A stretch of DNA of 50,264 nt from an uncultured Bacteroidia bacterium (lineage in GTDB: Bacteria > Bacteroidota > Bacteroidia > Bacteroidales > Prolixibacteraceae): positions 1 through 50,264 of the forward strand of contig CAIXCY010000139.1 in assembly GCA_903918045.1 (NCBI GenBank). Direction: 5' to 3'. Below are positions 1 to 50,264 of this stretch, in pieces (the stretch's first letter is position 1; every line of letters starts with the position of its first letter). The position numbers were made by a program, and so were the translations under genes. The notes under the pieces were generated by a model. That model saw only the letters and a program-made list of their open reading frames with translations, did not search any database and was not told the origin of the DNA.

Positions 1-2
1 AT

Positions 3-239
3 ATTATTCCATTGACATCCCGAAAACCTGGAAGACAAATCTATCCAAACGAGGTTAGCGTTGAAGCTAACACTTATGGATTAACGGATGAATCAATTTT
101 ATTGTGTCATCAAATCAGGACTATTGATAAAAGGCGTTTTGCCCAGTTCTATGGACAGATAAGTGATGTTTTAGTTCAAAATGAAATTGTTCAGTCTTTG
201 TTATTCCAATTAGGGATTGAGAACATTTATACCGAATAA
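3..239 (+). CDS. PemK/MazF-family toxin, C-terminal part (cut by window edge)
   Basis: The reading frame is open from the first bases of the window and ends at TAA 237-239, giving 78 visible residues. The start lies outside the window. The visible part begins IIPLTSRKP and contains LLCHQIRTIDKRRF, which matches the second half of PemK/MazF mRNA interferases (the 'PLTS' strand and the 'QIRTIDK-R' segment before the last helix). Members of this family cut mRNA and are normally paired with an antitoxin gene, which would lie upstream and cannot be seen. An internal TTG at 12 is not needed as a start, because the homology continues upstream of it. The family call rests on motif recognition only. 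The gene converges on the next gene with a 10-bp gap. Confidence 0.72.
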   Translation: MIPLTSRKPGRQIYPNEVSVEANTYGLTDESILLCHQIRTIDKRRFAQFYGQISDVLVQNEIVQSLLFQLGIENIYTE

Positions 240-249
240 TCTTTATCAT

Positions 250-2343
250 TTATTCGCTAACAACCAGCCTGATCTCCCACACCCCAACCTCCGGAATCAC
301 AAATTTTTTATAGACTCCATCTGTTCCGGAAGATTGAATTACCGTCTCTTTGCAAGACATATTGTAGACTTTAATGGTCTTGCTTTCTGTGCGTAACATT
401 AGGGTTACATTTTTTGCAGGATCGAAGGAGGAGTTTGTAAAAGAGAGGGCAATCTTTCCGTTTTCAGGTTGCCTGATCCAAAGGTTAATTTTATGGAATG
501 ACGCAATATAACCTGGTAAGGTCTCCTTTGAGAGCCATCGGAAAACCGATTTCATCTGAGAACTCTTCGATTTGTTCTCCATAAAGGTCCAGGGATAATA
601 CCCGGCTACACAAATACGTCCACCCAGCTTATTTTCAAATGTGCCGCAGGTACAGGCCGAGACTTCTTTTCCTGAGTAATCGATCAGGGAACTCAGAGGA
701 TGTGCCTTCGCATCGGTTGGTTTTAAAGAATAAGCCGTAGATTTCCAAAACGATTGCCGATTATCGCGCTGGCAATTAGCAAATTCTCCGTTCAGTGGAT
801 GGCTGCTGAACTTTTCAATGCGGTCGACATTATACGATCCAATCACTTCAAACCCGGTAAGCTCGCCAAACCCCATTTTGTTCAGTTGGAGCAAAGCCTC
901 TGCATCCATATAAACACCACCCGAAAGGAGTTTCGTGATCTCCTCCTTTGATAAAACTAAAACATTGTCTTTTCCCAGTATGGTTACAGCTACATTTTTA
1001 TTCGAATAGCTTGTCGGAAGACCAATGTTGTAGAGGTCGTGACTGACCAGCGGATTTCCCGAGCTGACCCAGTTTCCCTCATCGGGTTTGCCGGTCGCAA
1101 AACTGTTTTTGTTCCAAAAGGTCTGGATTCCGACTATTTCAGTGCGTCCAAGCGTTTTGGCCATAAGGTCCATAAATGGCCGAACCTCATGCAGTCGGGC
1201 GATCAACGATTCGTATTCATCCAGGGGCTCATCATAAAATGAGAGTACATTAAAAGCGGCACCGGTGCACCCCGCTGCTATATGTGAACAGGCCTCGAGT
1301 GCAACAATATTGGCCGCTTTTTTGAGACGCTGATAGGGAAAATTCTCTATTTCGGATTGAATAGAGACCACCTCTGGCGGTAAAACTGAAACCTGCCTTC
1401 CGATGTCGTGCGATTTTCCGACTAGTTCACTGTTAGTATTGTCGTTATAATAGCCGCCTCCCGGCCGCCAAAGCACAGGAGCATGATTTGGACCGGAGAG
1501 GATCTTAGCCCAATTATCAAAATCGTATCCTTCGTAAAAGCGGTCACCCGTCATAAAACCAAGAGGCATGGCTGGCGAAATCTCATGAACTGTTTTTTCA
1601 ATCAGTGTGAATAATCTGGAGATTGTATTCCGGTTATGCTGGAGCCATGCCTCACGAATCCTGAGTTTCTCTTCGACAGGACCTTCATTCAGCCCCTTTT
1701 TTAAAGATTCACGGGTAAACTTCAATCCTGATTCCTTTTCAAAGATGGAGAGGCAATTATCGCAAAAGCATCCCAGTCCGACAGGCATGTGTCCGAACCG
1801 CACATCATCATCAATCCAGATATAATCGGGAGCGGCATTTGCGGCCAATTGGTAAATAGTATGAACATATTCGTGCATCCCTTCGTCGTTCGGACAAAAT
1901 GAGCCATTGCAGATCAGTCCGTCGATATTGGTCATGCGTGTAAAATCACCACTGAGCGAATTGTCGAGGTTTTCGTTGTGGTGGCCAATGGTGGAGAGGA
2001 TGTTGATCCCCGCCGTGTATCCATGTTTCCGGGCTTCGGCCATTCTAACCTTTAAAAGTGCTGCCCTCTCTTTGAAAACATTCAGCGGAAGTGGCGGGTG
2101 TGTTGCAGAAGTAAAGAAGGTGACCTCATCGGTGACTCCCTTGTATTTGTCAAATAATTCCAAAACCTCATTATATCGTTTTTCCGAGGACCATAGCGGG
2201 ACACCAATCCGGAAGGAGATAAAGGCTTTTTCGATTTTTGTAGTTGGTGAAACGGATGTTTTTTCAGCTGCTTTTTGAATCTGTGGTGTCTGATTGCAAC
2301 CTACCAGGATTAATAGCGAAACAGCAACGATTAATTTTTTCAT
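250..2343 (-). CDS. Lipoprotein with glycosidase-like TIM barrel, substrate unknown
   Basis: The protein has 697 residues and a lipoprotein signal (LILVGC, Cys16), so it is probably anchored in the outer membrane or periplasm. The middle contains DYIWIDDDVRF followed by a CFCDNC cysteine cluster. This resembles the barrel of uncharacterised Bacteroidota glycosidase-like proteins distantly related to GH42-type beta-galactosidases. Around residues 480-520, GGVYMDAEALLQL and GFGELTG resemble the Rossmann-like (GATase-like) domain that follows the barrel in such proteins. I cannot assign catalytic residues. It runs opposite to the fructan operon and is separated from it by 483 bp containing a repeat element, so it is probably not part of that operon. 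It may belong to the same ancestral carbohydrate island as the genes beyond 21 kb. An exported carbohydrate-active role is likely; the substrate is not known. Confidence 0.6.
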   Translation of the reverse strand: MKKLIVAVSLLILVGCNQTPQIQKAAEKTSVSPTTKIEKAFISFRIGVPLWSSEKRYNEVLELFDKYKGVTDEVTFFTSATHPPLPLNVFKERAALLKVRMAEARKHGYTAGINILSTIGHHNENLDNSLSGDFTRMTNIDGLICNGSFCPNDEGMHEYVHTIYQLAANAAPDYIWIDDDVRFGHMPVGLGCFCDNCLSIFEKESGLKFTRESLKKGLNEGPVEEKLRIREAWLQHNRNTISRLFTLIEKTVHEISPAMPLGFMTGDRFYEGYDFDNWAKILSGPNHAPVLWRPGGGYYNDNTNSELVGKSHDIGRQVSVLPPEVVSIQSEIENFPYQRLKKAANIVALEACSHIAAGCTGAAFNVLSFYDEPLDEYESLIARLHEVRPFMDLMAKTLGRTEIVGIQTFWNKNSFATGKPDEGNWVSSGNPLVSHDLYNIGLPTSYSNKNVAVTILGKDNVLVLSKEEITKLLSGGVYMDAEALLQLNKMGFGELTGFEVIGSYNVDRIEKFSSHPLNGEFANCQRDNRQSFWKSTAYSLKPTDAKAHPLSSLIDYSGKEVSACTCGTFENKLGGRICVAGYYPWTFMENKSKSSQMKSVFRWLSKETLPGYIASFHKINLWIRQPENGKIALSFTNSSFDPAKNVTLMLRTESKTIKVYNMSCKETVIQSSGTDGVYKKFVIPEVGVWEIRLVVSE

Positions 2344-2369
2344 ATTTGAATCAATTTCAATAAGGATGC

Positions 2370-2523
2370 GGCGGTAGTATCAAAAATCTTTTAACCGCAG
2401 AGATGCGCAAAGAAGACGCAAAGTTACGCAGAGTTATTTATTTGTAATTTAAAACTTTGCAGTACTCTGCGGTTTCACTCAGCGGTTCTCTGCGGTTAAA
2501 TTTTCTATTTTTTATAGAGCCTC
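2370..2523. mobile_element. MITE-like inverted-repeat element, copy 1 (degraded ends)
   Basis: This is the most worn of four related elements (others at 36568, 40089 and 46896). The inner arms are still perfect: TTAACCGCAGAGA at 2391-2403 and TCTCTGCGGTTAA at 2487-2499. Between them is the family's GCGCAAAGAAGACGCAAAGTTACGCAGAG-like core. The outer ends (GTATCAAAA on the left, AGAGCCTC on the right) are diverged from the consensus GAGGCTGTATCAAAAGT. It encodes no protein. It occupies most of the first half of the 2344-2826 gap between divergent genes. Confidence 0.6.
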
Positions 2524-2545
2524 TAAAGGAGGTTCCATAAATATT

Positions 2546-2578
2546 TTATTCCGTGATCCCCTTCCACGTTTTAGCAGT
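2546..2578 (-). pseudogene. Relic of an acetylesterase 3' end (possible attachment-site copy)
   Basis: Read on the - strand, these bases give TAKTWKGITE followed by a stop. The last 22 bases (2546-2567) match the last codons and stop of the intact esterase at 20992-21013 at 21 of 22 positions, in the same frame and orientation. The frame is closed just upstream of the relic, so no gene remains here. The two copies flank the whole fructan locus as direct repeats. Confidence 0.55.
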
Positions 2579-2668
2579 TTAAAGAAAACTGAAAAGGATA
2601 AAAATAGTATTAAAATCAAACCCTACCCAATTACTATTAACAAATCACTAAACTGCTAATCTGGATAT

Positions 2669-2754
2669 GTAACATGTATTACAAATTGTAACATGGGTTA
2701 TATCATTTTATCAAAAGCAGGTAGATGTATCATTTGTGCTAGCAATGGTAACAT
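2669..2754 (+). promoter_or_regulatory. Three GTAACAT repeats upstream of the fructan operon promoter
   Basis: GTAACATG occurs at 2669-2676 and again at 2688-2695, with starts 19 bases apart. A third GTAACAT is at 2748-2754. They lie 30-115 bases upstream of a good -7 box and 75-160 bases before the symporter start. Repeated half-sites in this position are what the AraC-type output domain of a hybrid two-component regulator would be expected to use. Assignment to the regulator at 17899-20706 is inference from position and repeat structure. Confidence 0.4.
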
Positions 2755-2783
2755 AGGTAGACGGTATTTCCTCAATTGGGGAA

Positions 2784-2791
2784 TAGCTTTG
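2784..2791 (+). promoter_or_regulatory. Bacteroides-type -7 box (TAGCTTTG) of the fructan operon
   Basis: TAGCTTTG matches the Bacteroidota sigma-ABfr -7 consensus TAnnTTTG exactly and lies 35 bases before the symporter ATG. I see no convincing -33 TTTG element about 19-21 bases further up. This fits a promoter that depends on an activator bound at the upstream GTAACAT repeats. The box is short, so a chance match is possible. Confidence 0.45.
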
Positions 2792-2826
2792 TGAACTCAA
2801 ATTAAATAAACCAAACAAAAGTTAAA

Positions 2827-4182
2827 ATGAACACAAACAACAGAGCCTCTTTAAATGCCCTTGTAATTGCCCTCGGAGGATTTTTATTCGGATTTGATAT
2901 AGCTGTCATCTCCGGAACTACCGCAGCCCTGGAGGCTTTATTTCACCTGTCTAAATCTGAACTTGGTTTTACAGTTGCAATTGCTTTAATAGGGACTATT
3001 ATAGGTACAACTATTATTGGAAAGCCAAGCGATAAATTTGGCCGGCGGAAAACGCTTCAGGGAATGGCCCTCATATTTACTGTTGCAGCCATTGGAAGCG
3101 CAAGTTCACTTAATTGGAGTATGCTTTTATTTTTCCGCTTTATTCAGGGGTTAATCGTTGGAGGAGTATCGGTAGTGGTTCCGATGTATATTGCCGAGAT
3201 TTCTCCGGCAAAGATCCGTGGAAAGCTTGTTGCCTTTAATCAGTTTAACGTAGTGACGGCAATTTTAGTGGCTTATCTTTCCAACTATTTTATTGCAAAA
3301 CTTATCTCGCCCGATGCATGGCGCACAATGATTGCCGTCGAAGCAATTCCGGCTTTGCTTTTCTTTTTACTGTTATTTAAAGTGCCGGCAAGCCCAAGAT
3401 GGTTGCTGTTGAAGAATATGCCACAGGAAGCAAAAGAAGTATTTACCCACCTTGGATTTGAAAATCCTGATTTGGAAGTAACTCAGATATTAGATTCTCT
3501 GAATGAGGATCATACAGAAACAAGTACAACACTATTCAGCAAGGAGCATTCATTTCCTGTAATCTGCACGATATTGATTGCCATGTTTAATCAGTTGGCA
3601 GGGATCAATGCTATTATCTATTATGCCCCCCGAATTTTTGAATTGACCGGACTGACAGCCAATACGGCTTTACTTCAATCCATAGCAATAGGCGGGACCA
3701 ACCTTTTATTCACGCTGCTTGCATTATTTCTGATTGATCGGGTAGGACGCAGAACATTGTTGATGGTTGGATCAGTCGGAATGATTGTTTTTCTGAGTTT
3801 GATCTCACACGCTTTTTATCAATCCGCATTCAATGGTTATTCTGTGATGGTATATCTGATTGGATTTATTGCATTTTTTGCGATATCGCAAGGGGCTGTT
3901 TTATGGGTATTTATTTCTGAGATTTTCCCCAATAAAATAAGATCAAAAGGACAGGCATTAGGCAGTTTTACCCATTGGGTGATGGCTGCTGCCGTTAGCT
4001 GGACATTTCCAATTGTGACAAATTCACCAGCAATTGGGGCAGGAGCCATCTTCGCATTTTTTGCCTTTATGATGGCGCTTCACTTTGTCTTTGCCTGGAA
4101 AGTAATACCCGAGACCAAGGGGAAATCCCTGGAACAGATTCAACTTGAATTGACTGAGAAAAGAAATAAAATCAAAAACTAG
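2827..4182 (+). CDS. MFS sugar:proton symporter (sugar porter family), probably fructose
   Basis: This is an inner-membrane transporter of 451 residues with about 12 hydrophobic segments. Sugar-porter hallmarks are visible: GGFLFGFDIAVISG in the first segment, a GR(R/K)-type loop (KFGRRK), the RFIQGLIVGG segment followed by PMYIAEISPAKIRG, DRVGRR after segment 8, and the C-terminal PETKGKSLEQIQ. The family moves free hexoses with protons. Its position next to a fructokinase and the fructan uptake genes points to fructose. It is the first gene after the putative promoter. It is followed after 6 bases by the kinase, so the two are almost certainly co-transcribed. Fructan loci of Bacteroides thetaiotaomicron also carry an inner-membrane sugar transporter beside a fructokinase. 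Confidence 0.88.
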   Translation: MNTNNRASLNALVIALGGFLFGFDIAVISGTTAALEALFHLSKSELGFTVAIALIGTIIGTTIIGKPSDKFGRRKTLQGMALIFTVAAIGSASSLNWSMLLFFRFIQGLIVGGVSVVVPMYIAEISPAKIRGKLVAFNQFNVVTAILVAYLSNYFIAKLISPDAWRTMIAVEAIPALLFFLLLFKVPASPRWLLLKNMPQEAKEVFTHLGFENPDLEVTQILDSLNEDHTETSTTLFSKEHSFPVICTILIAMFNQLAGINAIIYYAPRIFELTGLTANTALLQSIAIGGTNLLFTLLALFLIDRVGRRTLLMVGSVGMIVFLSLISHAFYQSAFNGYSVMVYLIGFIAFFAISQGAVLWVFISEIFPNKIRSKGQALGSFTHWVMAAAVSWTFPIVTNSPAIGAGAIFAFFAFMMALHFVFAWKVIPETKGKSLEQIQLELTEKRNKIKN

Positions 4183-4188
4183 GTAGTC

Positions 4189-5097
4189 ATGAAAAAGAAT
4201 GATAAGGTTTTATGTTTTGGAGAAGTGTTGTGGGACAATCTTCCAACGGGACCCCTTCCTGGTGGAGCTCCCATGAATGTAGCACTTCATTTATCGCGCT
4301 TTGACATTAATTCAACAATCGCAAGCAGCGTAGGAAACGATCCCAAAGGAGAAAGTCTCAAAGATTTCCTTGCAGAATCAGGGCTTGGCACGGATCTGAT
4401 CCAGGTTCACGAAACGTTGCCAACAAGTGAAGTTTTGGTGTATCTTGATGAGCATAATACTGCAACTTATGAAATCTGCGAGCCTGTGGCCTGGGACGAA
4501 ATCATGTTGACTCAGGAATTAATTGAAGAAGTAAAAACTTCAAAAGCAATTGTCTTCGGATCACTGGCGTCGCGTAACCAGACAACCCGGAATACGCTGA
4601 ATGAGTTGTTAAATAATGACATTCTTAAAATTATGGATGTCAACCTCAGACCCCCCTTTGATACGGAAGAGATTGTTAAAAATCTTCTTGCAAAGTCAGA
4701 TATTGTAAAAATGAACGATGAAGAACTTATGACAATCTCAGAGTGGTATCAACTGTCAGGAACATTGGATGAACGGATAATTTCATTTTCCGGATTATTA
4801 AATCTCACAATGCTTATAGTCACAAAAGGAAAAAATGGGGCATCTGTACTTCACATGAATCAACTTTATAAACACGATGGATATAAAGTAATCACGGCAG
4901 ATTCAGTTGGCGCTGGTGACGCCTTTCTTGCCGGATTTCTTGCTGCATTATTTGAGGGGAAGGAGATTTCACGCGCCTTAAAGGAGGCCAGTGCAATTGG
5001 TGCATATGTCGCATCCCAATCAGGCGCAACACCATTGTATTCTAAAGAGATTATTTGCGACATAACTATAAATGATAAACAGATAAGGAGTATCTAA
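4189..5097 (+). CDS. PfkB-family fructokinase
   Basis: This is a cytosolic sugar kinase of 302 residues, typical for the family. It shows the N-terminal PfkB signature GGAPMNVALHLSRF near residues 24-37 and the second signature with the catalytic GAGDAFLAG loop near residue 240, whose Asp is the general base. The reaction is ATP-dependent phosphorylation of fructose, probably at O6, feeding glycolysis. The start ATG lies 6 bases after the symporter stop. Other PfkB kinases (ribokinase, KDG kinase) share these motifs. The choice of fructose rests on the FGEVLWDNLPTGPLPGGAP N-terminus, common in fructokinases, and on the surrounding fructanase genes. Confidence 0.87.
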   Translation: MKKNDKVLCFGEVLWDNLPTGPLPGGAPMNVALHLSRFDINSTIASSVGNDPKGESLKDFLAESGLGTDLIQVHETLPTSEVLVYLDEHNTATYEICEPVAWDEIMLTQELIEEVKTSKAIVFGSLASRNQTTRNTLNELLNNDILKIMDVNLRPPFDTEEIVKNLLAKSDIVKMNDEELMTISEWYQLSGTLDERIISFSGLLNLTMLIVTKGKNGASVLHMNQLYKHDGYKVITADSVGAGDAFLAGFLAALFEGKEISRALKEASAIGAYVASQSGATPLYSKEIICDITINDKQIRSI

Positions 5098-5194
5098 TAT
5101 CAAAAATAATTTATGAATTATCAGAAACAGAATTTTGATTTCAATTATAACTGCATACATAAACCAATGAATTTTAATTATTTAATTAACAAAA

Positions 5195-8100
5195 ATGTCT
5201 AACATGAAAAAAATGATCACATGCTATCTGCGGGGTGTCCTTTGGGGCATCGTATTTCTTTGCCTGCCATTTATGGTTTTGGCGCAAGAAATTTCTGTGA
5301 AAGGATCCGTAAAAGATGCTACAAACGGGGAATTGCTTACCGGAGTAACAATCTTGGTGGAAGGTACGACAAACGGTACAACATCCAATATTGATGGTAC
5401 TTTCCAAATTAAAGTACCATCAAAGAATAGTGTATTAGTTTGTTCCTATTTGGGGTATAATTCTCAGAAATTCAACATCCAGGGAAGGAGTGAAATCAAA
5501 GTTCAATTGGTTCAGACTCTGGCACAACTGGATCAAGTGGTAGTTACAGGTTATCAGAGTCAGAAGAAGGCCGACTTAACAGGTGCTGTTTCTGTTGTTT
5601 CAATGAAAGAGCTACAGAAGATGCCAAATAATAACCCTATCCAGGCTTTACAGGGTATGGTTCCCGGGATGGTTATAACAACCGACGGATCACCCAGTGG
5701 CAGCAATGTAAATATAAATATTCGGGGTATAGGTTCAATTAACGGGACAAATCCCTTGTATGTTATTGACGGAGTCTCAACCACTGCTGGAATGCATGAA
5801 TTGAATCCGAATGATATTGAATCAATTCAGGTTCTTAAAGATGCTTCTGCCTCATCTATTTATGGATCAAGAGCTTCAAACGGTGTAATTATTATTACCA
5901 CAAAAAAAGCAAAAAAAGGAGTATTGCAAATTAATGCATCAGCTCACGGAGGCTATTCATTCTATAATACAAAGATGAGTGTTCTTGATGCACAAGGCTA
6001 TGGAAAAGCAGTTTGGCAGGCGAGTGCAAATGATGGGACTCCATTGAGCCATTATCTCGATTACGGCTTTAATACAGGTTATGACAGTAAAGGAAATCCG
6101 GTACTTAATAAAATTACTTTGCCAACTTATGTTGATACCACCAAACAAACAATGAAGACTGCAAATACTGATTGGTTTAAAGCAATCTCTCAGGTGGCCA
6201 TTTCACAAAATTATGATGTCTCGGTATTACATGGCACAGACAAGGGTAATTCGATGTTCTCTCTTGATTATACAGATAATAAAGGAATTGTAAAGACAAC
6301 TGAGTTTAAACGTATTACAGCTCGTTTAAATACTGATTATAAGTTATTGAATAATAAATTATTAGTTGGTGAAAATTTCACTATGAGTACCACTTCCGAG
6401 GTCCAGGATCCAGGGGTTCTGAATGCTGCTTTACAAGCTTTACCAATTATTCCAGTACATACAATTGACGGAATTGGATGGGGAGGCCCATTCGGCGGAA
6501 TGAACGATCGTCAGAATCCGGTTAGAATTCTTCAGGACAACAAACAGAACCATTACAATTATCTAAGATTGTTCGGAAATGCCTTTGCGGATCTTGAGGT
6601 TATTAAGAATCTTCATTTGAAAACGAGTTTAGGTGTTGATTATGGTGATTATTATAAACGGGATATGCAACTCTCCTATGTTTCAGGATATCTGAATAAT
6701 CCGATAAGCAGTGTTCAGGACAATACCTTTCATACTTTGAAACTGACATGGACCAATACTTTGAATTATCAGTTGCAATGGGGTAAAAATGTTCTGGATG
6801 CAGTCGCAGGAACTGAAATATATAAAGAAACATCCGAAAATTTTTGGGCAAGGCGACAAGTTTTCGCAAGCCAGGATCCCAATTATATGTACCTTGATGC
6901 AGGTACCGGATTAAAGGATAATGGAGGTTCCGCGGTTGAATATAGACTATTATCCTATTTTGGAAAAGTTAATTACGTGTTTGATCAAAAATATCTGGCC
7001 TCAGCGACATTTAGATATGACGGTTCTTCAAGGTTTGGTGCAAATAATAAATTTGGATTCTTTCCTGCATTTAACCTGGGCTGGAGACTAAACAAAGAAA
7101 ATTTCATTAAGGATAATATCAATTTTCTTTCAGATCTTAAATTGAGATACGGATGGGGTAGGACTGGTAGTCAGGATTACATTAATGCAACTGCAAGCAA
7201 GCAACTTTATCAGACCAATTATTCCGGAGGTGATCCTACGTGGCGTTCTCCCGATGGAACAGCTTACGATATTTCAGGTTCCAAAACCGGAACTCTTCCG
7301 TCAGGTTACCAAATTACACAAAGAAGTAATGATGATCTTAAATGGGAAGCAACAACGCAGTCAAATTTCGGGCTGGACTTTGGATTGTTTGACCAGAAAA
7401 TATATGGATCACTTGATTACTTTACTAAAACTACTACCGGTATGCTTGTGCAGCCAGCCTACCTTGCTGTTATTGGAGAAGGTGGTTATAGGTGGACAAA
7501 CGGTGCAAGCATGGAAAACAAAGGGACTGAATTTATAATAGGATATCGGGGTAAAATAGGGGCTGATTTGTCTTTCGATTTCACAGGTAATATCGCAACT
7601 TACAGAAATAAAATCACCTCTCTACCTTCATCTGTTGTTAATACTTATGGCGGAAATGGAACAACAGATAATATTTTGGGACATCCATGGGGGTCAGGAT
7701 ATGGCTATGTAGCCGATGGACTCTTTAAAACCAGGGATGAAGTGGCTAATTCAGCGGAACAATTAGGCAAGGGACTAGGCCGAATCCGGTACAAAGACCT
7801 GAATGGGGATGGGATTATTGATTCAAGAGATCAAACCTGGATTCTTAATCCTACTCCTGATTATACTTATGGTCTTAATTTGAATTTCGAATATAAAGGA
7901 TTTGATTTGACAATCTTCTTTCAGGGTGTTGGTCATATCGATGAGAATGTTTATGGAGTTAAATCCATGACTGATTTCTGGAGTATTAACGAAACCGGAT
8001 CTAATAAGGGTACACGTTTAATGGATGCATGGACTCCAACAAATTCAAAATCCACAATTCCATCATTGACAAGCACAGACAGGAACAATGAAACCAGGTT

Positions 8101-8338
8101 CTCAACCTATTTTATTGAGAATGGTTCCTATGCCAAATTGCGTAACCTGCAGATTGGTTATACAATTCCAAAGCGATTTACGGACAAAATCTCACTGAGC
8201 AATCTCTATATTTATATAAGCGGCCAAAATCTACTGACCATAAAAAGCAAAAGCTTTACCGGAGTAGATCCTGAAATACCAACTTATGGCTATCCTATCC
8301 CTACCATGTTAACAGCAGGAGTCAAGGTAGCATTTTAG
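5195..8338 (+). CDS. susC: SusC-like TonB-dependent outer-membrane glycan importer
   Basis: This is a 1047-residue outer-membrane receptor. After a signal peptide ending at VLAQ come a carboxypeptidase-regulatory-like domain (about residues 34-110, VKGSVKDATNGELLTGVTI) and the TonB-contact region LDQVVVTGYQ. A plug domain follows (NPIQALQGMVPGM, INIRGIGSINGTNPLYVIDGV, LKDASASSIYGSRASNGVI), then a long beta-barrel ending GVKVAF. With SusD it imports oligosaccharides using TonB energy. A second in-frame ATG at 5204 is equally plausible as a start. The 97-base gap after the fructokinase has no clear terminator or promoter, so read-through from the upstream promoter is likely. The fructan substrate is inferred from neighbours. 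Confidence 0.95.
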   Translation: MSNMKKMITCYLRGVLWGIVFLCLPFMVLAQEISVKGSVKDATNGELLTGVTILVEGTTNGTTSNIDGTFQIKVPSKNSVLVCSYLGYNSQKFNIQGRSEIKVQLVQTLAQLDQVVVTGYQSQKKADLTGAVSVVSMKELQKMPNNNPIQALQGMVPGMVITTDGSPSGSNVNINIRGIGSINGTNPLYVIDGVSTTAGMHELNPNDIESIQVLKDASASSIYGSRASNGVIIITTKKAKKGVLQINASAHGGYSFYNTKMSVLDAQGYGKAVWQASANDGTPLSHYLDYGFNTGYDSKGNPVLNKITLPTYVDTTKQTMKTANTDWFKAISQVAISQNYDVSVLHGTDKGNSMFSLDYTDNKGIVKTTEFKRITARLNTDYKLLNNKLLVGENFTMSTTSEVQDPGVLNAALQALPIIPVHTIDGIGWGGPFGGMNDRQNPVRILQDNKQNHYNYLRLFGNAFADLEVIKNLHLKTSLGVDYGDYYKRDMQLSYVSGYLNNPISSVQDNTFHTLKLTWTNTLNYQLQWGKNVLDAVAGTEIYKETSENFWARRQVFASQDPNYMYLDAGTGLKDNGGSAVEYRLLSYFGKVNYVFDQKYLASATFRYDGSSRFGANNKFGFFPAFNLGWRLNKENFIKDNINFLSDLKLRYGWGRTGSQDYINATASKQLYQTNYSGGDPTWRSPDGTAYDISGSKTGTLPSGYQITQRSNDDLKWEATTQSNFGLDFGLFDQKIYGSLDYFTKTTTGMLVQPAYLAVIGEGGYRWTNGASMENKGTEFIIGYRGKIGADLSFDFTGNIATYRNKITSLPSSVVNTYGGNGTTDNILGHPWGSGYGYVADGLFKTRDEVANSAEQLGKGLGRIRYKDLNGDGIIDSRDQTWILNPTPDYTYGLNLNFEYKGFDLTIFFQGVGHIDENVYGVKSMTDFWSINETGSNKGTRLMDAWTPTNSKSTIPSLTSTDRNNETRFSTYFIENGSYAKLRNLQIGYTIPKRFTDKISLSNLYIYISGQNLLTIKSKSFTGVDPEIPTYGYPIPTMLTAGVKVAF

Positions 8339-8384
8339 TTGAACAGGTTAATTCTAAAATCACATTAAGTTAAAAATAAAGATT

Positions 8385-10076
8385 ATGAAAAATATATTAT
8401 TACTCATCCTTTCCATTGCAGTGTTAAGCTCCTGCAATAAGGATTTCCTAAATGTTTCACCGAAGGCTCAATTGAGTGAGGCACAGGTCTCAACTGGGCC
8501 AGAACAATTGGTCTATGCCGCTTATGCAGAGTTGGGGAACGATCATTATATGACTCCTAACAGTCTGTGGCCATATGGAAATGTGAGGTCAGGAGATGCC
8601 TATAAAGGTGGACGTGACGAAGCCGACATCCAGGAATTCTATTTCATGGAAATCTTTAAAAGTGTCAGAAGTGATATCGGTCAATATGATGGTCAATGGT
8701 TTCAGTACTATGTTGCGCTATCGCGAATAAATGCAGCGCTTACAAACCTGAATAAATTATCCGATACCGATTTCCCGCTAAAGAAGGTCAGACAGGGCGA
8801 AATGCGCTTTCTGCGTGGCCATTTCTATTTCCAGCTAAAAATAATGTTTAAGAATATTCCATATATTGATGAGACGGTTAACACAAATGATTATCCGAAA
8901 ATTTCGAACGTAGTACTTAAAAATGATGAATTATGGGAAAAAATTGCTGCAGATTTTCAATTTGGACTTGATAATCTTCCTCCATCCCAATCTCAGATCG
9001 GAAGAGCCAACAAGATTGCTGCTGCAGCATATTTAGCAAAAGTAAGACTGTATCAGGCCTATGAACAGGATGATAAAAACAATGTAACAACAGTTAACCA
9101 AACAAAATTAACTCAGGTTGTAACCCTTGCAGATCAGGTTATTGGCTCCTCTTATCATCTTGCTCCCGATTTTGCAGATAACTTTATCCCTGGCTCAACA
9201 GAAAATGGACCGGAATCAATCTTTGCCATTCAATTCTCAAAAGATGATGGCACAATGTTTGGCAGGCTCAATTTTGGAGACGTTCTAGGTACTCCTCAGG
9301 GGATTGGTTGCTGTGATTTTCATAAACCAAGTCAAAACCTTGCAAATGCATTCAAAACTGGCTCTGACGGACTACCAATGTTTAGTGATTTTAACAATTC
9401 AGACCTGGACCTGAATTCAAATACTGTAGACCCCCGGTTGGATCATACAATTGCTATCCCTGGACATCCTTATAAATACGATCCTTCTACGATCTACCAG
9501 GTAAACTGGAATAGAACTCCAGATGTTTACGGCGTTTTTGCTTCATTGAAGGAAAATGTTCAGAAAGGTGCCTATACACAGGTAGGTCCATTTTACGCAA
9601 ACACGAAAAATAAAATCGTATTACGATATGCAGATGTATTACTCTGGAAAGCTGAGGCTTTGATTGAATTGGGCCGTCAGGCTGAAGCATTACCTCTGAT
9701 TAATCAAATTCGGACCAGAGCTGGAAATAGTACAGGCCTTCTTAAAATGGGAGGGGGGCAGTCCGTTTCAAATTATCATATTTCGACCTATGAAGACGGC
9801 GTAAATTGTAACTGGACACAGGATTTTGCCCGCAATGCCTTACGTTGGGAACGCCGGCTTGAATTCGCGATGGAAGGGAATAGATTCTTTGATTTAGTAA
9901 GATGGGGAATTGCCGATTCTTACCTGAATTCCTATTTCGCGACAGAAAAAACAAAGCGGAAATATCTTAAAGACGGTCTTTTCACTAAAAACAGGGATGA
10001 GTATTGTCCGATTCCTCTCAACCAGATTAGATTCAGCCATGACCTGTATAAACAAAACTATGGATACGTCCAGTAA
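8385..10076 (+). CDS. susD: SusD-like surface glycan-binding lipoprotein
   Basis: The protein has 563 residues and a lipoprotein signal (AVLSSC, Cys17). It has the SusD/RagB pattern: an N-terminal NKDFLNVSPKAQLSE segment, TPR-like helices with MRFLRGHFYFQLK near residue 145, and the C-terminal family block ALRWERRLEFAMEGNRFFDLVRWG. It forms the lid of the SusC channel and binds the incoming oligosaccharide on the cell surface. It lies 46 bases after SusC in the usual order. Nothing looks truncated. Confidence 0.95.
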   Translation: MKNILLLILSIAVLSSCNKDFLNVSPKAQLSEAQVSTGPEQLVYAAYAELGNDHYMTPNSLWPYGNVRSGDAYKGGRDEADIQEFYFMEIFKSVRSDIGQYDGQWFQYYVALSRINAALTNLNKLSDTDFPLKKVRQGEMRFLRGHFYFQLKIMFKNIPYIDETVNTNDYPKISNVVLKNDELWEKIAADFQFGLDNLPPSQSQIGRANKIAAAAYLAKVRLYQAYEQDDKNNVTTVNQTKLTQVVTLADQVIGSSYHLAPDFADNFIPGSTENGPESIFAIQFSKDDGTMFGRLNFGDVLGTPQGIGCCDFHKPSQNLANAFKTGSDGLPMFSDFNNSDLDLNSNTVDPRLDHTIAIPGHPYKYDPSTIYQVNWNRTPDVYGVFASLKENVQKGAYTQVGPFYANTKNKIVLRYADVLLWKAEALIELGRQAEALPLINQIRTRAGNSTGLLKMGGGQSVSNYHISTYEDGVNCNWTQDFARNALRWERRLEFAMEGNRFFDLVRWGIADSYLNSYFATEKTKRKYLKDGLFTKNRDEYCPIPLNQIRFSHDLYKQNYGYVQ

Positions 10077-10129
10077 TGGGTTCAATTTGTCAGATAACTT
10101 TTAAATGGTTTATTATAAAACAAGAAACA

Positions 10130-11539
10130 ATGAAAAACAGATATAATTATATCATATTATTGGGTTTTTTTATCTCGATAATAAGTTGCCAGAAGCGCGA
10201 TATTGTAAGCATTCCTACCAAACTGGCAGCAATATCCAATCTCCAATATTCGTTAGCAGGGGACACTGTTACACTCACATGGAGTTTGCCACCAGTGAAG
10301 GACACCTTGAACGTAACAGTGAATGATGGTGTTACATCAATACCTTTAAACATAAAATCAACATCATTTAAATATGGGATTGTTGAGACAAATAAAGAAT
10401 ATGGTTTTACAATTAAGGTGAGTGATAACAATGGAAATACTTCACTCGGCCAAACACTGCGGTTTACACGTGATGGAGCCTCCCCAGTTAAAAATGTGAG
10501 CGCCATTCAAAATGACAATGGTGTATTAATTTCATGGAGTGTTCCTGATCAGCCTGTTACCAAAATTGAGGTAAAAATCGGTGACAAGACAATCGACCTT
10601 GGACCCACCATAACTTCGTGCCAGGTCAATGATCTACAGGCTGCAAAGTATATGATCAGCATTGTGACGACCAACAGTGCCAACAAAGTCTCAAATACGG
10701 TTTATCTGCCATTCAAAGTTGGGGCAACAATGGTCGGTTACTTAGGTGTTTACGCTGACTCAACAGCCTTTCTTGCAAATGGTGACGATGATGAGATTGC
10801 CGGAGGAAAATGGCTTTTCAAAAATTATCCTAAATCAAGGTACATTTCATTTGATCAGATTAAAAATGGTTCTGTCGATTTAACCCAAATTCGTGTAATC
10901 TGGTGGAACTTTGATGTCGTGGCAGGACATGCTTTACCTGCTATAACTACTGACCCTACTGTTGTATCAAACATGACCCAATATTATAAAAACGGAGGTA
11001 ACTTACTTCTTAACCAATACGCAATCCAGTATTTCTGGACCTTAGGCCGAATTACGCAAAACTATTTTATGGGTTTTGATGAAGGTCCCGGAGGTTTTAA
11101 TCCAGATGTATGGGGTATCGGTGTTAATATTCACCAAAAACATGACCAAAGTGGCCACCCACTGTACAAAGGGATTACAATGACAACGCAACCTGATGGT
11201 AGAATTACATTCCCTGTAATTGGATCAGGATGGAAGGAAAATCATAACGCAGTAATAATCAGAATTCCTGAGTTTGAAGGTGGATTACCCAATGACAGTG
11301 AAACAGCCTATACGAAGTTTGTAAACGACAACAATGCAGTCTGGCTTGGAATGTGGGATGGTATTGGAGATTATTGGATGGCAGGAGTACTCGAATTTAA
11401 GCCAAAGGATGATTTCCAGGGTTCTGGAATTTTTATCGGAATCGGTGGAATTGAGTGGCATCAAAATACTGGAAATGCTTATCAGGCGAATATTGAACTG
11501 ATGTATAAGAACGCCATTGATTACTTGAAAACAAAATAA
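10130..11539 (+). CDS. Surface glycan-binding lipoprotein, DUF4960-type (SusE/F position)
   Basis: The frame is open from 10076, but the ATG at 10130 gives a clean lipoprotein signal (MKNRYNYIILLG, IISC, Cys20), so I use that start. The protein then has 469 residues. Two fibronectin-III-like segments come first (about 30-125 and 125-205, e.g. VTLTWSLPPVKDTL, GVLISWSVPDQPV). A C-terminal domain follows with VGYLGVYADSTAFLANGDDDEIAGGKWLF and IRVIWWNFDV. This layout fits the DUF4960 protein next to SusD in the B. thetaiotaomicron levan locus (BT_1761-like), which binds fructan at the surface. It is non-catalytic. Its function here is by analogy; I cannot compare sequences directly. Confidence 0.75.
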   Translation: MKNRYNYIILLGFFISIISCQKRDIVSIPTKLAAISNLQYSLAGDTVTLTWSLPPVKDTLNVTVNDGVTSIPLNIKSTSFKYGIVETNKEYGFTIKVSDNNGNTSLGQTLRFTRDGASPVKNVSAIQNDNGVLISWSVPDQPVTKIEVKIGDKTIDLGPTITSCQVNDLQAAKYMISIVTTNSANKVSNTVYLPFKVGATMVGYLGVYADSTAFLANGDDDEIAGGKWLFKNYPKSRYISFDQIKNGSVDLTQIRVIWWNFDVVAGHALPAITTDPTVVSNMTQYYKNGGNLLLNQYAIQYFWTLGRITQNYFMGFDEGPGGFNPDVWGIGVNIHQKHDQSGHPLYKGITMTTQPDGRITFPVIGSGWKENHNAVIIRIPEFEGGLPNDSETAYTKFVNDNNAVWLGMWDGIGDYWMAGVLEFKPKDDFQGSGIFIGIGGIEWHQNTGNAYQANIELMYKNAIDYLKTK

Positions 11540-11545
11540 ATTTTT

Positions 11546-11580
11546 AAGAGTCTTCCGGGGAACATCTTCGGAAGACTCTT
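11546..11580 (+). terminator. Hairpin between binding-protein gene and first fructanase gene
   Basis: AAGAGTCTTCCG at 11546-11557 pairs perfectly with CGGAAGACTCTT at 11569-11580, leaving an 11-base loop. It is preceded by five T and followed by ATTTAAATA rather than a clean T-run. It lies between the glycan-binding gene and the GH32 gene with no other promoter visible. It could be a partial terminator or an RNA-stabilising 3' end that sets SusCD levels above enzyme levels. Confidence 0.6.
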
Positions 11581-11597
11581 ATTTAAATATCCGGTAA

Positions 11598-13163
11598 ATG
11601 TCGAAATTGACCCTTTTTCTTATTTTTATCTCACTCGGATTGGCTTCCTGCAAGAAGAATGGTGAGAGTACCGATCAGAATATTCTGGTAATAACAACTG
11701 ATTCGGTAAAGAATGTGTTGCTTTCTGAAACTGACTACAGACCATTCTACCATTTTACTCCCCCCATAAACTGGATGAATGATCCAAACGGATTAGTCTT
11801 TTATAAAGGACAATATCATCTGTTTTATCAGTATAATCCAAATGGAAACGTTTGGGGGCCAATGAACTGGGGACATGCTACAAGTACCGATCTTTGTAAT
11901 TGGCAGGATCTTCCAATTGCTTTAACTCCTGATAATTTAGGCACAATCTTTTCGGGAAGCGCTGTCATCGATGTCAACAATACTGCCGGGTTTAAAAGTG
12001 GTACGGAAGATCCGATGGTTGCAATTTTCACACATAATGGTCAACAGCAATACCAAAGTATTGCTTACAGTAATAATAAAGGGGTAAGCTGGACTAAATA
12101 CACTGGTAACCCTGTGCTGGCTAATCCAGGTATCTCAGATTTCAGAGATCCCAAAGTATTTTGGTATTCTTCCGGACAAAAATGGGTTATGGTTTTGGCC
12201 GCCGGGAATAAGGTGAATTTATATGCCTCTGCTGATTTGAAAAGCTGGCAGTTTTTAAGCGATTTTGGTGCGGATCTGGGAGCTCATGGTGGCGTTTGGG
12301 AATGTCCTGACTTATTTGAGCTACCAGTTGAAGGATCAAATTCCAAAAAATGGGTTTTATTCGTGAGCTGTAACGGAGGCCCTAATGGCGGTACTGCAAC
12401 CCAATATTTTATCGGGAATTTTGATGGCACAACCTATACCACAGAGTCTACTAACATCTCATGGATTGACTATGGCGCAGATAATTATGCGGGTGCAACC
12501 TATAATAATATTCCCGCTATTGACGGCAGAAGAATAATGATTGGATGGATGAGCAACTGGTCCTATGCAGATAAAGTGCCTACAACCAAATGGAGAAGTA
12601 CAATGACTGTTCCAAGAGTTCTTTCTCTGACAAATGCAGGACAGGGATTAACTTTAAAAACACTTCCTGTGAGTGAATTTAAAAACTATGAAACTAGTCC
12701 AGTAGATACAATTATCCAATCTCCTGTAAGTGCAGTTCAATTATCAGATAATAAAACAATTATAACCGGAAGTTATGAGGTAAACTTTACAGTTGATTTT
12801 AATAAATCAGCTAACTTCATTCTTACACTGGGCGATTCAAAGGAGAAGTTAACCGTAAGTCTGGATAAAGTTGCCGGACAAGTTTCAATTGACAGAAGTG
12901 CATCCGGGCAGGTTGATTTTAATGGCCAGTTCAAACAAAAAATATCCTGCCCATTTTCTCCACAAACAAACCAACTTGTTGATATCCAAATTTTAATTGA
13001 TAAAACCTCTATTGAGGTATTTCTGGATCATGGGAATAAAGTAATGACTGCTTTATTCTTCCCTGTTTACCAGTACAATATCTTAAAATTACAAGGTGCG
13101 AATAATGTTCCTCAGATCAGCAACTTTAGCCTGAAAAAGATCTCCAAAAGTTTGTTAAGATAG
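11598..13163 (+). CDS. GH32 fructanase lipoprotein (exo-fructosidase type) 1
   Basis: The protein has 521 residues and a lipoprotein signal (LGLASC, Cys18). All three GH32 catalytic motifs are intact: WMNDPNG with the nucleophile Asp62, FRDPK with the transition-state stabiliser Asp184, and WECPD with the acid/base Glu235. A five-bladed propeller is followed by a C-terminal beta-sandwich from about residue 365. GH32 enzymes release fructose from levan, inulin or sucrose. The compact architecture and GAHGGVWECPD context resemble exo-acting enzymes. It is close in length and motif spacing to the other GH32 lipoprotein at 16253, suggesting duplication. Linkage preference (beta-2,6 or beta-2,1) cannot be read from the sequence. 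Confidence 0.93.
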   Translation: MSKLTLFLIFISLGLASCKKNGESTDQNILVITTDSVKNVLLSETDYRPFYHFTPPINWMNDPNGLVFYKGQYHLFYQYNPNGNVWGPMNWGHATSTDLCNWQDLPIALTPDNLGTIFSGSAVIDVNNTAGFKSGTEDPMVAIFTHNGQQQYQSIAYSNNKGVSWTKYTGNPVLANPGISDFRDPKVFWYSSGQKWVMVLAAGNKVNLYASADLKSWQFLSDFGADLGAHGGVWECPDLFELPVEGSNSKKWVLFVSCNGGPNGGTATQYFIGNFDGTTYTTESTNISWIDYGADNYAGATYNNIPAIDGRRIMIGWMSNWSYADKVPTTKWRSTMTVPRVLSLTNAGQGLTLKTLPVSEFKNYETSPVDTIIQSPVSAVQLSDNKTIITGSYEVNFTVDFNKSANFILTLGDSKEKLTVSLDKVAGQVSIDRSASGQVDFNGQFKQKISCPFSPQTNQLVDIQILIDKTSIEVFLDHGNKVMTALFFPVYQYNILKLQGANNVPQISNFSLKKISKSLLR

Positions 13164-13175
13164 ATAATAAAAGAA

Positions 13176-13682
13176 ATGGGAAGCCTAAAATTTACGTTAG
13201 TATTTTTTATTGTTTTATGGCAGGGTTTATGCCTGTCGACTAATATTTTCGCTCAAAAACCGGCAGAAACTATTCCCCATTTCAGTTTTACTAAACTTGA
13301 TAATACTCCATTTACAACTAAAAACCTTGCAGTTGGAAAAGATATGCTTTTTGTTTTCTTCGATGTTACCTGTGATCATTGCAAAGAGACCATTAGTTCA
13401 TTAAGTAAACGCCTAAAAGAGTGCAATCGTGTTGCAATTTATCTGATTACGTTGGATGATAAACCTCAGATATCCACATTTCTGACTCAGCATGGACCGA
13501 ATCTGTCAAAAGAGAAGAATGTAACTATTTTAAGAGATAAAAAGGACCAGTTTATTACACTTTTTGGACCCCGAAAATACCCATCGGTGTTTTTATATTC
13601 CAGGGAAAAGAAATTATTACTCTATGATGATCAGGACTTAAAGCTTGAAAAATTCTTTCACATAATTCTTTCAACGAAATGA
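13176..13682 (+). CDS. Exported thioredoxin-like (TlpA/redoxin-type) protein with CDHC site
   Basis: This small protein of 168 residues has a Sec signal (IFAQ, about residue 27) followed by a thioredoxin-fold segment. The strand DMLFVFFDVTCDHCKETI carries a CxxC active site, Cys66-Asp-His-Cys69. A possible cis-Pro comes later in RKYPSVFLYS. It should sit in the periplasm and could reduce or exchange disulfides, or it may be a degenerate member. It starts 12 bases after GH32-1, and its stop overlaps the start of the next gene (ATGA, 13679-13682). It is therefore translationally tied to the LamG-GH32 protein. I know no standard role for a redoxin in fructan use. A folding or repair helper for the neighbouring exported enzymes is a guess. 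Confidence 0.75.
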   Translation: MGSLKFTLVFFIVLWQGLCLSTNIFAQKPAETIPHFSFTKLDNTPFTTKNLAVGKDMLFVFFDVTCDHCKETISSLSKRLKECNRVAIYLITLDDKPQISTFLTQHGPNLSKEKNVTILRDKKDQFITLFGPRKYPSVFLYSREKKLLLYDDQDLKLEKFFHIILSTK

Positions 13683-16225
13683 TTAAGACTGAAAATAATA
13701 TTCGGCAATTAAATGGTATTCTCCTTTTAATTTTGCTTTTATTTTCACAATGTGTTATAGCCCAGGATATCGCCAGATTTGATTTTGAAGATTTAAACGC
13801 CTCTTCGATAACTACTGAAAAAATATCAGGAGCTGTTTTTTCAGTATATAATCATTTCAATCACCCTGAAAGGATTTCGGGAATTCACGGTAACGCACTT
13901 CGATTAGATGGGTATTCAACATGGGCGGTTAACTCCACTTTGCAATTATCCGGCATTACGAACAAGATTACAGTTTCAGCCTGGTATGCAACAGAAGCTT
14001 TCAACAAAGAAACCGGAGCAATAATAAGTCAGATTGATGGATTATCGGGCTTTGCTTTAGAGGTAGGATCCTATGGAAATATTGGATTGACCTATTTCAT
14101 CGACGGGATAAAGAAAAATCTGCAATCTGTTCAAAAAATTGAGAAGTATACGTGGAATTACATCGTGGCAAGAATTGACCTTGAGAATTCAAAGGCACAA
14201 TTATTTGTTAACGGTGTTGAATGGGCTTCCAATAATTATGTCGTCGGGAATAAAATAACCCTTGGTTCTGCCGCTTTATACTTGGGAAGACATAATAATG
14301 ACATCAGAAATGACGGTTTTTTGTTAACCGCATTGAATGGAGCAATCGATGACGTGGTTATTTCAAAAGATATCCTCAGCAATTCTCAGATATTAAGCAA
14401 CTTTCAGCAAAATAATACCCTCGTTCCCAATCTCACCATTAATCCGGACCTACGGTATGCAGGAGATTATTTCAGACCTCAATTTCATGCAATTCCAAAT
14501 TCAAGCTGGACAAACGAGCCATACGGCCTGATTTTTTATAACGGGAAATACCATCTTTTTTTTCAAAAAAATCCGAATAGCCCCACATTGTATTTCATGC
14601 ACTGGGGACATTTAACAAGCAGCGACCTGGTTAACTGGACGGAAGAAAAAATAGTTCTCGCTCCCTCTTCCGGCTTTGATAGTTTTGGTATTTGGTCCGG
14701 ATCTACTATTCTTGGACCAAACAATACCCCAAAGATAATCTTCACAGGTGTTGATGGTGTTAAAGCCGGAATCGGAACCGCTGATCCTTTGGATGAGCAA
14801 TTACAAGGGTGGGAAAAGAATAGTTTAAATCCAATAATTCCCAATGCGCCTGCCAGCTCTCCGAATATGGATTTCAGAGACCCTTTTGTCTGGAAATCGG
14901 GGGATTATTATTACATGATTGTTGGTTCCGGTATTAAAAACAACCTGGGAGGCATCCTGTTTACCTTCAAATCGAAAGATCTTGTTCAATGGACGGAAAT
15001 TAGTCCGGTTTATTACAGTTCATCTGTCAACGATTCCGGGATCTTTTGGGAAATGCCATTCTTTATCCCAATGAGCAGTTCGAATGAATATATGTTAGGA
15101 GTTACACCGGTACCAACTCCAGGCTTTCCTGCCCAAACAATCTATTGGATTGGCAAATGGGAAAATGAGACATTTACTCCGTCTTTTTCAATTCCCAAAA
15201 ATCTAGAACTTATTAATGGTCACTTGCTGTCACCAGCATTCAATTTTGATACTTCAGGAAGGGCAACTTATCTTGGAATCATCCCCGAAGAGAGAGATGC
15301 TGCATCTCAAATTCAGGGTGAATGGCGTCATTTATTTAGTTTACCCCGTGCCATCCGCTTACTGAATGACTCCTCAATAGGTCAGGTTCCACATCCCAAT
15401 CTATGCCGGTTAAGGGATACGCCTGTCTCAATTTCCAAAAGAGTGATTACCCCAGGAACAGGGAATAACATTCCTGAAATCCAGGGAGTACAGTCGGAGT
15501 TTTCATTTCAGATAAAGGCCGATGAATCCTCGAAATTTTCAATTCAGGTCTATAAAAATACATCTGGTTCTGAGTTCACCACCTTGTTCTTTGACCTTGC
15601 AAATAATAAAATTGCGTTGGACCGAACTCAGTCTTCATTACTATCAGGACCTGCTAAAGACTATAAATCAAGTGATTATATTTTCAATTATAAGGATACA
15701 CTATTTGTTGATGTTTTTCTTGATCATTCTACCCTTGAGGTGTTTGTGGATAAAATAACCGTTTTTTCATGCAGGGTCTATCCTTCAGCAAAAGAAAGCA
15801 ACAATGTCGATTTGATAGTAAACAGCGGTAAAGCTGAAATAATTTGGCTGGATGCCTGGAATATGAAGAAAATGGGGGATGTATCTACTCAAGATATATG
15901 TGAGCAGCCAAATTTACCTTCTCAATTCAGGAAAGTTGAGATTACAACCGGTATTCCAGATATCGTTGACAATAGATTAGAAATGAGATTGTATCCTAAT
16001 CCAGCCAAGCAAAAAATCAACCTTGAATTCGATCAGAATCAATCTGGTAAGATCCAAATTATGGTTTGTGACATACTGGGAAGGGCGGTCTTGAACAAAA
16101 CAATAAATTTCCTGGAGAATTCCCTGTATACACTTGATATCTCAATGCTTAATGCTGGAATATATGTTTTAAAAGCCGATGGTGAAAAACAGTATAAACC
16201 TCTCAGAATCGTTAAATCAAATTAA
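13679..16225 (+). CDS. LamG-GH32-T9SS modular fructanase with altered nucleophile motif
   Basis: This is an 848-residue exported protein. After a signal (VIAQ, about residue 29) comes a LamG/concanavalin-like domain (about 30-240), then a GH32 propeller and sandwich (about 265-745). A type IX secretion sorting domain occupies about 770-848 (RLYPNPAKQKINLEF, then DISMLNAGIYVLKADG). It should be secreted across the outer membrane and attached or released. In the GH32 domain the usual NDPNG is SWTNEPYG, so Glu280 stands where the nucleophile Asp normally is. The other two motifs persist as FRDPF (Asp401) and WEMP (Glu458, Met replacing Cys). It may be an extracellular endo-fructanase, a fructosyltransferase or a binding-only derivative. 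It overlaps the redoxin gene by 4 bases. Confidence 0.88.
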   Translation: MIKTENNIRQLNGILLLILLLFSQCVIAQDIARFDFEDLNASSITTEKISGAVFSVYNHFNHPERISGIHGNALRLDGYSTWAVNSTLQLSGITNKITVSAWYATEAFNKETGAIISQIDGLSGFALEVGSYGNIGLTYFIDGIKKNLQSVQKIEKYTWNYIVARIDLENSKAQLFVNGVEWASNNYVVGNKITLGSAALYLGRHNNDIRNDGFLLTALNGAIDDVVISKDILSNSQILSNFQQNNTLVPNLTINPDLRYAGDYFRPQFHAIPNSSWTNEPYGLIFYNGKYHLFFQKNPNSPTLYFMHWGHLTSSDLVNWTEEKIVLAPSSGFDSFGIWSGSTILGPNNTPKIIFTGVDGVKAGIGTADPLDEQLQGWEKNSLNPIIPNAPASSPNMDFRDPFVWKSGDYYYMIVGSGIKNNLGGILFTFKSKDLVQWTEISPVYYSSSVNDSGIFWEMPFFIPMSSSNEYMLGVTPVPTPGFPAQTIYWIGKWENETFTPSFSIPKNLELINGHLLSPAFNFDTSGRATYLGIIPEERDAASQIQGEWRHLFSLPRAIRLLNDSSIGQVPHPNLCRLRDTPVSISKRVITPGTGNNIPEIQGVQSEFSFQIKADESSKFSIQVYKNTSGSEFTTLFFDLANNKIALDRTQSSLLSGPAKDYKSSDYIFNYKDTLFVDVFLDHSTLEVFVDKITVFSCRVYPSAKESNNVDLIVNSGKAEIIWLDAWNMKKMGDVSTQDICEQPNLPSQFRKVEITTGIPDIVDNRLEMRLYPNPAKQKINLEFDQNQSGKIQIMVCDILGRAVLNKTINFLENSLYTLDISMLNAGIYVLKADGEKQYKPLRIVKSN

Positions 16226-16252
16226 ATCTAACATATTAAAATTCAAAAGATT

Positions 16253-17818
16253 ATGAATAGATGTATGCTTTTTTATTTAATATTTTTGTCTATTATTACT
16301 CTTTCATGTAATACCTCAAATTCTACTGAGAAACTTTTTAATGAACGACATAGACCTCAGGTGCATTTTTCGCCAGCTGGAAATTGGATGAATGATCCCA
16401 ATGGCCTTGTATTTTTTGAAGGTGAGTATCATCTTTTCTATCAGTATTATCCGGATGCGAAGGTTTGGGGTCCCATGCATTGGGGACATGCAATAAGTAC
16501 CGATCTGGTTCATTGGCAACATCTTCCAATTGCCTTGTATCCTGATAGTTTAGGATATATTTTTTCAGGAAGCGCTGTAATCGATTATAAGAATACATCG
16601 GGATTGGGAAAACCCGAGAAACCGGCAATGATTGCAATCTATTGTTACCATTCGCCAGTTCTTGAAAAAGCGGGAAAAAATAATTTTCAAACCCAGGGGA
16701 TGGCCTTTAGTCTTGACAAAGGGAGGACATGGACCAAATATTCCGGAAATCCGATTGTGCCGAATCTGGGAATTAGAGATTTCCGAGATCCTAAAGTATC
16801 ATGGAACGGAGAAATCAACAAATGGATTATGACCCTTGCTGCAGGCGATTGTGTCCGTTTCTATTCATCAGATGATTTGAAGAAATGGTCATTCGAAAGT
16901 GAATTTGGTAAGACATTCGGTGCACATGGAGGAGTGTGGGAATGCCCTGACCTAATAAAGATGCCTGTAAAGGGGAGTAATGGGGAATCAAAATGGGTAT
17001 TATTGGTCAGTATTAATCCTGGTGGCCCAAATGGGGGTTCTGCAACACAATATTTCACCGGCAATTTTGACGGACATCAGTTTACAGTGGATAACGAAAA
17101 GATCCGGTGGATTGATACTGGCAAGGATAATTATGCAGGGGTAACCTTTTCCGGTATTCCCGAAAATGATGGGAGATTCATCCTGATTGGGTGGATGAGC
17201 AACTGGCAATATGCGACCAATGTTCCTACTTCTCCCTGGCGTAGTGCAATGACATTCCCCCGGCAGATGACCTTAGTCCGGGAGGAAGGAGAATATGCGC
17301 TGATTTCTAATCCAGTTGAGGAGATTGAACAACTTAGAGAAAGAAAAGTTACAATAAGCCAATTTATTGCATCAAAAAAGAAGGATCTCACCAAAGAGGT
17401 TCCATTCGGATTAGCTACTATTGAAATTATAGCCGACTTTTCACTTCCTCAGTCAGGCACAACAAGTGAATTTGGATTTAATCTTTCAAACTCTAAAGGG
17501 GAGAACATAGAAATCGGGTACAATTGCCAGACAAAAAAATTCCTTATAAATAGAATAAATACAGGGGATTCTGAATTCTCAAGGGATTTTAAAGGAATTC
17601 ACTATTCTGATGAAGCGGTACCTGGAAAGACGATCTCAATGCATCTGATTGTAGACGTTGCTTCTGTTGAATTATTCGGTCAATCTGGTAAAATTGTGAT
17701 GACCGATATCTTTTTCCCCAATGAGGTCTTTAATAATTTAAGTGTCTATAGTAAAGTGGGATCCGTGGAATGTAAAAGTGTTACGCTCTACAAACTCAAT
17801 AACATCTGGAACCATTAA
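16253..17818 (+). CDS. GH32 fructanase lipoprotein 2
   Basis: The protein has 521 residues and a lipoprotein signal (ITLSC, Cys19). The catalytic triad is intact: WMNDPNG (Asp48), FRDPK (Asp179) and WECPD (Glu230), with the GAHGGVWECPD context shared with GH32-1. Compared with GH32-1 it has a longer insert after FSGSAVIDYKNTSG (the HSPVLEKAGKNN loop, about residues 133-146), near where propeller loops shape the active-site pocket. The two lipoproteins may therefore differ in chain-length or linkage preference. It is the last gene of the operon and starts 27 bases after the LamG-GH32 gene. The C-terminal beta-sandwich begins near residue 375. Confidence 0.93.
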   Translation: MNRCMLFYLIFLSIITLSCNTSNSTEKLFNERHRPQVHFSPAGNWMNDPNGLVFFEGEYHLFYQYYPDAKVWGPMHWGHAISTDLVHWQHLPIALYPDSLGYIFSGSAVIDYKNTSGLGKPEKPAMIAIYCYHSPVLEKAGKNNFQTQGMAFSLDKGRTWTKYSGNPIVPNLGIRDFRDPKVSWNGEINKWIMTLAAGDCVRFYSSDDLKKWSFESEFGKTFGAHGGVWECPDLIKMPVKGSNGESKWVLLVSINPGGPNGGSATQYFTGNFDGHQFTVDNEKIRWIDTGKDNYAGVTFSGIPENDGRFILIGWMSNWQYATNVPTSPWRSAMTFPRQMTLVREEGEYALISNPVEEIEQLRERKVTISQFIASKKKDLTKEVPFGLATIEIIADFSLPQSGTTSEFGFNLSNSKGENIEIGYNCQTKKFLINRINTGDSEFSRDFKGIHYSDEAVPGKTISMHLIVDVASVELFGQSGKIVMTDIFFPNEVFNNLSVYSKVGSVECKSVTLYKLNNIWNH

Positions 17819-17870
17819 AAACCTTCCTTTTAGGTAGAAAGTATCCTTGCTGATTCCGGTTTGGACTTCA

Positions 17871-17910
17871 AAAAATGGCTGACACTGAGAGACCAATGTC
17901 AGCCATTTTT
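17871..17910. terminator. Bidirectional terminator between fructan operon and its regulator
   Basis: AAAAATGGCTGACA (17871-17884) pairs with TGTCAGCCATTTTT (17897-17910) with no mismatch and a 12-base loop. A-rich bases on the left and T-rich bases on the right give a T-run in both directions. It lies between convergent genes and overlaps the last codons of the regulator on the - strand. Confidence 0.85.
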
Positions 17911-20706
17911 ATGGGTATTATTTTGTATAAATTCACTGGGAGAGATCTTCAGATAATCCTTAAAACTTTTCGAGAAATAGGAAGGGCTTGAAAAGCCGGT
18001 TTCGTAGGCTACTTCGGCAATTGATTTCCCACTCTCCTTCAACAATACAGTAGCTTTATTAAGCTTGATATTCCGGATGAATTCACTGACAGTAAGGCCG
18101 GTCAGGTGTTTTATTTTCCGGTAAACGTGGACGCGTGACAGACCTATTTCAACACTTAATTCCTCCACTCCATATTCCGGATTCTGGATATTTCGTTCTA
18201 TTGCCTTGATACACCGTTTCAGGAATGAATTATCCAGTTGTGACATTTTATTTTCTGAGCCACCTGGCAGTAACATGCTCTCCTGATAGTGTTTACGAAT
18301 CTTTTGCCGGATTTCGATAAGCTTTCTGACTCTCACAAGCAAGTGGTTGCTATTGAATGGTTTTGGCATGTAAGAATCAGCTCCGGTTTCCAATCCTTCG
18401 ATCTTCTCTTCCTGAGATGAACGAGCAGTAAGTAGGATTACAGGAATATGACAAATCTGGATATCTGATTTTAGCTTTTGGGTAAATTCCAGGCCATCCA
18501 TAACAGGCATCATTACATCGCAAATGATCAGGTCAGGTTCCTCCTGGTCAATTTTCTCAAGCGCCTCTTTCCCGTTTCCAGCCTCAATGATCCGATAATC
18601 ATTTAATAATGAATTTTTAATAAATTCCCGCACATCAGAATTGTCTTCTACAATTAATATGGTTAATTGCTCTTCAAAATTATTGTTGATCCGCGTAGTT
18701 TTCTCCTGCCCGGGTTTATCTGTTTTTACGGGCTCGTAAATTGTTTCAATTTGTCGTTCAACCCTATCATACTCCTTATCAGTAAGAATTATCTCATCCG
18801 TGTTGATATGGTCTTTACCAAGGCGGAGAAATACATAAAAGGAGGAGCCTTTACCTTTGGAACTTTCAACCGTCAGATCGCCTTTATGCAAATCAACAAA
18901 CCCTTTCGATAGGGCTAAGCCAACCCCGGTTCCTTCAATAATACGGTCAGATTGCTGATCCCCGCGATAAAAGATTTCAAAGATCCAGGCCAGTTGATTT
19001 TCGGATATTCCAATTCCATTATCCTTTACCGTTATTTTGATCGCATCACACAACTTGTCTTTAAATTGGTGTTTGCAGGTTTCGATCAGTAATTCTATCT
19101 TTCCTGAATCAGAAGTAAATTTAAATGCATTAGAAAGGAGGTTGAATAGAATTTTATCCACCTTATCTTTATCAAAAAGCAGATCCTGGTTTGCAAGTGC
19201 CGGTTTGAACTGATATTCAATATGTTTTTTGATTGCAAGTTCATCAAAAGACTCTTTTATTCCTTTCGTAAATTTTACGATATCATATAGTCCGGCATTT
19301 AGCTTCATTTTAGAATTGTCCATCCTTTGCAGGTCCATCAACTGGTTGATTAGCCGGAGCAGCCTGTTTGCGTTTCGATGCATCATCTGAAGTCTGTTTA
19401 ATAAATCGGGCGTAAGGCGTGAGTTATTCATGATATCTTCAAGAGGTCCTAAAATGAGGGTAAGCGGAGTCCTGAATTCATGGGAAATATTTGTAAAAAA
19501 CCGCAGTTTAGCTTGAGTAGCCTGTTCTAACTGAAAACTTATTCTTTTTAACTCCTCATTTTGGCGGATAATCTCTCTTGTCTGGGTTTCCAACTTGTTA
19601 TTTGCCAATTGTTTGTTTCGAAAAGCCCTGAATAATAAGGTAACAAGGATGATTACCAGAACCAGAGATACTAACGAAATAATCAGATAAATTTGCTGAC
19701 TGTAAAATCTTTGCAATTGCAAATCAAAGTTTTGTTTTGAGGAATCTATATTTTTATGAAGTGTAAGAATCTCCTCAGACTGAGATTTAATTGCCTGAAC
19801 ATTTGTTGAGTCGATAACCATTGTATTGAGGTCATTCTCCTTATAAAATGGTTTATTGTTAAGGATATCTGCTGCAAGGGAAATAGAAATCCTTCCTCCG
19901 GTGGGATAAAGTAAGGTTGCATCAAATTTCTTGTCGATAACCGCCTGAATACCTCCGTCAGTGCCAGGTAATCCATCAACTCCAATAATAAAAATATTCT
20001 TTTCTTTCTTTTGTTTAATATAGGAATTATAGGCTCCCATAGCCATGACATCGTTATGGGCATAGACCAAATCGAAACTAAGCTTCTGGGAAAGGGCTTC
20101 ATTCATGGTCTGCCAACCCCCTGAATATTCCCATTCCCCTGATTTGGATTTAACTATTTCAATATTGGGAAACTTCGAGATCTCATCGATAAAGCCATTG
20201 TGACGGTCTTTGGTTGGAGAAGAGCCCATTAATCCTTCTATCTCAAGAATCTTTCCTTCCCCTTTAAGCAACTTAACTGCGTATTTCCCGGCCGATTTAC
20301 CTATCTGATAATTATTGGCGCCGATAAATGCAGTATAATCTTCTGACTCTATTTTCCTGTCAATTAATACAACGGGTATTCCCTTTTTATAAACCTTCTT
20401 CACAATTGGAGTGAGAGGTTCCGATTCATTTGGAGAGACGATCAGCAGGTCAATATTTTGAGCAAGTAAATCGGTGATATCCTGAACCTGTTTTTGGCTA
20501 TTATTCTCTGCGTTCCTCGTAATTAGCTCAAGGTTAGGATAATACGTTAATTCATTTAACATCTCCAAAAGCATAGTCTTACGCCAGGAATCAGCATTGG
20601 TGCACTGAGAAAACCCGACTTTATATTTTCGAATTTGGGGGGTTTGCGAAAATGAAAAGTGTATGAGTAATGTAAATATAAGAGTTATAAATAACTGCTT
20701 TTTCAT
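17899..20706 (-). CDS. Hybrid two-component regulator with periplasmic sugar-binding sensor
   Basis: The protein has 935 residues. Domains in order: signal peptide (1-20), a periplasmic-binding-protein-like sensor (27-315, type I sugar-binding fold with KVGFSQCTNADSWR and HNDVMAMGAYNSYI), a membrane segment (340-360), a histidine kinase with His409 in NISHEFRTPL, an ATPase domain (N-box SNAFKF, DNGIGIS at 562-568, GTGVGLALS), a receiver domain with Asp730 in ICDVMMPVMDG, and a C-terminal AraC-type HTH (828-928). Most hybrid regulators use Reg_prop sensors. The ribose-binding-like sensor is the type found in the fructose-sensing BT1754 of B. thetaiotaomicron. It probably binds fructose in the periplasm and activates the operon at 2827-17818. 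Confidence 0.93.
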   Translation of the reverse strand: MKKQLFITLIFTLLIHFSFSQTPQIRKYKVGFSQCTNADSWRKTMLLEMLNELTYYPNLELITRNAENNSQKQVQDITDLLAQNIDLLIVSPNESEPLTPIVKKVYKKGIPVVLIDRKIESEDYTAFIGANNYQIGKSAGKYAVKLLKGEGKILEIEGLMGSSPTKDRHNGFIDEISKFPNIEIVKSKSGEWEYSGGWQTMNEALSQKLSFDLVYAHNDVMAMGAYNSYIKQKKEKNIFIIGVDGLPGTDGGIQAVIDKKFDATLLYPTGGRISISLAADILNNKPFYKENDLNTMVIDSTNVQAIKSQSEEILTLHKNIDSSKQNFDLQLQRFYSQQIYLIISLVSLVLVIILVTLLFRAFRNKQLANNKLETQTREIIRQNEELKRISFQLEQATQAKLRFFTNISHEFRTPLTLILGPLEDIMNNSRLTPDLLNRLQMMHRNANRLLRLINQLMDLQRMDNSKMKLNAGLYDIVKFTKGIKESFDELAIKKHIEYQFKPALANQDLLFDKDKVDKILFNLLSNAFKFTSDSGKIELLIETCKHQFKDKLCDAIKITVKDNGIGISENQLAWIFEIFYRGDQQSDRIIEGTGVGLALSKGFVDLHKGDLTVESSKGKGSSFYVFLRLGKDHINTDEIILTDKEYDRVERQIETIYEPVKTDKPGQEKTTRINNNFEEQLTILIVEDNSDVREFIKNSLLNDYRIIEAGNGKEALEKIDQEEPDLIICDVMMPVMDGLEFTQKLKSDIQICHIPVILLTARSSQEEKIEGLETGADSYMPKPFNSNHLLVRVRKLIEIRQKIRKHYQESMLLPGGSENKMSQLDNSFLKRCIKAIERNIQNPEYGVEELSVEIGLSRVHVYRKIKHLTGLTVSEFIRNIKLNKATVLLKESGKSIAEVAYETGFSSPSYFSKSFKDYLKISPSEFIQNNTHKNG

Positions 20707-20991
20707 TTAATAGTTAGTCGTTTGAGGAGTAAAGATAAAAAAATTAACAAGAACTTTGTTTTTAATCCTGAATATCGTTCCACGTCTTAAAGAACTGACT
20801 ATTGACGTATGTTAAGAACTTTCAACGTCCTAACTTATTCTTTGCTCTGCCGGATAACTGGCGTCGAAGAAAGGTTTTATTTCATAATTATGCATTATTT
20901 CAGTCACTTAGATATGATTTATAGGTTTTTGATCTAAGAGATTGAGAATATTCTTTTTAAAGTTCTCATTACGATCAACCATTCTATTCAT

Positions 20992-21013
20992 TTACTCCGT
21001 GATCCCCTTCCAC
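20992..21013 (-). repeat. 22-bp direct repeat, right copy (esterase 3' end)
   Basis: TTACTCCGTGATCCCCTTCC and the two bases after it match 2546-2567 with one mismatch (C/T at the fourth base). The stop codon aligns exactly. Identity ends on both sides just outside the repeat. Confidence 0.6.
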
Positions 21014-22941
21014 TTATCAGTCCGGAACGGAGATGCAGGAAGATCTGAACTGTTGTATAGGTTGGCATCATCGGGATTATTGCCCCAGCCATAACGAACT
21101 GCGACAGGATTCTTAACCTCCGGTGACCAGAGTTCGAGGGTATTCTTCCCCGTTATGTTTCCTGTTGCCCAATAGAATTTATGATCGTCACCAGCAATTG
21201 CAAAACCTTTGACGTAGCCGTATTTATCTTTTATTTTCAGTCCGTCACCCGTCTCGTCAAAAGTAAGTGTTGCCATATTTCCGCTGATGTTCATCGAGTT
21301 ATAAACCGGACCTGTGTAGATAATATCTTGTTTGAACGCCACTTTTAGTGCCGAAAGGGCAAGCCTCTTTCCTACAGTTTGTTTGTCCTTTGGATGAATA
21401 TCCAGCGCATCTCCGACATCGGTGGTAACGGCCATTCCTGTATTTGGCAATGAGAGAGTCATGGTCTGGGCCTCCCGGAGTTCTGCCCACTCGCTCTCCT
21501 TTGGAAGGGAGTCTGCCTTCATAAAGTTGGCCAGCTGGACAAAGAAGAAAGGGAATTCTCCCTGGTTCCAATGGTTGCGCCAATCCTTAATCAGATCGGG
21601 AAATACCCGCTGATATTGTTTTGCCCTTCCGGCATTCCCTTCACCCTGGTACCAGATTGCACCCCTGATCCCATAAGGAACTAACGCGTGAATCATCCCA
21701 TTATAAAGCAGGGTAGGATACGAATTTGGACTTAATACGGTATTGAATTTTACAAGACCAACCTTGTATTTCCAGCTTCCAACAAGCGAAATGGAACGTT
21801 CGCCATTTTGTAGGTATAAAGTAGCAGGATTTCCGTAGATTCCCCCCATTCCTCCAACATCCTCCATCTGTACCGTAAGATTATTTTTCCCCGGTTTCAG
21901 AACTCCAGCCGGTATCTCATATATCCTTGATTTTTCAGCCTGTAATTTGGTCGAACCAACCAGTTTACCATTGATGAAGGTGTTGTCTGAGTCGTTTACC
22001 TTTGCAAGATAGAGGGTGTTCTTCCGGCCTGCTTCGGCTTCCGTAAGGACAATCTCTTTGCGAAACCAGATAATTCCGTCGACACCTTGCAGTCCGTTAG
22101 ATTCAATATATCCCGGAAGCTCCATGGTTTTCCAGGCTGAATCGTTGAATTCAGGGTCTGCCCAGAGTGGCTGATCACCTTTCATCCCCAGGTCAACAGT
22201 AGACGTTTCACCAACCCGGTCCCTTACCTCTTTTTCAATTGACCTGGCGTAATCGTCGAGGTTGACTTTTTTGAGTTGCGCAAGCTGATTGGCAAAGTCA
22301 GGATTCTGGCCGATCATCTGCTCGCTGGTCCAGGTTTCTGCCACAGTTCCACCCCATGAGGTGTTAATCAGTCCGATTGGCACCTTTAATTTCTGATTGA
22401 GTTCTCTTCCAAAGAAATAGGCCACTGCTGAGAAACGGGGTATCGTAGTTGGTGAGCATTTTGACCATTCGCCCTCCTCAAGTTGATCCTGCTGTGTTCC
22501 GGAGATGCGTCTTTTAACGGTAAACAGACGGATATCGGGGAAATTGGCGGCTGAAATTTCGGCTTCGCTGTTTTTGACGCCTAACATGCCGAATTCCATA
22601 TTCGATTGGCCCGAGCAGACCCAAACTTCGCCAATGAGGATATTATCGAGGGTCTGAAGATTTTTTCCTTTGATTGTCATCGTGAAGGGACCGCCATAAT
22701 TCATTGAAGGTAGTTTGAGTGTCCATTTACCCTCCTTATTGGCTTTGGCAGTGGCTTTCCCTTTTTCGATGGTTACGGTAACTTTCTCGCCCGGGGATGC
22801 CCAACCCCAGACCGGGATTTCCATTCCCTGTTGAAGAACCATGTTATTCGAGAAAATGGGAGAGAGTTTTACCTGAGCGTTGAGAGTGGCTGCTAAAAAG
22901 ATCAGCAGCAGCGTGTTCCATTTTTTTTGAGTAGAAATCAT
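20992..22941 (-). CDS. CE20-like SGNH acetylesterase (sialate O-acetylesterase family)
   Basis: The protein has 649 residues and a signal peptide ending near LNAQ. It has an N-terminal beta domain (residues 22-100). The SGNH hydrolase follows with nucleophile Ser113 in CSGQSNMEFGM, a block with IWYQGEGNAGRA, and the catalytic pair Asp513/His516 in DALDIHPKDK. A jelly-roll domain (about 235-385, with WFRKEIVLTEAEAG and DNTFINGKLVGST) is inserted in the hydrolase, as in CE20 esterases. Such enzymes remove acetyl groups from plant polysaccharides; the neighbouring rhamnosidases suggest pectin or rhamnogalacturonan. Its last seven codon positions and stop are duplicated at 2546-2567, on the other side of the fructan locus. 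Confidence 0.88.
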   Translation of the reverse strand: MISTQKKWNTLLLIFLAATLNAQVKLSPIFSNNMVLQQGMEIPVWGWASPGEKVTVTIEKGKATAKANKEGKWTLKLPSMNYGGPFTMTIKGKNLQTLDNILIGEVWVCSGQSNMEFGMLGVKNSEAEISAANFPDIRLFTVKRRISGTQQDQLEEGEWSKCSPTTIPRFSAVAYFFGRELNQKLKVPIGLINTSWGGTVAETWTSEQMIGQNPDFANQLAQLKKVNLDDYARSIEKEVRDRVGETSTVDLGMKGDQPLWADPEFNDSAWKTMELPGYIESNGLQGVDGIIWFRKEIVLTEAEAGRKNTLYLAKVNDSDNTFINGKLVGSTKLQAEKSRIYEIPAGVLKPGKNNLTVQMEDVGGMGGIYGNPATLYLQNGERSISLVGSWKYKVGLVKFNTVLSPNSYPTLLYNGMIHALVPYGIRGAIWYQGEGNAGRAKQYQRVFPDLIKDWRNHWNQGEFPFFFVQLANFMKADSLPKESEWAELREAQTMTLSLPNTGMAVTTDVGDALDIHPKDKQTVGKRLALSALKVAFKQDIIYTGPVYNSMNISGNMATLTFDETGDGLKIKDKYGYVKGFAIAGDDHKFYWATGNITGKNTLELWSPEVKNPVAVRYGWGNNPDDANLYNSSDLPASPFRTDKWKGITE

Positions 22942-22985
22942 TTTGTTAGTTTTAATACGTTGATTAAAGTTGAGTTAAAAAATCT

Positions 22986-23078
22986 CATTGCCACCAAGGC
23001 ACCAAAACACCAAGGATCACCAAAAATATTGGTGTCCGCCGGCTGGCGGATTAGTGCTTTAGGGTTTTAGTGGCATTT
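22986..23078. repeat. Imperfect inverted repeat containing a TCCGCC palindrome
   Basis: ATTGCCACCAAGGCACCAAAACACCAA on the left is the imperfect reverse complement of the tail ending TTAGTGCTTTAGGGTTTTAGTGGCATTT. Inside lies the palindrome TCCGCCGGCTGGCGGA (23035-23050), one of three such sequences in the window. The repeat is between two - strand genes and has no coding potential. Confidence 0.6.
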
Positions 23079-23085
23079 CTTATTT

Positions 23086-25818
23086 TTAATTTTTAAATGG
23101 AAGCACGAATATATAATTTCCGCTGCCAAGTTCAATTTTTACCTTTTGATTATTTTCTGAAATTTTAGCTGCTACGATTTTTGAGAGCGGAAGCTTATTT
23201 AATACAATATTATTAGCCTCCGAATTATCAAAACATACAGTTGCAGAGCTGTTTGGAGGAATCGAGCAGAAATAGGTCATCATTTTATTTTCCAGTTTCC
23301 AGTCTGATTTGATCGTTCCATAGCGTGTTTTTAACGATGCTGAAGCCGAGGTTAATCCTCCTCCCGGATGAGGTTGAAGGACGAAATGGTGATATCCCGG
23401 GGCCTGGGGATCATTCTGAATTCCTGCCACATACTGATAAAGCCAGTTTCCGATGGCTCCATAAGCATAATGGTTGAAGCTGTTCATCGAGACATCCTGA
23501 AACGATCCGTCTGGTTTTTGTCCGTCCCACCGTTCCCAGATCGTTGTTGCCCCCTTTGTGACAGGATAGAGCCATGACGGATATTCTTTATTCATAAGCA
23601 ACTTAAAGGCAAGATCGGCATAACCGTTATCCGAAAGGGCTTTGCAAAGCAGAGGTGTTCCTACGAAGCCGGTAGTCAGATGTTCCATCTTTTTCACATC
23701 CTCTGCCAGATAACCTGCAGCTTTTGAAATCAGAGAATCGGGCATCAGACCAAAGGACAAGGCGAGGGAATAGGCTGTCTGGGTATTTGAAACCAGTCGT
23801 CCGGCAGGAGTAACAAATTCATGCACAAAGGCCGCTTTGATATTCTTTACTAATCCTGTGTATTTTACAGCATCCTCGTTCTTATGCAGGATAGTTGCTG
23901 TCTGCGCCAACAGACTCGTTGAATAGCAATAATATGCGTTTGCAATCAGATCTTTATCGGTCGTGGCGCCCGGATAGTCAGAATCTGTTGAGGCAAAAGC
24001 GAGCCAGTCCCCAAGTTGGTCATCACCAGTCCAGAGGTTGTCCTCGCCGGCGCGACCGTGCATATATTCGACCCAGGCTTTCATGCTTTCATATTGATTT
24101 TCAATAATCCGGGTATCGCCATACGCCTGGTAAACGCTCCAGGGGACGACAGTTGCAGCATCGCCCCATGCCGTTGAGGTACCACGGCCCGACCGCACAT
24201 CGGGAATTACGTCGGGTACTTTCCCGTCTGGCAATTGATCTGCTGCCAGGTCTGCCATCCATTTGGTAAAGAAGGGGGCGACATCGAAATTGAATGCAGC
24301 TGTTGGAGCGAAAACCTGCGCATCGCCGGTCCAGCCAAGACGCTCATCCCGTTGCGGACAGTCGGTAGGAATATCGAGGAAATTCCCTTTTTGTCCCCAT
24401 TGGATATTCTGCTGCAAGCGGTTAATCAGCGAATCGGAACAATTGAATGTCCCAGTCCGGGGCATATCCGAATGGATCACCACCCCCGTAATGGTTTTCA
24501 GATCCGGGGTTTCGGGGTATTGCTCCAGTTTCACAAACCGGAATCCGTGAAAGGTGAAATAAGGTTCAAAAGTCTCCTCCTGACCACCCTTGAGGATATA
24601 TTCATCGGTCGCTTTTGCCTTCCTGAGGTTCTCGGTATAAAAATTACCCTCCTTGTCAAGAACCTCTGCGAATTTGAGGATTACATGATCGCCACGGTTT
24701 CCCTTCACCTTTAACCTGATCCAGCCAACCATATTCTGACCCATATCATAAACCGTCTCACCTTTGGGAGTGGTGATCATTTTTTGCGGGATCCGCTCCG
24801 CAATTGCCCGTACCGGGTAACTCACCGGTGCGACCAGGATATTTTTGGGATGATTGAGAATGATGGCTGAAATAAACGATTCAGCTTTAAAATCGGGTTG
24901 ATCCCAGCCATTCATTTCAAGGGTGGCATCATAAGTTTCACCATTGTAAATATCGGATAGGAGGAGAGGTCCGGCTCCGGTTTGCCAGGAACTGTTGGTT
25001 ACAATTTGTTGGGATGTGCCATCCGAAAAGGTAATCTCTATCTGGGCGATTAAGGCCGATTTATCCCCGAAGTAATTCCGTTGCACTTTGCCGCCGATGT
25101 TGCCGCGATACCACCCATCGGCCACTATCGCTCCCAGTGCATTTTTAGTCCTCAGATGGTTGGTAATATCGTAAGTCTGGTATTGGGTCCGGTTGTTGTA
25201 GCTGGTCCAACCCGGTGTAAAGAGGTCGGAAGTCACTTTATTGCCATTGATAAAAACCTGGTAGAGGCCATGTGCGCTGATATAGAGGCGGGCCGAGGCG
25301 ATTTTCTTTGCGCACGAAAACTCTTTTCTGAAATAGACGGGACGGTGATCCTCTGCCACCTTTCCCGGGGCAGCAATCCATTCAGCTTTCCAGAGTGAGT
25401 TATCCAAAAGTGCAGTCTCCCAATATGCCGGTTCACTCCATGAAGTTGCTTTTCCCTGGTTATCCCAGATCCGTACTTGCCAAAAATATCGGGTTTTAGA
25501 CTCGAGTGGTAACCCTTTATATTCGACATTCACAGAGTGATCAGAATTCACCTTTCCGGAATTCCACACGAGTTTGTTCTTCTGGTCAAGCATCATCACT
25601 GATGTTGCCACACGGATTTCATAAGCTGTCTGAATAAAGTTTTCTTCCTGACTCTCAATCTGCCAGGTGAATCGCGGGTGAAGGATATTTAATCCCAGGG
25701 GATTGGTAAGGTATTCACACTTCAATCCGGAAAGAGATGTTTTTGCAAAAGATATAACTGAAATATGGGTTAAGATCAACAAAATAAGGAGTTTGGAAGG
25801 CCGGGATTTTAATAGCAT
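23086..25818 (-). CDS. GH78 alpha-L-rhamnosidase, exported
   Basis: The protein has 910 residues with a signal peptide (SVISFAKT, about residue 25). It follows the family order: N-terminal beta-sandwiches with CEYLTNPLGL, the Bac_rhamnosid_N block (about 155-320), the concanavalin-like domain, and an (alpha/alpha)6 barrel with the hallmark DCPQRDERLGWTGDA (Asp491-Glu492 in the middle). Later come GATTIWERWDG and SMNSFNHYAYGAIGNW, and a C-terminal beta-sandwich. The enzyme removes terminal alpha-L-rhamnose. It is probably periplasmic. It lies 144 bases upstream of the esterase, with a repeat between them. Confidence 0.93.
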   Translation of the reverse strand: MLLKSRPSKLLILLILTHISVISFAKTSLSGLKCEYLTNPLGLNILHPRFTWQIESQEENFIQTAYEIRVATSVMMLDQKNKLVWNSGKVNSDHSVNVEYKGLPLESKTRYFWQVRIWDNQGKATSWSEPAYWETALLDNSLWKAEWIAAPGKVAEDHRPVYFRKEFSCAKKIASARLYISAHGLYQVFINGNKVTSDLFTPGWTSYNNRTQYQTYDITNHLRTKNALGAIVADGWYRGNIGGKVQRNYFGDKSALIAQIEITFSDGTSQQIVTNSSWQTGAGPLLLSDIYNGETYDATLEMNGWDQPDFKAESFISAIILNHPKNILVAPVSYPVRAIAERIPQKMITTPKGETVYDMGQNMVGWIRLKVKGNRGDHVILKFAEVLDKEGNFYTENLRKAKATDEYILKGGQEETFEPYFTFHGFRFVKLEQYPETPDLKTITGVVIHSDMPRTGTFNCSDSLINRLQQNIQWGQKGNFLDIPTDCPQRDERLGWTGDAQVFAPTAAFNFDVAPFFTKWMADLAADQLPDGKVPDVIPDVRSGRGTSTAWGDAATVVPWSVYQAYGDTRIIENQYESMKAWVEYMHGRAGEDNLWTGDDQLGDWLAFASTDSDYPGATTDKDLIANAYYCYSTSLLAQTATILHKNEDAVKYTGLVKNIKAAFVHEFVTPAGRLVSNTQTAYSLALSFGLMPDSLISKAAGYLAEDVKKMEHLTTGFVGTPLLCKALSDNGYADLAFKLLMNKEYPSWLYPVTKGATTIWERWDGQKPDGSFQDVSMNSFNHYAYGAIGNWLYQYVAGIQNDPQAPGYHHFVLQPHPGGGLTSASASLKTRYGTIKSDWKLENKMMTYFCSIPPNSSATVCFDNSEANNIVLNKLPLSKIVAAKISENNQKVKIELGSGNYIFVLPFKN

Positions 25819-25880
25819 TGATTGTTTTTTATGGCAGTTTATATTGTTTCTATCTGGATATTTAGAGTGTAGGCAATGTT

Positions 25881-26085
25881 CAACCCGCTTCGGGGTTGCG
25901 GCTTCTCGCTATTTACTTACCCCCGGTTCCGCAAGCTACACCGGGGGTTATTCAAATTTAACTCCTGCCGGAGTTAGCGAAAAATGGGAGACCAGGATAT
26001 AACATGTTTCTATATATTCCGGTGCTCTGCACCTTTCGACCATCTATCCCGATGATATTCTACAAATATCTTGCGGCTCTGCCGC
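25881..26085. repeat. Array of five short hairpins
   Basis: The 310-bp gap between GH78 and the GH95-like gene holds five perfect short stems: CAACCC/GGGTTG (25881-25898), ACCCCCGGT/ACCGGGGGT (25919-25948), AACTCC/GGAGTT (25960-25975), GGTGC/GCACC (26021-26033) and GCGGC/GCCGC (26073-26085). The stems differ from each other but have similar spacing and small loops. This recalls the compound REP-like repeats seen between Bacteroidota genes. No ORF or promoter stands out. Confidence 0.6.
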
Positions 26086-26128
26086 TTCCCAATGCACAAG
26101 ATTATGATTTCATTTATAAATAAAAAAT

Positions 26129-28822
26129 TTAAAACATCCTGGGAATACCAAGCTGAGTTTTTCCGGATGAGTGATATCTCACCTTCTCATTGGGCAACGG
26201 AGTTTCAATAGTGGATGACCACCCGTTGAAATCCTTTCCCTCAGGAAGAATGATAATTAACTCATTTGGCTTAGTTTTAAATTCAGCAAGATCACCACTG
26301 ATTTTTTGACCGGATTTTTTTAGGCTGGATTGCAGGATTCCTATTTTCCAGGGCAAGGCAAGTTTACACGGATTTCCAAGTAGACTTTTTATCGTGATCC
26401 ACTGCACCTCACCAGATTTGATTTCGGATGAGACGATAAAACCTCCTCTTGCATGGAGCGTAAACCGGCCGGTTTTATTTCCAGGGAAAGCGGGGAATAC
26501 TCTTAGAATGCCGTCGTAACTCTGAAGCAGTGACTCATTCATAGCCGTTGTAAGTACAGAAGTGGCTTCCATTGACATGTGACGGAAGGGCCACATCGGA
26601 AGCGGGAAAGTCTCGTCCGATTTTGAAGCGACATCTTTGACCTTATTGGTCCTAAAAAACCACTCCGCATCCTTATTCACCTCATCTTCCAAACCCCAGT
26701 GACCCCAGCCGTTGCAATAGATCTGCCACCTTCCGGGAAAGCGCTCCAGGTCGATGGCCAGCTCTTTAGCCATCCCCAAACGTGCCATTACGATCGATAC
26801 CGGATCCCAGCCGGTAATTTCAGATCCGTACAAAAGGGTTGTAGCGGTCGCTAATTTAAACAGACTATCTCCCTTTTGAGCCAATCCGATCACTCCCGAT
26901 GGGAAGACAGGGGAAGAGGGGACCGATGGGAATATTCCGTCCAATAATTTCAATCCATTATTGGGATAATATCTGCTTTTGATCGTGTCGCTTTTCCCAA
27001 CCGGATTATAAACGACCAGCATCTTTTGTTCTTTGATTCCATATCCGGCAGCTAGTATTTTGTTTGTTGGGGCTTCCTCCCCCTTGAAAAATCCACGATT
27101 CATCCTGAAACCTGATCCATCCGGTTTGATTGTCTCGTCGTCATTTTTCAGAACCGGTAGAGGTGCAAGATGCCCCAGGATATCGCTCCATTTTTCGGCT
27201 TCCGGCAGAGTAGTTTTGGTTTCCTTTAATGCCGCCAAAGTTGCACTGAATAAGGCGTTTGCATAGGTGAGTTCTGTAAGGCCATCCTTCAGCTTGATCC
27301 ACCCTTCATATCCGCTACCCTCCCTGGCATGGTATTTCCCATCCCCCTCTTTTTCGAGGATCGATTCATAGAACAGGGCAGCCTCGAGCATAAAGGGTAG
27401 CGCTTTCCCGGTAAGGAATTTTTTGTCCCCCGTGTATTGATATTGCCGCCAGAAATCGAGGGCGATCTCAGCGATGGGGGTGTGGTTGATTTTTTCACCA
27501 GAGGAATTATATCCTCGCCGTTCGGTCACATCAGAGATAAAAGCGCCATTTGAGTTAAATAGTTTCTTCGCATCTTGTTTAGCTTCAGGAAGTGAATTAA
27601 ACCTGAAATCGAGGTATGGAGTTACAAGCTCATGAAATCCTGCTGCATTCAACGGCCAGCTTATCTGCTGTTGGTTCCAGTGGAAATAGAAATTCCAGTT
27701 CTGGACATCTCTGCTCCAGCTCCAGATTCCGTTGTTAAACCTCCCGGGATATTTACCGCCCTGCGAGGCATTGGCATAAAACATCGTGAGGTGCCACAGC
27801 GCGTTGAGGTAGTCATCTCCGTAATCCATCAGTGATCGGTTCCAGATTCCTTTCCAGATCTCTGCGTTTGAGGCTTGATAAGATTCCAGTCCTTTTGTGT
27901 TTGCGGCAGAAAGGGTGTTTTTCAATTCAGGAAGAGGGTCACCTTCGGTAGGAGAGGTGACTAAAAATGCGAGCCGGGCACTTTTTTCTCGGCTTCCCGA
28001 TAGTTTTATTGTGGCACTGCGCGAATGGTCACGCGTGTAACCGACTGTTAAACCGTTTTTATGAATCACACTTCCACCCACGGCAAAGGTGCCTGAAGCT
28101 AATTTCTGGGTTATATAGGCTCCGTTATTATCCGCAAATGCCTCTGAACCGGAAAGTCCGATTGTGGCATCGCGGCTGATCTGGTGGTACCAGTGCGAAA
28201 ACGTGCGTGAGCCAAACCGCTCAATGGCTATCTCCACAGGGATATTCTCATTCAGCTCGCTTTTTACGTCATATAACAGCAGACCCGTTTGATGATCGAC
28301 AAACGCGTTTAAGCTCACTTTCCCAAAGGCACTCTCACCTTTGAGAGTTAATGAACCATCTGCCAGGTTCAGTTTTGCCTTAAAACCGGTAATGTATAAG
28401 GTATTAAAAACGGGTAGCTTAAAATCAATTACGATCCGGCAGGCGTGGCGCTGCGTGGTGCTTAGGTCTTCCTCTTCGCCGCTCCAGTTATGAAACGGAC
28501 CAAATTTGGCATCGTCCCACAGATCGCTTTTATTGACTACCGCGATTATTTTGGAATCCTCGCACCAGAATAAAACGCCAACTTCGCCATTGCCCAATGG
28601 AATACCCTGCATGGGATCGATAGGAGGGGAGAGGTAAACGAGGTCGTATTGCGACACCCGTCCGGGCCAGGAGATATCCCAAGTTGCGGTTTTGGGGTTG
28701 AAGGTTGATTGGATGGGTTTAAGGGATGCGGGTTGTTTAGCTGAAGCAGGATAAACCTTTAGAATACTAAGTGCAAGAGTTAAAATTAAAAGCTGGATGT
28801 AGCTAATTGAATTGGTCTTCAT
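26129..28822 (-). CDS. GH95-like/DUF5703 exported glycoside hydrolase
   Basis: The protein has 897 residues and a signal peptide (VYPASAKQ). It opens with WDISWPGRVSQYDLVYLSPP and PLGNGEVGVLFW, then KSDLWDDAKFGPFHNW. This N-terminal beta-sandwich is typical of DUF5703 proteins and related to the 'MPLGNG' domain of GH95 fucosidases. The (alpha/alpha)6 region follows with YANASQGGKYPGRFNNG, WNFYFHWNQQQISWPL and HTPIAEIALDFWRQY, then a C-terminal sandwich. GH95 enzymes act on alpha-L-fucose or alpha-L-galactose; this one is divergent enough that I would not name the sugar. I could not place the catalytic residues. It sits among rhamnosidase and galactosidase genes. Confidence 0.75.
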   Translation of the reverse strand: MKTNSISYIQLLILTLALSILKVYPASAKQPASLKPIQSTFNPKTATWDISWPGRVSQYDLVYLSPPIDPMQGIPLGNGEVGVLFWCEDSKIIAVVNKSDLWDDAKFGPFHNWSGEEEDLSTTQRHACRIVIDFKLPVFNTLYITGFKAKLNLADGSLTLKGESAFGKVSLNAFVDHQTGLLLYDVKSELNENIPVEIAIERFGSRTFSHWYHQISRDATIGLSGSEAFADNNGAYITQKLASGTFAVGGSVIHKNGLTVGYTRDHSRSATIKLSGSREKSARLAFLVTSPTEGDPLPELKNTLSAANTKGLESYQASNAEIWKGIWNRSLMDYGDDYLNALWHLTMFYANASQGGKYPGRFNNGIWSWSRDVQNWNFYFHWNQQQISWPLNAAGFHELVTPYLDFRFNSLPEAKQDAKKLFNSNGAFISDVTERRGYNSSGEKINHTPIAEIALDFWRQYQYTGDKKFLTGKALPFMLEAALFYESILEKEGDGKYHAREGSGYEGWIKLKDGLTELTYANALFSATLAALKETKTTLPEAEKWSDILGHLAPLPVLKNDDETIKPDGSGFRMNRGFFKGEEAPTNKILAAGYGIKEQKMLVVYNPVGKSDTIKSRYYPNNGLKLLDGIFPSVPSSPVFPSGVIGLAQKGDSLFKLATATTLLYGSEITGWDPVSIVMARLGMAKELAIDLERFPGRWQIYCNGWGHWGLEDEVNKDAEWFFRTNKVKDVASKSDETFPLPMWPFRHMSMEATSVLTTAMNESLLQSYDGILRVFPAFPGNKTGRFTLHARGGFIVSSEIKSGEVQWITIKSLLGNPCKLALPWKIGILQSSLKKSGQKISGDLAEFKTKPNELIIILPEGKDFNGWSSTIETPLPNEKVRYHSSGKTQLGIPRMF

Positions 28823-28925
28823 AAATATTTGGTCTTTTAATCGATGTCTGTTTTTATCATGTTCAAGCCTGTCAGGATTTGAAAATATTTACTATTTAGC
28901 TGAATATCAATATTATTAAAAACAC

Positions 28926-30116
28926 TTAATACAAAAATCCCAATAGCCAGATTGGAACTTTGTTTCCCCCTCCTGTTTCAATATCATCCGCAGCAATCAA
29001 ATAATTATCCAGCTGCTTTACCTGAGATGAATTTTTACCTTTGCCTCCAACCTCTATTGTTAATCCACCAACGGCAAAGTCACCTTCCGCCGGAGAATTG
29101 GCCTTTAAACCTGCATTGAGTAATTGGTTTAAAACAAATGTCTCCCTAATATTCCCAATATCTGGTTTTTCTTTTAGTGCAAAAGCAAGGTTGGTATTTT
29201 CCAAAAATATTTTGTCTGGTTTTTGTAATGTTGATACCCCTTTTCCTTCCGAACTTAAGGTGTTAAGCAACCGTGCATCCTGTAATTGGTAGATATATTG
29301 ATAGACGCTGTCACGACTCAAATCAAGTTTCCTTGCAAGTGCCGCAATATTAGGTTTAAAGGGGACCGATTCGGCTATTACACCCAATAATTTTTTAACC
29401 TTGATTGCCGTCCCTGAATTATATGAAACGATATAAGCCAGGTCGGTATCCACAATGGTATTGATCACCTGGTTTAATTTCATCAGATACGTATCTTCTC
29501 CTTCAGCAATAATTGGCAAATAGCCTACTTTCAAATATTTGCGAAAGGCCGGTAGCGGACGAAAATCTTCAGTGATCATCCGGCTTAGGCTTCGGTGGTT
29601 ATTGTTGATATCCTCAATTTTGAATGCATCAAAACTTACCCCATTGGTAAATATTAAATATTCCCGAAAAGAGAGTCCTGCAAGCAAATAACTCACGACT
29701 CTTCTGCTTAAGTCCGCCTCACCACGATAAATATCCAATGCAGAAGAGGCTGAAAAAATGACCTGCATTTCGGGCAATCCATCATAAATGTTCTTCAACT
29801 CAACTGACCAGTTCTCATATTTATGGACTTCATCGATAAACAGGATTTTCCCTCCTTGCTTATACCAATCATTCGCTGTATCCAATAAAGTATGATTGTA
29901 AAACCACGTATGGTCCGCAGTGATGTATAATGCTTCTGGCGGCAATCCAAGGTCATACTTTAAATGCTGCAACATTAGTGTCGTTTTCCCTGCACCTCGT
30001 GGGCCTTTAATCCCGATCATTCTTTGTTTCCAGTTAATCTGGTTATGTAAGTATCTTCGGAAATCATTCTTTACCGGACGTAAAAGATTTTTGTGAAATT
30101 CAAATAAAATATCCAT
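28926..30116 (-). CDS. AAA-type ATPase with DUF4143-like C-terminal domain
   Basis: This is a cytosolic protein of 396 residues. It has a Walker A motif GPRGAGKTT (38-46), a Walker B ILFIDEVHKYENW (Asp95-Glu96), an SASSALD sensor region near 125, and a winged-helix-like stretch (LARKLDLSRDSVYQYIYQL, about 265-283). A C-terminal nuclease-like block ends with FVLNQLLNAG and AVGGLTIEVGGKGK. These AAA_14/DUF4143 proteins are widespread, mobile and of unknown function. It does not belong to the sugar genes functionally. The start ATG (30114-30116) lies 4 bases from a pair of inverted-repeat operators. Confidence 0.88.
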   Translation of the reverse strand: MDILFEFHKNLLRPVKNDFRRYLHNQINWKQRMIGIKGPRGAGKTTLMLQHLKYDLGLPPEALYITADHTWFYNHTLLDTANDWYKQGGKILFIDEVHKYENWSVELKNIYDGLPEMQVIFSASSALDIYRGEADLSRRVVSYLLAGLSFREYLIFTNGVSFDAFKIEDINNNHRSLSRMITEDFRPLPAFRKYLKVGYLPIIAEGEDTYLMKLNQVINTIVDTDLAYIVSYNSGTAIKVKKLLGVIAESVPFKPNIAALARKLDLSRDSVYQYIYQLQDARLLNTLSSEGKGVSTLQKPDKIFLENTNLAFALKEKPDIGNIRETFVLNQLLNAGLKANSPAEGDFAVGGLTIEVGGKGKNSSQVKQLDNYLIAADDIETGGGNKVPIWLLGFLY

Positions 30117-30120
30117 ATTA

Positions 30121-30174
30121 TGTCGATTTGATACGACAAAAATACAATAAATATGTCGTTTGTAGTCGACATAT
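30121..30174. promoter_or_regulatory. Paired operators TGTCG-N8-CGACA upstream of the ATPase
   Basis: TGTCG(8)CGACA occurs at 30121-30138 and again at 30154-30171. The second extends to 8-base arms, ATATGTCG/CGACATAT (30151-30174). Arms and spacer length are identical, and the two centres are 33 bases apart, about three helical turns. They cover the 5-58 bases upstream of the ATPase start. This looks like a repressor or autoregulatory site. Confidence 0.6.
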
Positions 30175-30294
30175 TGAATATTTTATTTTTTGTAGATCAA
30201 GAGCCTGGACAGAACACATTTTCATCATATCCAAATAAATATCACAATATCACCCCAAAATATTTCAACTTTATTTCTTTTAATTCCATCTATT

Positions 30295-31752
30295 TCAGTC
30301 ATCTCTAAACCTTATCGAATACAAATCTGCATCTTTCATCTGAACCCGCAGCCGAACTGTTTTAGCGATCAGGCTTCCTAAGTCTGCACCTTTATCCCAA
30401 CGGACAACCCTCGAAATCTCATTGCCGATTATCGCCTGAGAATCTTCCAATGCAAAACCAGGTACCGGCACTCCGTTCTCATCCTGAAGCTCAAACCGGA
30501 TCTCCCCGGCCGCAGAGGTTGAATAATTAATCTCAAGCTCATGCCCCGAAAAGGTGAATGGTTTAGTGATCATTTCTCCTCCGTTGTATGGGGCTGATAG
30601 TGAAGTGAAACCATCAATCCGCATCGAATACCGGTGCAGATGTGCGGTTGGCTGGGCATAATCCTGGTTGACATAAAGTGACATCTCTTCCGGGGAAGTT
30701 TGAACTACATTTAGTGCCGGATAGTTTGAGCGCGATACCCAGTTTTTCATCCCGATACCGGGACGGATAAAGGCCTCCATGAACGTGCGGTCATAACTAT
30801 TTCCACCGCGGGTTGTCATCATATAGGCATCGGAGCAATCTTTGAAATAGCCCGGATCAACATTGAGTTTTTTGGCCTCTTCATCCGAAAGGACCTGCTT
30901 CCCCGGCATGAAACGACCACCGATGGCAACATAAATCTGGGGTGCCCTGAAATACGGACTAGTCTGTTGGGTATAGAGTTGTTCCCGGGGAGTGTCTCCA
31001 AAGTTCATCTCCACCGGTGTAGTCCAGTTTACAAAATCCTGGGAGGTGGTGCGACTCACTGTGCGCACCCCATTAAATTCGCCCTTTGTCCATGTGCGGA
31101 AATAACAGAGATAACAATTTTCGCTCTCTGACCAGAACGAGACATTTTGAGAATCAAAGGCAAAGCCGTTTAAGACGGGTTCATCCCTTAATCTTTTCCA
31201 ATGAAGGCCATCCGAAGAGACATAAGCCCTGAGCCCCGCTTTGTCCTCCCCCGCGAGTGCCTTATATTTCTCTGAAGGTTTAGTCTTAGGATTTCCATCG
31301 AGGAACGGACTGAAATTATGGCTCGAAGGGGCGTCATTGGCAAGGATGACATTATTTCTGCGTGACCCTCCTATTTTAAATAATTTCAGGATTGGTTTTG
31401 TCCAATGAATTCCATCCACCGATTCCGCAACGCAGGTGGTCTCTATATTACTCCCATCCTTTCCATCGACAGGTAATCCACGGTAATAAATGCGAAAAAG
31501 TGCATCATCTTTAATCACCGTGCAATATCCGCAAAAGATACCTTCCCACGGTTTATCAAAATAGAGTACCGCACCTTCGTCGTGAGGAGTATGCTTAATA
31601 ATCCGGACTCCATTTAGCTTGTCAATAAGGTAGTTGTCGACAAAAATCTCACGTTTGTCGCCCATTTGGATAACCTCTTTAACCTGGCTAAAACCGGGAA
31701 AAGAAATGGTTAGAACTATGAAAATGTAAAGGACAAATTTTATCATATTCAT
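30295..31752 (-). CDS. Exported beta-propeller glycosidase-like protein (GH32/43/62-fold superfamily)
   Basis: The protein has 485 residues from the ATG at 31752, which gives a clean signal peptide (MNMIKFVLYIFIVLT, cleavage after GFSQ). A TTG nine codons earlier would add a polar tail to the signal and is unlikely. The body has propeller features: MGDKREIFVDNYLID, FDKPWEG, FCGYCTVIKDDALFRIYYRG, CVAESVDGIHWTKP and YVSSDGLHWKRL. Repeated 'S-DG-HW' blades are typical of GH32/GH43-type five-bladed propellers. A C-terminal beta-sandwich follows from about residue 395. Similar proteins are common in Planctomycetes and Bacteroidota without an assigned activity. I cannot name the substrate. Confidence 0.65.
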   Translation of the reverse strand: MNMIKFVLYIFIVLTISFPGFSQVKEVIQMGDKREIFVDNYLIDKLNGVRIIKHTPHDEGAVLYFDKPWEGIFCGYCTVIKDDALFRIYYRGLPVDGKDGSNIETTCVAESVDGIHWTKPILKLFKIGGSRRNNVILANDAPSSHNFSPFLDGNPKTKPSEKYKALAGEDKAGLRAYVSSDGLHWKRLRDEPVLNGFAFDSQNVSFWSESENCYLCYFRTWTKGEFNGVRTVSRTTSQDFVNWTTPVEMNFGDTPREQLYTQQTSPYFRAPQIYVAIGGRFMPGKQVLSDEEAKKLNVDPGYFKDCSDAYMMTTRGGNSYDRTFMEAFIRPGIGMKNWVSRSNYPALNVVQTSPEEMSLYVNQDYAQPTAHLHRYSMRIDGFTSLSAPYNGGEMITKPFTFSGHELEINYSTSAAGEIRFELQDENGVPVPGFALEDSQAIIGNEISRVVRWDKGADLGSLIAKTVRLRVQMKDADLYSIRFRDD

Positions 31753-31778
31753 TATTTTAGAAAATTCTAATTGAGGCA

Positions 31779-31900
31779 AGTCACCGGGTGACTGTTCAAG
31801 TCCCGGACAGTCACCCGGTGACTACTTGAAACGAATTACTTGAGACCGGAGTGTGAGCGGGTGACTGTTCAAGTCCCAGACAGTCACCCGGTGACTAATT
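31779..31900. repeat. Two 39-base direct repeats, each able to fold into a hairpin
   Basis: The units are 31786-31824 and 31859-31897, differing at one base (G/A) and starting 73 bases apart. Within each, GGGTGACTG pairs with CAGTCACCC around a 13-base loop. An extra AGTCACC precedes unit 1. They lie between two - strand genes. There are only two units with no regular spacer, so this is not a CRISPR array. Confidence 0.75.
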
Positions 31901-31908
31901 TAAACTAA

Positions 31909-32874
31909 TTATTTCGTTTTTGCAGTGGTTTTAATGAATGAACAGCTCTTTGGAAAATGCCCTTCGAAAAATGCCTTTTCCGACCCGTCATATTGTGCTA
32001 CACGGACGGTACTCCAGGTCTCCTGGTCGCCGGTGGCATAATAGAGATAGGTTTTCCCTTCATATTCAATCAGATCGGTATCTGAATTATTTCTCCCTTC
32101 GCCCGTTGAAGCCTCGAGGATTGGATTGAAAGGGCTGTATTCCCACGTTTCCAAATCTTTTGAACGGATCAGGAACGAGGTCCATCCATTGTGACCGGCA
32201 TACGGCTCGTGTACATAAATCACATAATACCAGGGCTTTATGAAGCGAATAACGGGACAGGCTGAATATTCATGATTGATACCGGTGAAGACCAGGTCGG
32301 TGATTTTGTCCCATTTGGAGAGGTCGCTGGATCGGGCGAATTTGAAACAAAACTGCACTGGTTTATCGGTTTCGTAGGCCATCACATAACCCTTCTCGTC
32401 CTTGCAGACCGAGGAGTTAAAGAGGTGTTCTTTTCCTTCAGGAAGAATCACCTTCTCAGTTTTCCACTCTTTGAGATTGGTGGTGGTAAGCCGATTGATT
32501 CCGGTTGAATTCATGATTTGTCCGAAATCGGTAAACTCAAGGGCAAAGACGTTTAATTCCGCACCATTCATATAGGCTGAGGCAAATGAGTGTCCCTGTC
32601 CGAATCGGGCGACCTGTTCACCGGTCTGCAAATCGTCGATGAATAAATAGGCATCCTTCCCCTTGGCGTGTCCCAGTCCCGGCCGGTAATTGGAGACCAG
32701 CAGCAGACGTGTTCCAAAAAGTACGGGGGTATTCTCCATCGGAGTCCTTCCGATCTGGGAAAAGGCGAACGGGAGTTTTGTTAAGAGGGGCTTTTGAGGC
32801 TTTTGGGCAAAAGTCGAGGCGCTAATTGATAGAAATAGAATAGAAATTGAGAAATAGATAGATATTTTTTTCAT
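31909..32874 (-). CDS. Exported five-bladed propeller protein, GH43-like
   Basis: The protein has 321 residues when started at the ATG at 32874, which gives a normal signal peptide (MKKISIYFSISILFL to TFAQ). The frame is open 20 codons further, but those residues (MLLWLGDIHYKL) do not fit a leader. Blade-like motifs include PVLFGTRLLLVSNYRPG, TTTNLKEWKTEKVIL, YEYSACPVIRFIKPWYYVIY and NNSDTDLIEYEGKTYLYYATGD. This looks like a glycosidase-related propeller, possibly binding or hydrolysing an arabinan- or galactan-type side chain. I could not identify the catalytic acids with confidence. Confidence 0.6.
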   Translation of the reverse strand: MKKISIYFSISILFLSISASTFAQKPQKPLLTKLPFAFSQIGRTPMENTPVLFGTRLLLVSNYRPGLGHAKGKDAYLFIDDLQTGEQVARFGQGHSFASAYMNGAELNVFALEFTDFGQIMNSTGINRLTTTNLKEWKTEKVILPEGKEHLFNSSVCKDEKGYVMAYETDKPVQFCFKFARSSDLSKWDKITDLVFTGINHEYSACPVIRFIKPWYYVIYVHEPYAGHNGWTSFLIRSKDLETWEYSPFNPILEASTGEGRNNSDTDLIEYEGKTYLYYATGDQETWSTVRVAQYDGSEKAFFEGHFPKSCSFIKTTAKTK

Positions 32875-32937
32875 GAATAAGAATTTGGTCAAGTTAATGA
32901 GTTTATAATGAATGTCGCCAAGCCACAAAAGCACCCA

Positions 32938-32953
32938 TCCGCCAACCGGCGGA
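32938..32953. repeat. TCCGCC palindrome, second copy
   Basis: TCCGCCAACCGGCGGA is a near-perfect palindrome. It sits inside a degraded repeat (GTCGCCAAGCCACAAAAGCACC and flanks) like that at 22986. Confidence 0.55.
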
Positions 32954-33024
32954 CATCAAAGTTTAAATAAATAGATTCCTCAATGCGTACCAATGACAGC
33001 ATTGTGAAAATCGGCCAATGAGAG

Positions 33025-33098
33025 GAGATTGCTTCGTCACATGAGTTCAATCACGTTCCTGCCGGAACCCCGGTTAAGTTGCGTTCCTCGCAAAGACA
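33025..33098. repeat. Dispersed repeat, reversed copy (ATTGCGAGG/GAAGCAATCT family)
   Basis: GAGATTGCTTCGTCAC (33025-33040) and GCGTTCCTCGCAAAGACA (33081-33098) are the two ends of the common 'TCATTGCGAGG...GAAGCAATCTC' repeat in reverse orientation, with about 40 extra bases between them. It is part of the 585-bp gene-free stretch 32875-33459. Confidence 0.5.
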
Positions 33099-33112
33099 CG
33101 TTTCATCGGTTG

Positions 33113-33168
33113 GAGTAAAGGAAAGGGGGTAGCAGGCGCAGCCGCCTGCTACCCCCTTTCCTTTACTC
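33113..33168. repeat. Perfect 26-bp hairpin with 4-base loop
   Basis: Bases 33113-33138 (GAGTAAAGGAAAGGGGGTAG then CAGGCG) are the exact reverse complement of 33143-33168, with loop CAGC. One arm is purine-rich in its outer two thirds. It is not followed by a clear T-run. It lies between the reversed and forward copies of the ATTGCGAGG repeat. Confidence 0.85.
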
Positions 33169-33183
33169 ATAAAATAACTAAAA

Positions 33184-33254
33184 TGTCATTGCGAGGCACT
33201 CTAAAATGCTATCGTAATTTAAATAATTAATCATTGGAGTGCCGAAGCAATCTT
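33184..33254. repeat. Dispersed repeat, forward copy (ATTGCGAGG/GAAGCAATCT family)
   Basis: TGTCATTGCGAGGCACTC (33184-33201) and GAGTGCCGAAGCAATCTT (33237-33254) are the two halves, with internal arms GGCACTC/GAGTGCC around an AT-rich centre. Confidence 0.55.
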
Positions 33255-33316
33255 CTGTAATTACTGGTTTATCCATGGCTTTCATCTCACCTCGTTCCCA
33301 AATTTTTGGGCACTCC

Positions 33317-33441
33317 CTCGGAATGACACACTACATTTTGAGGGGGGAGAGAGTGATTGGGCGGCACCTCCGCTCAGTCACGCTTTCCCATAATCACTGT
33401 TAAATGTCATTCCGAATGGAGCGCAGCGCAATGATGAATCT
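33317..33441. repeat. Facing ends of a CATTCCGA-type dispersed repeat
   Basis: CTCGGAATGACA (33317-33328) faces TGTCATTCCGAATGGA (33405-33420), which continues into GCGCAGCGCAATGATGAATC. This is a sister of the ATTGCGAGG repeat. No gene is seen here. Confidence 0.45.
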
Positions 33442-33459
33442 ATTTTCGTCTTTTATTAT

Positions 33460-36400
33460 TCATTTATACCCAATTGCCTTTAATTTGCTTTCAAAATCGG
33501 CCGGCAGTTTTTCGACCGGTTTGTTCAGATCGTGCGCTGCAAAACGGAGCATATTGCGAAGTAGACGTTCTGCCGCTGGATGGGTTCCCAGATTATCACG
33601 AATCAGCAAGGTATTTAGGATAAAGTTTCCAGCGCCAAATGAGTTGACCGAAACCATTAACCCCGAGGCATAATCGAGCGACGATTTGATAGAACCGGCT
33701 ACCGCCTCCAGCGGTGGATCCTGACTTACAAAGGCTAGGGCCGGAATGATCTCCCTGTAAAATTGATGATCCATCAATCCTCCCGAAGGTAGCCCTTCGA
33801 AAATAGGATGTTGCTTGGCCCATTCATCCTTGAGATAAAGCCAGCTGTACAAATTCGATAAGGACCCTTTCTTCTCCAAAGGTAAAAACCTGACTGTATT
33901 TTTTCCCTGCCTAAACACTTCAGGAGCGAGAAAAACAACATTTGATCCGCCGGCAATGTGTTGAATAAGTGCAGTGAATGCAGATAAAGTGTCCTTTCCA
34001 GCCGGTGGAATTGCTCCTACAAGAATCACTTCCCGTGCGATTTGCCTTTCTGAATTAAATGGCTGTGTTTTTATGTGATGTTCTGACAGCCATTTGGTCA
34101 GGAGTGAATCGACCCCCCAGGTGGTTATGACCGTCTCAACTTCAGGCATTTGACTTGGATCATCTACCCAGAATTCAACCTCACCGCATGTTGGCGCAGC
34201 CCCCCGTTCGAGCGTTGCTAAAAGCTTGTATTTTCCGGCAGGTTCATCTACGGGCAATTCGATCGTATAAATTGGGATAGCTAATGGCAATTCCTCATCC
34301 TTTTGAGTGACAGGAATTGTTATCGTTGTTCTGTGCTCATAGACTTTCTGATTGCCTGGACCAACTACCTGTATCAAGGCAACATATTCTCCTGCAGGAA
34401 GGGCATCTTCATTGGCAAGTACCACCTCGAGTTTAATTTTCTCACCGCGATAGATATTTTTTGGTTCGGCAAACAGGCACCAGCGCAACGGGGCTAGCTC
34501 CTCAAACAACGCATCAGTTGTGCCGGGCTTAAGTTCCCTGAAGGTGGTCGTCAGTCCTTCGCCACCCATCACATGGTCATTCATCCCGGTAAGGTTATGT
34601 CCTGCAATCTGCGGATTCGAGCGGATGGCAGTAAGCCCAATCCTTCGCTGGCCTGCCACTCTGCGGATGCTTTCGGCAAAGAAATCCTCAGGACGGGGGT
34701 AGATCTCATTGAGGTTCCATTTGTCCCAGTCTACCAGGAATTTACCGAGCTTATCCTTATAAAACAGCGCGTCTTCAGCTCCGGCTTTACCTAACTGTTC
34801 AAAATGACGCGTTACCCGCCAAAGGTCTACTGAACTGCCAATGCCATATTCAGAAAGAAAAACAGGCTTTGAATTTTTTCCAAGGTTCCGGATTGCCTCT
34901 GTCGCTTTGAGTGGTTGAGGAACTACGGGATACACATGTGCATCGCCGGCACCTTCACAATAGCCTCCCAACCTGGTCATCTTTGCCGGTTTAGCATCAG
35001 GGGACTCATTTCCCAGCAGATACTCCCATGATTCAGACCTGGGATTTGAAATCGAGCCGATGTTGTATTGTCCATCCCAGCGACCACTTCCCAGCAGTAC
35101 CATCCGGGTTTGATCCAACGATCGCACCTGGGGAAGTAAGGCAACTGAGTGCCGGAATACCGGACCATCAAATGTCTCATTCAGAAGTCCCCAGATCACA
35201 ACACTTGGGTGGTTGCGATCGCGACGGATCATCCCAAACTGAGAACGATCAAAACGCTCAAACATCACCGATGAACTGTCCAATCCCTGGGAAGCAAACG
35301 ATTCATTGTAAACCATGAGTCCAATTTCGTCGCATAAATCAAGCTGGTAAGGTTGTGCCCCACCCCAGATAAAACGGATCGCATTAAAACCCATCACCTT
35401 CATATCGAGCAAATCAAGCCGTGCCAGATTCGGGTCCATGGGTAACCTCTGACCAACAGGATAGTTATTGCACGAGTGGGAGGATCTCAGGAAAAGGCGC
35501 TTCCCGTTGAGGCGGAAACTGCCGTTTTCAAATTTGAAATCGCGAAAACCAAAACGTACTGAACGCTCATCTGCTGTCTGCTCGTTCTGATTTGTGTTCC
35601 GAAGAGTAAGTCGGTACAAATAGGGATTATTAGTATCCCATAACCGTGGCTCTTCAATTTTAATTGATGATTTTATTATCGTGTCTCCCGGAGGAACGGT
35701 ACATTCGAATTCGAGTGTTTTCAGGGTTTCACCCGAGGATGCCGGGGCAACCGAGATTATGAGTTGTTGATGAACGCGGCTTAAACCCGCATTGTGAATG
35801 GTCGCTTCGATTTCGACTACATCACTTTTTGAGTTAGCCGATGCAAAAAGATCTTCTACCCGAACAACCGGAACAAACCTTAATTCGACTGAACCGGTGA
35901 TCCCTCCGCAATTGTATTCCCCTCCGGCAGAATATGGCATAACTCTTGCCTGACGGGGAATCTGCTTGAGCGTCATTCCATCAATAGGTTCGTTGGTGGG
36001 ATTTAAGACCCGGACAGATAAATGATTCGGCTCGCCCGTTTTGATCACATCTGTGACATCAATTGAGAACGAGACATCACCGCTTTCGTACCTACCCATG
36101 AAGGTGTTATTTAGCCAGATGTCACCCATGTAATCGATTGATTCAAATCGTAATAACGTCCTTCCTGACGGATAATTGTTCCTTGGTGCCACAAAGTCAT
36201 ACCAGTACCATACCACGCCGTGGTATGCCGGAAAAACTTCCTGAAGAATCCAGGGAACCTTAATCTTTTTGGCACCCGGAAGGGGCGACTGCCACCAGCT
36301 CTTCTCCTTCCCGATATTCTGCGGATCTTTTTCGATGAACCATTCGCCATTCAGGGAGATGACCGATTTGGAGGTTTGTCGGGTGCTTTTTGAAGTATAT

Positions 36401-36489
36401 ATTTGAGCTGCTAAACTGCCGTAATTTATCGTAATGACTAAAATAATCAAAAATAATTTAATCCGGAATTGCTGTTTTGTTTTAAGCAT
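33460..36489 (-). CDS. GH2 beta-glycosidase (beta-galactosidase-like), exported
   Basis: The protein has 1009 residues with a signal peptide (NYGSLAAQ). Domain order: jelly-roll sugar-binding domain (about 40-210, SLNGEWFIEKDP, DIWLNNTFMGRYESG), immunoglobulin-like domain (215-325), and TIM barrel. The barrel carries the acid/base Glu438 in VIWGLLNE and the nucleophile Glu547 in FLSEYG. A long C-terminal part includes a Rossmann-like segment (about 785-960, VVFLAPEVFRQG, GNFILNTLLIRDNLGTHPAAERLLRNML) not present in simple LacZ-type enzymes. It hydrolyses a terminal beta-linked sugar, probably galactose or glucuronate. The barrel also has FNAIRFIWGGAQPYQLDLCDEIGL. Substrate is uncertain. Confidence 0.85.
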   Translation of the reverse strand: MLKTKQQFRIKLFLIILVITINYGSLAAQIYTSKSTRQTSKSVISLNGEWFIEKDPQNIGKEKSWWQSPLPGAKKIKVPWILQEVFPAYHGVVWYWYDFVAPRNNYPSGRTLLRFESIDYMGDIWLNNTFMGRYESGDVSFSIDVTDVIKTGEPNHLSVRVLNPTNEPIDGMTLKQIPRQARVMPYSAGGEYNCGGITGSVELRFVPVVRVEDLFASANSKSDVVEIEATIHNAGLSRVHQQLIISVAPASSGETLKTLEFECTVPPGDTIIKSSIKIEEPRLWDTNNPYLYRLTLRNTNQNEQTADERSVRFGFRDFKFENGSFRLNGKRLFLRSSHSCNNYPVGQRLPMDPNLARLDLLDMKVMGFNAIRFIWGGAQPYQLDLCDEIGLMVYNESFASQGLDSSSVMFERFDRSQFGMIRRDRNHPSVVIWGLLNETFDGPVFRHSVALLPQVRSLDQTRMVLLGSGRWDGQYNIGSISNPRSESWEYLLGNESPDAKPAKMTRLGGYCEGAGDAHVYPVVPQPLKATEAIRNLGKNSKPVFLSEYGIGSSVDLWRVTRHFEQLGKAGAEDALFYKDKLGKFLVDWDKWNLNEIYPRPEDFFAESIRRVAGQRRIGLTAIRSNPQIAGHNLTGMNDHVMGGEGLTTTFRELKPGTTDALFEELAPLRWCLFAEPKNIYRGEKIKLEVVLANEDALPAGEYVALIQVVGPGNQKVYEHRTTITIPVTQKDEELPLAIPIYTIELPVDEPAGKYKLLATLERGAAPTCGEVEFWVDDPSQMPEVETVITTWGVDSLLTKWLSEHHIKTQPFNSERQIAREVILVGAIPPAGKDTLSAFTALIQHIAGGSNVVFLAPEVFRQGKNTVRFLPLEKKGSLSNLYSWLYLKDEWAKQHPIFEGLPSGGLMDHQFYREIIPALAFVSQDPPLEAVAGSIKSSLDYASGLMVSVNSFGAGNFILNTLLIRDNLGTHPAAERLLRNMLRFAAHDLNKPVEKLPADFESKLKAIGYK

Positions 36490-36567
36490 AATGCATTAGT
36501 TAAGACGTTAAATTCCTAAATTATAGAAATGCCGTAGGCCTCAAATATTGGTAGAAGAGTAATTAGA

Positions 36568-36731
36568 GATGTTGTATCAAAAGTCTTTTTACCGCGGAGA
36601 AACGCAAAGAAGTCGCAATCCGCCAGCTGGCGGACGCAGAGATATTCTGCAGTATTTTAATGCTTTGCGATCCTCTGCGGTTTTTCTTGGCGGCTCTCTG
36701 CGTTTAATTTTTTTACTTTTGATACAGCCTC
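36568..36731. mobile_element. MITE-like element, copy 2, with nested palindrome
   Basis: The right end is the perfect consensus ACTTTTGATACAGCCTC (36715-36731). The left end GATGTTGTATCAAAAGT (36568-36584) matches with two changes. The core resembles the other copies, but TCCGCCAGCTGGCGGA (36619-36634) takes the place of AGTTA-like bases, suggesting insertion of the small palindrome into the element. It fills most of the 303-bp gap 36490-36792. Confidence 0.75.
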
Positions 36732-36792
36732 TTTTTTTTATTTTTACTAATATATAGTCCGGAACGGAACTTGGAAATAATTGTCATTTTTG

Positions 36793-38832
36793 TTATTGAG
36801 ACTTTTTATACCATATCAACACCGATCCCGGCTTATTCTTCAGCACCAACTCATAACCATTCATCAACTTCTCCCCTGTTACTGTTGTTTTTACCTGTGA
36901 ATCTTCATCGGTAAGCTCATAGCTCCTTTGGGGATCAATCCCACGCAACTTAACCTGAATGGATTCCGTTTCACAATTTTTACGCCGGAATGCCATGATT
37001 ATTCCATCCTTCTGATCAGGCCGGTTTAGCTGATAGGCGAGGGATACATTGTCTTTGGTCATATTTTCAGTAGCAGTGAGCGGATAGTAATCGCCATAAT
37101 AATAGGGGCGTAATCGTTTAAACTCCTTGAAATACTTTTGAAGTTCAGGTTGGGAATGTTCGCGGCTGTTGATATCCCAGTTGATCACCATGGAGGAGCT
37201 CATGCTTGACCTGAAATGGTAAGGAGAGATCGTGAAGTTTCCAGTGCCATGGAGTGGAAGATAAAAATTTAATCCATAGGTATGACATTGTGCCCCTTCG
37301 GGCTCACCGTATTGGTAATCAGTCCGCCACAGTGGGGAGCTTCGGGAAATCGTTTCCAGATCAATGCGTCGTCCACCGCTCGCGCAATTGTCGATGATCA
37401 GGTTTGGAAACCGCTCATGCAATGTATCCCAGAAGGCATAGAGACCTTCGATATGGCGGATCTCTGAGATTCCAATCCTGTCGGGCTTGTCGTTGGCTTC
37501 CCAGTAGGGCATCGGATCAAAGTTGAAATCCTGACGGTAATAGTCGACCCCCTCCCGCTTTAAAAAGTCGGAGATATAATTGGTGAGCCAGGCCCGGGCT
37601 TCCGGATTTCCAAGGTTAAAAAGTGAGTTTTCGTTTCCCTTAAGATTGATCAACCAGTCGGGATTTTGATTGGCGAACAGCGTTCCTTTGGTTACCCGCT
37701 CCGGCTCAAACCACAGCAGGAATTTCGAACCAACCGCGTGGGCTGCATCGGTAACCGGTTTAAAGCCATTGGGAAAGTTCTCGGTGTTCGGACTCCAGTT
37801 TCCAACGTTTGGCCAGCTTCCGTTACATTTATACCACCCTGCATCGAGCCAGAATACCTCGGGGACGATTCCAAATTGCTGATGCCGTTTGATCAGTGCA
37901 ACAGAATAGGATTCAGTGGAACAGGTATGTTCGTTACACGGAGGTGGACCTTCGCGGGCGAGGAATGTGGCAAATGGCAATTCAACATGCTTTCCTTCAA
38001 TCTTACGCGAATGATGGAGAAGCACAAACTTCCTGAACTCGTTATGCCCTGTCATCCGGTCTTCACCGTTCCAGAAAAGGAGCGAAATTTTAGGTGTTCG
38101 GATCTCCTCTTTGGGAAGGAGGGTGAGCTTTAGCTTTTCCATTCCCGATTTCAGGGATACCGATTTACTGTCCGTTTGAACCAGATCGGCAAACCATTTC
38201 CCGGTCCAGCCAACGGCTACCATAACTCCCTGATGACCGGGCATCTCCAGATTGAAAAACGGAAAGGCGGTATTGTCGGATGAACGCCCACCCTTGGGAG
38301 TCATATAAATCGATTTTCCGATCTCCAAAGGCTCATCGATAGGCTGAAAATCGGTCCGCTCGGCATTGCTCCCATGGGCATGGTGCAGTATAAACTGACC
38401 CTTTCCCTTAGAACTGAACTTGTAATTTATAACATTGGCCTTCTCAATAACAGGAGTATTAGTGGCCGAAGTATTTTCAAATTTAAGTACCCATTCAACG
38501 GCAGGAAAATCTGTGAACCCCGATACAAAGCACTTTACTGTCAAACCGCTTTGCGGATCAGTGTAAGTGTATTTCGATTCTGCCACCTCCGGATCGTTGG
38601 ATATTAAGTTTTCAGATTGAAACTTCCACCCTTTGATAAAGCTATCTGAGTTTTTTCCTCCGTAAACAAACGAAAAGGGTGGGATTTTACCCTTTGCAAA
38701 GTGTTGAATCACCCACTTGTGAACATTGACGGAATTGACAGGTTTGCTATTTCTTTCATTACCAAAGGCTATGCTGATAAATGCAAATAAGAGCATACAG
38801 GATATCAAACCATTCTTTACATATTTTTTCAA
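36793..38832 (-). CDS. GH36 alpha-galactosidase-type enzyme, exported
   Basis: The protein has 679 residues and a signal peptide (FISIAFGN). An N-terminal beta-supersandwich (to about 285) is followed by the TIM barrel with FWLDAGWYKC, LLWFEPERV, the nucleophile Asp435 in YYRQDFNF, IIDNCASGGRRID, and the acid/base Asp505 in LWRTDYQYGEPEG. These are diagnostic for clan GH-D, GH36. The WFEPERV motif is typical of the alpha-galactosidases. A C-terminal beta-sandwich ends the protein. It removes terminal alpha-galactose or alpha-GalNAc from a glycan. It is probably periplasmic. Confidence 0.9.
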   Translation of the reverse strand: MKKYVKNGLISCMLLFAFISIAFGNERNSKPVNSVNVHKWVIQHFAKGKIPPFSFVYGGKNSDSFIKGWKFQSENLISNDPEVAESKYTYTDPQSGLTVKCFVSGFTDFPAVEWVLKFENTSATNTPVIEKANVINYKFSSKGKGQFILHHAHGSNAERTDFQPIDEPLEIGKSIYMTPKGGRSSDNTAFPFFNLEMPGHQGVMVAVGWTGKWFADLVQTDSKSVSLKSGMEKLKLTLLPKEEIRTPKISLLFWNGEDRMTGHNEFRKFVLLHHSRKIEGKHVELPFATFLAREGPPPCNEHTCSTESYSVALIKRHQQFGIVPEVFWLDAGWYKCNGSWPNVGNWSPNTENFPNGFKPVTDAAHAVGSKFLLWFEPERVTKGTLFANQNPDWLINLKGNENSLFNLGNPEARAWLTNYISDFLKREGVDYYRQDFNFDPMPYWEANDKPDRIGISEIRHIEGLYAFWDTLHERFPNLIIDNCASGGRRIDLETISRSSPLWRTDYQYGEPEGAQCHTYGLNFYLPLHGTGNFTISPYHFRSSMSSSMVINWDINSREHSQPELQKYFKEFKRLRPYYYGDYYPLTATENMTKDNVSLAYQLNRPDQKDGIIMAFRRKNCETESIQVKLRGIDPQRSYELTDEDSQVKTTVTGEKLMNGYELVLKNKPGSVLIWYKKSQ

Positions 38833-38887
38833 GAGGCAATTTTTTAATGATTTGGATAATGATCACAAAATAGGATAAAAATATTTG

Positions 38888-38971
38888 AACACTGATGACG
38901 CTGATATGACGGATAAACTCTGATTTTTAAAGCAATCGGTGAAGATCTGTAAAATCAGTGTAATCAGTGTT
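38888..38971. repeat. ACTGATGACACTGAT-type inverted repeat
   Basis: AACACTGATGACGCTGAT (38888-38905) and ATCAGTGTAATCAGTGTT (38954-38971) are reverse complements at 16 of 18 positions. It lies in the 189-bp gap between GH36 and the NagB-like gene. Confidence 0.65.
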
Positions 38972-39021
38972 CCGTTATTCTGCAAATTGATTTTTATCCT
39001 GATCTTTTCTTATTTCCACAG

Positions 39022-39954
39022 TTAGTGCATCTCTGTTTCGCAAACTCCAATTCCACCCCTGAAATAATTAAATTGTACATTGGGGTGGTCGGCCAGCAGG
39101 GACATTGGAACGGCACTGTCCATAATCTTTTTGCTGATCATCAAGGCTGTCAACCTTTGACCAAAGGCATTGTCATGTGCGCCTGCCTGCCAGATCGAGA
39201 CTTTTTCTGCCTTCCAGGTCTGCTGAGGACCAACGGTAAGTGCCTGTCTTGGAATTCCTGTGACTACGCCGCCGGCGCTCGTACGGGCATTTTGCATGCA
39301 GGTAATCGGGTGAAGATCAACCACACGTGTTGTGAGTTTACGGAACTCCTCGGGAGTTGGAGGAGCATCCTTGTAAAGACCTTCACGTTTGAATGGGTCA
39401 TTAAATGCCCAGTGTTTGGTATCGCCCTGACCACCCTGCATCACAGCGCAGCGAACGCCGCTATCCCAACTCGCGATGTATTTGCTCGTATCGGCTTTGG
39501 GGAAATGCATATTCACCTCAGGCATTCTTAATTCGGGTTTAATACGGTTGAAACAGAGGTCTTTATCGGCCTTCTCAAATGATATCGGATTGTCGGCAGG
39601 TAGCTCCCTGCCATCAACATACCACTCGTCCATTCCCCAGAAATGGGCGTTTGCAAGGTTCAGATCCAGGGCATTCACGATCCTGGCAACAAGGGGTAAT
39701 TGTTCGGTAGGACCAATCGGGCCACAGATTCCAACAGGATTGCTTGCACTTGCCTGTTTCCATGCAGTGATGTATTCAAGCGCCTCGGCGAGGTAGAAAT
39801 CCTCCAATGTATCGTAGAAAACAACTTTAAACCCGGGCCGCGATAATTGAAGCAAATCTTCAGGGGTAAGTTTTGCGGCATCCATCAATAAATCATCCTC
39901 CAGGGTTGTAAAATCCCACCATTCAGGAGCTAACATACTTAATTTTCTGGCCAT
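39022..39954 (-). CDS. NagB-like glucosamine-6-phosphate isomerase/deaminase family protein
   Basis: This is a cytosolic protein of 310 residues with no signal peptide. NagB-fold features are altered but recognisable: [19 protein letters not shown] where NagB has its GSTP phosphate loop, [10 protein letters not shown] (Asp109), [15 protein letters not shown] (Asp178 and His181, matching the VGxDGHIAFNEP loop), and [12 protein letters not shown]. The family isomerises and deaminates amino-sugar phosphates. The altered loops suggest a changed substrate. A PIG-L deacetylase is encoded 379 bases upstream on the same strand; in some Bacteroidota the two domains are fused, which supports a joint role. 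An amino-sugar role is inferred. Confidence 0.75.
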
Positions 39955-40088
39955 AAGAATTTAATTTTTTAGATTTGGAAATGAGTTTTAGAATTTTTTC
40001 ACTAGTTTTCGTTTGAAATCGGAAATAACCAAGATTTCGCAACAACGTAGCTTTTACGAGTTTTTAGAGCTAACATCTAAAAGCTATA

Positions 40089-40241
40089 GAGGCTATATCT
40101 AAAGTCTTTTTTCCGCAGAGATACGCAAAGAAGGCGCAAAGTTACGCAGAGTTATCGTGTTTTATTATAATGCTTTACGGTTCTCTGCGTTGGCACTCAG
40201 CGGTTCTCTGCGGTTAAATTTTTTACTTTTGATATAGGTTC
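40089..40241. mobile_element. MITE-like element, copy 3
   Basis: The ends are GAGGCTATATCTAAAGT (40089-40105) and ACTTTTGATATAGGTTC (40225-40241), each close to the family consensus. The core has CCGCAGAGATACGCAAAG and, in the other arm, CTCTGCGGTTAAATTTTTT. It occupies the middle of the 379-bp gap 39955-40333. The bases on either side show nothing recognisable. Confidence 0.7.
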
Positions 40242-40333
40242 AAAAAGAATTTTCACTTACCTAAGAATTAAAAACTGAGATTTGACATCTTTTTATTCTC
40301 ATTTTCAAATTGCCGAATTTTCAAATTATCGAA

Positions 40334-41086
40334 TTATTTAATTAAAACGAGATCCCCAATCACTGCTTTCAGAATATTATCCTGAGGATACCCGTGTCCC
40401 AGGTGCTGACGGAAACCTTCGGCATATTTGACACTTATCTCTGCTCCACGGTGAGCCGCAAACTGCTTCATAGCAATTAGATACTGATCCATCTTATGGT
40501 GCTTCCGAAGCCAATCGCGCTGACTGGCATGACATGCAAGGGTCTCTTCCTTGATGCCAATTTCACCGGTAATATCGACGTAAAAACCCGGGATAACAGG
40601 GACACCAAACTTATCTTTCCCCTCCATCGGATCGACATAATAAAGATAGGGAACCATTCCGTAAGGTTCCCCTGCTGCTTCCATGTTTTTTATCCCTGCA
40701 CCAAAACAGGCGGTCTGGGCCACAAGGCTGGTCGTCTCATGATCAATCATATAACAATTCGGACTCGCAGTTATAACAATCGTTGGCTGTACCTTGCGGA
40801 TTAAGGTTGTAGCTTTGTTGATGGTTTCCCGGTCATACATAATGTAAACATCATCACATTCAAGACAGTGGTAAGTACCCCCCAGGCGTTCAGCCGCTTT
40901 GGCCCCTTCTGCTCTGCGGATCACGCTGATCTCCTCTCGGGTTAGCTCTGCCGAACCTTTATCGCCTGGTGTCATCGTTGCAATGTGAATCTCCCAACCC
41001 GCTTTCTTTAACAGCGATAGCGTTCCGACACACATCAGTTCTGCATCGTCGGGATGGGCAAAAATTCCTAATACTGTTTTATTCAT
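40334..41086 (-). CDS. PIG-L/LmbE-family deacetylase
   Basis: This is a cytosolic protein of 250 residues with no signal peptide. The zinc site is visible: AHPDDAE (His11, Asp14) and IDHETTS (His116). Asp13 is the likely general base. The family removes acetyl groups from N-acetylglucosaminyl conjugates. It probably works with the NagB-like protein downstream on the same strand, although a 379-bp gap with a mobile element now separates them. It is the first gene of the - strand block. Divergent from it, the GH2 at 41303 resembles exo-glucosaminidases. The natural substrate cannot be read from sequence. Confidence 0.88.
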   Translation of the reverse strand: MNKTVLGIFAHPDDAELMCVGTLSLLKKAGWEIHIATMTPGDKGSAELTREEISVIRRAEGAKAAERLGGTYHCLECDDVYIMYDRETINKATTLIRKVQPTIVITASPNCYMIDHETTSLVAQTACFGAGIKNMEAAGEPYGMVPYLYYVDPMEGKDKFGVPVIPGFYVDITGEIGIKEETLACHASQRDWLRKHHKMDQYLIAMKQFAAHRGAEISVKYAEGFRQHLGHGYPQDNILKAVIGDLVLIK

Positions 41087-41302
41087 ATTGGGTACTATTT
41101 TAGATTTGACATTACAATGGTATTTGAAAAGAGAATCAATGTGTAATACTTTTCAATTCATGAATGATACTTTTATACAATCAGGATGAAGGTTAGTTCA
41201 GTTTCAGGTACATTTGTATCATACTAACCGGTGCTAAATTTAAAATATATTTCTTTCCAATACATGGCATTGAAAAAAATACTTTTTTTGAAACGTTATT
41301 TA

Positions 41303-44242
41303 ATGCAAACCTTAAAACACCAAATAAAGATGCACCTTCCCGGATTCAGACTATTCGCTTTAATGATCTTGCTGTCCGCGGTTTTGTCACCTCTTTTCGC
41401 ACAAAACAAGGGGTTGCGGCTGCCGCAGGATTCTGGAGAGCTTCCAAAATCCAGGGTAGCTATCATCCTGCCTAAGGTGCTTCCGAAAATAATGTCCGAA
41501 GCTAAACTGGTTACAGCCAGGGATAATGAATGGATAGTTTCCGGCGGATGGGAACTGAAAGCTGCGAAACAAATCAATTCAACAGGAGCTGAAATTACAA
41601 GTGGATCCTTTCAGACAGATTCATGGATAAATGCAACAGTTCCTGGGACGGTTCTGACAACCCTTGTTAACAGGGGTTATTATCCCGAACCGCTTTACGG
41701 AATGAATAATATGGCAATTCCGGATACCCTCTGCCGCACAGACTGGTGGTACAGCACTGTTTTGCCACTGCCTGCTGGTGCAGAAAGCAAAAGGGTACAG
41801 CTGATTTTGAACGGGATTAATTATAAGGCAGAGGTTTGGTTCAACGGTTCGCTCCTGGGCACGATTACCGGTGCTTTTATCCGCGGACAATTTGATATCA
41901 CTTCGCTTTTGCATAATGACACCTCCAATATCCTTGCTATTCATATCCTTCCTCCGCCTCATCCCGGGATTCCGCATGAAGAAAATCTTCAGGGCTCAGG
42001 TCCGAACGGTGGTATTCTTTGTTATGATGGTCCTACGTTTGTATGCACAGAAGGTTGGGACTGGATTCCTGGAATACGCGACCGAAATATAGGAATCTGG
42101 CAGGATGTCCGGTTAAGAGTTACTGCCGATGCCCGGATCATCGATCCTCAGGTAATTACCGATCTTCCCTTACCCGATACCACCAGTGCCAAAATTATCA
42201 TAAAGTCGACGCTGAGCAACTGTGGGGTTTCACGGAAAACCTTTACCCTTTCGGGTGAAATTGAATCTGTACGGTTTTCAAAACTCGTCATCCTTAATGC
42301 CGGAGAACAAAAGCTGGTAGTTTTTAGTCCTTCGGAATTTTCACAGCTTAATTTTCAAAACCCACGGCTATGGTGGCCAAATGGTTATGGGAAACAGGAA
42401 CTGTACAATCTGAAACTTAGCGTTGCTGACGATGAAAACAACGTTTCGGATCAGAAGGTCGTCCGGTTTGGAATCCGCGAGATGAGCTATGATTTTACGG
42501 TCGATTACCGGCTTGCGCGCCAGAATGTACGTGTCAATCTCAATCCGTTGAAAGTGTGGGCGAAGACCGAGAAAATAATCACCTACAGGCATCACAGTTA
42601 TGAAAGCCGCCGCCTTCCGGGTGGGGTTCAGATAGGTTTTGTTCCTAATCTGAAGGATACCGTTCTCTTTGATAAAGGTTTAACACCTGGTTCAGCGCCC
42701 TACCTGGTGATACAGGTCAACGGGCAGCCGATCTATTGCAGGGGAGGAAACTGGGGTATTGATGAGGCGATGAAACGGATCTCACGCGAGAAGCTCGAAC
42801 CTTATTTCAGGCTTCATAAGGAGTCCGGATTTACAATGATCCGAAATTGGGTGGGACAAAGTACGGAGGAGATTTTCTATGAACTGGCGGACGAATATGG
42901 GTTGCTGGTCTGGAACGATTTTTGGATGAGTACCGAAAACTGGAATCTCGATCCATGGGACAACCAGCTCTTCCTTAATAATACCCGGGATGTGATCCTC
43001 CGTTACAGAAATCATCCAAGTATCGCACTCTGGTGCGGCCGAAACGAAGGCAACCCCGCAATGGCGCTTGATGACAGTTTGCATATCCTTCAGGCAAAAC
43101 TCGACGGAACACGAATTTACCATTCCAGCTCCATCAAAAACAACCTCGCCAACAGTGGACCCTGGTTTTATACCGATTTTGTAAAGCAGGAAATTCATCG
43201 TAAAGAGGGGTTTAACACGGAGACGGGAGTCCCAGCCATACCGGTTGCCGAAACCATGCGGGAGATGATGCCGAAGGAGGACCTTTGGCCGATTGGCGAC
43301 GCCTGGTATTATCACGACCTGCACCGTGGACAAAAAGACTATATTCAGGCTATTGAGGATCAGTATGGTCTTTATTCAAACCTTGGGGAGTTTTGCCGAA
43401 ATGCACAGATGTTAAACTATGAGATCTATCGCGAGATCTTTGAGGTCTGGAACTACAGGCTATGGAATTCATGCAGCGGATTGCTTTTGTGGATGACACA
43501 CCCCTCCTGGCCCAGCACAGTATGGCAAACCTATTCGTCAGATTACGAAACCAATGGCGTGTTTTACGGCAGCAAAAAAGCCTGCGAACCGTTGCACATC
43601 CAGTTTCAGCCGTATACCAATGACATTTATTTTATCAATAATACCTTAAAAGATTATCCGGCGATCCGTACAGAACTATCGGTTTACGATCTGAATGCCA
43701 AAGAGATATACAAGGAAACAGCATCCAGCGATTCAAAGGCAAACAACCGGGTCAAATGTTTTACCGCTAAAATTCCGGATAAACTCCCTCCAATATATCT
43801 TGCGAGGCTGAAGACTTTTTCTACACAAGGAGACCTTTTATCTGAGAATAGCTATTTCCGGACAGCCGATGGAAAGCGTGATTTCAAAGGATTAGCGAAA
43901 CTTGCTCCGGTCAAAATCACCGGAAAACTAACCGGTAAAAAGCTGGAAAAAAAGATGGCGAAGTTTACTTTTAATCTTACCAATCCGTCAAAAATTTTAG
44001 CTGTCTCCATCAAACTTAATTTGCGAAATGCCGCGACCGGTAAACGCATCTTACCCGCTTATATTTCGGATGGATACTTCACGCTGTTACCTGGTGAAAG
44101 TCGTATTATTAGTGCTGAATGCCCGGAAGATAAATTGTCTGCATCTACAATTTTATCAGCCGAAGGGCTTAATGTTCCTTTGCAGAATATTATAAGTGAT
44201 ATTACTATCCGGGAAAAAATCAGAGATTCTTCGTTTCGCTAA
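41303..44242 (+). CDS. GH2 enzyme of exo-beta-D-glucosaminidase/beta-mannosidase type, exported
   Basis: The frame is open from 41231, with candidate starts at 41264, 41303 and 41330. The last two give usual signal-peptide lengths (ending LSPLFAQ). From 41303 the protein has 979 residues. It has a jelly-roll domain (INATVPGTVLTTLVNRGYYPEPLYGMNN, about 115-250), an Ig-like domain, and a TIM barrel with acid/base Glu582 in WCGRNEGNP and nucleophile Glu640 in FNTETGVPAIPVAETMREMM. That last stretch resembles the nucleophile region of exo-beta-D-glucosaminidases (CsxA type) rather than LacZ. It should release beta-linked glucosamine or mannose. Start is uncertain by up to 13 codons. Confidence 0.8.
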   Translation: MQTLKHQIKMHLPGFRLFALMILLSAVLSPLFAQNKGLRLPQDSGELPKSRVAIILPKVLPKIMSEAKLVTARDNEWIVSGGWELKAAKQINSTGAEITSGSFQTDSWINATVPGTVLTTLVNRGYYPEPLYGMNNMAIPDTLCRTDWWYSTVLPLPAGAESKRVQLILNGINYKAEVWFNGSLLGTITGAFIRGQFDITSLLHNDTSNILAIHILPPPHPGIPHEENLQGSGPNGGILCYDGPTFVCTEGWDWIPGIRDRNIGIWQDVRLRVTADARIIDPQVITDLPLPDTTSAKIIIKSTLSNCGVSRKTFTLSGEIESVRFSKLVILNAGEQKLVVFSPSEFSQLNFQNPRLWWPNGYGKQELYNLKLSVADDENNVSDQKVVRFGIREMSYDFTVDYRLARQNVRVNLNPLKVWAKTEKIITYRHHSYESRRLPGGVQIGFVPNLKDTVLFDKGLTPGSAPYLVIQVNGQPIYCRGGNWGIDEAMKRISREKLEPYFRLHKESGFTMIRNWVGQSTEEIFYELADEYGLLVWNDFWMSTENWNLDPWDNQLFLNNTRDVILRYRNHPSIALWCGRNEGNPAMALDDSLHILQAKLDGTRIYHSSSIKNNLANSGPWFYTDFVKQEIHRKEGFNTETGVPAIPVAETMREMMPKEDLWPIGDAWYYHDLHRGQKDYIQAIEDQYGLYSNLGEFCRNAQMLNYEIYREIFEVWNYRLWNSCSGLLLWMTHPSWPSTVWQTYSSDYETNGVFYGSKKACEPLHIQFQPYTNDIYFINNTLKDYPAIRTELSVYDLNAKEIYKETASSDSKANNRVKCFTAKIPDKLPPIYLARLKTFSTQGDLLSENSYFRTADGKRDFKGLAKLAPVKITGKLTGKKLEKKMAKFTFNLTNPSKILAVSIKLNLRNAATGKRILPAYISDGYFTLLPGESRIISAECPEDKLSASTILSAEGLNVPLQNIISDITIREKIRDSSFR

Positions 44243-44317
44243 GAATCTTTTAATAAGAATTACCATTTTCCCTGACAAGAGTGATTAATTAAAAAATATT
44301 AATAGCCAATAATAATC

Positions 44318-46897
44318 ATGTATAAAAAGCTTCTCCTTTCCGTTTTCGTTCTTCTTTTCTTTGCAGGATCGGCCGATTCGCAGCAGTTACCGCTGAAGAA
44401 TGTTGTTCCCGGCGAATGGATCAAATCATGGCTGCTATGCGGTCCTATCCCTTTGCAGCGGCCAAAAGATCCAAAACAATCGATGGAATACCTGCCGGGA
44501 TTCGTGGATGGCTTCACCACCGACTATCTGACAAAAGCCGGTGGCGAAAAGAATCTGACCATCAAAGCGGGTGATGTGGTGAAATATCCAAAGGGTATTG
44601 CACGCTGGAAGCTTTATAATTCGCCCGATTCAATCATTACGCTCGATAAATCTGTGGGGTTTGAGGATCCTGTATTTTCCTATGCCTATACTGAAATTCA
44701 GGCGGAAGAAACCGGGGTTTGGTTCATTGGTCTGGGCACCCACGACGGGGGTAATGTGTGGTTAAATGGTTTAAAAATATTAGATTACCACACCCCAAGA
44801 GGTATTCATACTGATGGCGATTTGATCCCTGTCATGCTAAATAAAGGTAAAAATACCCTCCTTTTTAAGATTGAGGAACGGTACGGGAACGGTGGATTTT
44901 GTGTGAGGTTTCATCCATTTTCGGTCAATAGCCTTGCCGAACGCGGTGACCTTTTAACCGTTATCGCCGGTTTGGATGGGCAGGCCAAAGTAGTTTCAAA
45001 ATTTGGGAATCCTGTTTTGCAGCAGGTTATTCAAAATCTTGAATTTGAAGTACTTGATCGCCGTGACCACTCTGTGGTGAAGGAACAGCGTAGCGCCGCT
45101 TTTTGCGGAAGTATTAACCTGAAAACAGATGAATATCAGCCTTATACAGCATCGGTTCGGATTGATCTGATCAGCGGCGAAACAATCCGGCAGAAGTACT
45201 CTTTTTATGCCGGGAAGCGGGTTAATCATACGCTGTTTTCAATTGGTAAATCGGACTACCGGATCGCCATCGATGGCTCTGCATCCGAATCTGAGCGATG
45301 GGCAGCCGGAGAACTGCAGCGCTGGATGAAAGAGATTAGTGGTATTGAAATGCCAATTCAACCTTTGGACATGTCCTATCCTGGTCACCAGATAATTATT
45401 GGACACAATCAGTTGATAAAGGAAAAAACCGGTGACGATGCTCCGGCAGATCAGGATGAATCGTTTCGCTATTGCAATTCAGGTGCAGATATTTTGATTT
45501 ACGGAGGCAAGGGTCGTGGAACGATGTATGGTGTGATGGCATTTCTTGAGAATGAGTTCGGCTGCCGATGGTATACCCCGACTGTTAACAATATCCCAAA
45601 GAGAGATGAACTGGTTTTTAATTACTTCGAACATTCGGAGCACCCCGGTGTAAGAGTCCGGAATGACTTCTATGCCGAAGCGTTTAATCCTGAGTGGGCC
45701 GCACAAAACAGGGTGAATGGTGCCATGGGATACCGGAAACAACCTGGTGGAGTGGAGAGTTACTGGGCGGTGCATACCTTTTATCCGTTGATGCCTCCAA
45801 CAGAATTTTTCTCGAACCATCCTGAATATTACAGCCTTATTGATGGAAAACGGATTTTTGAGCAGGCACAATTGTGTCTTTCGAATCCCGATGTTTTGAA
45901 GATTATAACCGAAAGAATTAAGAAGCGGATGCGCGAGAGCCCTGAGTATTTGATCTATGATGTCTCACAGAACGACTGGTATAATCCGTGTCAGTGTGAG
46001 AAATGCCAGGAAATTGTAAAGCGTGAAGGGGGCGAATCGGGTATTATGATCTGGTTTGTGAATCAGATTGCCGAATCGGTGGAGAAGGAATTTCCCGACA
46101 AATTTATCGGAACCCTCGCCTATTTGTACACAAGAACTCCTCCAAAACATATTCATCCGCGTAGCAATGTCGTCGTAAGGTTATGCAGTATTGAGTGTTG
46201 CTTTTCCCACGATTTTAAAACCTGTCCCGAAAATCAGTCATTTCTAAAAGACCTCACAACCTGGTCGACGCTTGCTCCGCACCTCTATATCTGGGATTAT
46301 GTGGTCGATTTTGCCCACTTCCTCCTTCCTTATCCTAATTTTAAGGTTCTGCAGCCAAACATTCAGACCTTCAGGGATAACAATTCGATAGGGATCATGG
46401 AACAGGGCGCTTATCAGTGCCGGGGTGGTGAATTTGCAGAACTTAGGTCTTATCTTATTGCAAAGCTGTTCTGGAATCCGGAATGTGATGCGGATAAAGT
46501 TATCGATGATTTTATCAATGGTTATTATGGCAGGTCCGGCAAATTGGTGAGACAGTACTTTGACAAGCTGCAGGGACGAATCACTTCGGAGGCCCATATT
46601 CATCCAAACCTATCGCCTGACGACCGGATTTTTTCGGAACAGTTTATTAAAGAATCCTATAATATCTTTGAGGAAGCCAAAAAAGTTGCAGATAATCCAG
46701 ATGTTTTAAGACGTGTGGAGCTGTCATCACTCCCTGTTTTGTATCTGAAATGCAGACGTTTTCCGGTCCTTGCAAAATATGACGGCTCTTATGCTAGACT
46801 CTGCGCAATTGCGGAACGTGAAGGGGTTACCCATTTTGCCGAAGCCGGTGAAGTTCAACGGCTCTCATTTCATAAAATGGTTGAAGATGCAAAATGA
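44318..46897 (+). CDS. DUF4838-containing exported protein (glycosidase-like)
   Basis: The protein has 859 residues and a signal peptide (GSADSQ). A first beta-rich part (about 30-215) includes VWLNGLKILDYHTPRG and KNTLLFKIEERYGNGG. An alpha-glucuronidase/GH20-type N-terminal domain follows (about 310-440, ASESERWAAGELQRWMKEISG, RGTMYGVMAFLENEFGCRWYTP). A barrel-like DUF4838 region comes next (about 450-740) with NDWYNPCQCEKC (residues 552-563). Such proteins resemble GH67/GH115-type enzymes but have no established activity. The CxCxxC cluster may bind metal. Its stop codon TGA overlaps the first bases of a MITE-like element. Confidence 0.75.
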   Translation: MYKKLLLSVFVLLFFAGSADSQQLPLKNVVPGEWIKSWLLCGPIPLQRPKDPKQSMEYLPGFVDGFTTDYLTKAGGEKNLTIKAGDVVKYPKGIARWKLYNSPDSIITLDKSVGFEDPVFSYAYTEIQAEETGVWFIGLGTHDGGNVWLNGLKILDYHTPRGIHTDGDLIPVMLNKGKNTLLFKIEERYGNGGFCVRFHPFSVNSLAERGDLLTVIAGLDGQAKVVSKFGNPVLQQVIQNLEFEVLDRRDHSVVKEQRSAAFCGSINLKTDEYQPYTASVRIDLISGETIRQKYSFYAGKRVNHTLFSIGKSDYRIAIDGSASESERWAAGELQRWMKEISGIEMPIQPLDMSYPGHQIIIGHNQLIKEKTGDDAPADQDESFRYCNSGADILIYGGKGRGTMYGVMAFLENEFGCRWYTPTVNNIPKRDELVFNYFEHSEHPGVRVRNDFYAEAFNPEWAAQNRVNGAMGYRKQPGGVESYWAVHTFYPLMPPTEFFSNHPEYYSLIDGKRIFEQAQLCLSNPDVLKIITERIKKRMRESPEYLIYDVSQNDWYNPCQCEKCQEIVKREGGESGIMIWFVNQIAESVEKEFPDKFIGTLAYLYTRTPPKHIHPRSNVVVRLCSIECCFSHDFKTCPENQSFLKDLTTWSTLAPHLYIWDYVVDFAHFLLPYPNFKVLQPNIQTFRDNNSIGIMEQGAYQCRGGEFAELRSYLIAKLFWNPECDADKVIDDFINGYYGRSGKLVRQYFDKLQGRITSEAHIHPNLSPDDRIFSEQFIKESYNIFEEAKKVADNPDVLRRVELSSLPVLYLKCRRFPVLAKYDGSYARLCAIAEREGVTHFAEAGEVQRLSFHKMVEDAK

Positions 46898-47022
46898 GGC
46901 TGTATCAAAAGTCTTTTACAGCGAAGAAACGCAAAGAAGGCGCGAAGTTAGGCAGAGTTATTCTGCTAAATTATAATACTTTGCGGTTCAGCGGTTAAAT
47001 TTTATACTTTTGATACAGCCTC
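46896..47022. mobile_element. MITE-like element, copy 4 (best-preserved ends)
   Basis: This element of 127 bases has 17-base perfect terminal inverted repeats: GAGGCTGTATCAAAAGT (46896-46912) and ACTTTTGATACAGCCTC (47006-47022). The inner core (AGCGAAGAAACGCAAAGAAG, then GTTCAGCGGTTAAATTT) is shortened compared with copies 2 and 3. It begins at the second base of the DUF4838 stop codon. It encodes no protein. Confidence 0.85.
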
Positions 47023-47086
47023 TGTCTGCAAAAATAGATCAAAAATTACCTCAATCCTTAAACCGGTTGTAAAACAAAAATTGGGT

Positions 47087-48049
47087 GTGAAAATTCTATC
47101 TTATATTCTCCTCTTTCTGGCCCTATGCTCCATGACCACAGTTAAATTTCCGGATGCGGAGATCAGCAACGGGTTAACGCGTGCAAAACTCTTTCTTCCG
47201 GATTCCTTAAATGGTTATTACCGGGGATCCCGGTTCGACTGGTCCGGGACCATATCCAGCCTTAACTACAATGGTCACGAATACTTTGGAAAGTGGTTTA
47301 AACCAGGAGATTCTGAAATTCATGATACGGTTACGGGACCAGTCGAAGAGTTTGCTCCGCTGGATTACGAACAAACAAAACCGGGGGAGAGCTTTGTGAA
47401 AATCGGAATAGGCGCTCTTCTCAAACCGGATGATAAAGCCTATGCCTCAGGAAGACCTCTGACTATTCTGAATCACGGAATTTGGAAGATTAATGAACAG
47501 CCTGATCAGGTTCAGTTTACTCAGGAACTTAAGGATATAAACTATTCATATCGCTATCAGAAAACTGTTCAGCTTATAACTAATAAGTCCCAAATGCTCC
47601 TTTCCCATATCCTAAAGAACACCGGAAAGCGAACCATCGAAACAAAGGTGTATAGTCATAATTTTTTTGTGATGGACCAGCAATTGATAGGTACCGCATT
47701 TATCGTGAAATTCCCGTTTACTGTTTCAGGGAGGGGTGTCGGATCGGGAGAACTAATTGATGTTAAAGATAATAAACTGGTATTTCTTCGAAATTTGGAA
47801 GGCAGTGAAACTGTTTATTATGAATCCTTATCTGGCTATAGCGGAGATGCAAGAGATTTTGATATCCGCATTGAAAATCAAAAGACTGGCCGCGGAGTCC
47901 GCATTACCTGTGACCAACCCATCTCGAAGTTGGCTTTCTGGGCCTGTTTAACAACGCTTTGCCCCGAGCCTTATATTAAAATCAGGGTTGAACCCGGGAA
48001 CGAATTCAGATGGAAGATTAATTACGAGTTTTATACGGTTCCAAAATAA
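47087..48049 (+). CDS. Exported protein of unknown function, possibly mutarotase-like
   Basis: No ATG suits this frame. The GTG at 47087 gives MKILSYILLFLALCSM, a normal signal peptide; a TTG two codons earlier (47081) is possible. The protein has 320-322 residues and is beta-rich. GLTRAKLFLPDSLNGYYRGSRFDWSG followed by SLNYNGHEYFGKWF, LNHGIWKI, and later KVYSHNFFVMDQQLIG with a conserved-looking His recall the beta-sandwich of aldose-1-epimerase-like proteins. A Sec-exported mutarotase-like protein next to GH78 would interconvert anomers of released sugars. That is a weak, fold-level guess. It starts 64 bases after the mobile element. Confidence 0.5.
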   Translation: MKILSYILLFLALCSMTTVKFPDAEISNGLTRAKLFLPDSLNGYYRGSRFDWSGTISSLNYNGHEYFGKWFKPGDSEIHDTVTGPVEEFAPLDYEQTKPGESFVKIGIGALLKPDDKAYASGRPLTILNHGIWKINEQPDQVQFTQELKDINYSYRYQKTVQLITNKSQMLLSHILKNTGKRTIETKVYSHNFFVMDQQLIGTAFIVKFPFTVSGRGVGSGELIDVKDNKLVFLRNLEGSETVYYESLSGYSGDARDFDIRIENQKTGRGVRITCDQPISKLAFWACLTTLCPEPYIKIRVEPGNEFRWKINYEFYTVPK

Positions 48050-48085
48050 CTAAGTAATAGCAAAGATCTAATGTCGCATTTTACT

Positions 48086-48153
48086 ACTTTGCGTCTTACC
48101 GACTTTGCGTGGGATAAAAATAAAAATCACGCAAAGACGCTAAGTCGCAAAGG
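48086..48153. repeat. CTTTGCGTGA-type inverted repeat
   Basis: ACTTTGCGTCTTACCGACTT and the next 6 bases (48086-48111) match the reverse complement of 48128-48153 at 22 of 26 positions, around an A-rich loop. It could act as a 3' hairpin for the preceding gene. It is a different family from the GAGGCTGTATC elements, although both contain GCAAAG words. Confidence 0.65.
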
Positions 48154-48200
48154 TTAAGATTAAATAAATTAATATTCTAATTAGCTAACATTTGCGCCTA

Positions 48201-50264
48201 ATGATTAAAAATATTTTTTTCTCCTTTTTTGCACTTTTCCTGTTTAGTTGTGGTACCATCAGCACTAAACAACAGAAAGACCTGGATCTTGCTTCCGCTT
48301 TCTGGATAGGAGACGATAAGATTTCCCCAATAAATGATTCGTTGCTATACAATGAAGATTCTGCTCCTCTTTTTCGTAAGGATTTTGTTGCTAAGGAGGA
48401 AGTAAAGTCGGCTAAACTTTATATCACCGCTGCGGGATATTATGTTGCATCCCTAAACGGGGAAAAGATTGGGAAAAATTATCTCGAGCCTGCGTGGACA
48501 AATTACAGCAAACGGGTTTATTATTCAGAATATGACTTAACGAAGGAGCTCCTCTCCGGGGAAAACTGCCTGGGTGTAACGCTGGGCAACGGCTGGTACA
48601 ATCCCCTTCCTCTGAAGATGTGGGGCGTTTACAACCTCCGAAAAAGCCTGCCGGTTGGACGGCCTGAGTTTATTGCATCGCTTAAACTCACTTATAATGA
48701 CGGGAAAGTAGAGGAGGTGAATACCAATAAAACCTGGAAATATTCCGAAGGACCGGTTCTGAAAAACGGCGTTTACCTGGGCGAAGTTCATGATGCCCGC
48801 AAGGATATCCCGGGGTGGAACAAGCCTAAATTCGATGACCGCTCCTGGAAACAGGTAGTTGAGAAAACTGGTCCCGGAGGCAAACTCCAGTCGGCTTTCT
48901 CTCCCCCAATTCTTGAATACCATGAAGTGAAACCAGTGAGTATTTCCACTACGAAAGAGGGTACATTTATCGTCGATATGGGATTTATTTTCTCAGGAAC
49001 TTTCAGTATTAAGCTGGAAGGTAATCCGGGAGATGTTGTAACTATCGGGACCGGTGAGCGCATCTATGAAAATGGTGAACTTAATCCAATGACCGTCGTT
49101 TGCGGACAGATCAAAGAAAAGGGGAGAGGTGGTTCGGGAGCTCCGGATCTCGCAGTGCCTGTGGATACCTATATCTTTGGTGATCAAAACGAGGTTTGGT
49201 ATAAGCCTGAACTTACCTCCCATGTATTCCGATATTTGGAAATTAAAGGGTTGAAGAAAAAGCCTGAACTTTCTGACCTGGTTGGAGTGGCATTTGCCTC
49301 TGCTGTTCAAAACGGCAACAGTTTCAGTTGTTCATCCGACCTGCTGAATACGATTCAAAAGAATTCGCGTCAGACATTTCTGAATAATCTTCTGAGCGTC
49401 CAATCCGATTGCGCGGGAAGGGAACGGTTTGGTTATGGTGGCGACCTCAATGCTACGGCTGAAACATTTATAAGTAATTTCGATATGCACGCCTTCTATC
49501 GCAAAACCGTTTACGACTGGGTTGATGCGATGAACGATTCAGTATTCATTGATACGGCTCCCTTTGTGGGAGTTAAGTATTGCGGAATCAGCTGGGAATC
49601 AGCATTTATCACGACTCAGTACAACCTGTATCTGTATTATAACGACACCTCACTTATCCATGAGTTATACGAAAAAGATTTATGGTGGATGGAGAAGGTT
49701 GCCAGAATTCATCCTAACGGGATCGTTTCAAAAGGATTGGCCGATCATGAATCGATCATCCCTTCACCACTTGAACTTATTGGCACAACTCACTACCTTC
49801 AGTGTGCGCGAATAATGCGCCAGTTTGCCTCTGTCATGAATGATAAAAAGAGCGGCGAAAAATTTGCTTTACTGGAGCAGAAAATTAGGGATAATCTCCT
49901 GACTACTTTCTGGAAAACCACCTATTCCAAACCGATCAACAAGCAAACCCTTTTTTCCGCCTTACTCTATTTCGATGTTCTTCCTGAAGGCGACCGAAAA
50001 GCTGCGGCGGACTCACTCGTTAAAGCTGTTGATCAGGGGATTGAAGGTCATTTTACGACAGGCATTTTTGGTACTCAGTATGTTTTGGAGGCGTTGTCTG
50101 CATCCGGACATGCCGACAAGGTCTTTGAGGTGGTGAACAGTACCAAATATCCCGGATGGGGATTTATGATCGGTAAGGGAGCAACAACCATCTGGGAGAC
50201 CTGGAAGGAAAGCGATGATACCTTTTCGAACTGTCACCCGATGTTCGGAACCGTTTCGGGATGG
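48201..50264 (+). CDS. GH78 alpha-L-rhamnosidase lipoprotein, C-terminus beyond window
   Basis: 688 codons are visible and the frame is still open at the right edge. The start ATG at 48201 gives a lipoprotein signal (ALFLFSC, Cys17). The N-terminal domain has FRKDFVAKEEVKSAKLYITAAGYYVASLNGEKIG and LGVTLGNGWYN (the Bac_rhamnosid_N fold). The barrel has DCAGRERFGYGGDLNA (Asp403, Glu408, Asp415), whose spacing matches the Asp/Glu/Asp set of characterised GH78 enzymes. GATTIWETWKES then FSNCHPMFGTVSGW approaches the conserved end of the barrel. It differs from the GH78 at 23086, which has the DCPQRDERLGWTGDA form, so the two belong to different subgroups. It probably acts on terminal alpha-L-rhamnose in the periplasm or at the surface. 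Confidence 0.92.
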   Translation, partial: MIKNIFFSFFALFLFSCGTISTKQQKDLDLASAFWIGDDKISPINDSLLYNEDSAPLFRKDFVAKEEVKSAKLYITAAGYYVASLNGEKIGKNYLEPAWTNYSKRVYYSEYDLTKELLSGENCLGVTLGNGWYNPLPLKMWGVYNLRKSLPVGRPEFIASLKLTYNDGKVEEVNTNKTWKYSEGPVLKNGVYLGEVHDARKDIPGWNKPKFDDRSWKQVVEKTGPGGKLQSAFSPPILEYHEVKPVSISTTKEGTFIVDMGFIFSGTFSIKLEGNPGDVVTIGTGERIYENGELNPMTVVCGQIKEKGRGGSGAPDLAVPVDTYIFGDQNEVWYKPELTSHVFRYLEIKGLKKKPELSDLVGVAFASAVQNGNSFSCSSDLLNTIQKNSRQTFLNNLLSVQSDCAGRERFGYGGDLNATAETFISNFDMHAFYRKTVYDWVDAMNDSVFIDTAPFVGVKYCGISWESAFITTQYNLYLYYNDTSLIHELYEKDLWWMEKVARIHPNGIVSKGLADHESIIPSPLELIGTTHYLQCARIMRQFASVMNDKKSGEKFALLEQKIRDNLLTTFWKTTYSKPINKQTLFSALLYFDVLPEGDRKAAADSLVKAVDQGIEGHFTTGIFGTQYVLEALSASGHADKVFEVVNSTKYPGWGFMIGKGATTIWETWKESDDTFSNCHPMFGTVSGW

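Follow-up and report, generated by a model that had tools for sequence, protein, structure and literature searches.

The direct repeat that brackets the fructan-use locus in this DNA is probably a scar left when two related glycan loci recombined in the ordinary way, and not the footprint of an integrase, as judged from sequence comparison. The window, by which we mean the whole stretch of 50,264 nucleotides analysed, is contig C139 of the draft genome G000 (5.36 Mb, 281 contigs), and the relatives with which it was compared are likewise drafts. The two copies of the 22-bp repeat, at positions 2546-2567 and 20992-21013, are identical at 21 of 22 positions, and the distance between the two esterase ends is 18.4 kb. 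The copy at 2546-2567, here called the orphan tail, lies outside all ORFs of at least 90 aa, and its likeness to esterase ends extends past the 22 bp. An earlier note on this DNA had reported the repeat with the same coordinates, orientation and identity and had placed the far copy outside any gene, and on rechecking each of these points was correct. The features of the region are as follows.

250-2343, minus strand: 697-aa gene with a lipoprotein-like start (by eye) and no Pfam family; in the empty site it adjoins the esterase on the right
2344-2545, no strand: original intergenic DNA downstream of the esterase, including a dispersed repeat; G002 and G014 (contig C236) carry the same kind of sequence at their empty sites
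2546-2567, minus strand: orphan tail, probably the final codons, with the stop, of the original (recipient) esterase, from repeat matching
2568-2605, minus strand: what is probably left of a second 697-type gene's signal-peptide codons, in frame with the tail and now with a stop
2590-2619, minus strand: what probably remains of the DNA immediately upstream of that second 697-type gene
2667-20766, no strand: fructan-use locus proper, bounded by the outermost DNA similarity to its copies in G014, G010 and G011
2827-4182, plus strand: sugar porter, PF00083 (ORF and Pfam, as for the nine genes that follow)
4189-5097, plus strand: PfkB-type sugar kinase, probable fructokinase
5195-8338, plus strand: SusC-like outer-membrane transporter
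8385-10076, plus strand: SusD-like glycan-binding protein
10076-11539, plus strand: DUF4960/DUF4945 protein with an fn3 domain
11598-13163, plus strand: GH32 enzyme
13176-13682, plus strand: AhpC/TSA (redoxin)-like protein
13679-16225, plus strand: GH32 enzyme with a laminin-G-type domain and a T9SS sorting tail
16253-17818, plus strand: GH32 enzyme
17899-20706, minus strand: hybrid two-component regulator with a periplasmic binding domain
20767-20991, no strand: intergenic DNA from regulator to esterase, without a match in the 17 other genomes of the genus
20992-22941, minus strand: sialate O-acetylesterase-like gene, PF03629 (SASA), by Pfam; its last 22 bp are the other repeat copy

With up to three mismatches allowed, the repeat occurred at these two sites only, both in the window (0.00 expected, mean of 100 shuffles) and in the 5.36-Mb draft genome. 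A WKG(I/V)TE-type end is conserved among the aligned esterases, as would be expected if the repeat were a coincidence of chance or of protein motif; that reading has next to no probability, given the shuffles and the two genome sites, and it is refuted by the empty-site alignment described below, in which the orphan copy runs on into the esterase's original downstream sequence.

Sixty-one genomes were searched for the esterase and the 697-aa gene. The latter is present in 11 of the 18 genomes of the genus, and in eight of these 11 (G002, G004, G006, G007, G010, G013, contig C236 of G014, and G016) only 16-203 bp separate the esterase match from the 697 match, so that the 'empty' site for which the earlier note had proposed to look, an esterase end followed by the 697 gene, was found. 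The same interval measures 1,058 bp in G011, 8,724 bp in G005 and 18,648 bp in the window; all these distances run between match ends, and the true gaps are slightly shorter where a match starts inside a gene. A wider search with the 697 gene and its G005 version in 140 genomes of the family (E ≤ 1e-50) gave 22 matches in all, in 18 of the 140 genomes, and the window genome has a single match to the 697 gene. In two of the eight short-gap genomes, G002 and G014 (C236), the DNA that follows the esterase stop shares 97% identity with the window's DNA past the orphan tail. The aligned stretches, which span the esterase end and the downstream intergenic DNA, are window positions 2502-2567 for G002 and 2502-2566 for the empty site of G014. 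The intergenic DNA of the other six differs from the window's. At 2541-2569 the window is identical in 29 of 29 positions to the esterase end and downstream bases of G005. Because the DNA after the orphan tail matches empty sites so closely, the tail is taken to be the end of the original esterase, still at its old position, and the fructan block is an insertion. The alignments thus support insertion of the block at the 3' end of the esterase gene.

The two copies enclose ten genes, encoding a sugar porter, a PfkB kinase, SusC, SusD, a DUF4960 protein, three GH32 enzymes, a redoxin-like protein and a hybrid two-component regulator. With its SusC/SusD pair, GH32 enzymes, PfkB-type kinase and dedicated regulator this is, judged on gene content, a conventional Bacteroidota fructan-use locus, in agreement with the earlier description of a complete fructan locus with its regulator. 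Ranked by fructan regulator, the closest named records among the 80 loci listed, of 382, are metagenome-assembled genomes under the titles Prolixibacteraceae and Bacteroidia; the window regulator has 36-40% identity with the Bacteroides and Phocaeicola matches in those 80. The fructan locus of Bacteroides thetaiotaomicron reportedly contains a SusC/SusD pair, GH32 enzymes, a sugar kinase and a hybrid two-component regulator. The window locus has all of these in common with it, and differs from it in having the redoxin-like protein and the GH32 enzyme with a laminin-G-type domain and T9SS tail. The B. thetaiotaomicron fructan polysaccharide utilization locus (PMC5967196) serves here as the comparison system.

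The block had been described as more AT-rich than both sides, and this holds: its GC content is 0.384 (2568-20991) against 0.443 (250-2545) and 0.463 (20992-28822). Twenty sampled stretches of the window genome have a mean GC of 0.417, and 5 of 78 sampled 5-kb windows are at 0.385 or below. Ranked by third-position GC against 216 reference ORFs, eight of the ten inserted genes are within the bottom 6%, with the porter at 12.5% and the regulator at 17.6%, and the four flanking genes measured fall in the highest 15%. The locus has a GC of 0.371-0.386, across its pieces, in all four genomes that carry it; at its site in G011 the neighbours have 0.374-0.395. Since the low GC is common to the four carriers, the contrast reflects the locus and its GC-rich neighbours and not a recent import. 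Recent import from outside the genus, as read from GC, was accordingly rejected, and the suggestion that the cassette was 'recently acquired' is not supported by divergence either, as the locus DNA differs by 12-25% between carriers.

The four carriers, defined by a regulator match of at least 84% identity, are G000 (the window), G014, G010 and G011, of 18 genomes in the genus; among the 61 genomes searched the next best regulator match was 51%. In G014, a draft with 4% estimated contamination, the fructan regulator adjoins an esterase (contig C276) and the porter adjoins a 697 gene (C208), in the window's orientation and, over these two unlinked contigs, with one tail only. A relative with the locus in the same place and no repeat, a case that the earlier note had named as adverse to its reading, is therefore seen in G014, with the two contigs unlinked. 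G010 and G011 hold the locus elsewhere, with a small gene without Pfam family as the regulator's neighbour and other genes on the other side. The regulator DNA of the window is 84.8% identical to that of G014, 85.3% to G010 and 74.7% to G011, and the porter-kinase-SusC stretch 87.5%, 86.1% and 77.7%. The surroundings of rpoB (4.5 kb; 3.4 kb for G010) are 90.8%, 87.3% and 88.0% identical to the window genome in G014, G010 and G011, respectively, in contrast to 84-88%, 84-86% and 75-78% for the locus. G010 and G014 share 87.4% identity in the regulator and 87.9% in porter-kinase-SusC. As these two are slightly closer to each other, though only G014 shares the window's slot, a single shared insertion is not established, and the slot insertions in the window genome and in G014 may be independent. 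The G014 copy was also considered as a direct donor and rejected, the intergenic sequences on both sides being different from the window's.

Some genomic islands integrate at the 3' ends of genes by means of tyrosine recombinases. The fructan block resembles such islands in its position at a gene's 3' end and in its direct repeats at both ends, one of which completes the target gene, and in relatives the site is empty and holds a single core copy. If it were one, the 22-bp core would be an attachment site, the two tails would be attL and attR, and the recombinase would have acted in trans or been lost later; the 3'-end position, the regenerated gene end and the empty site with its original downstream sequence are all as this predicts. 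Unlike such islands, however, the block has no recombinase by Pfam in any of its ten genes (short overlapping ORFs left out), which agrees with the earlier remark that no integrase is visible between the repeats. Nor does the core travel with the cargo: none was found (up to four mismatches in 18 bp) in the scanned locus contigs C308 and C330 of G010 and C12 of G011, with C711 of G010 left out. The slot in G014 is filled without a repeat, and an attachment site would not predict the resemblance to a 697-type gene start, in frame with the tail, in the bases beside it. We consider site-specific integration very unlikely. What stands of the proposed integrase-type insertion is its place, at the esterase's 3' end with a far copy followed by original downstream sequence; the integrase mechanism is not supported.

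The DNA on the other side of the orphan tail points to ordinary recombination instead. Window positions 2568-2605 agree at 31 of 38 positions with the opening codons of the G005 697-type gene (score 41), a match chosen post hoc from several targets. Elsewhere the best score was 33 in 4.67 Mb of fetched sequence, scanned on both strands with overlapping loci counted more than once and the window's own copies left aside, and it was 28 in 300 shuffles. Positions 2590-2619 match the region upstream of the same G005 gene at 28 of 30; the score is 50, and none of 300 shuffles exceeded 35. With the tail included, 2554-2605 agrees with G005 in 43 of 52 columns, and the reading frame is shared with the tail (window TIFILFSFL*TAKTWKGITE*; G005 IFILFSCLQTTKTLKG). 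Bases 2568-2605 are thus probably the truncated 5' end of a second 697-type gene, and its in-frame start beside the tail makes the tail probably a truncated original esterase end. Overlapping in the window, the two matches are separated by 138 bp in G005, so that a 138-bp deletion between similar short runs is implied. The motif ACGT-GAAGGGG (11/12) is common to the start of the G005 697-type gene and the G005-type esterase tail; a shared 12-mer with up to one mismatch also arose in 5 of 500 shuffles. As the G002-type tail has none, a recipient with a G005-type tail would be needed, although the downstream intergenic DNA is G002/G014-like. When the 22 loci with 697-type matches were compared with the scar, only that of G005 fitted, apart from the window's own, and among the 17 other genomes with 697-type genes G005 is the sole one with a matching 5' end, so that a single relative underlies the 697-remnant step. 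A close fructan locus is absent from G005, whose best porter match is 45%, and the donor arrangement with a G005-type 5' end was hence not seen.

The recombination that we favour would have begun from an ancestor with the order esterase, intergenic DNA, 697 gene, the arrangement shown in relatives. Its partner would have been a related block in which the fructan locus stood between an esterase and a second 697-type gene, an order seen in G014 on two contigs, whose role as donor type we infer. On the esterase side the two would have joined by homology, as the mosaic esterase genes suggest; on the other, the first codons of the second 697-type gene would have been fused to the original esterase's final codons within the 11/12-bp ACGT-GAAGGGG, and the further 138-bp deletion (relative to G005) is assumed beside this junction. 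The outcome would be two esterase ends 18.4 kb apart, with the old end left as the orphan tail. The second join could have occurred during DNA uptake, by homology-facilitated illegitimate recombination, or by later deletion between tandem blocks, with the same result from either. In homology-facilitated illegitimate recombination, one end is joined by homology and the other illegitimately, inserting DNA without a counterpart in the recipient, and small linear DNA molecules are the substrates described (PMC3240628). The insertion seen here would resemble that process in its proposed homologous and illegitimate joins and in an insert without recipient counterpart. It differs from the small linear DNA of PMC3240628 in the size of the insert, about 18 kb; the process is read here from sequence only, and a tandem deletion would look alike.

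By the deletion route, which falls within the same explanation, a tandem of esterase-fructan-697-type and esterase-697 blocks would have collapsed between ACGT-GAAGGGG repeats, and the orphan tail would be the remainder of the second esterase; we give this route somewhat less than an even chance. The route would make the right-hand junction in one event and accords with the microhomology there, and contig C313 of G014 has two tandem esterases, the second cut by the contig end. Against it, two full blocks in tandem were found in none of the fetched contigs, and the window genome has its one match to the 697 gene.

The flanking genes also bear on recombination between related loci. The window esterase is 95-97% identical to that of G014 (C236) over positions 151-600 and 79-91% thereafter. 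Esterase genes in the genus are mosaic. Positions 20740-20995, used as a query in the 18 genomes of the genus, matched only themselves; with no match in the 17 others, the left junction, or first crossover, is not located. In G014, the 697 gene of C208 is 74-90% identical to the C236 copy and then 100% over the last 126 bp of the contig, a stretch that could be assembly overlap. The window 697 gene, over the first 300 bp compared, is 84, 82 and 71% identical to C236 and 89, 79 and 83% to C208. Its nearest relative shifts along its length, and in these first 300 bp it is not simply of the C236 type.

What fills the gap between esterase and 697 gene varies: in G000 and G014 it is the fructan locus, in G005 a TPR protein and a 1951-aa T9SS-tail protein, and in G011 a 1-kb insert. 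We suggest, tentatively and with rather more doubt than belief, that the gap may be a recombination slot of a rhamnosidase-bearing glycan locus of this genus, its cargo swapped in and out through the homologous esterase and 697 genes with no integrase involved. Gene-end repeats call for comparison with empty sites and neighbours before they are taken as attachment sites, for a complete sugar-use locus could, on the reading favoured here, relocate by way of neighbouring gene ends, and the direct repeat left behind would then look like the work of an integrase.

In G005, a draft genome of the same genus, the slot between the sialate O-acetylesterase-like gene and the 697-aa gene, which in the window holds the fructan locus, is filled by a different cargo of 8.7 kb (G005:C115, locus L072, 1492-10209). 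This cargo codes for a TPR protein as well as for one of 1951 aa that carries fn3 and T9SS-tail domains, and contains no second copy of the esterase tail, the last 22 bp of the esterase gene. In G011, 1,058 bp separate the two flanking genes (G011:C14, locus L067); this stretch seems to carry two small genes, one of which, judged by eye, resembles an HTH regulator.

Two esterase genes lie in tandem on G014:C313 (locus L076), one with 75% protein identity to the esterase of the window and the other with 91%, the latter over its first 155 residues only, as the contig end cuts the gene.

The intergenic DNA between the fructan regulator and esterase genes (20767-20991) found no match in the 17 other genomes of the genus when searched as 20740-20995. 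Beside the 697-aa gene, the intergenic DNA at 2373-2525 is a dispersed repeat, CGCAGAG-rich and partly self-complementary, with 33 matches within its own genome, a count that includes the query as well as an inverted self-match. The repeat is also present in the empty site of G002, where the slot is a short intergenic region, and a shorter version occurs in that of G014:C236.
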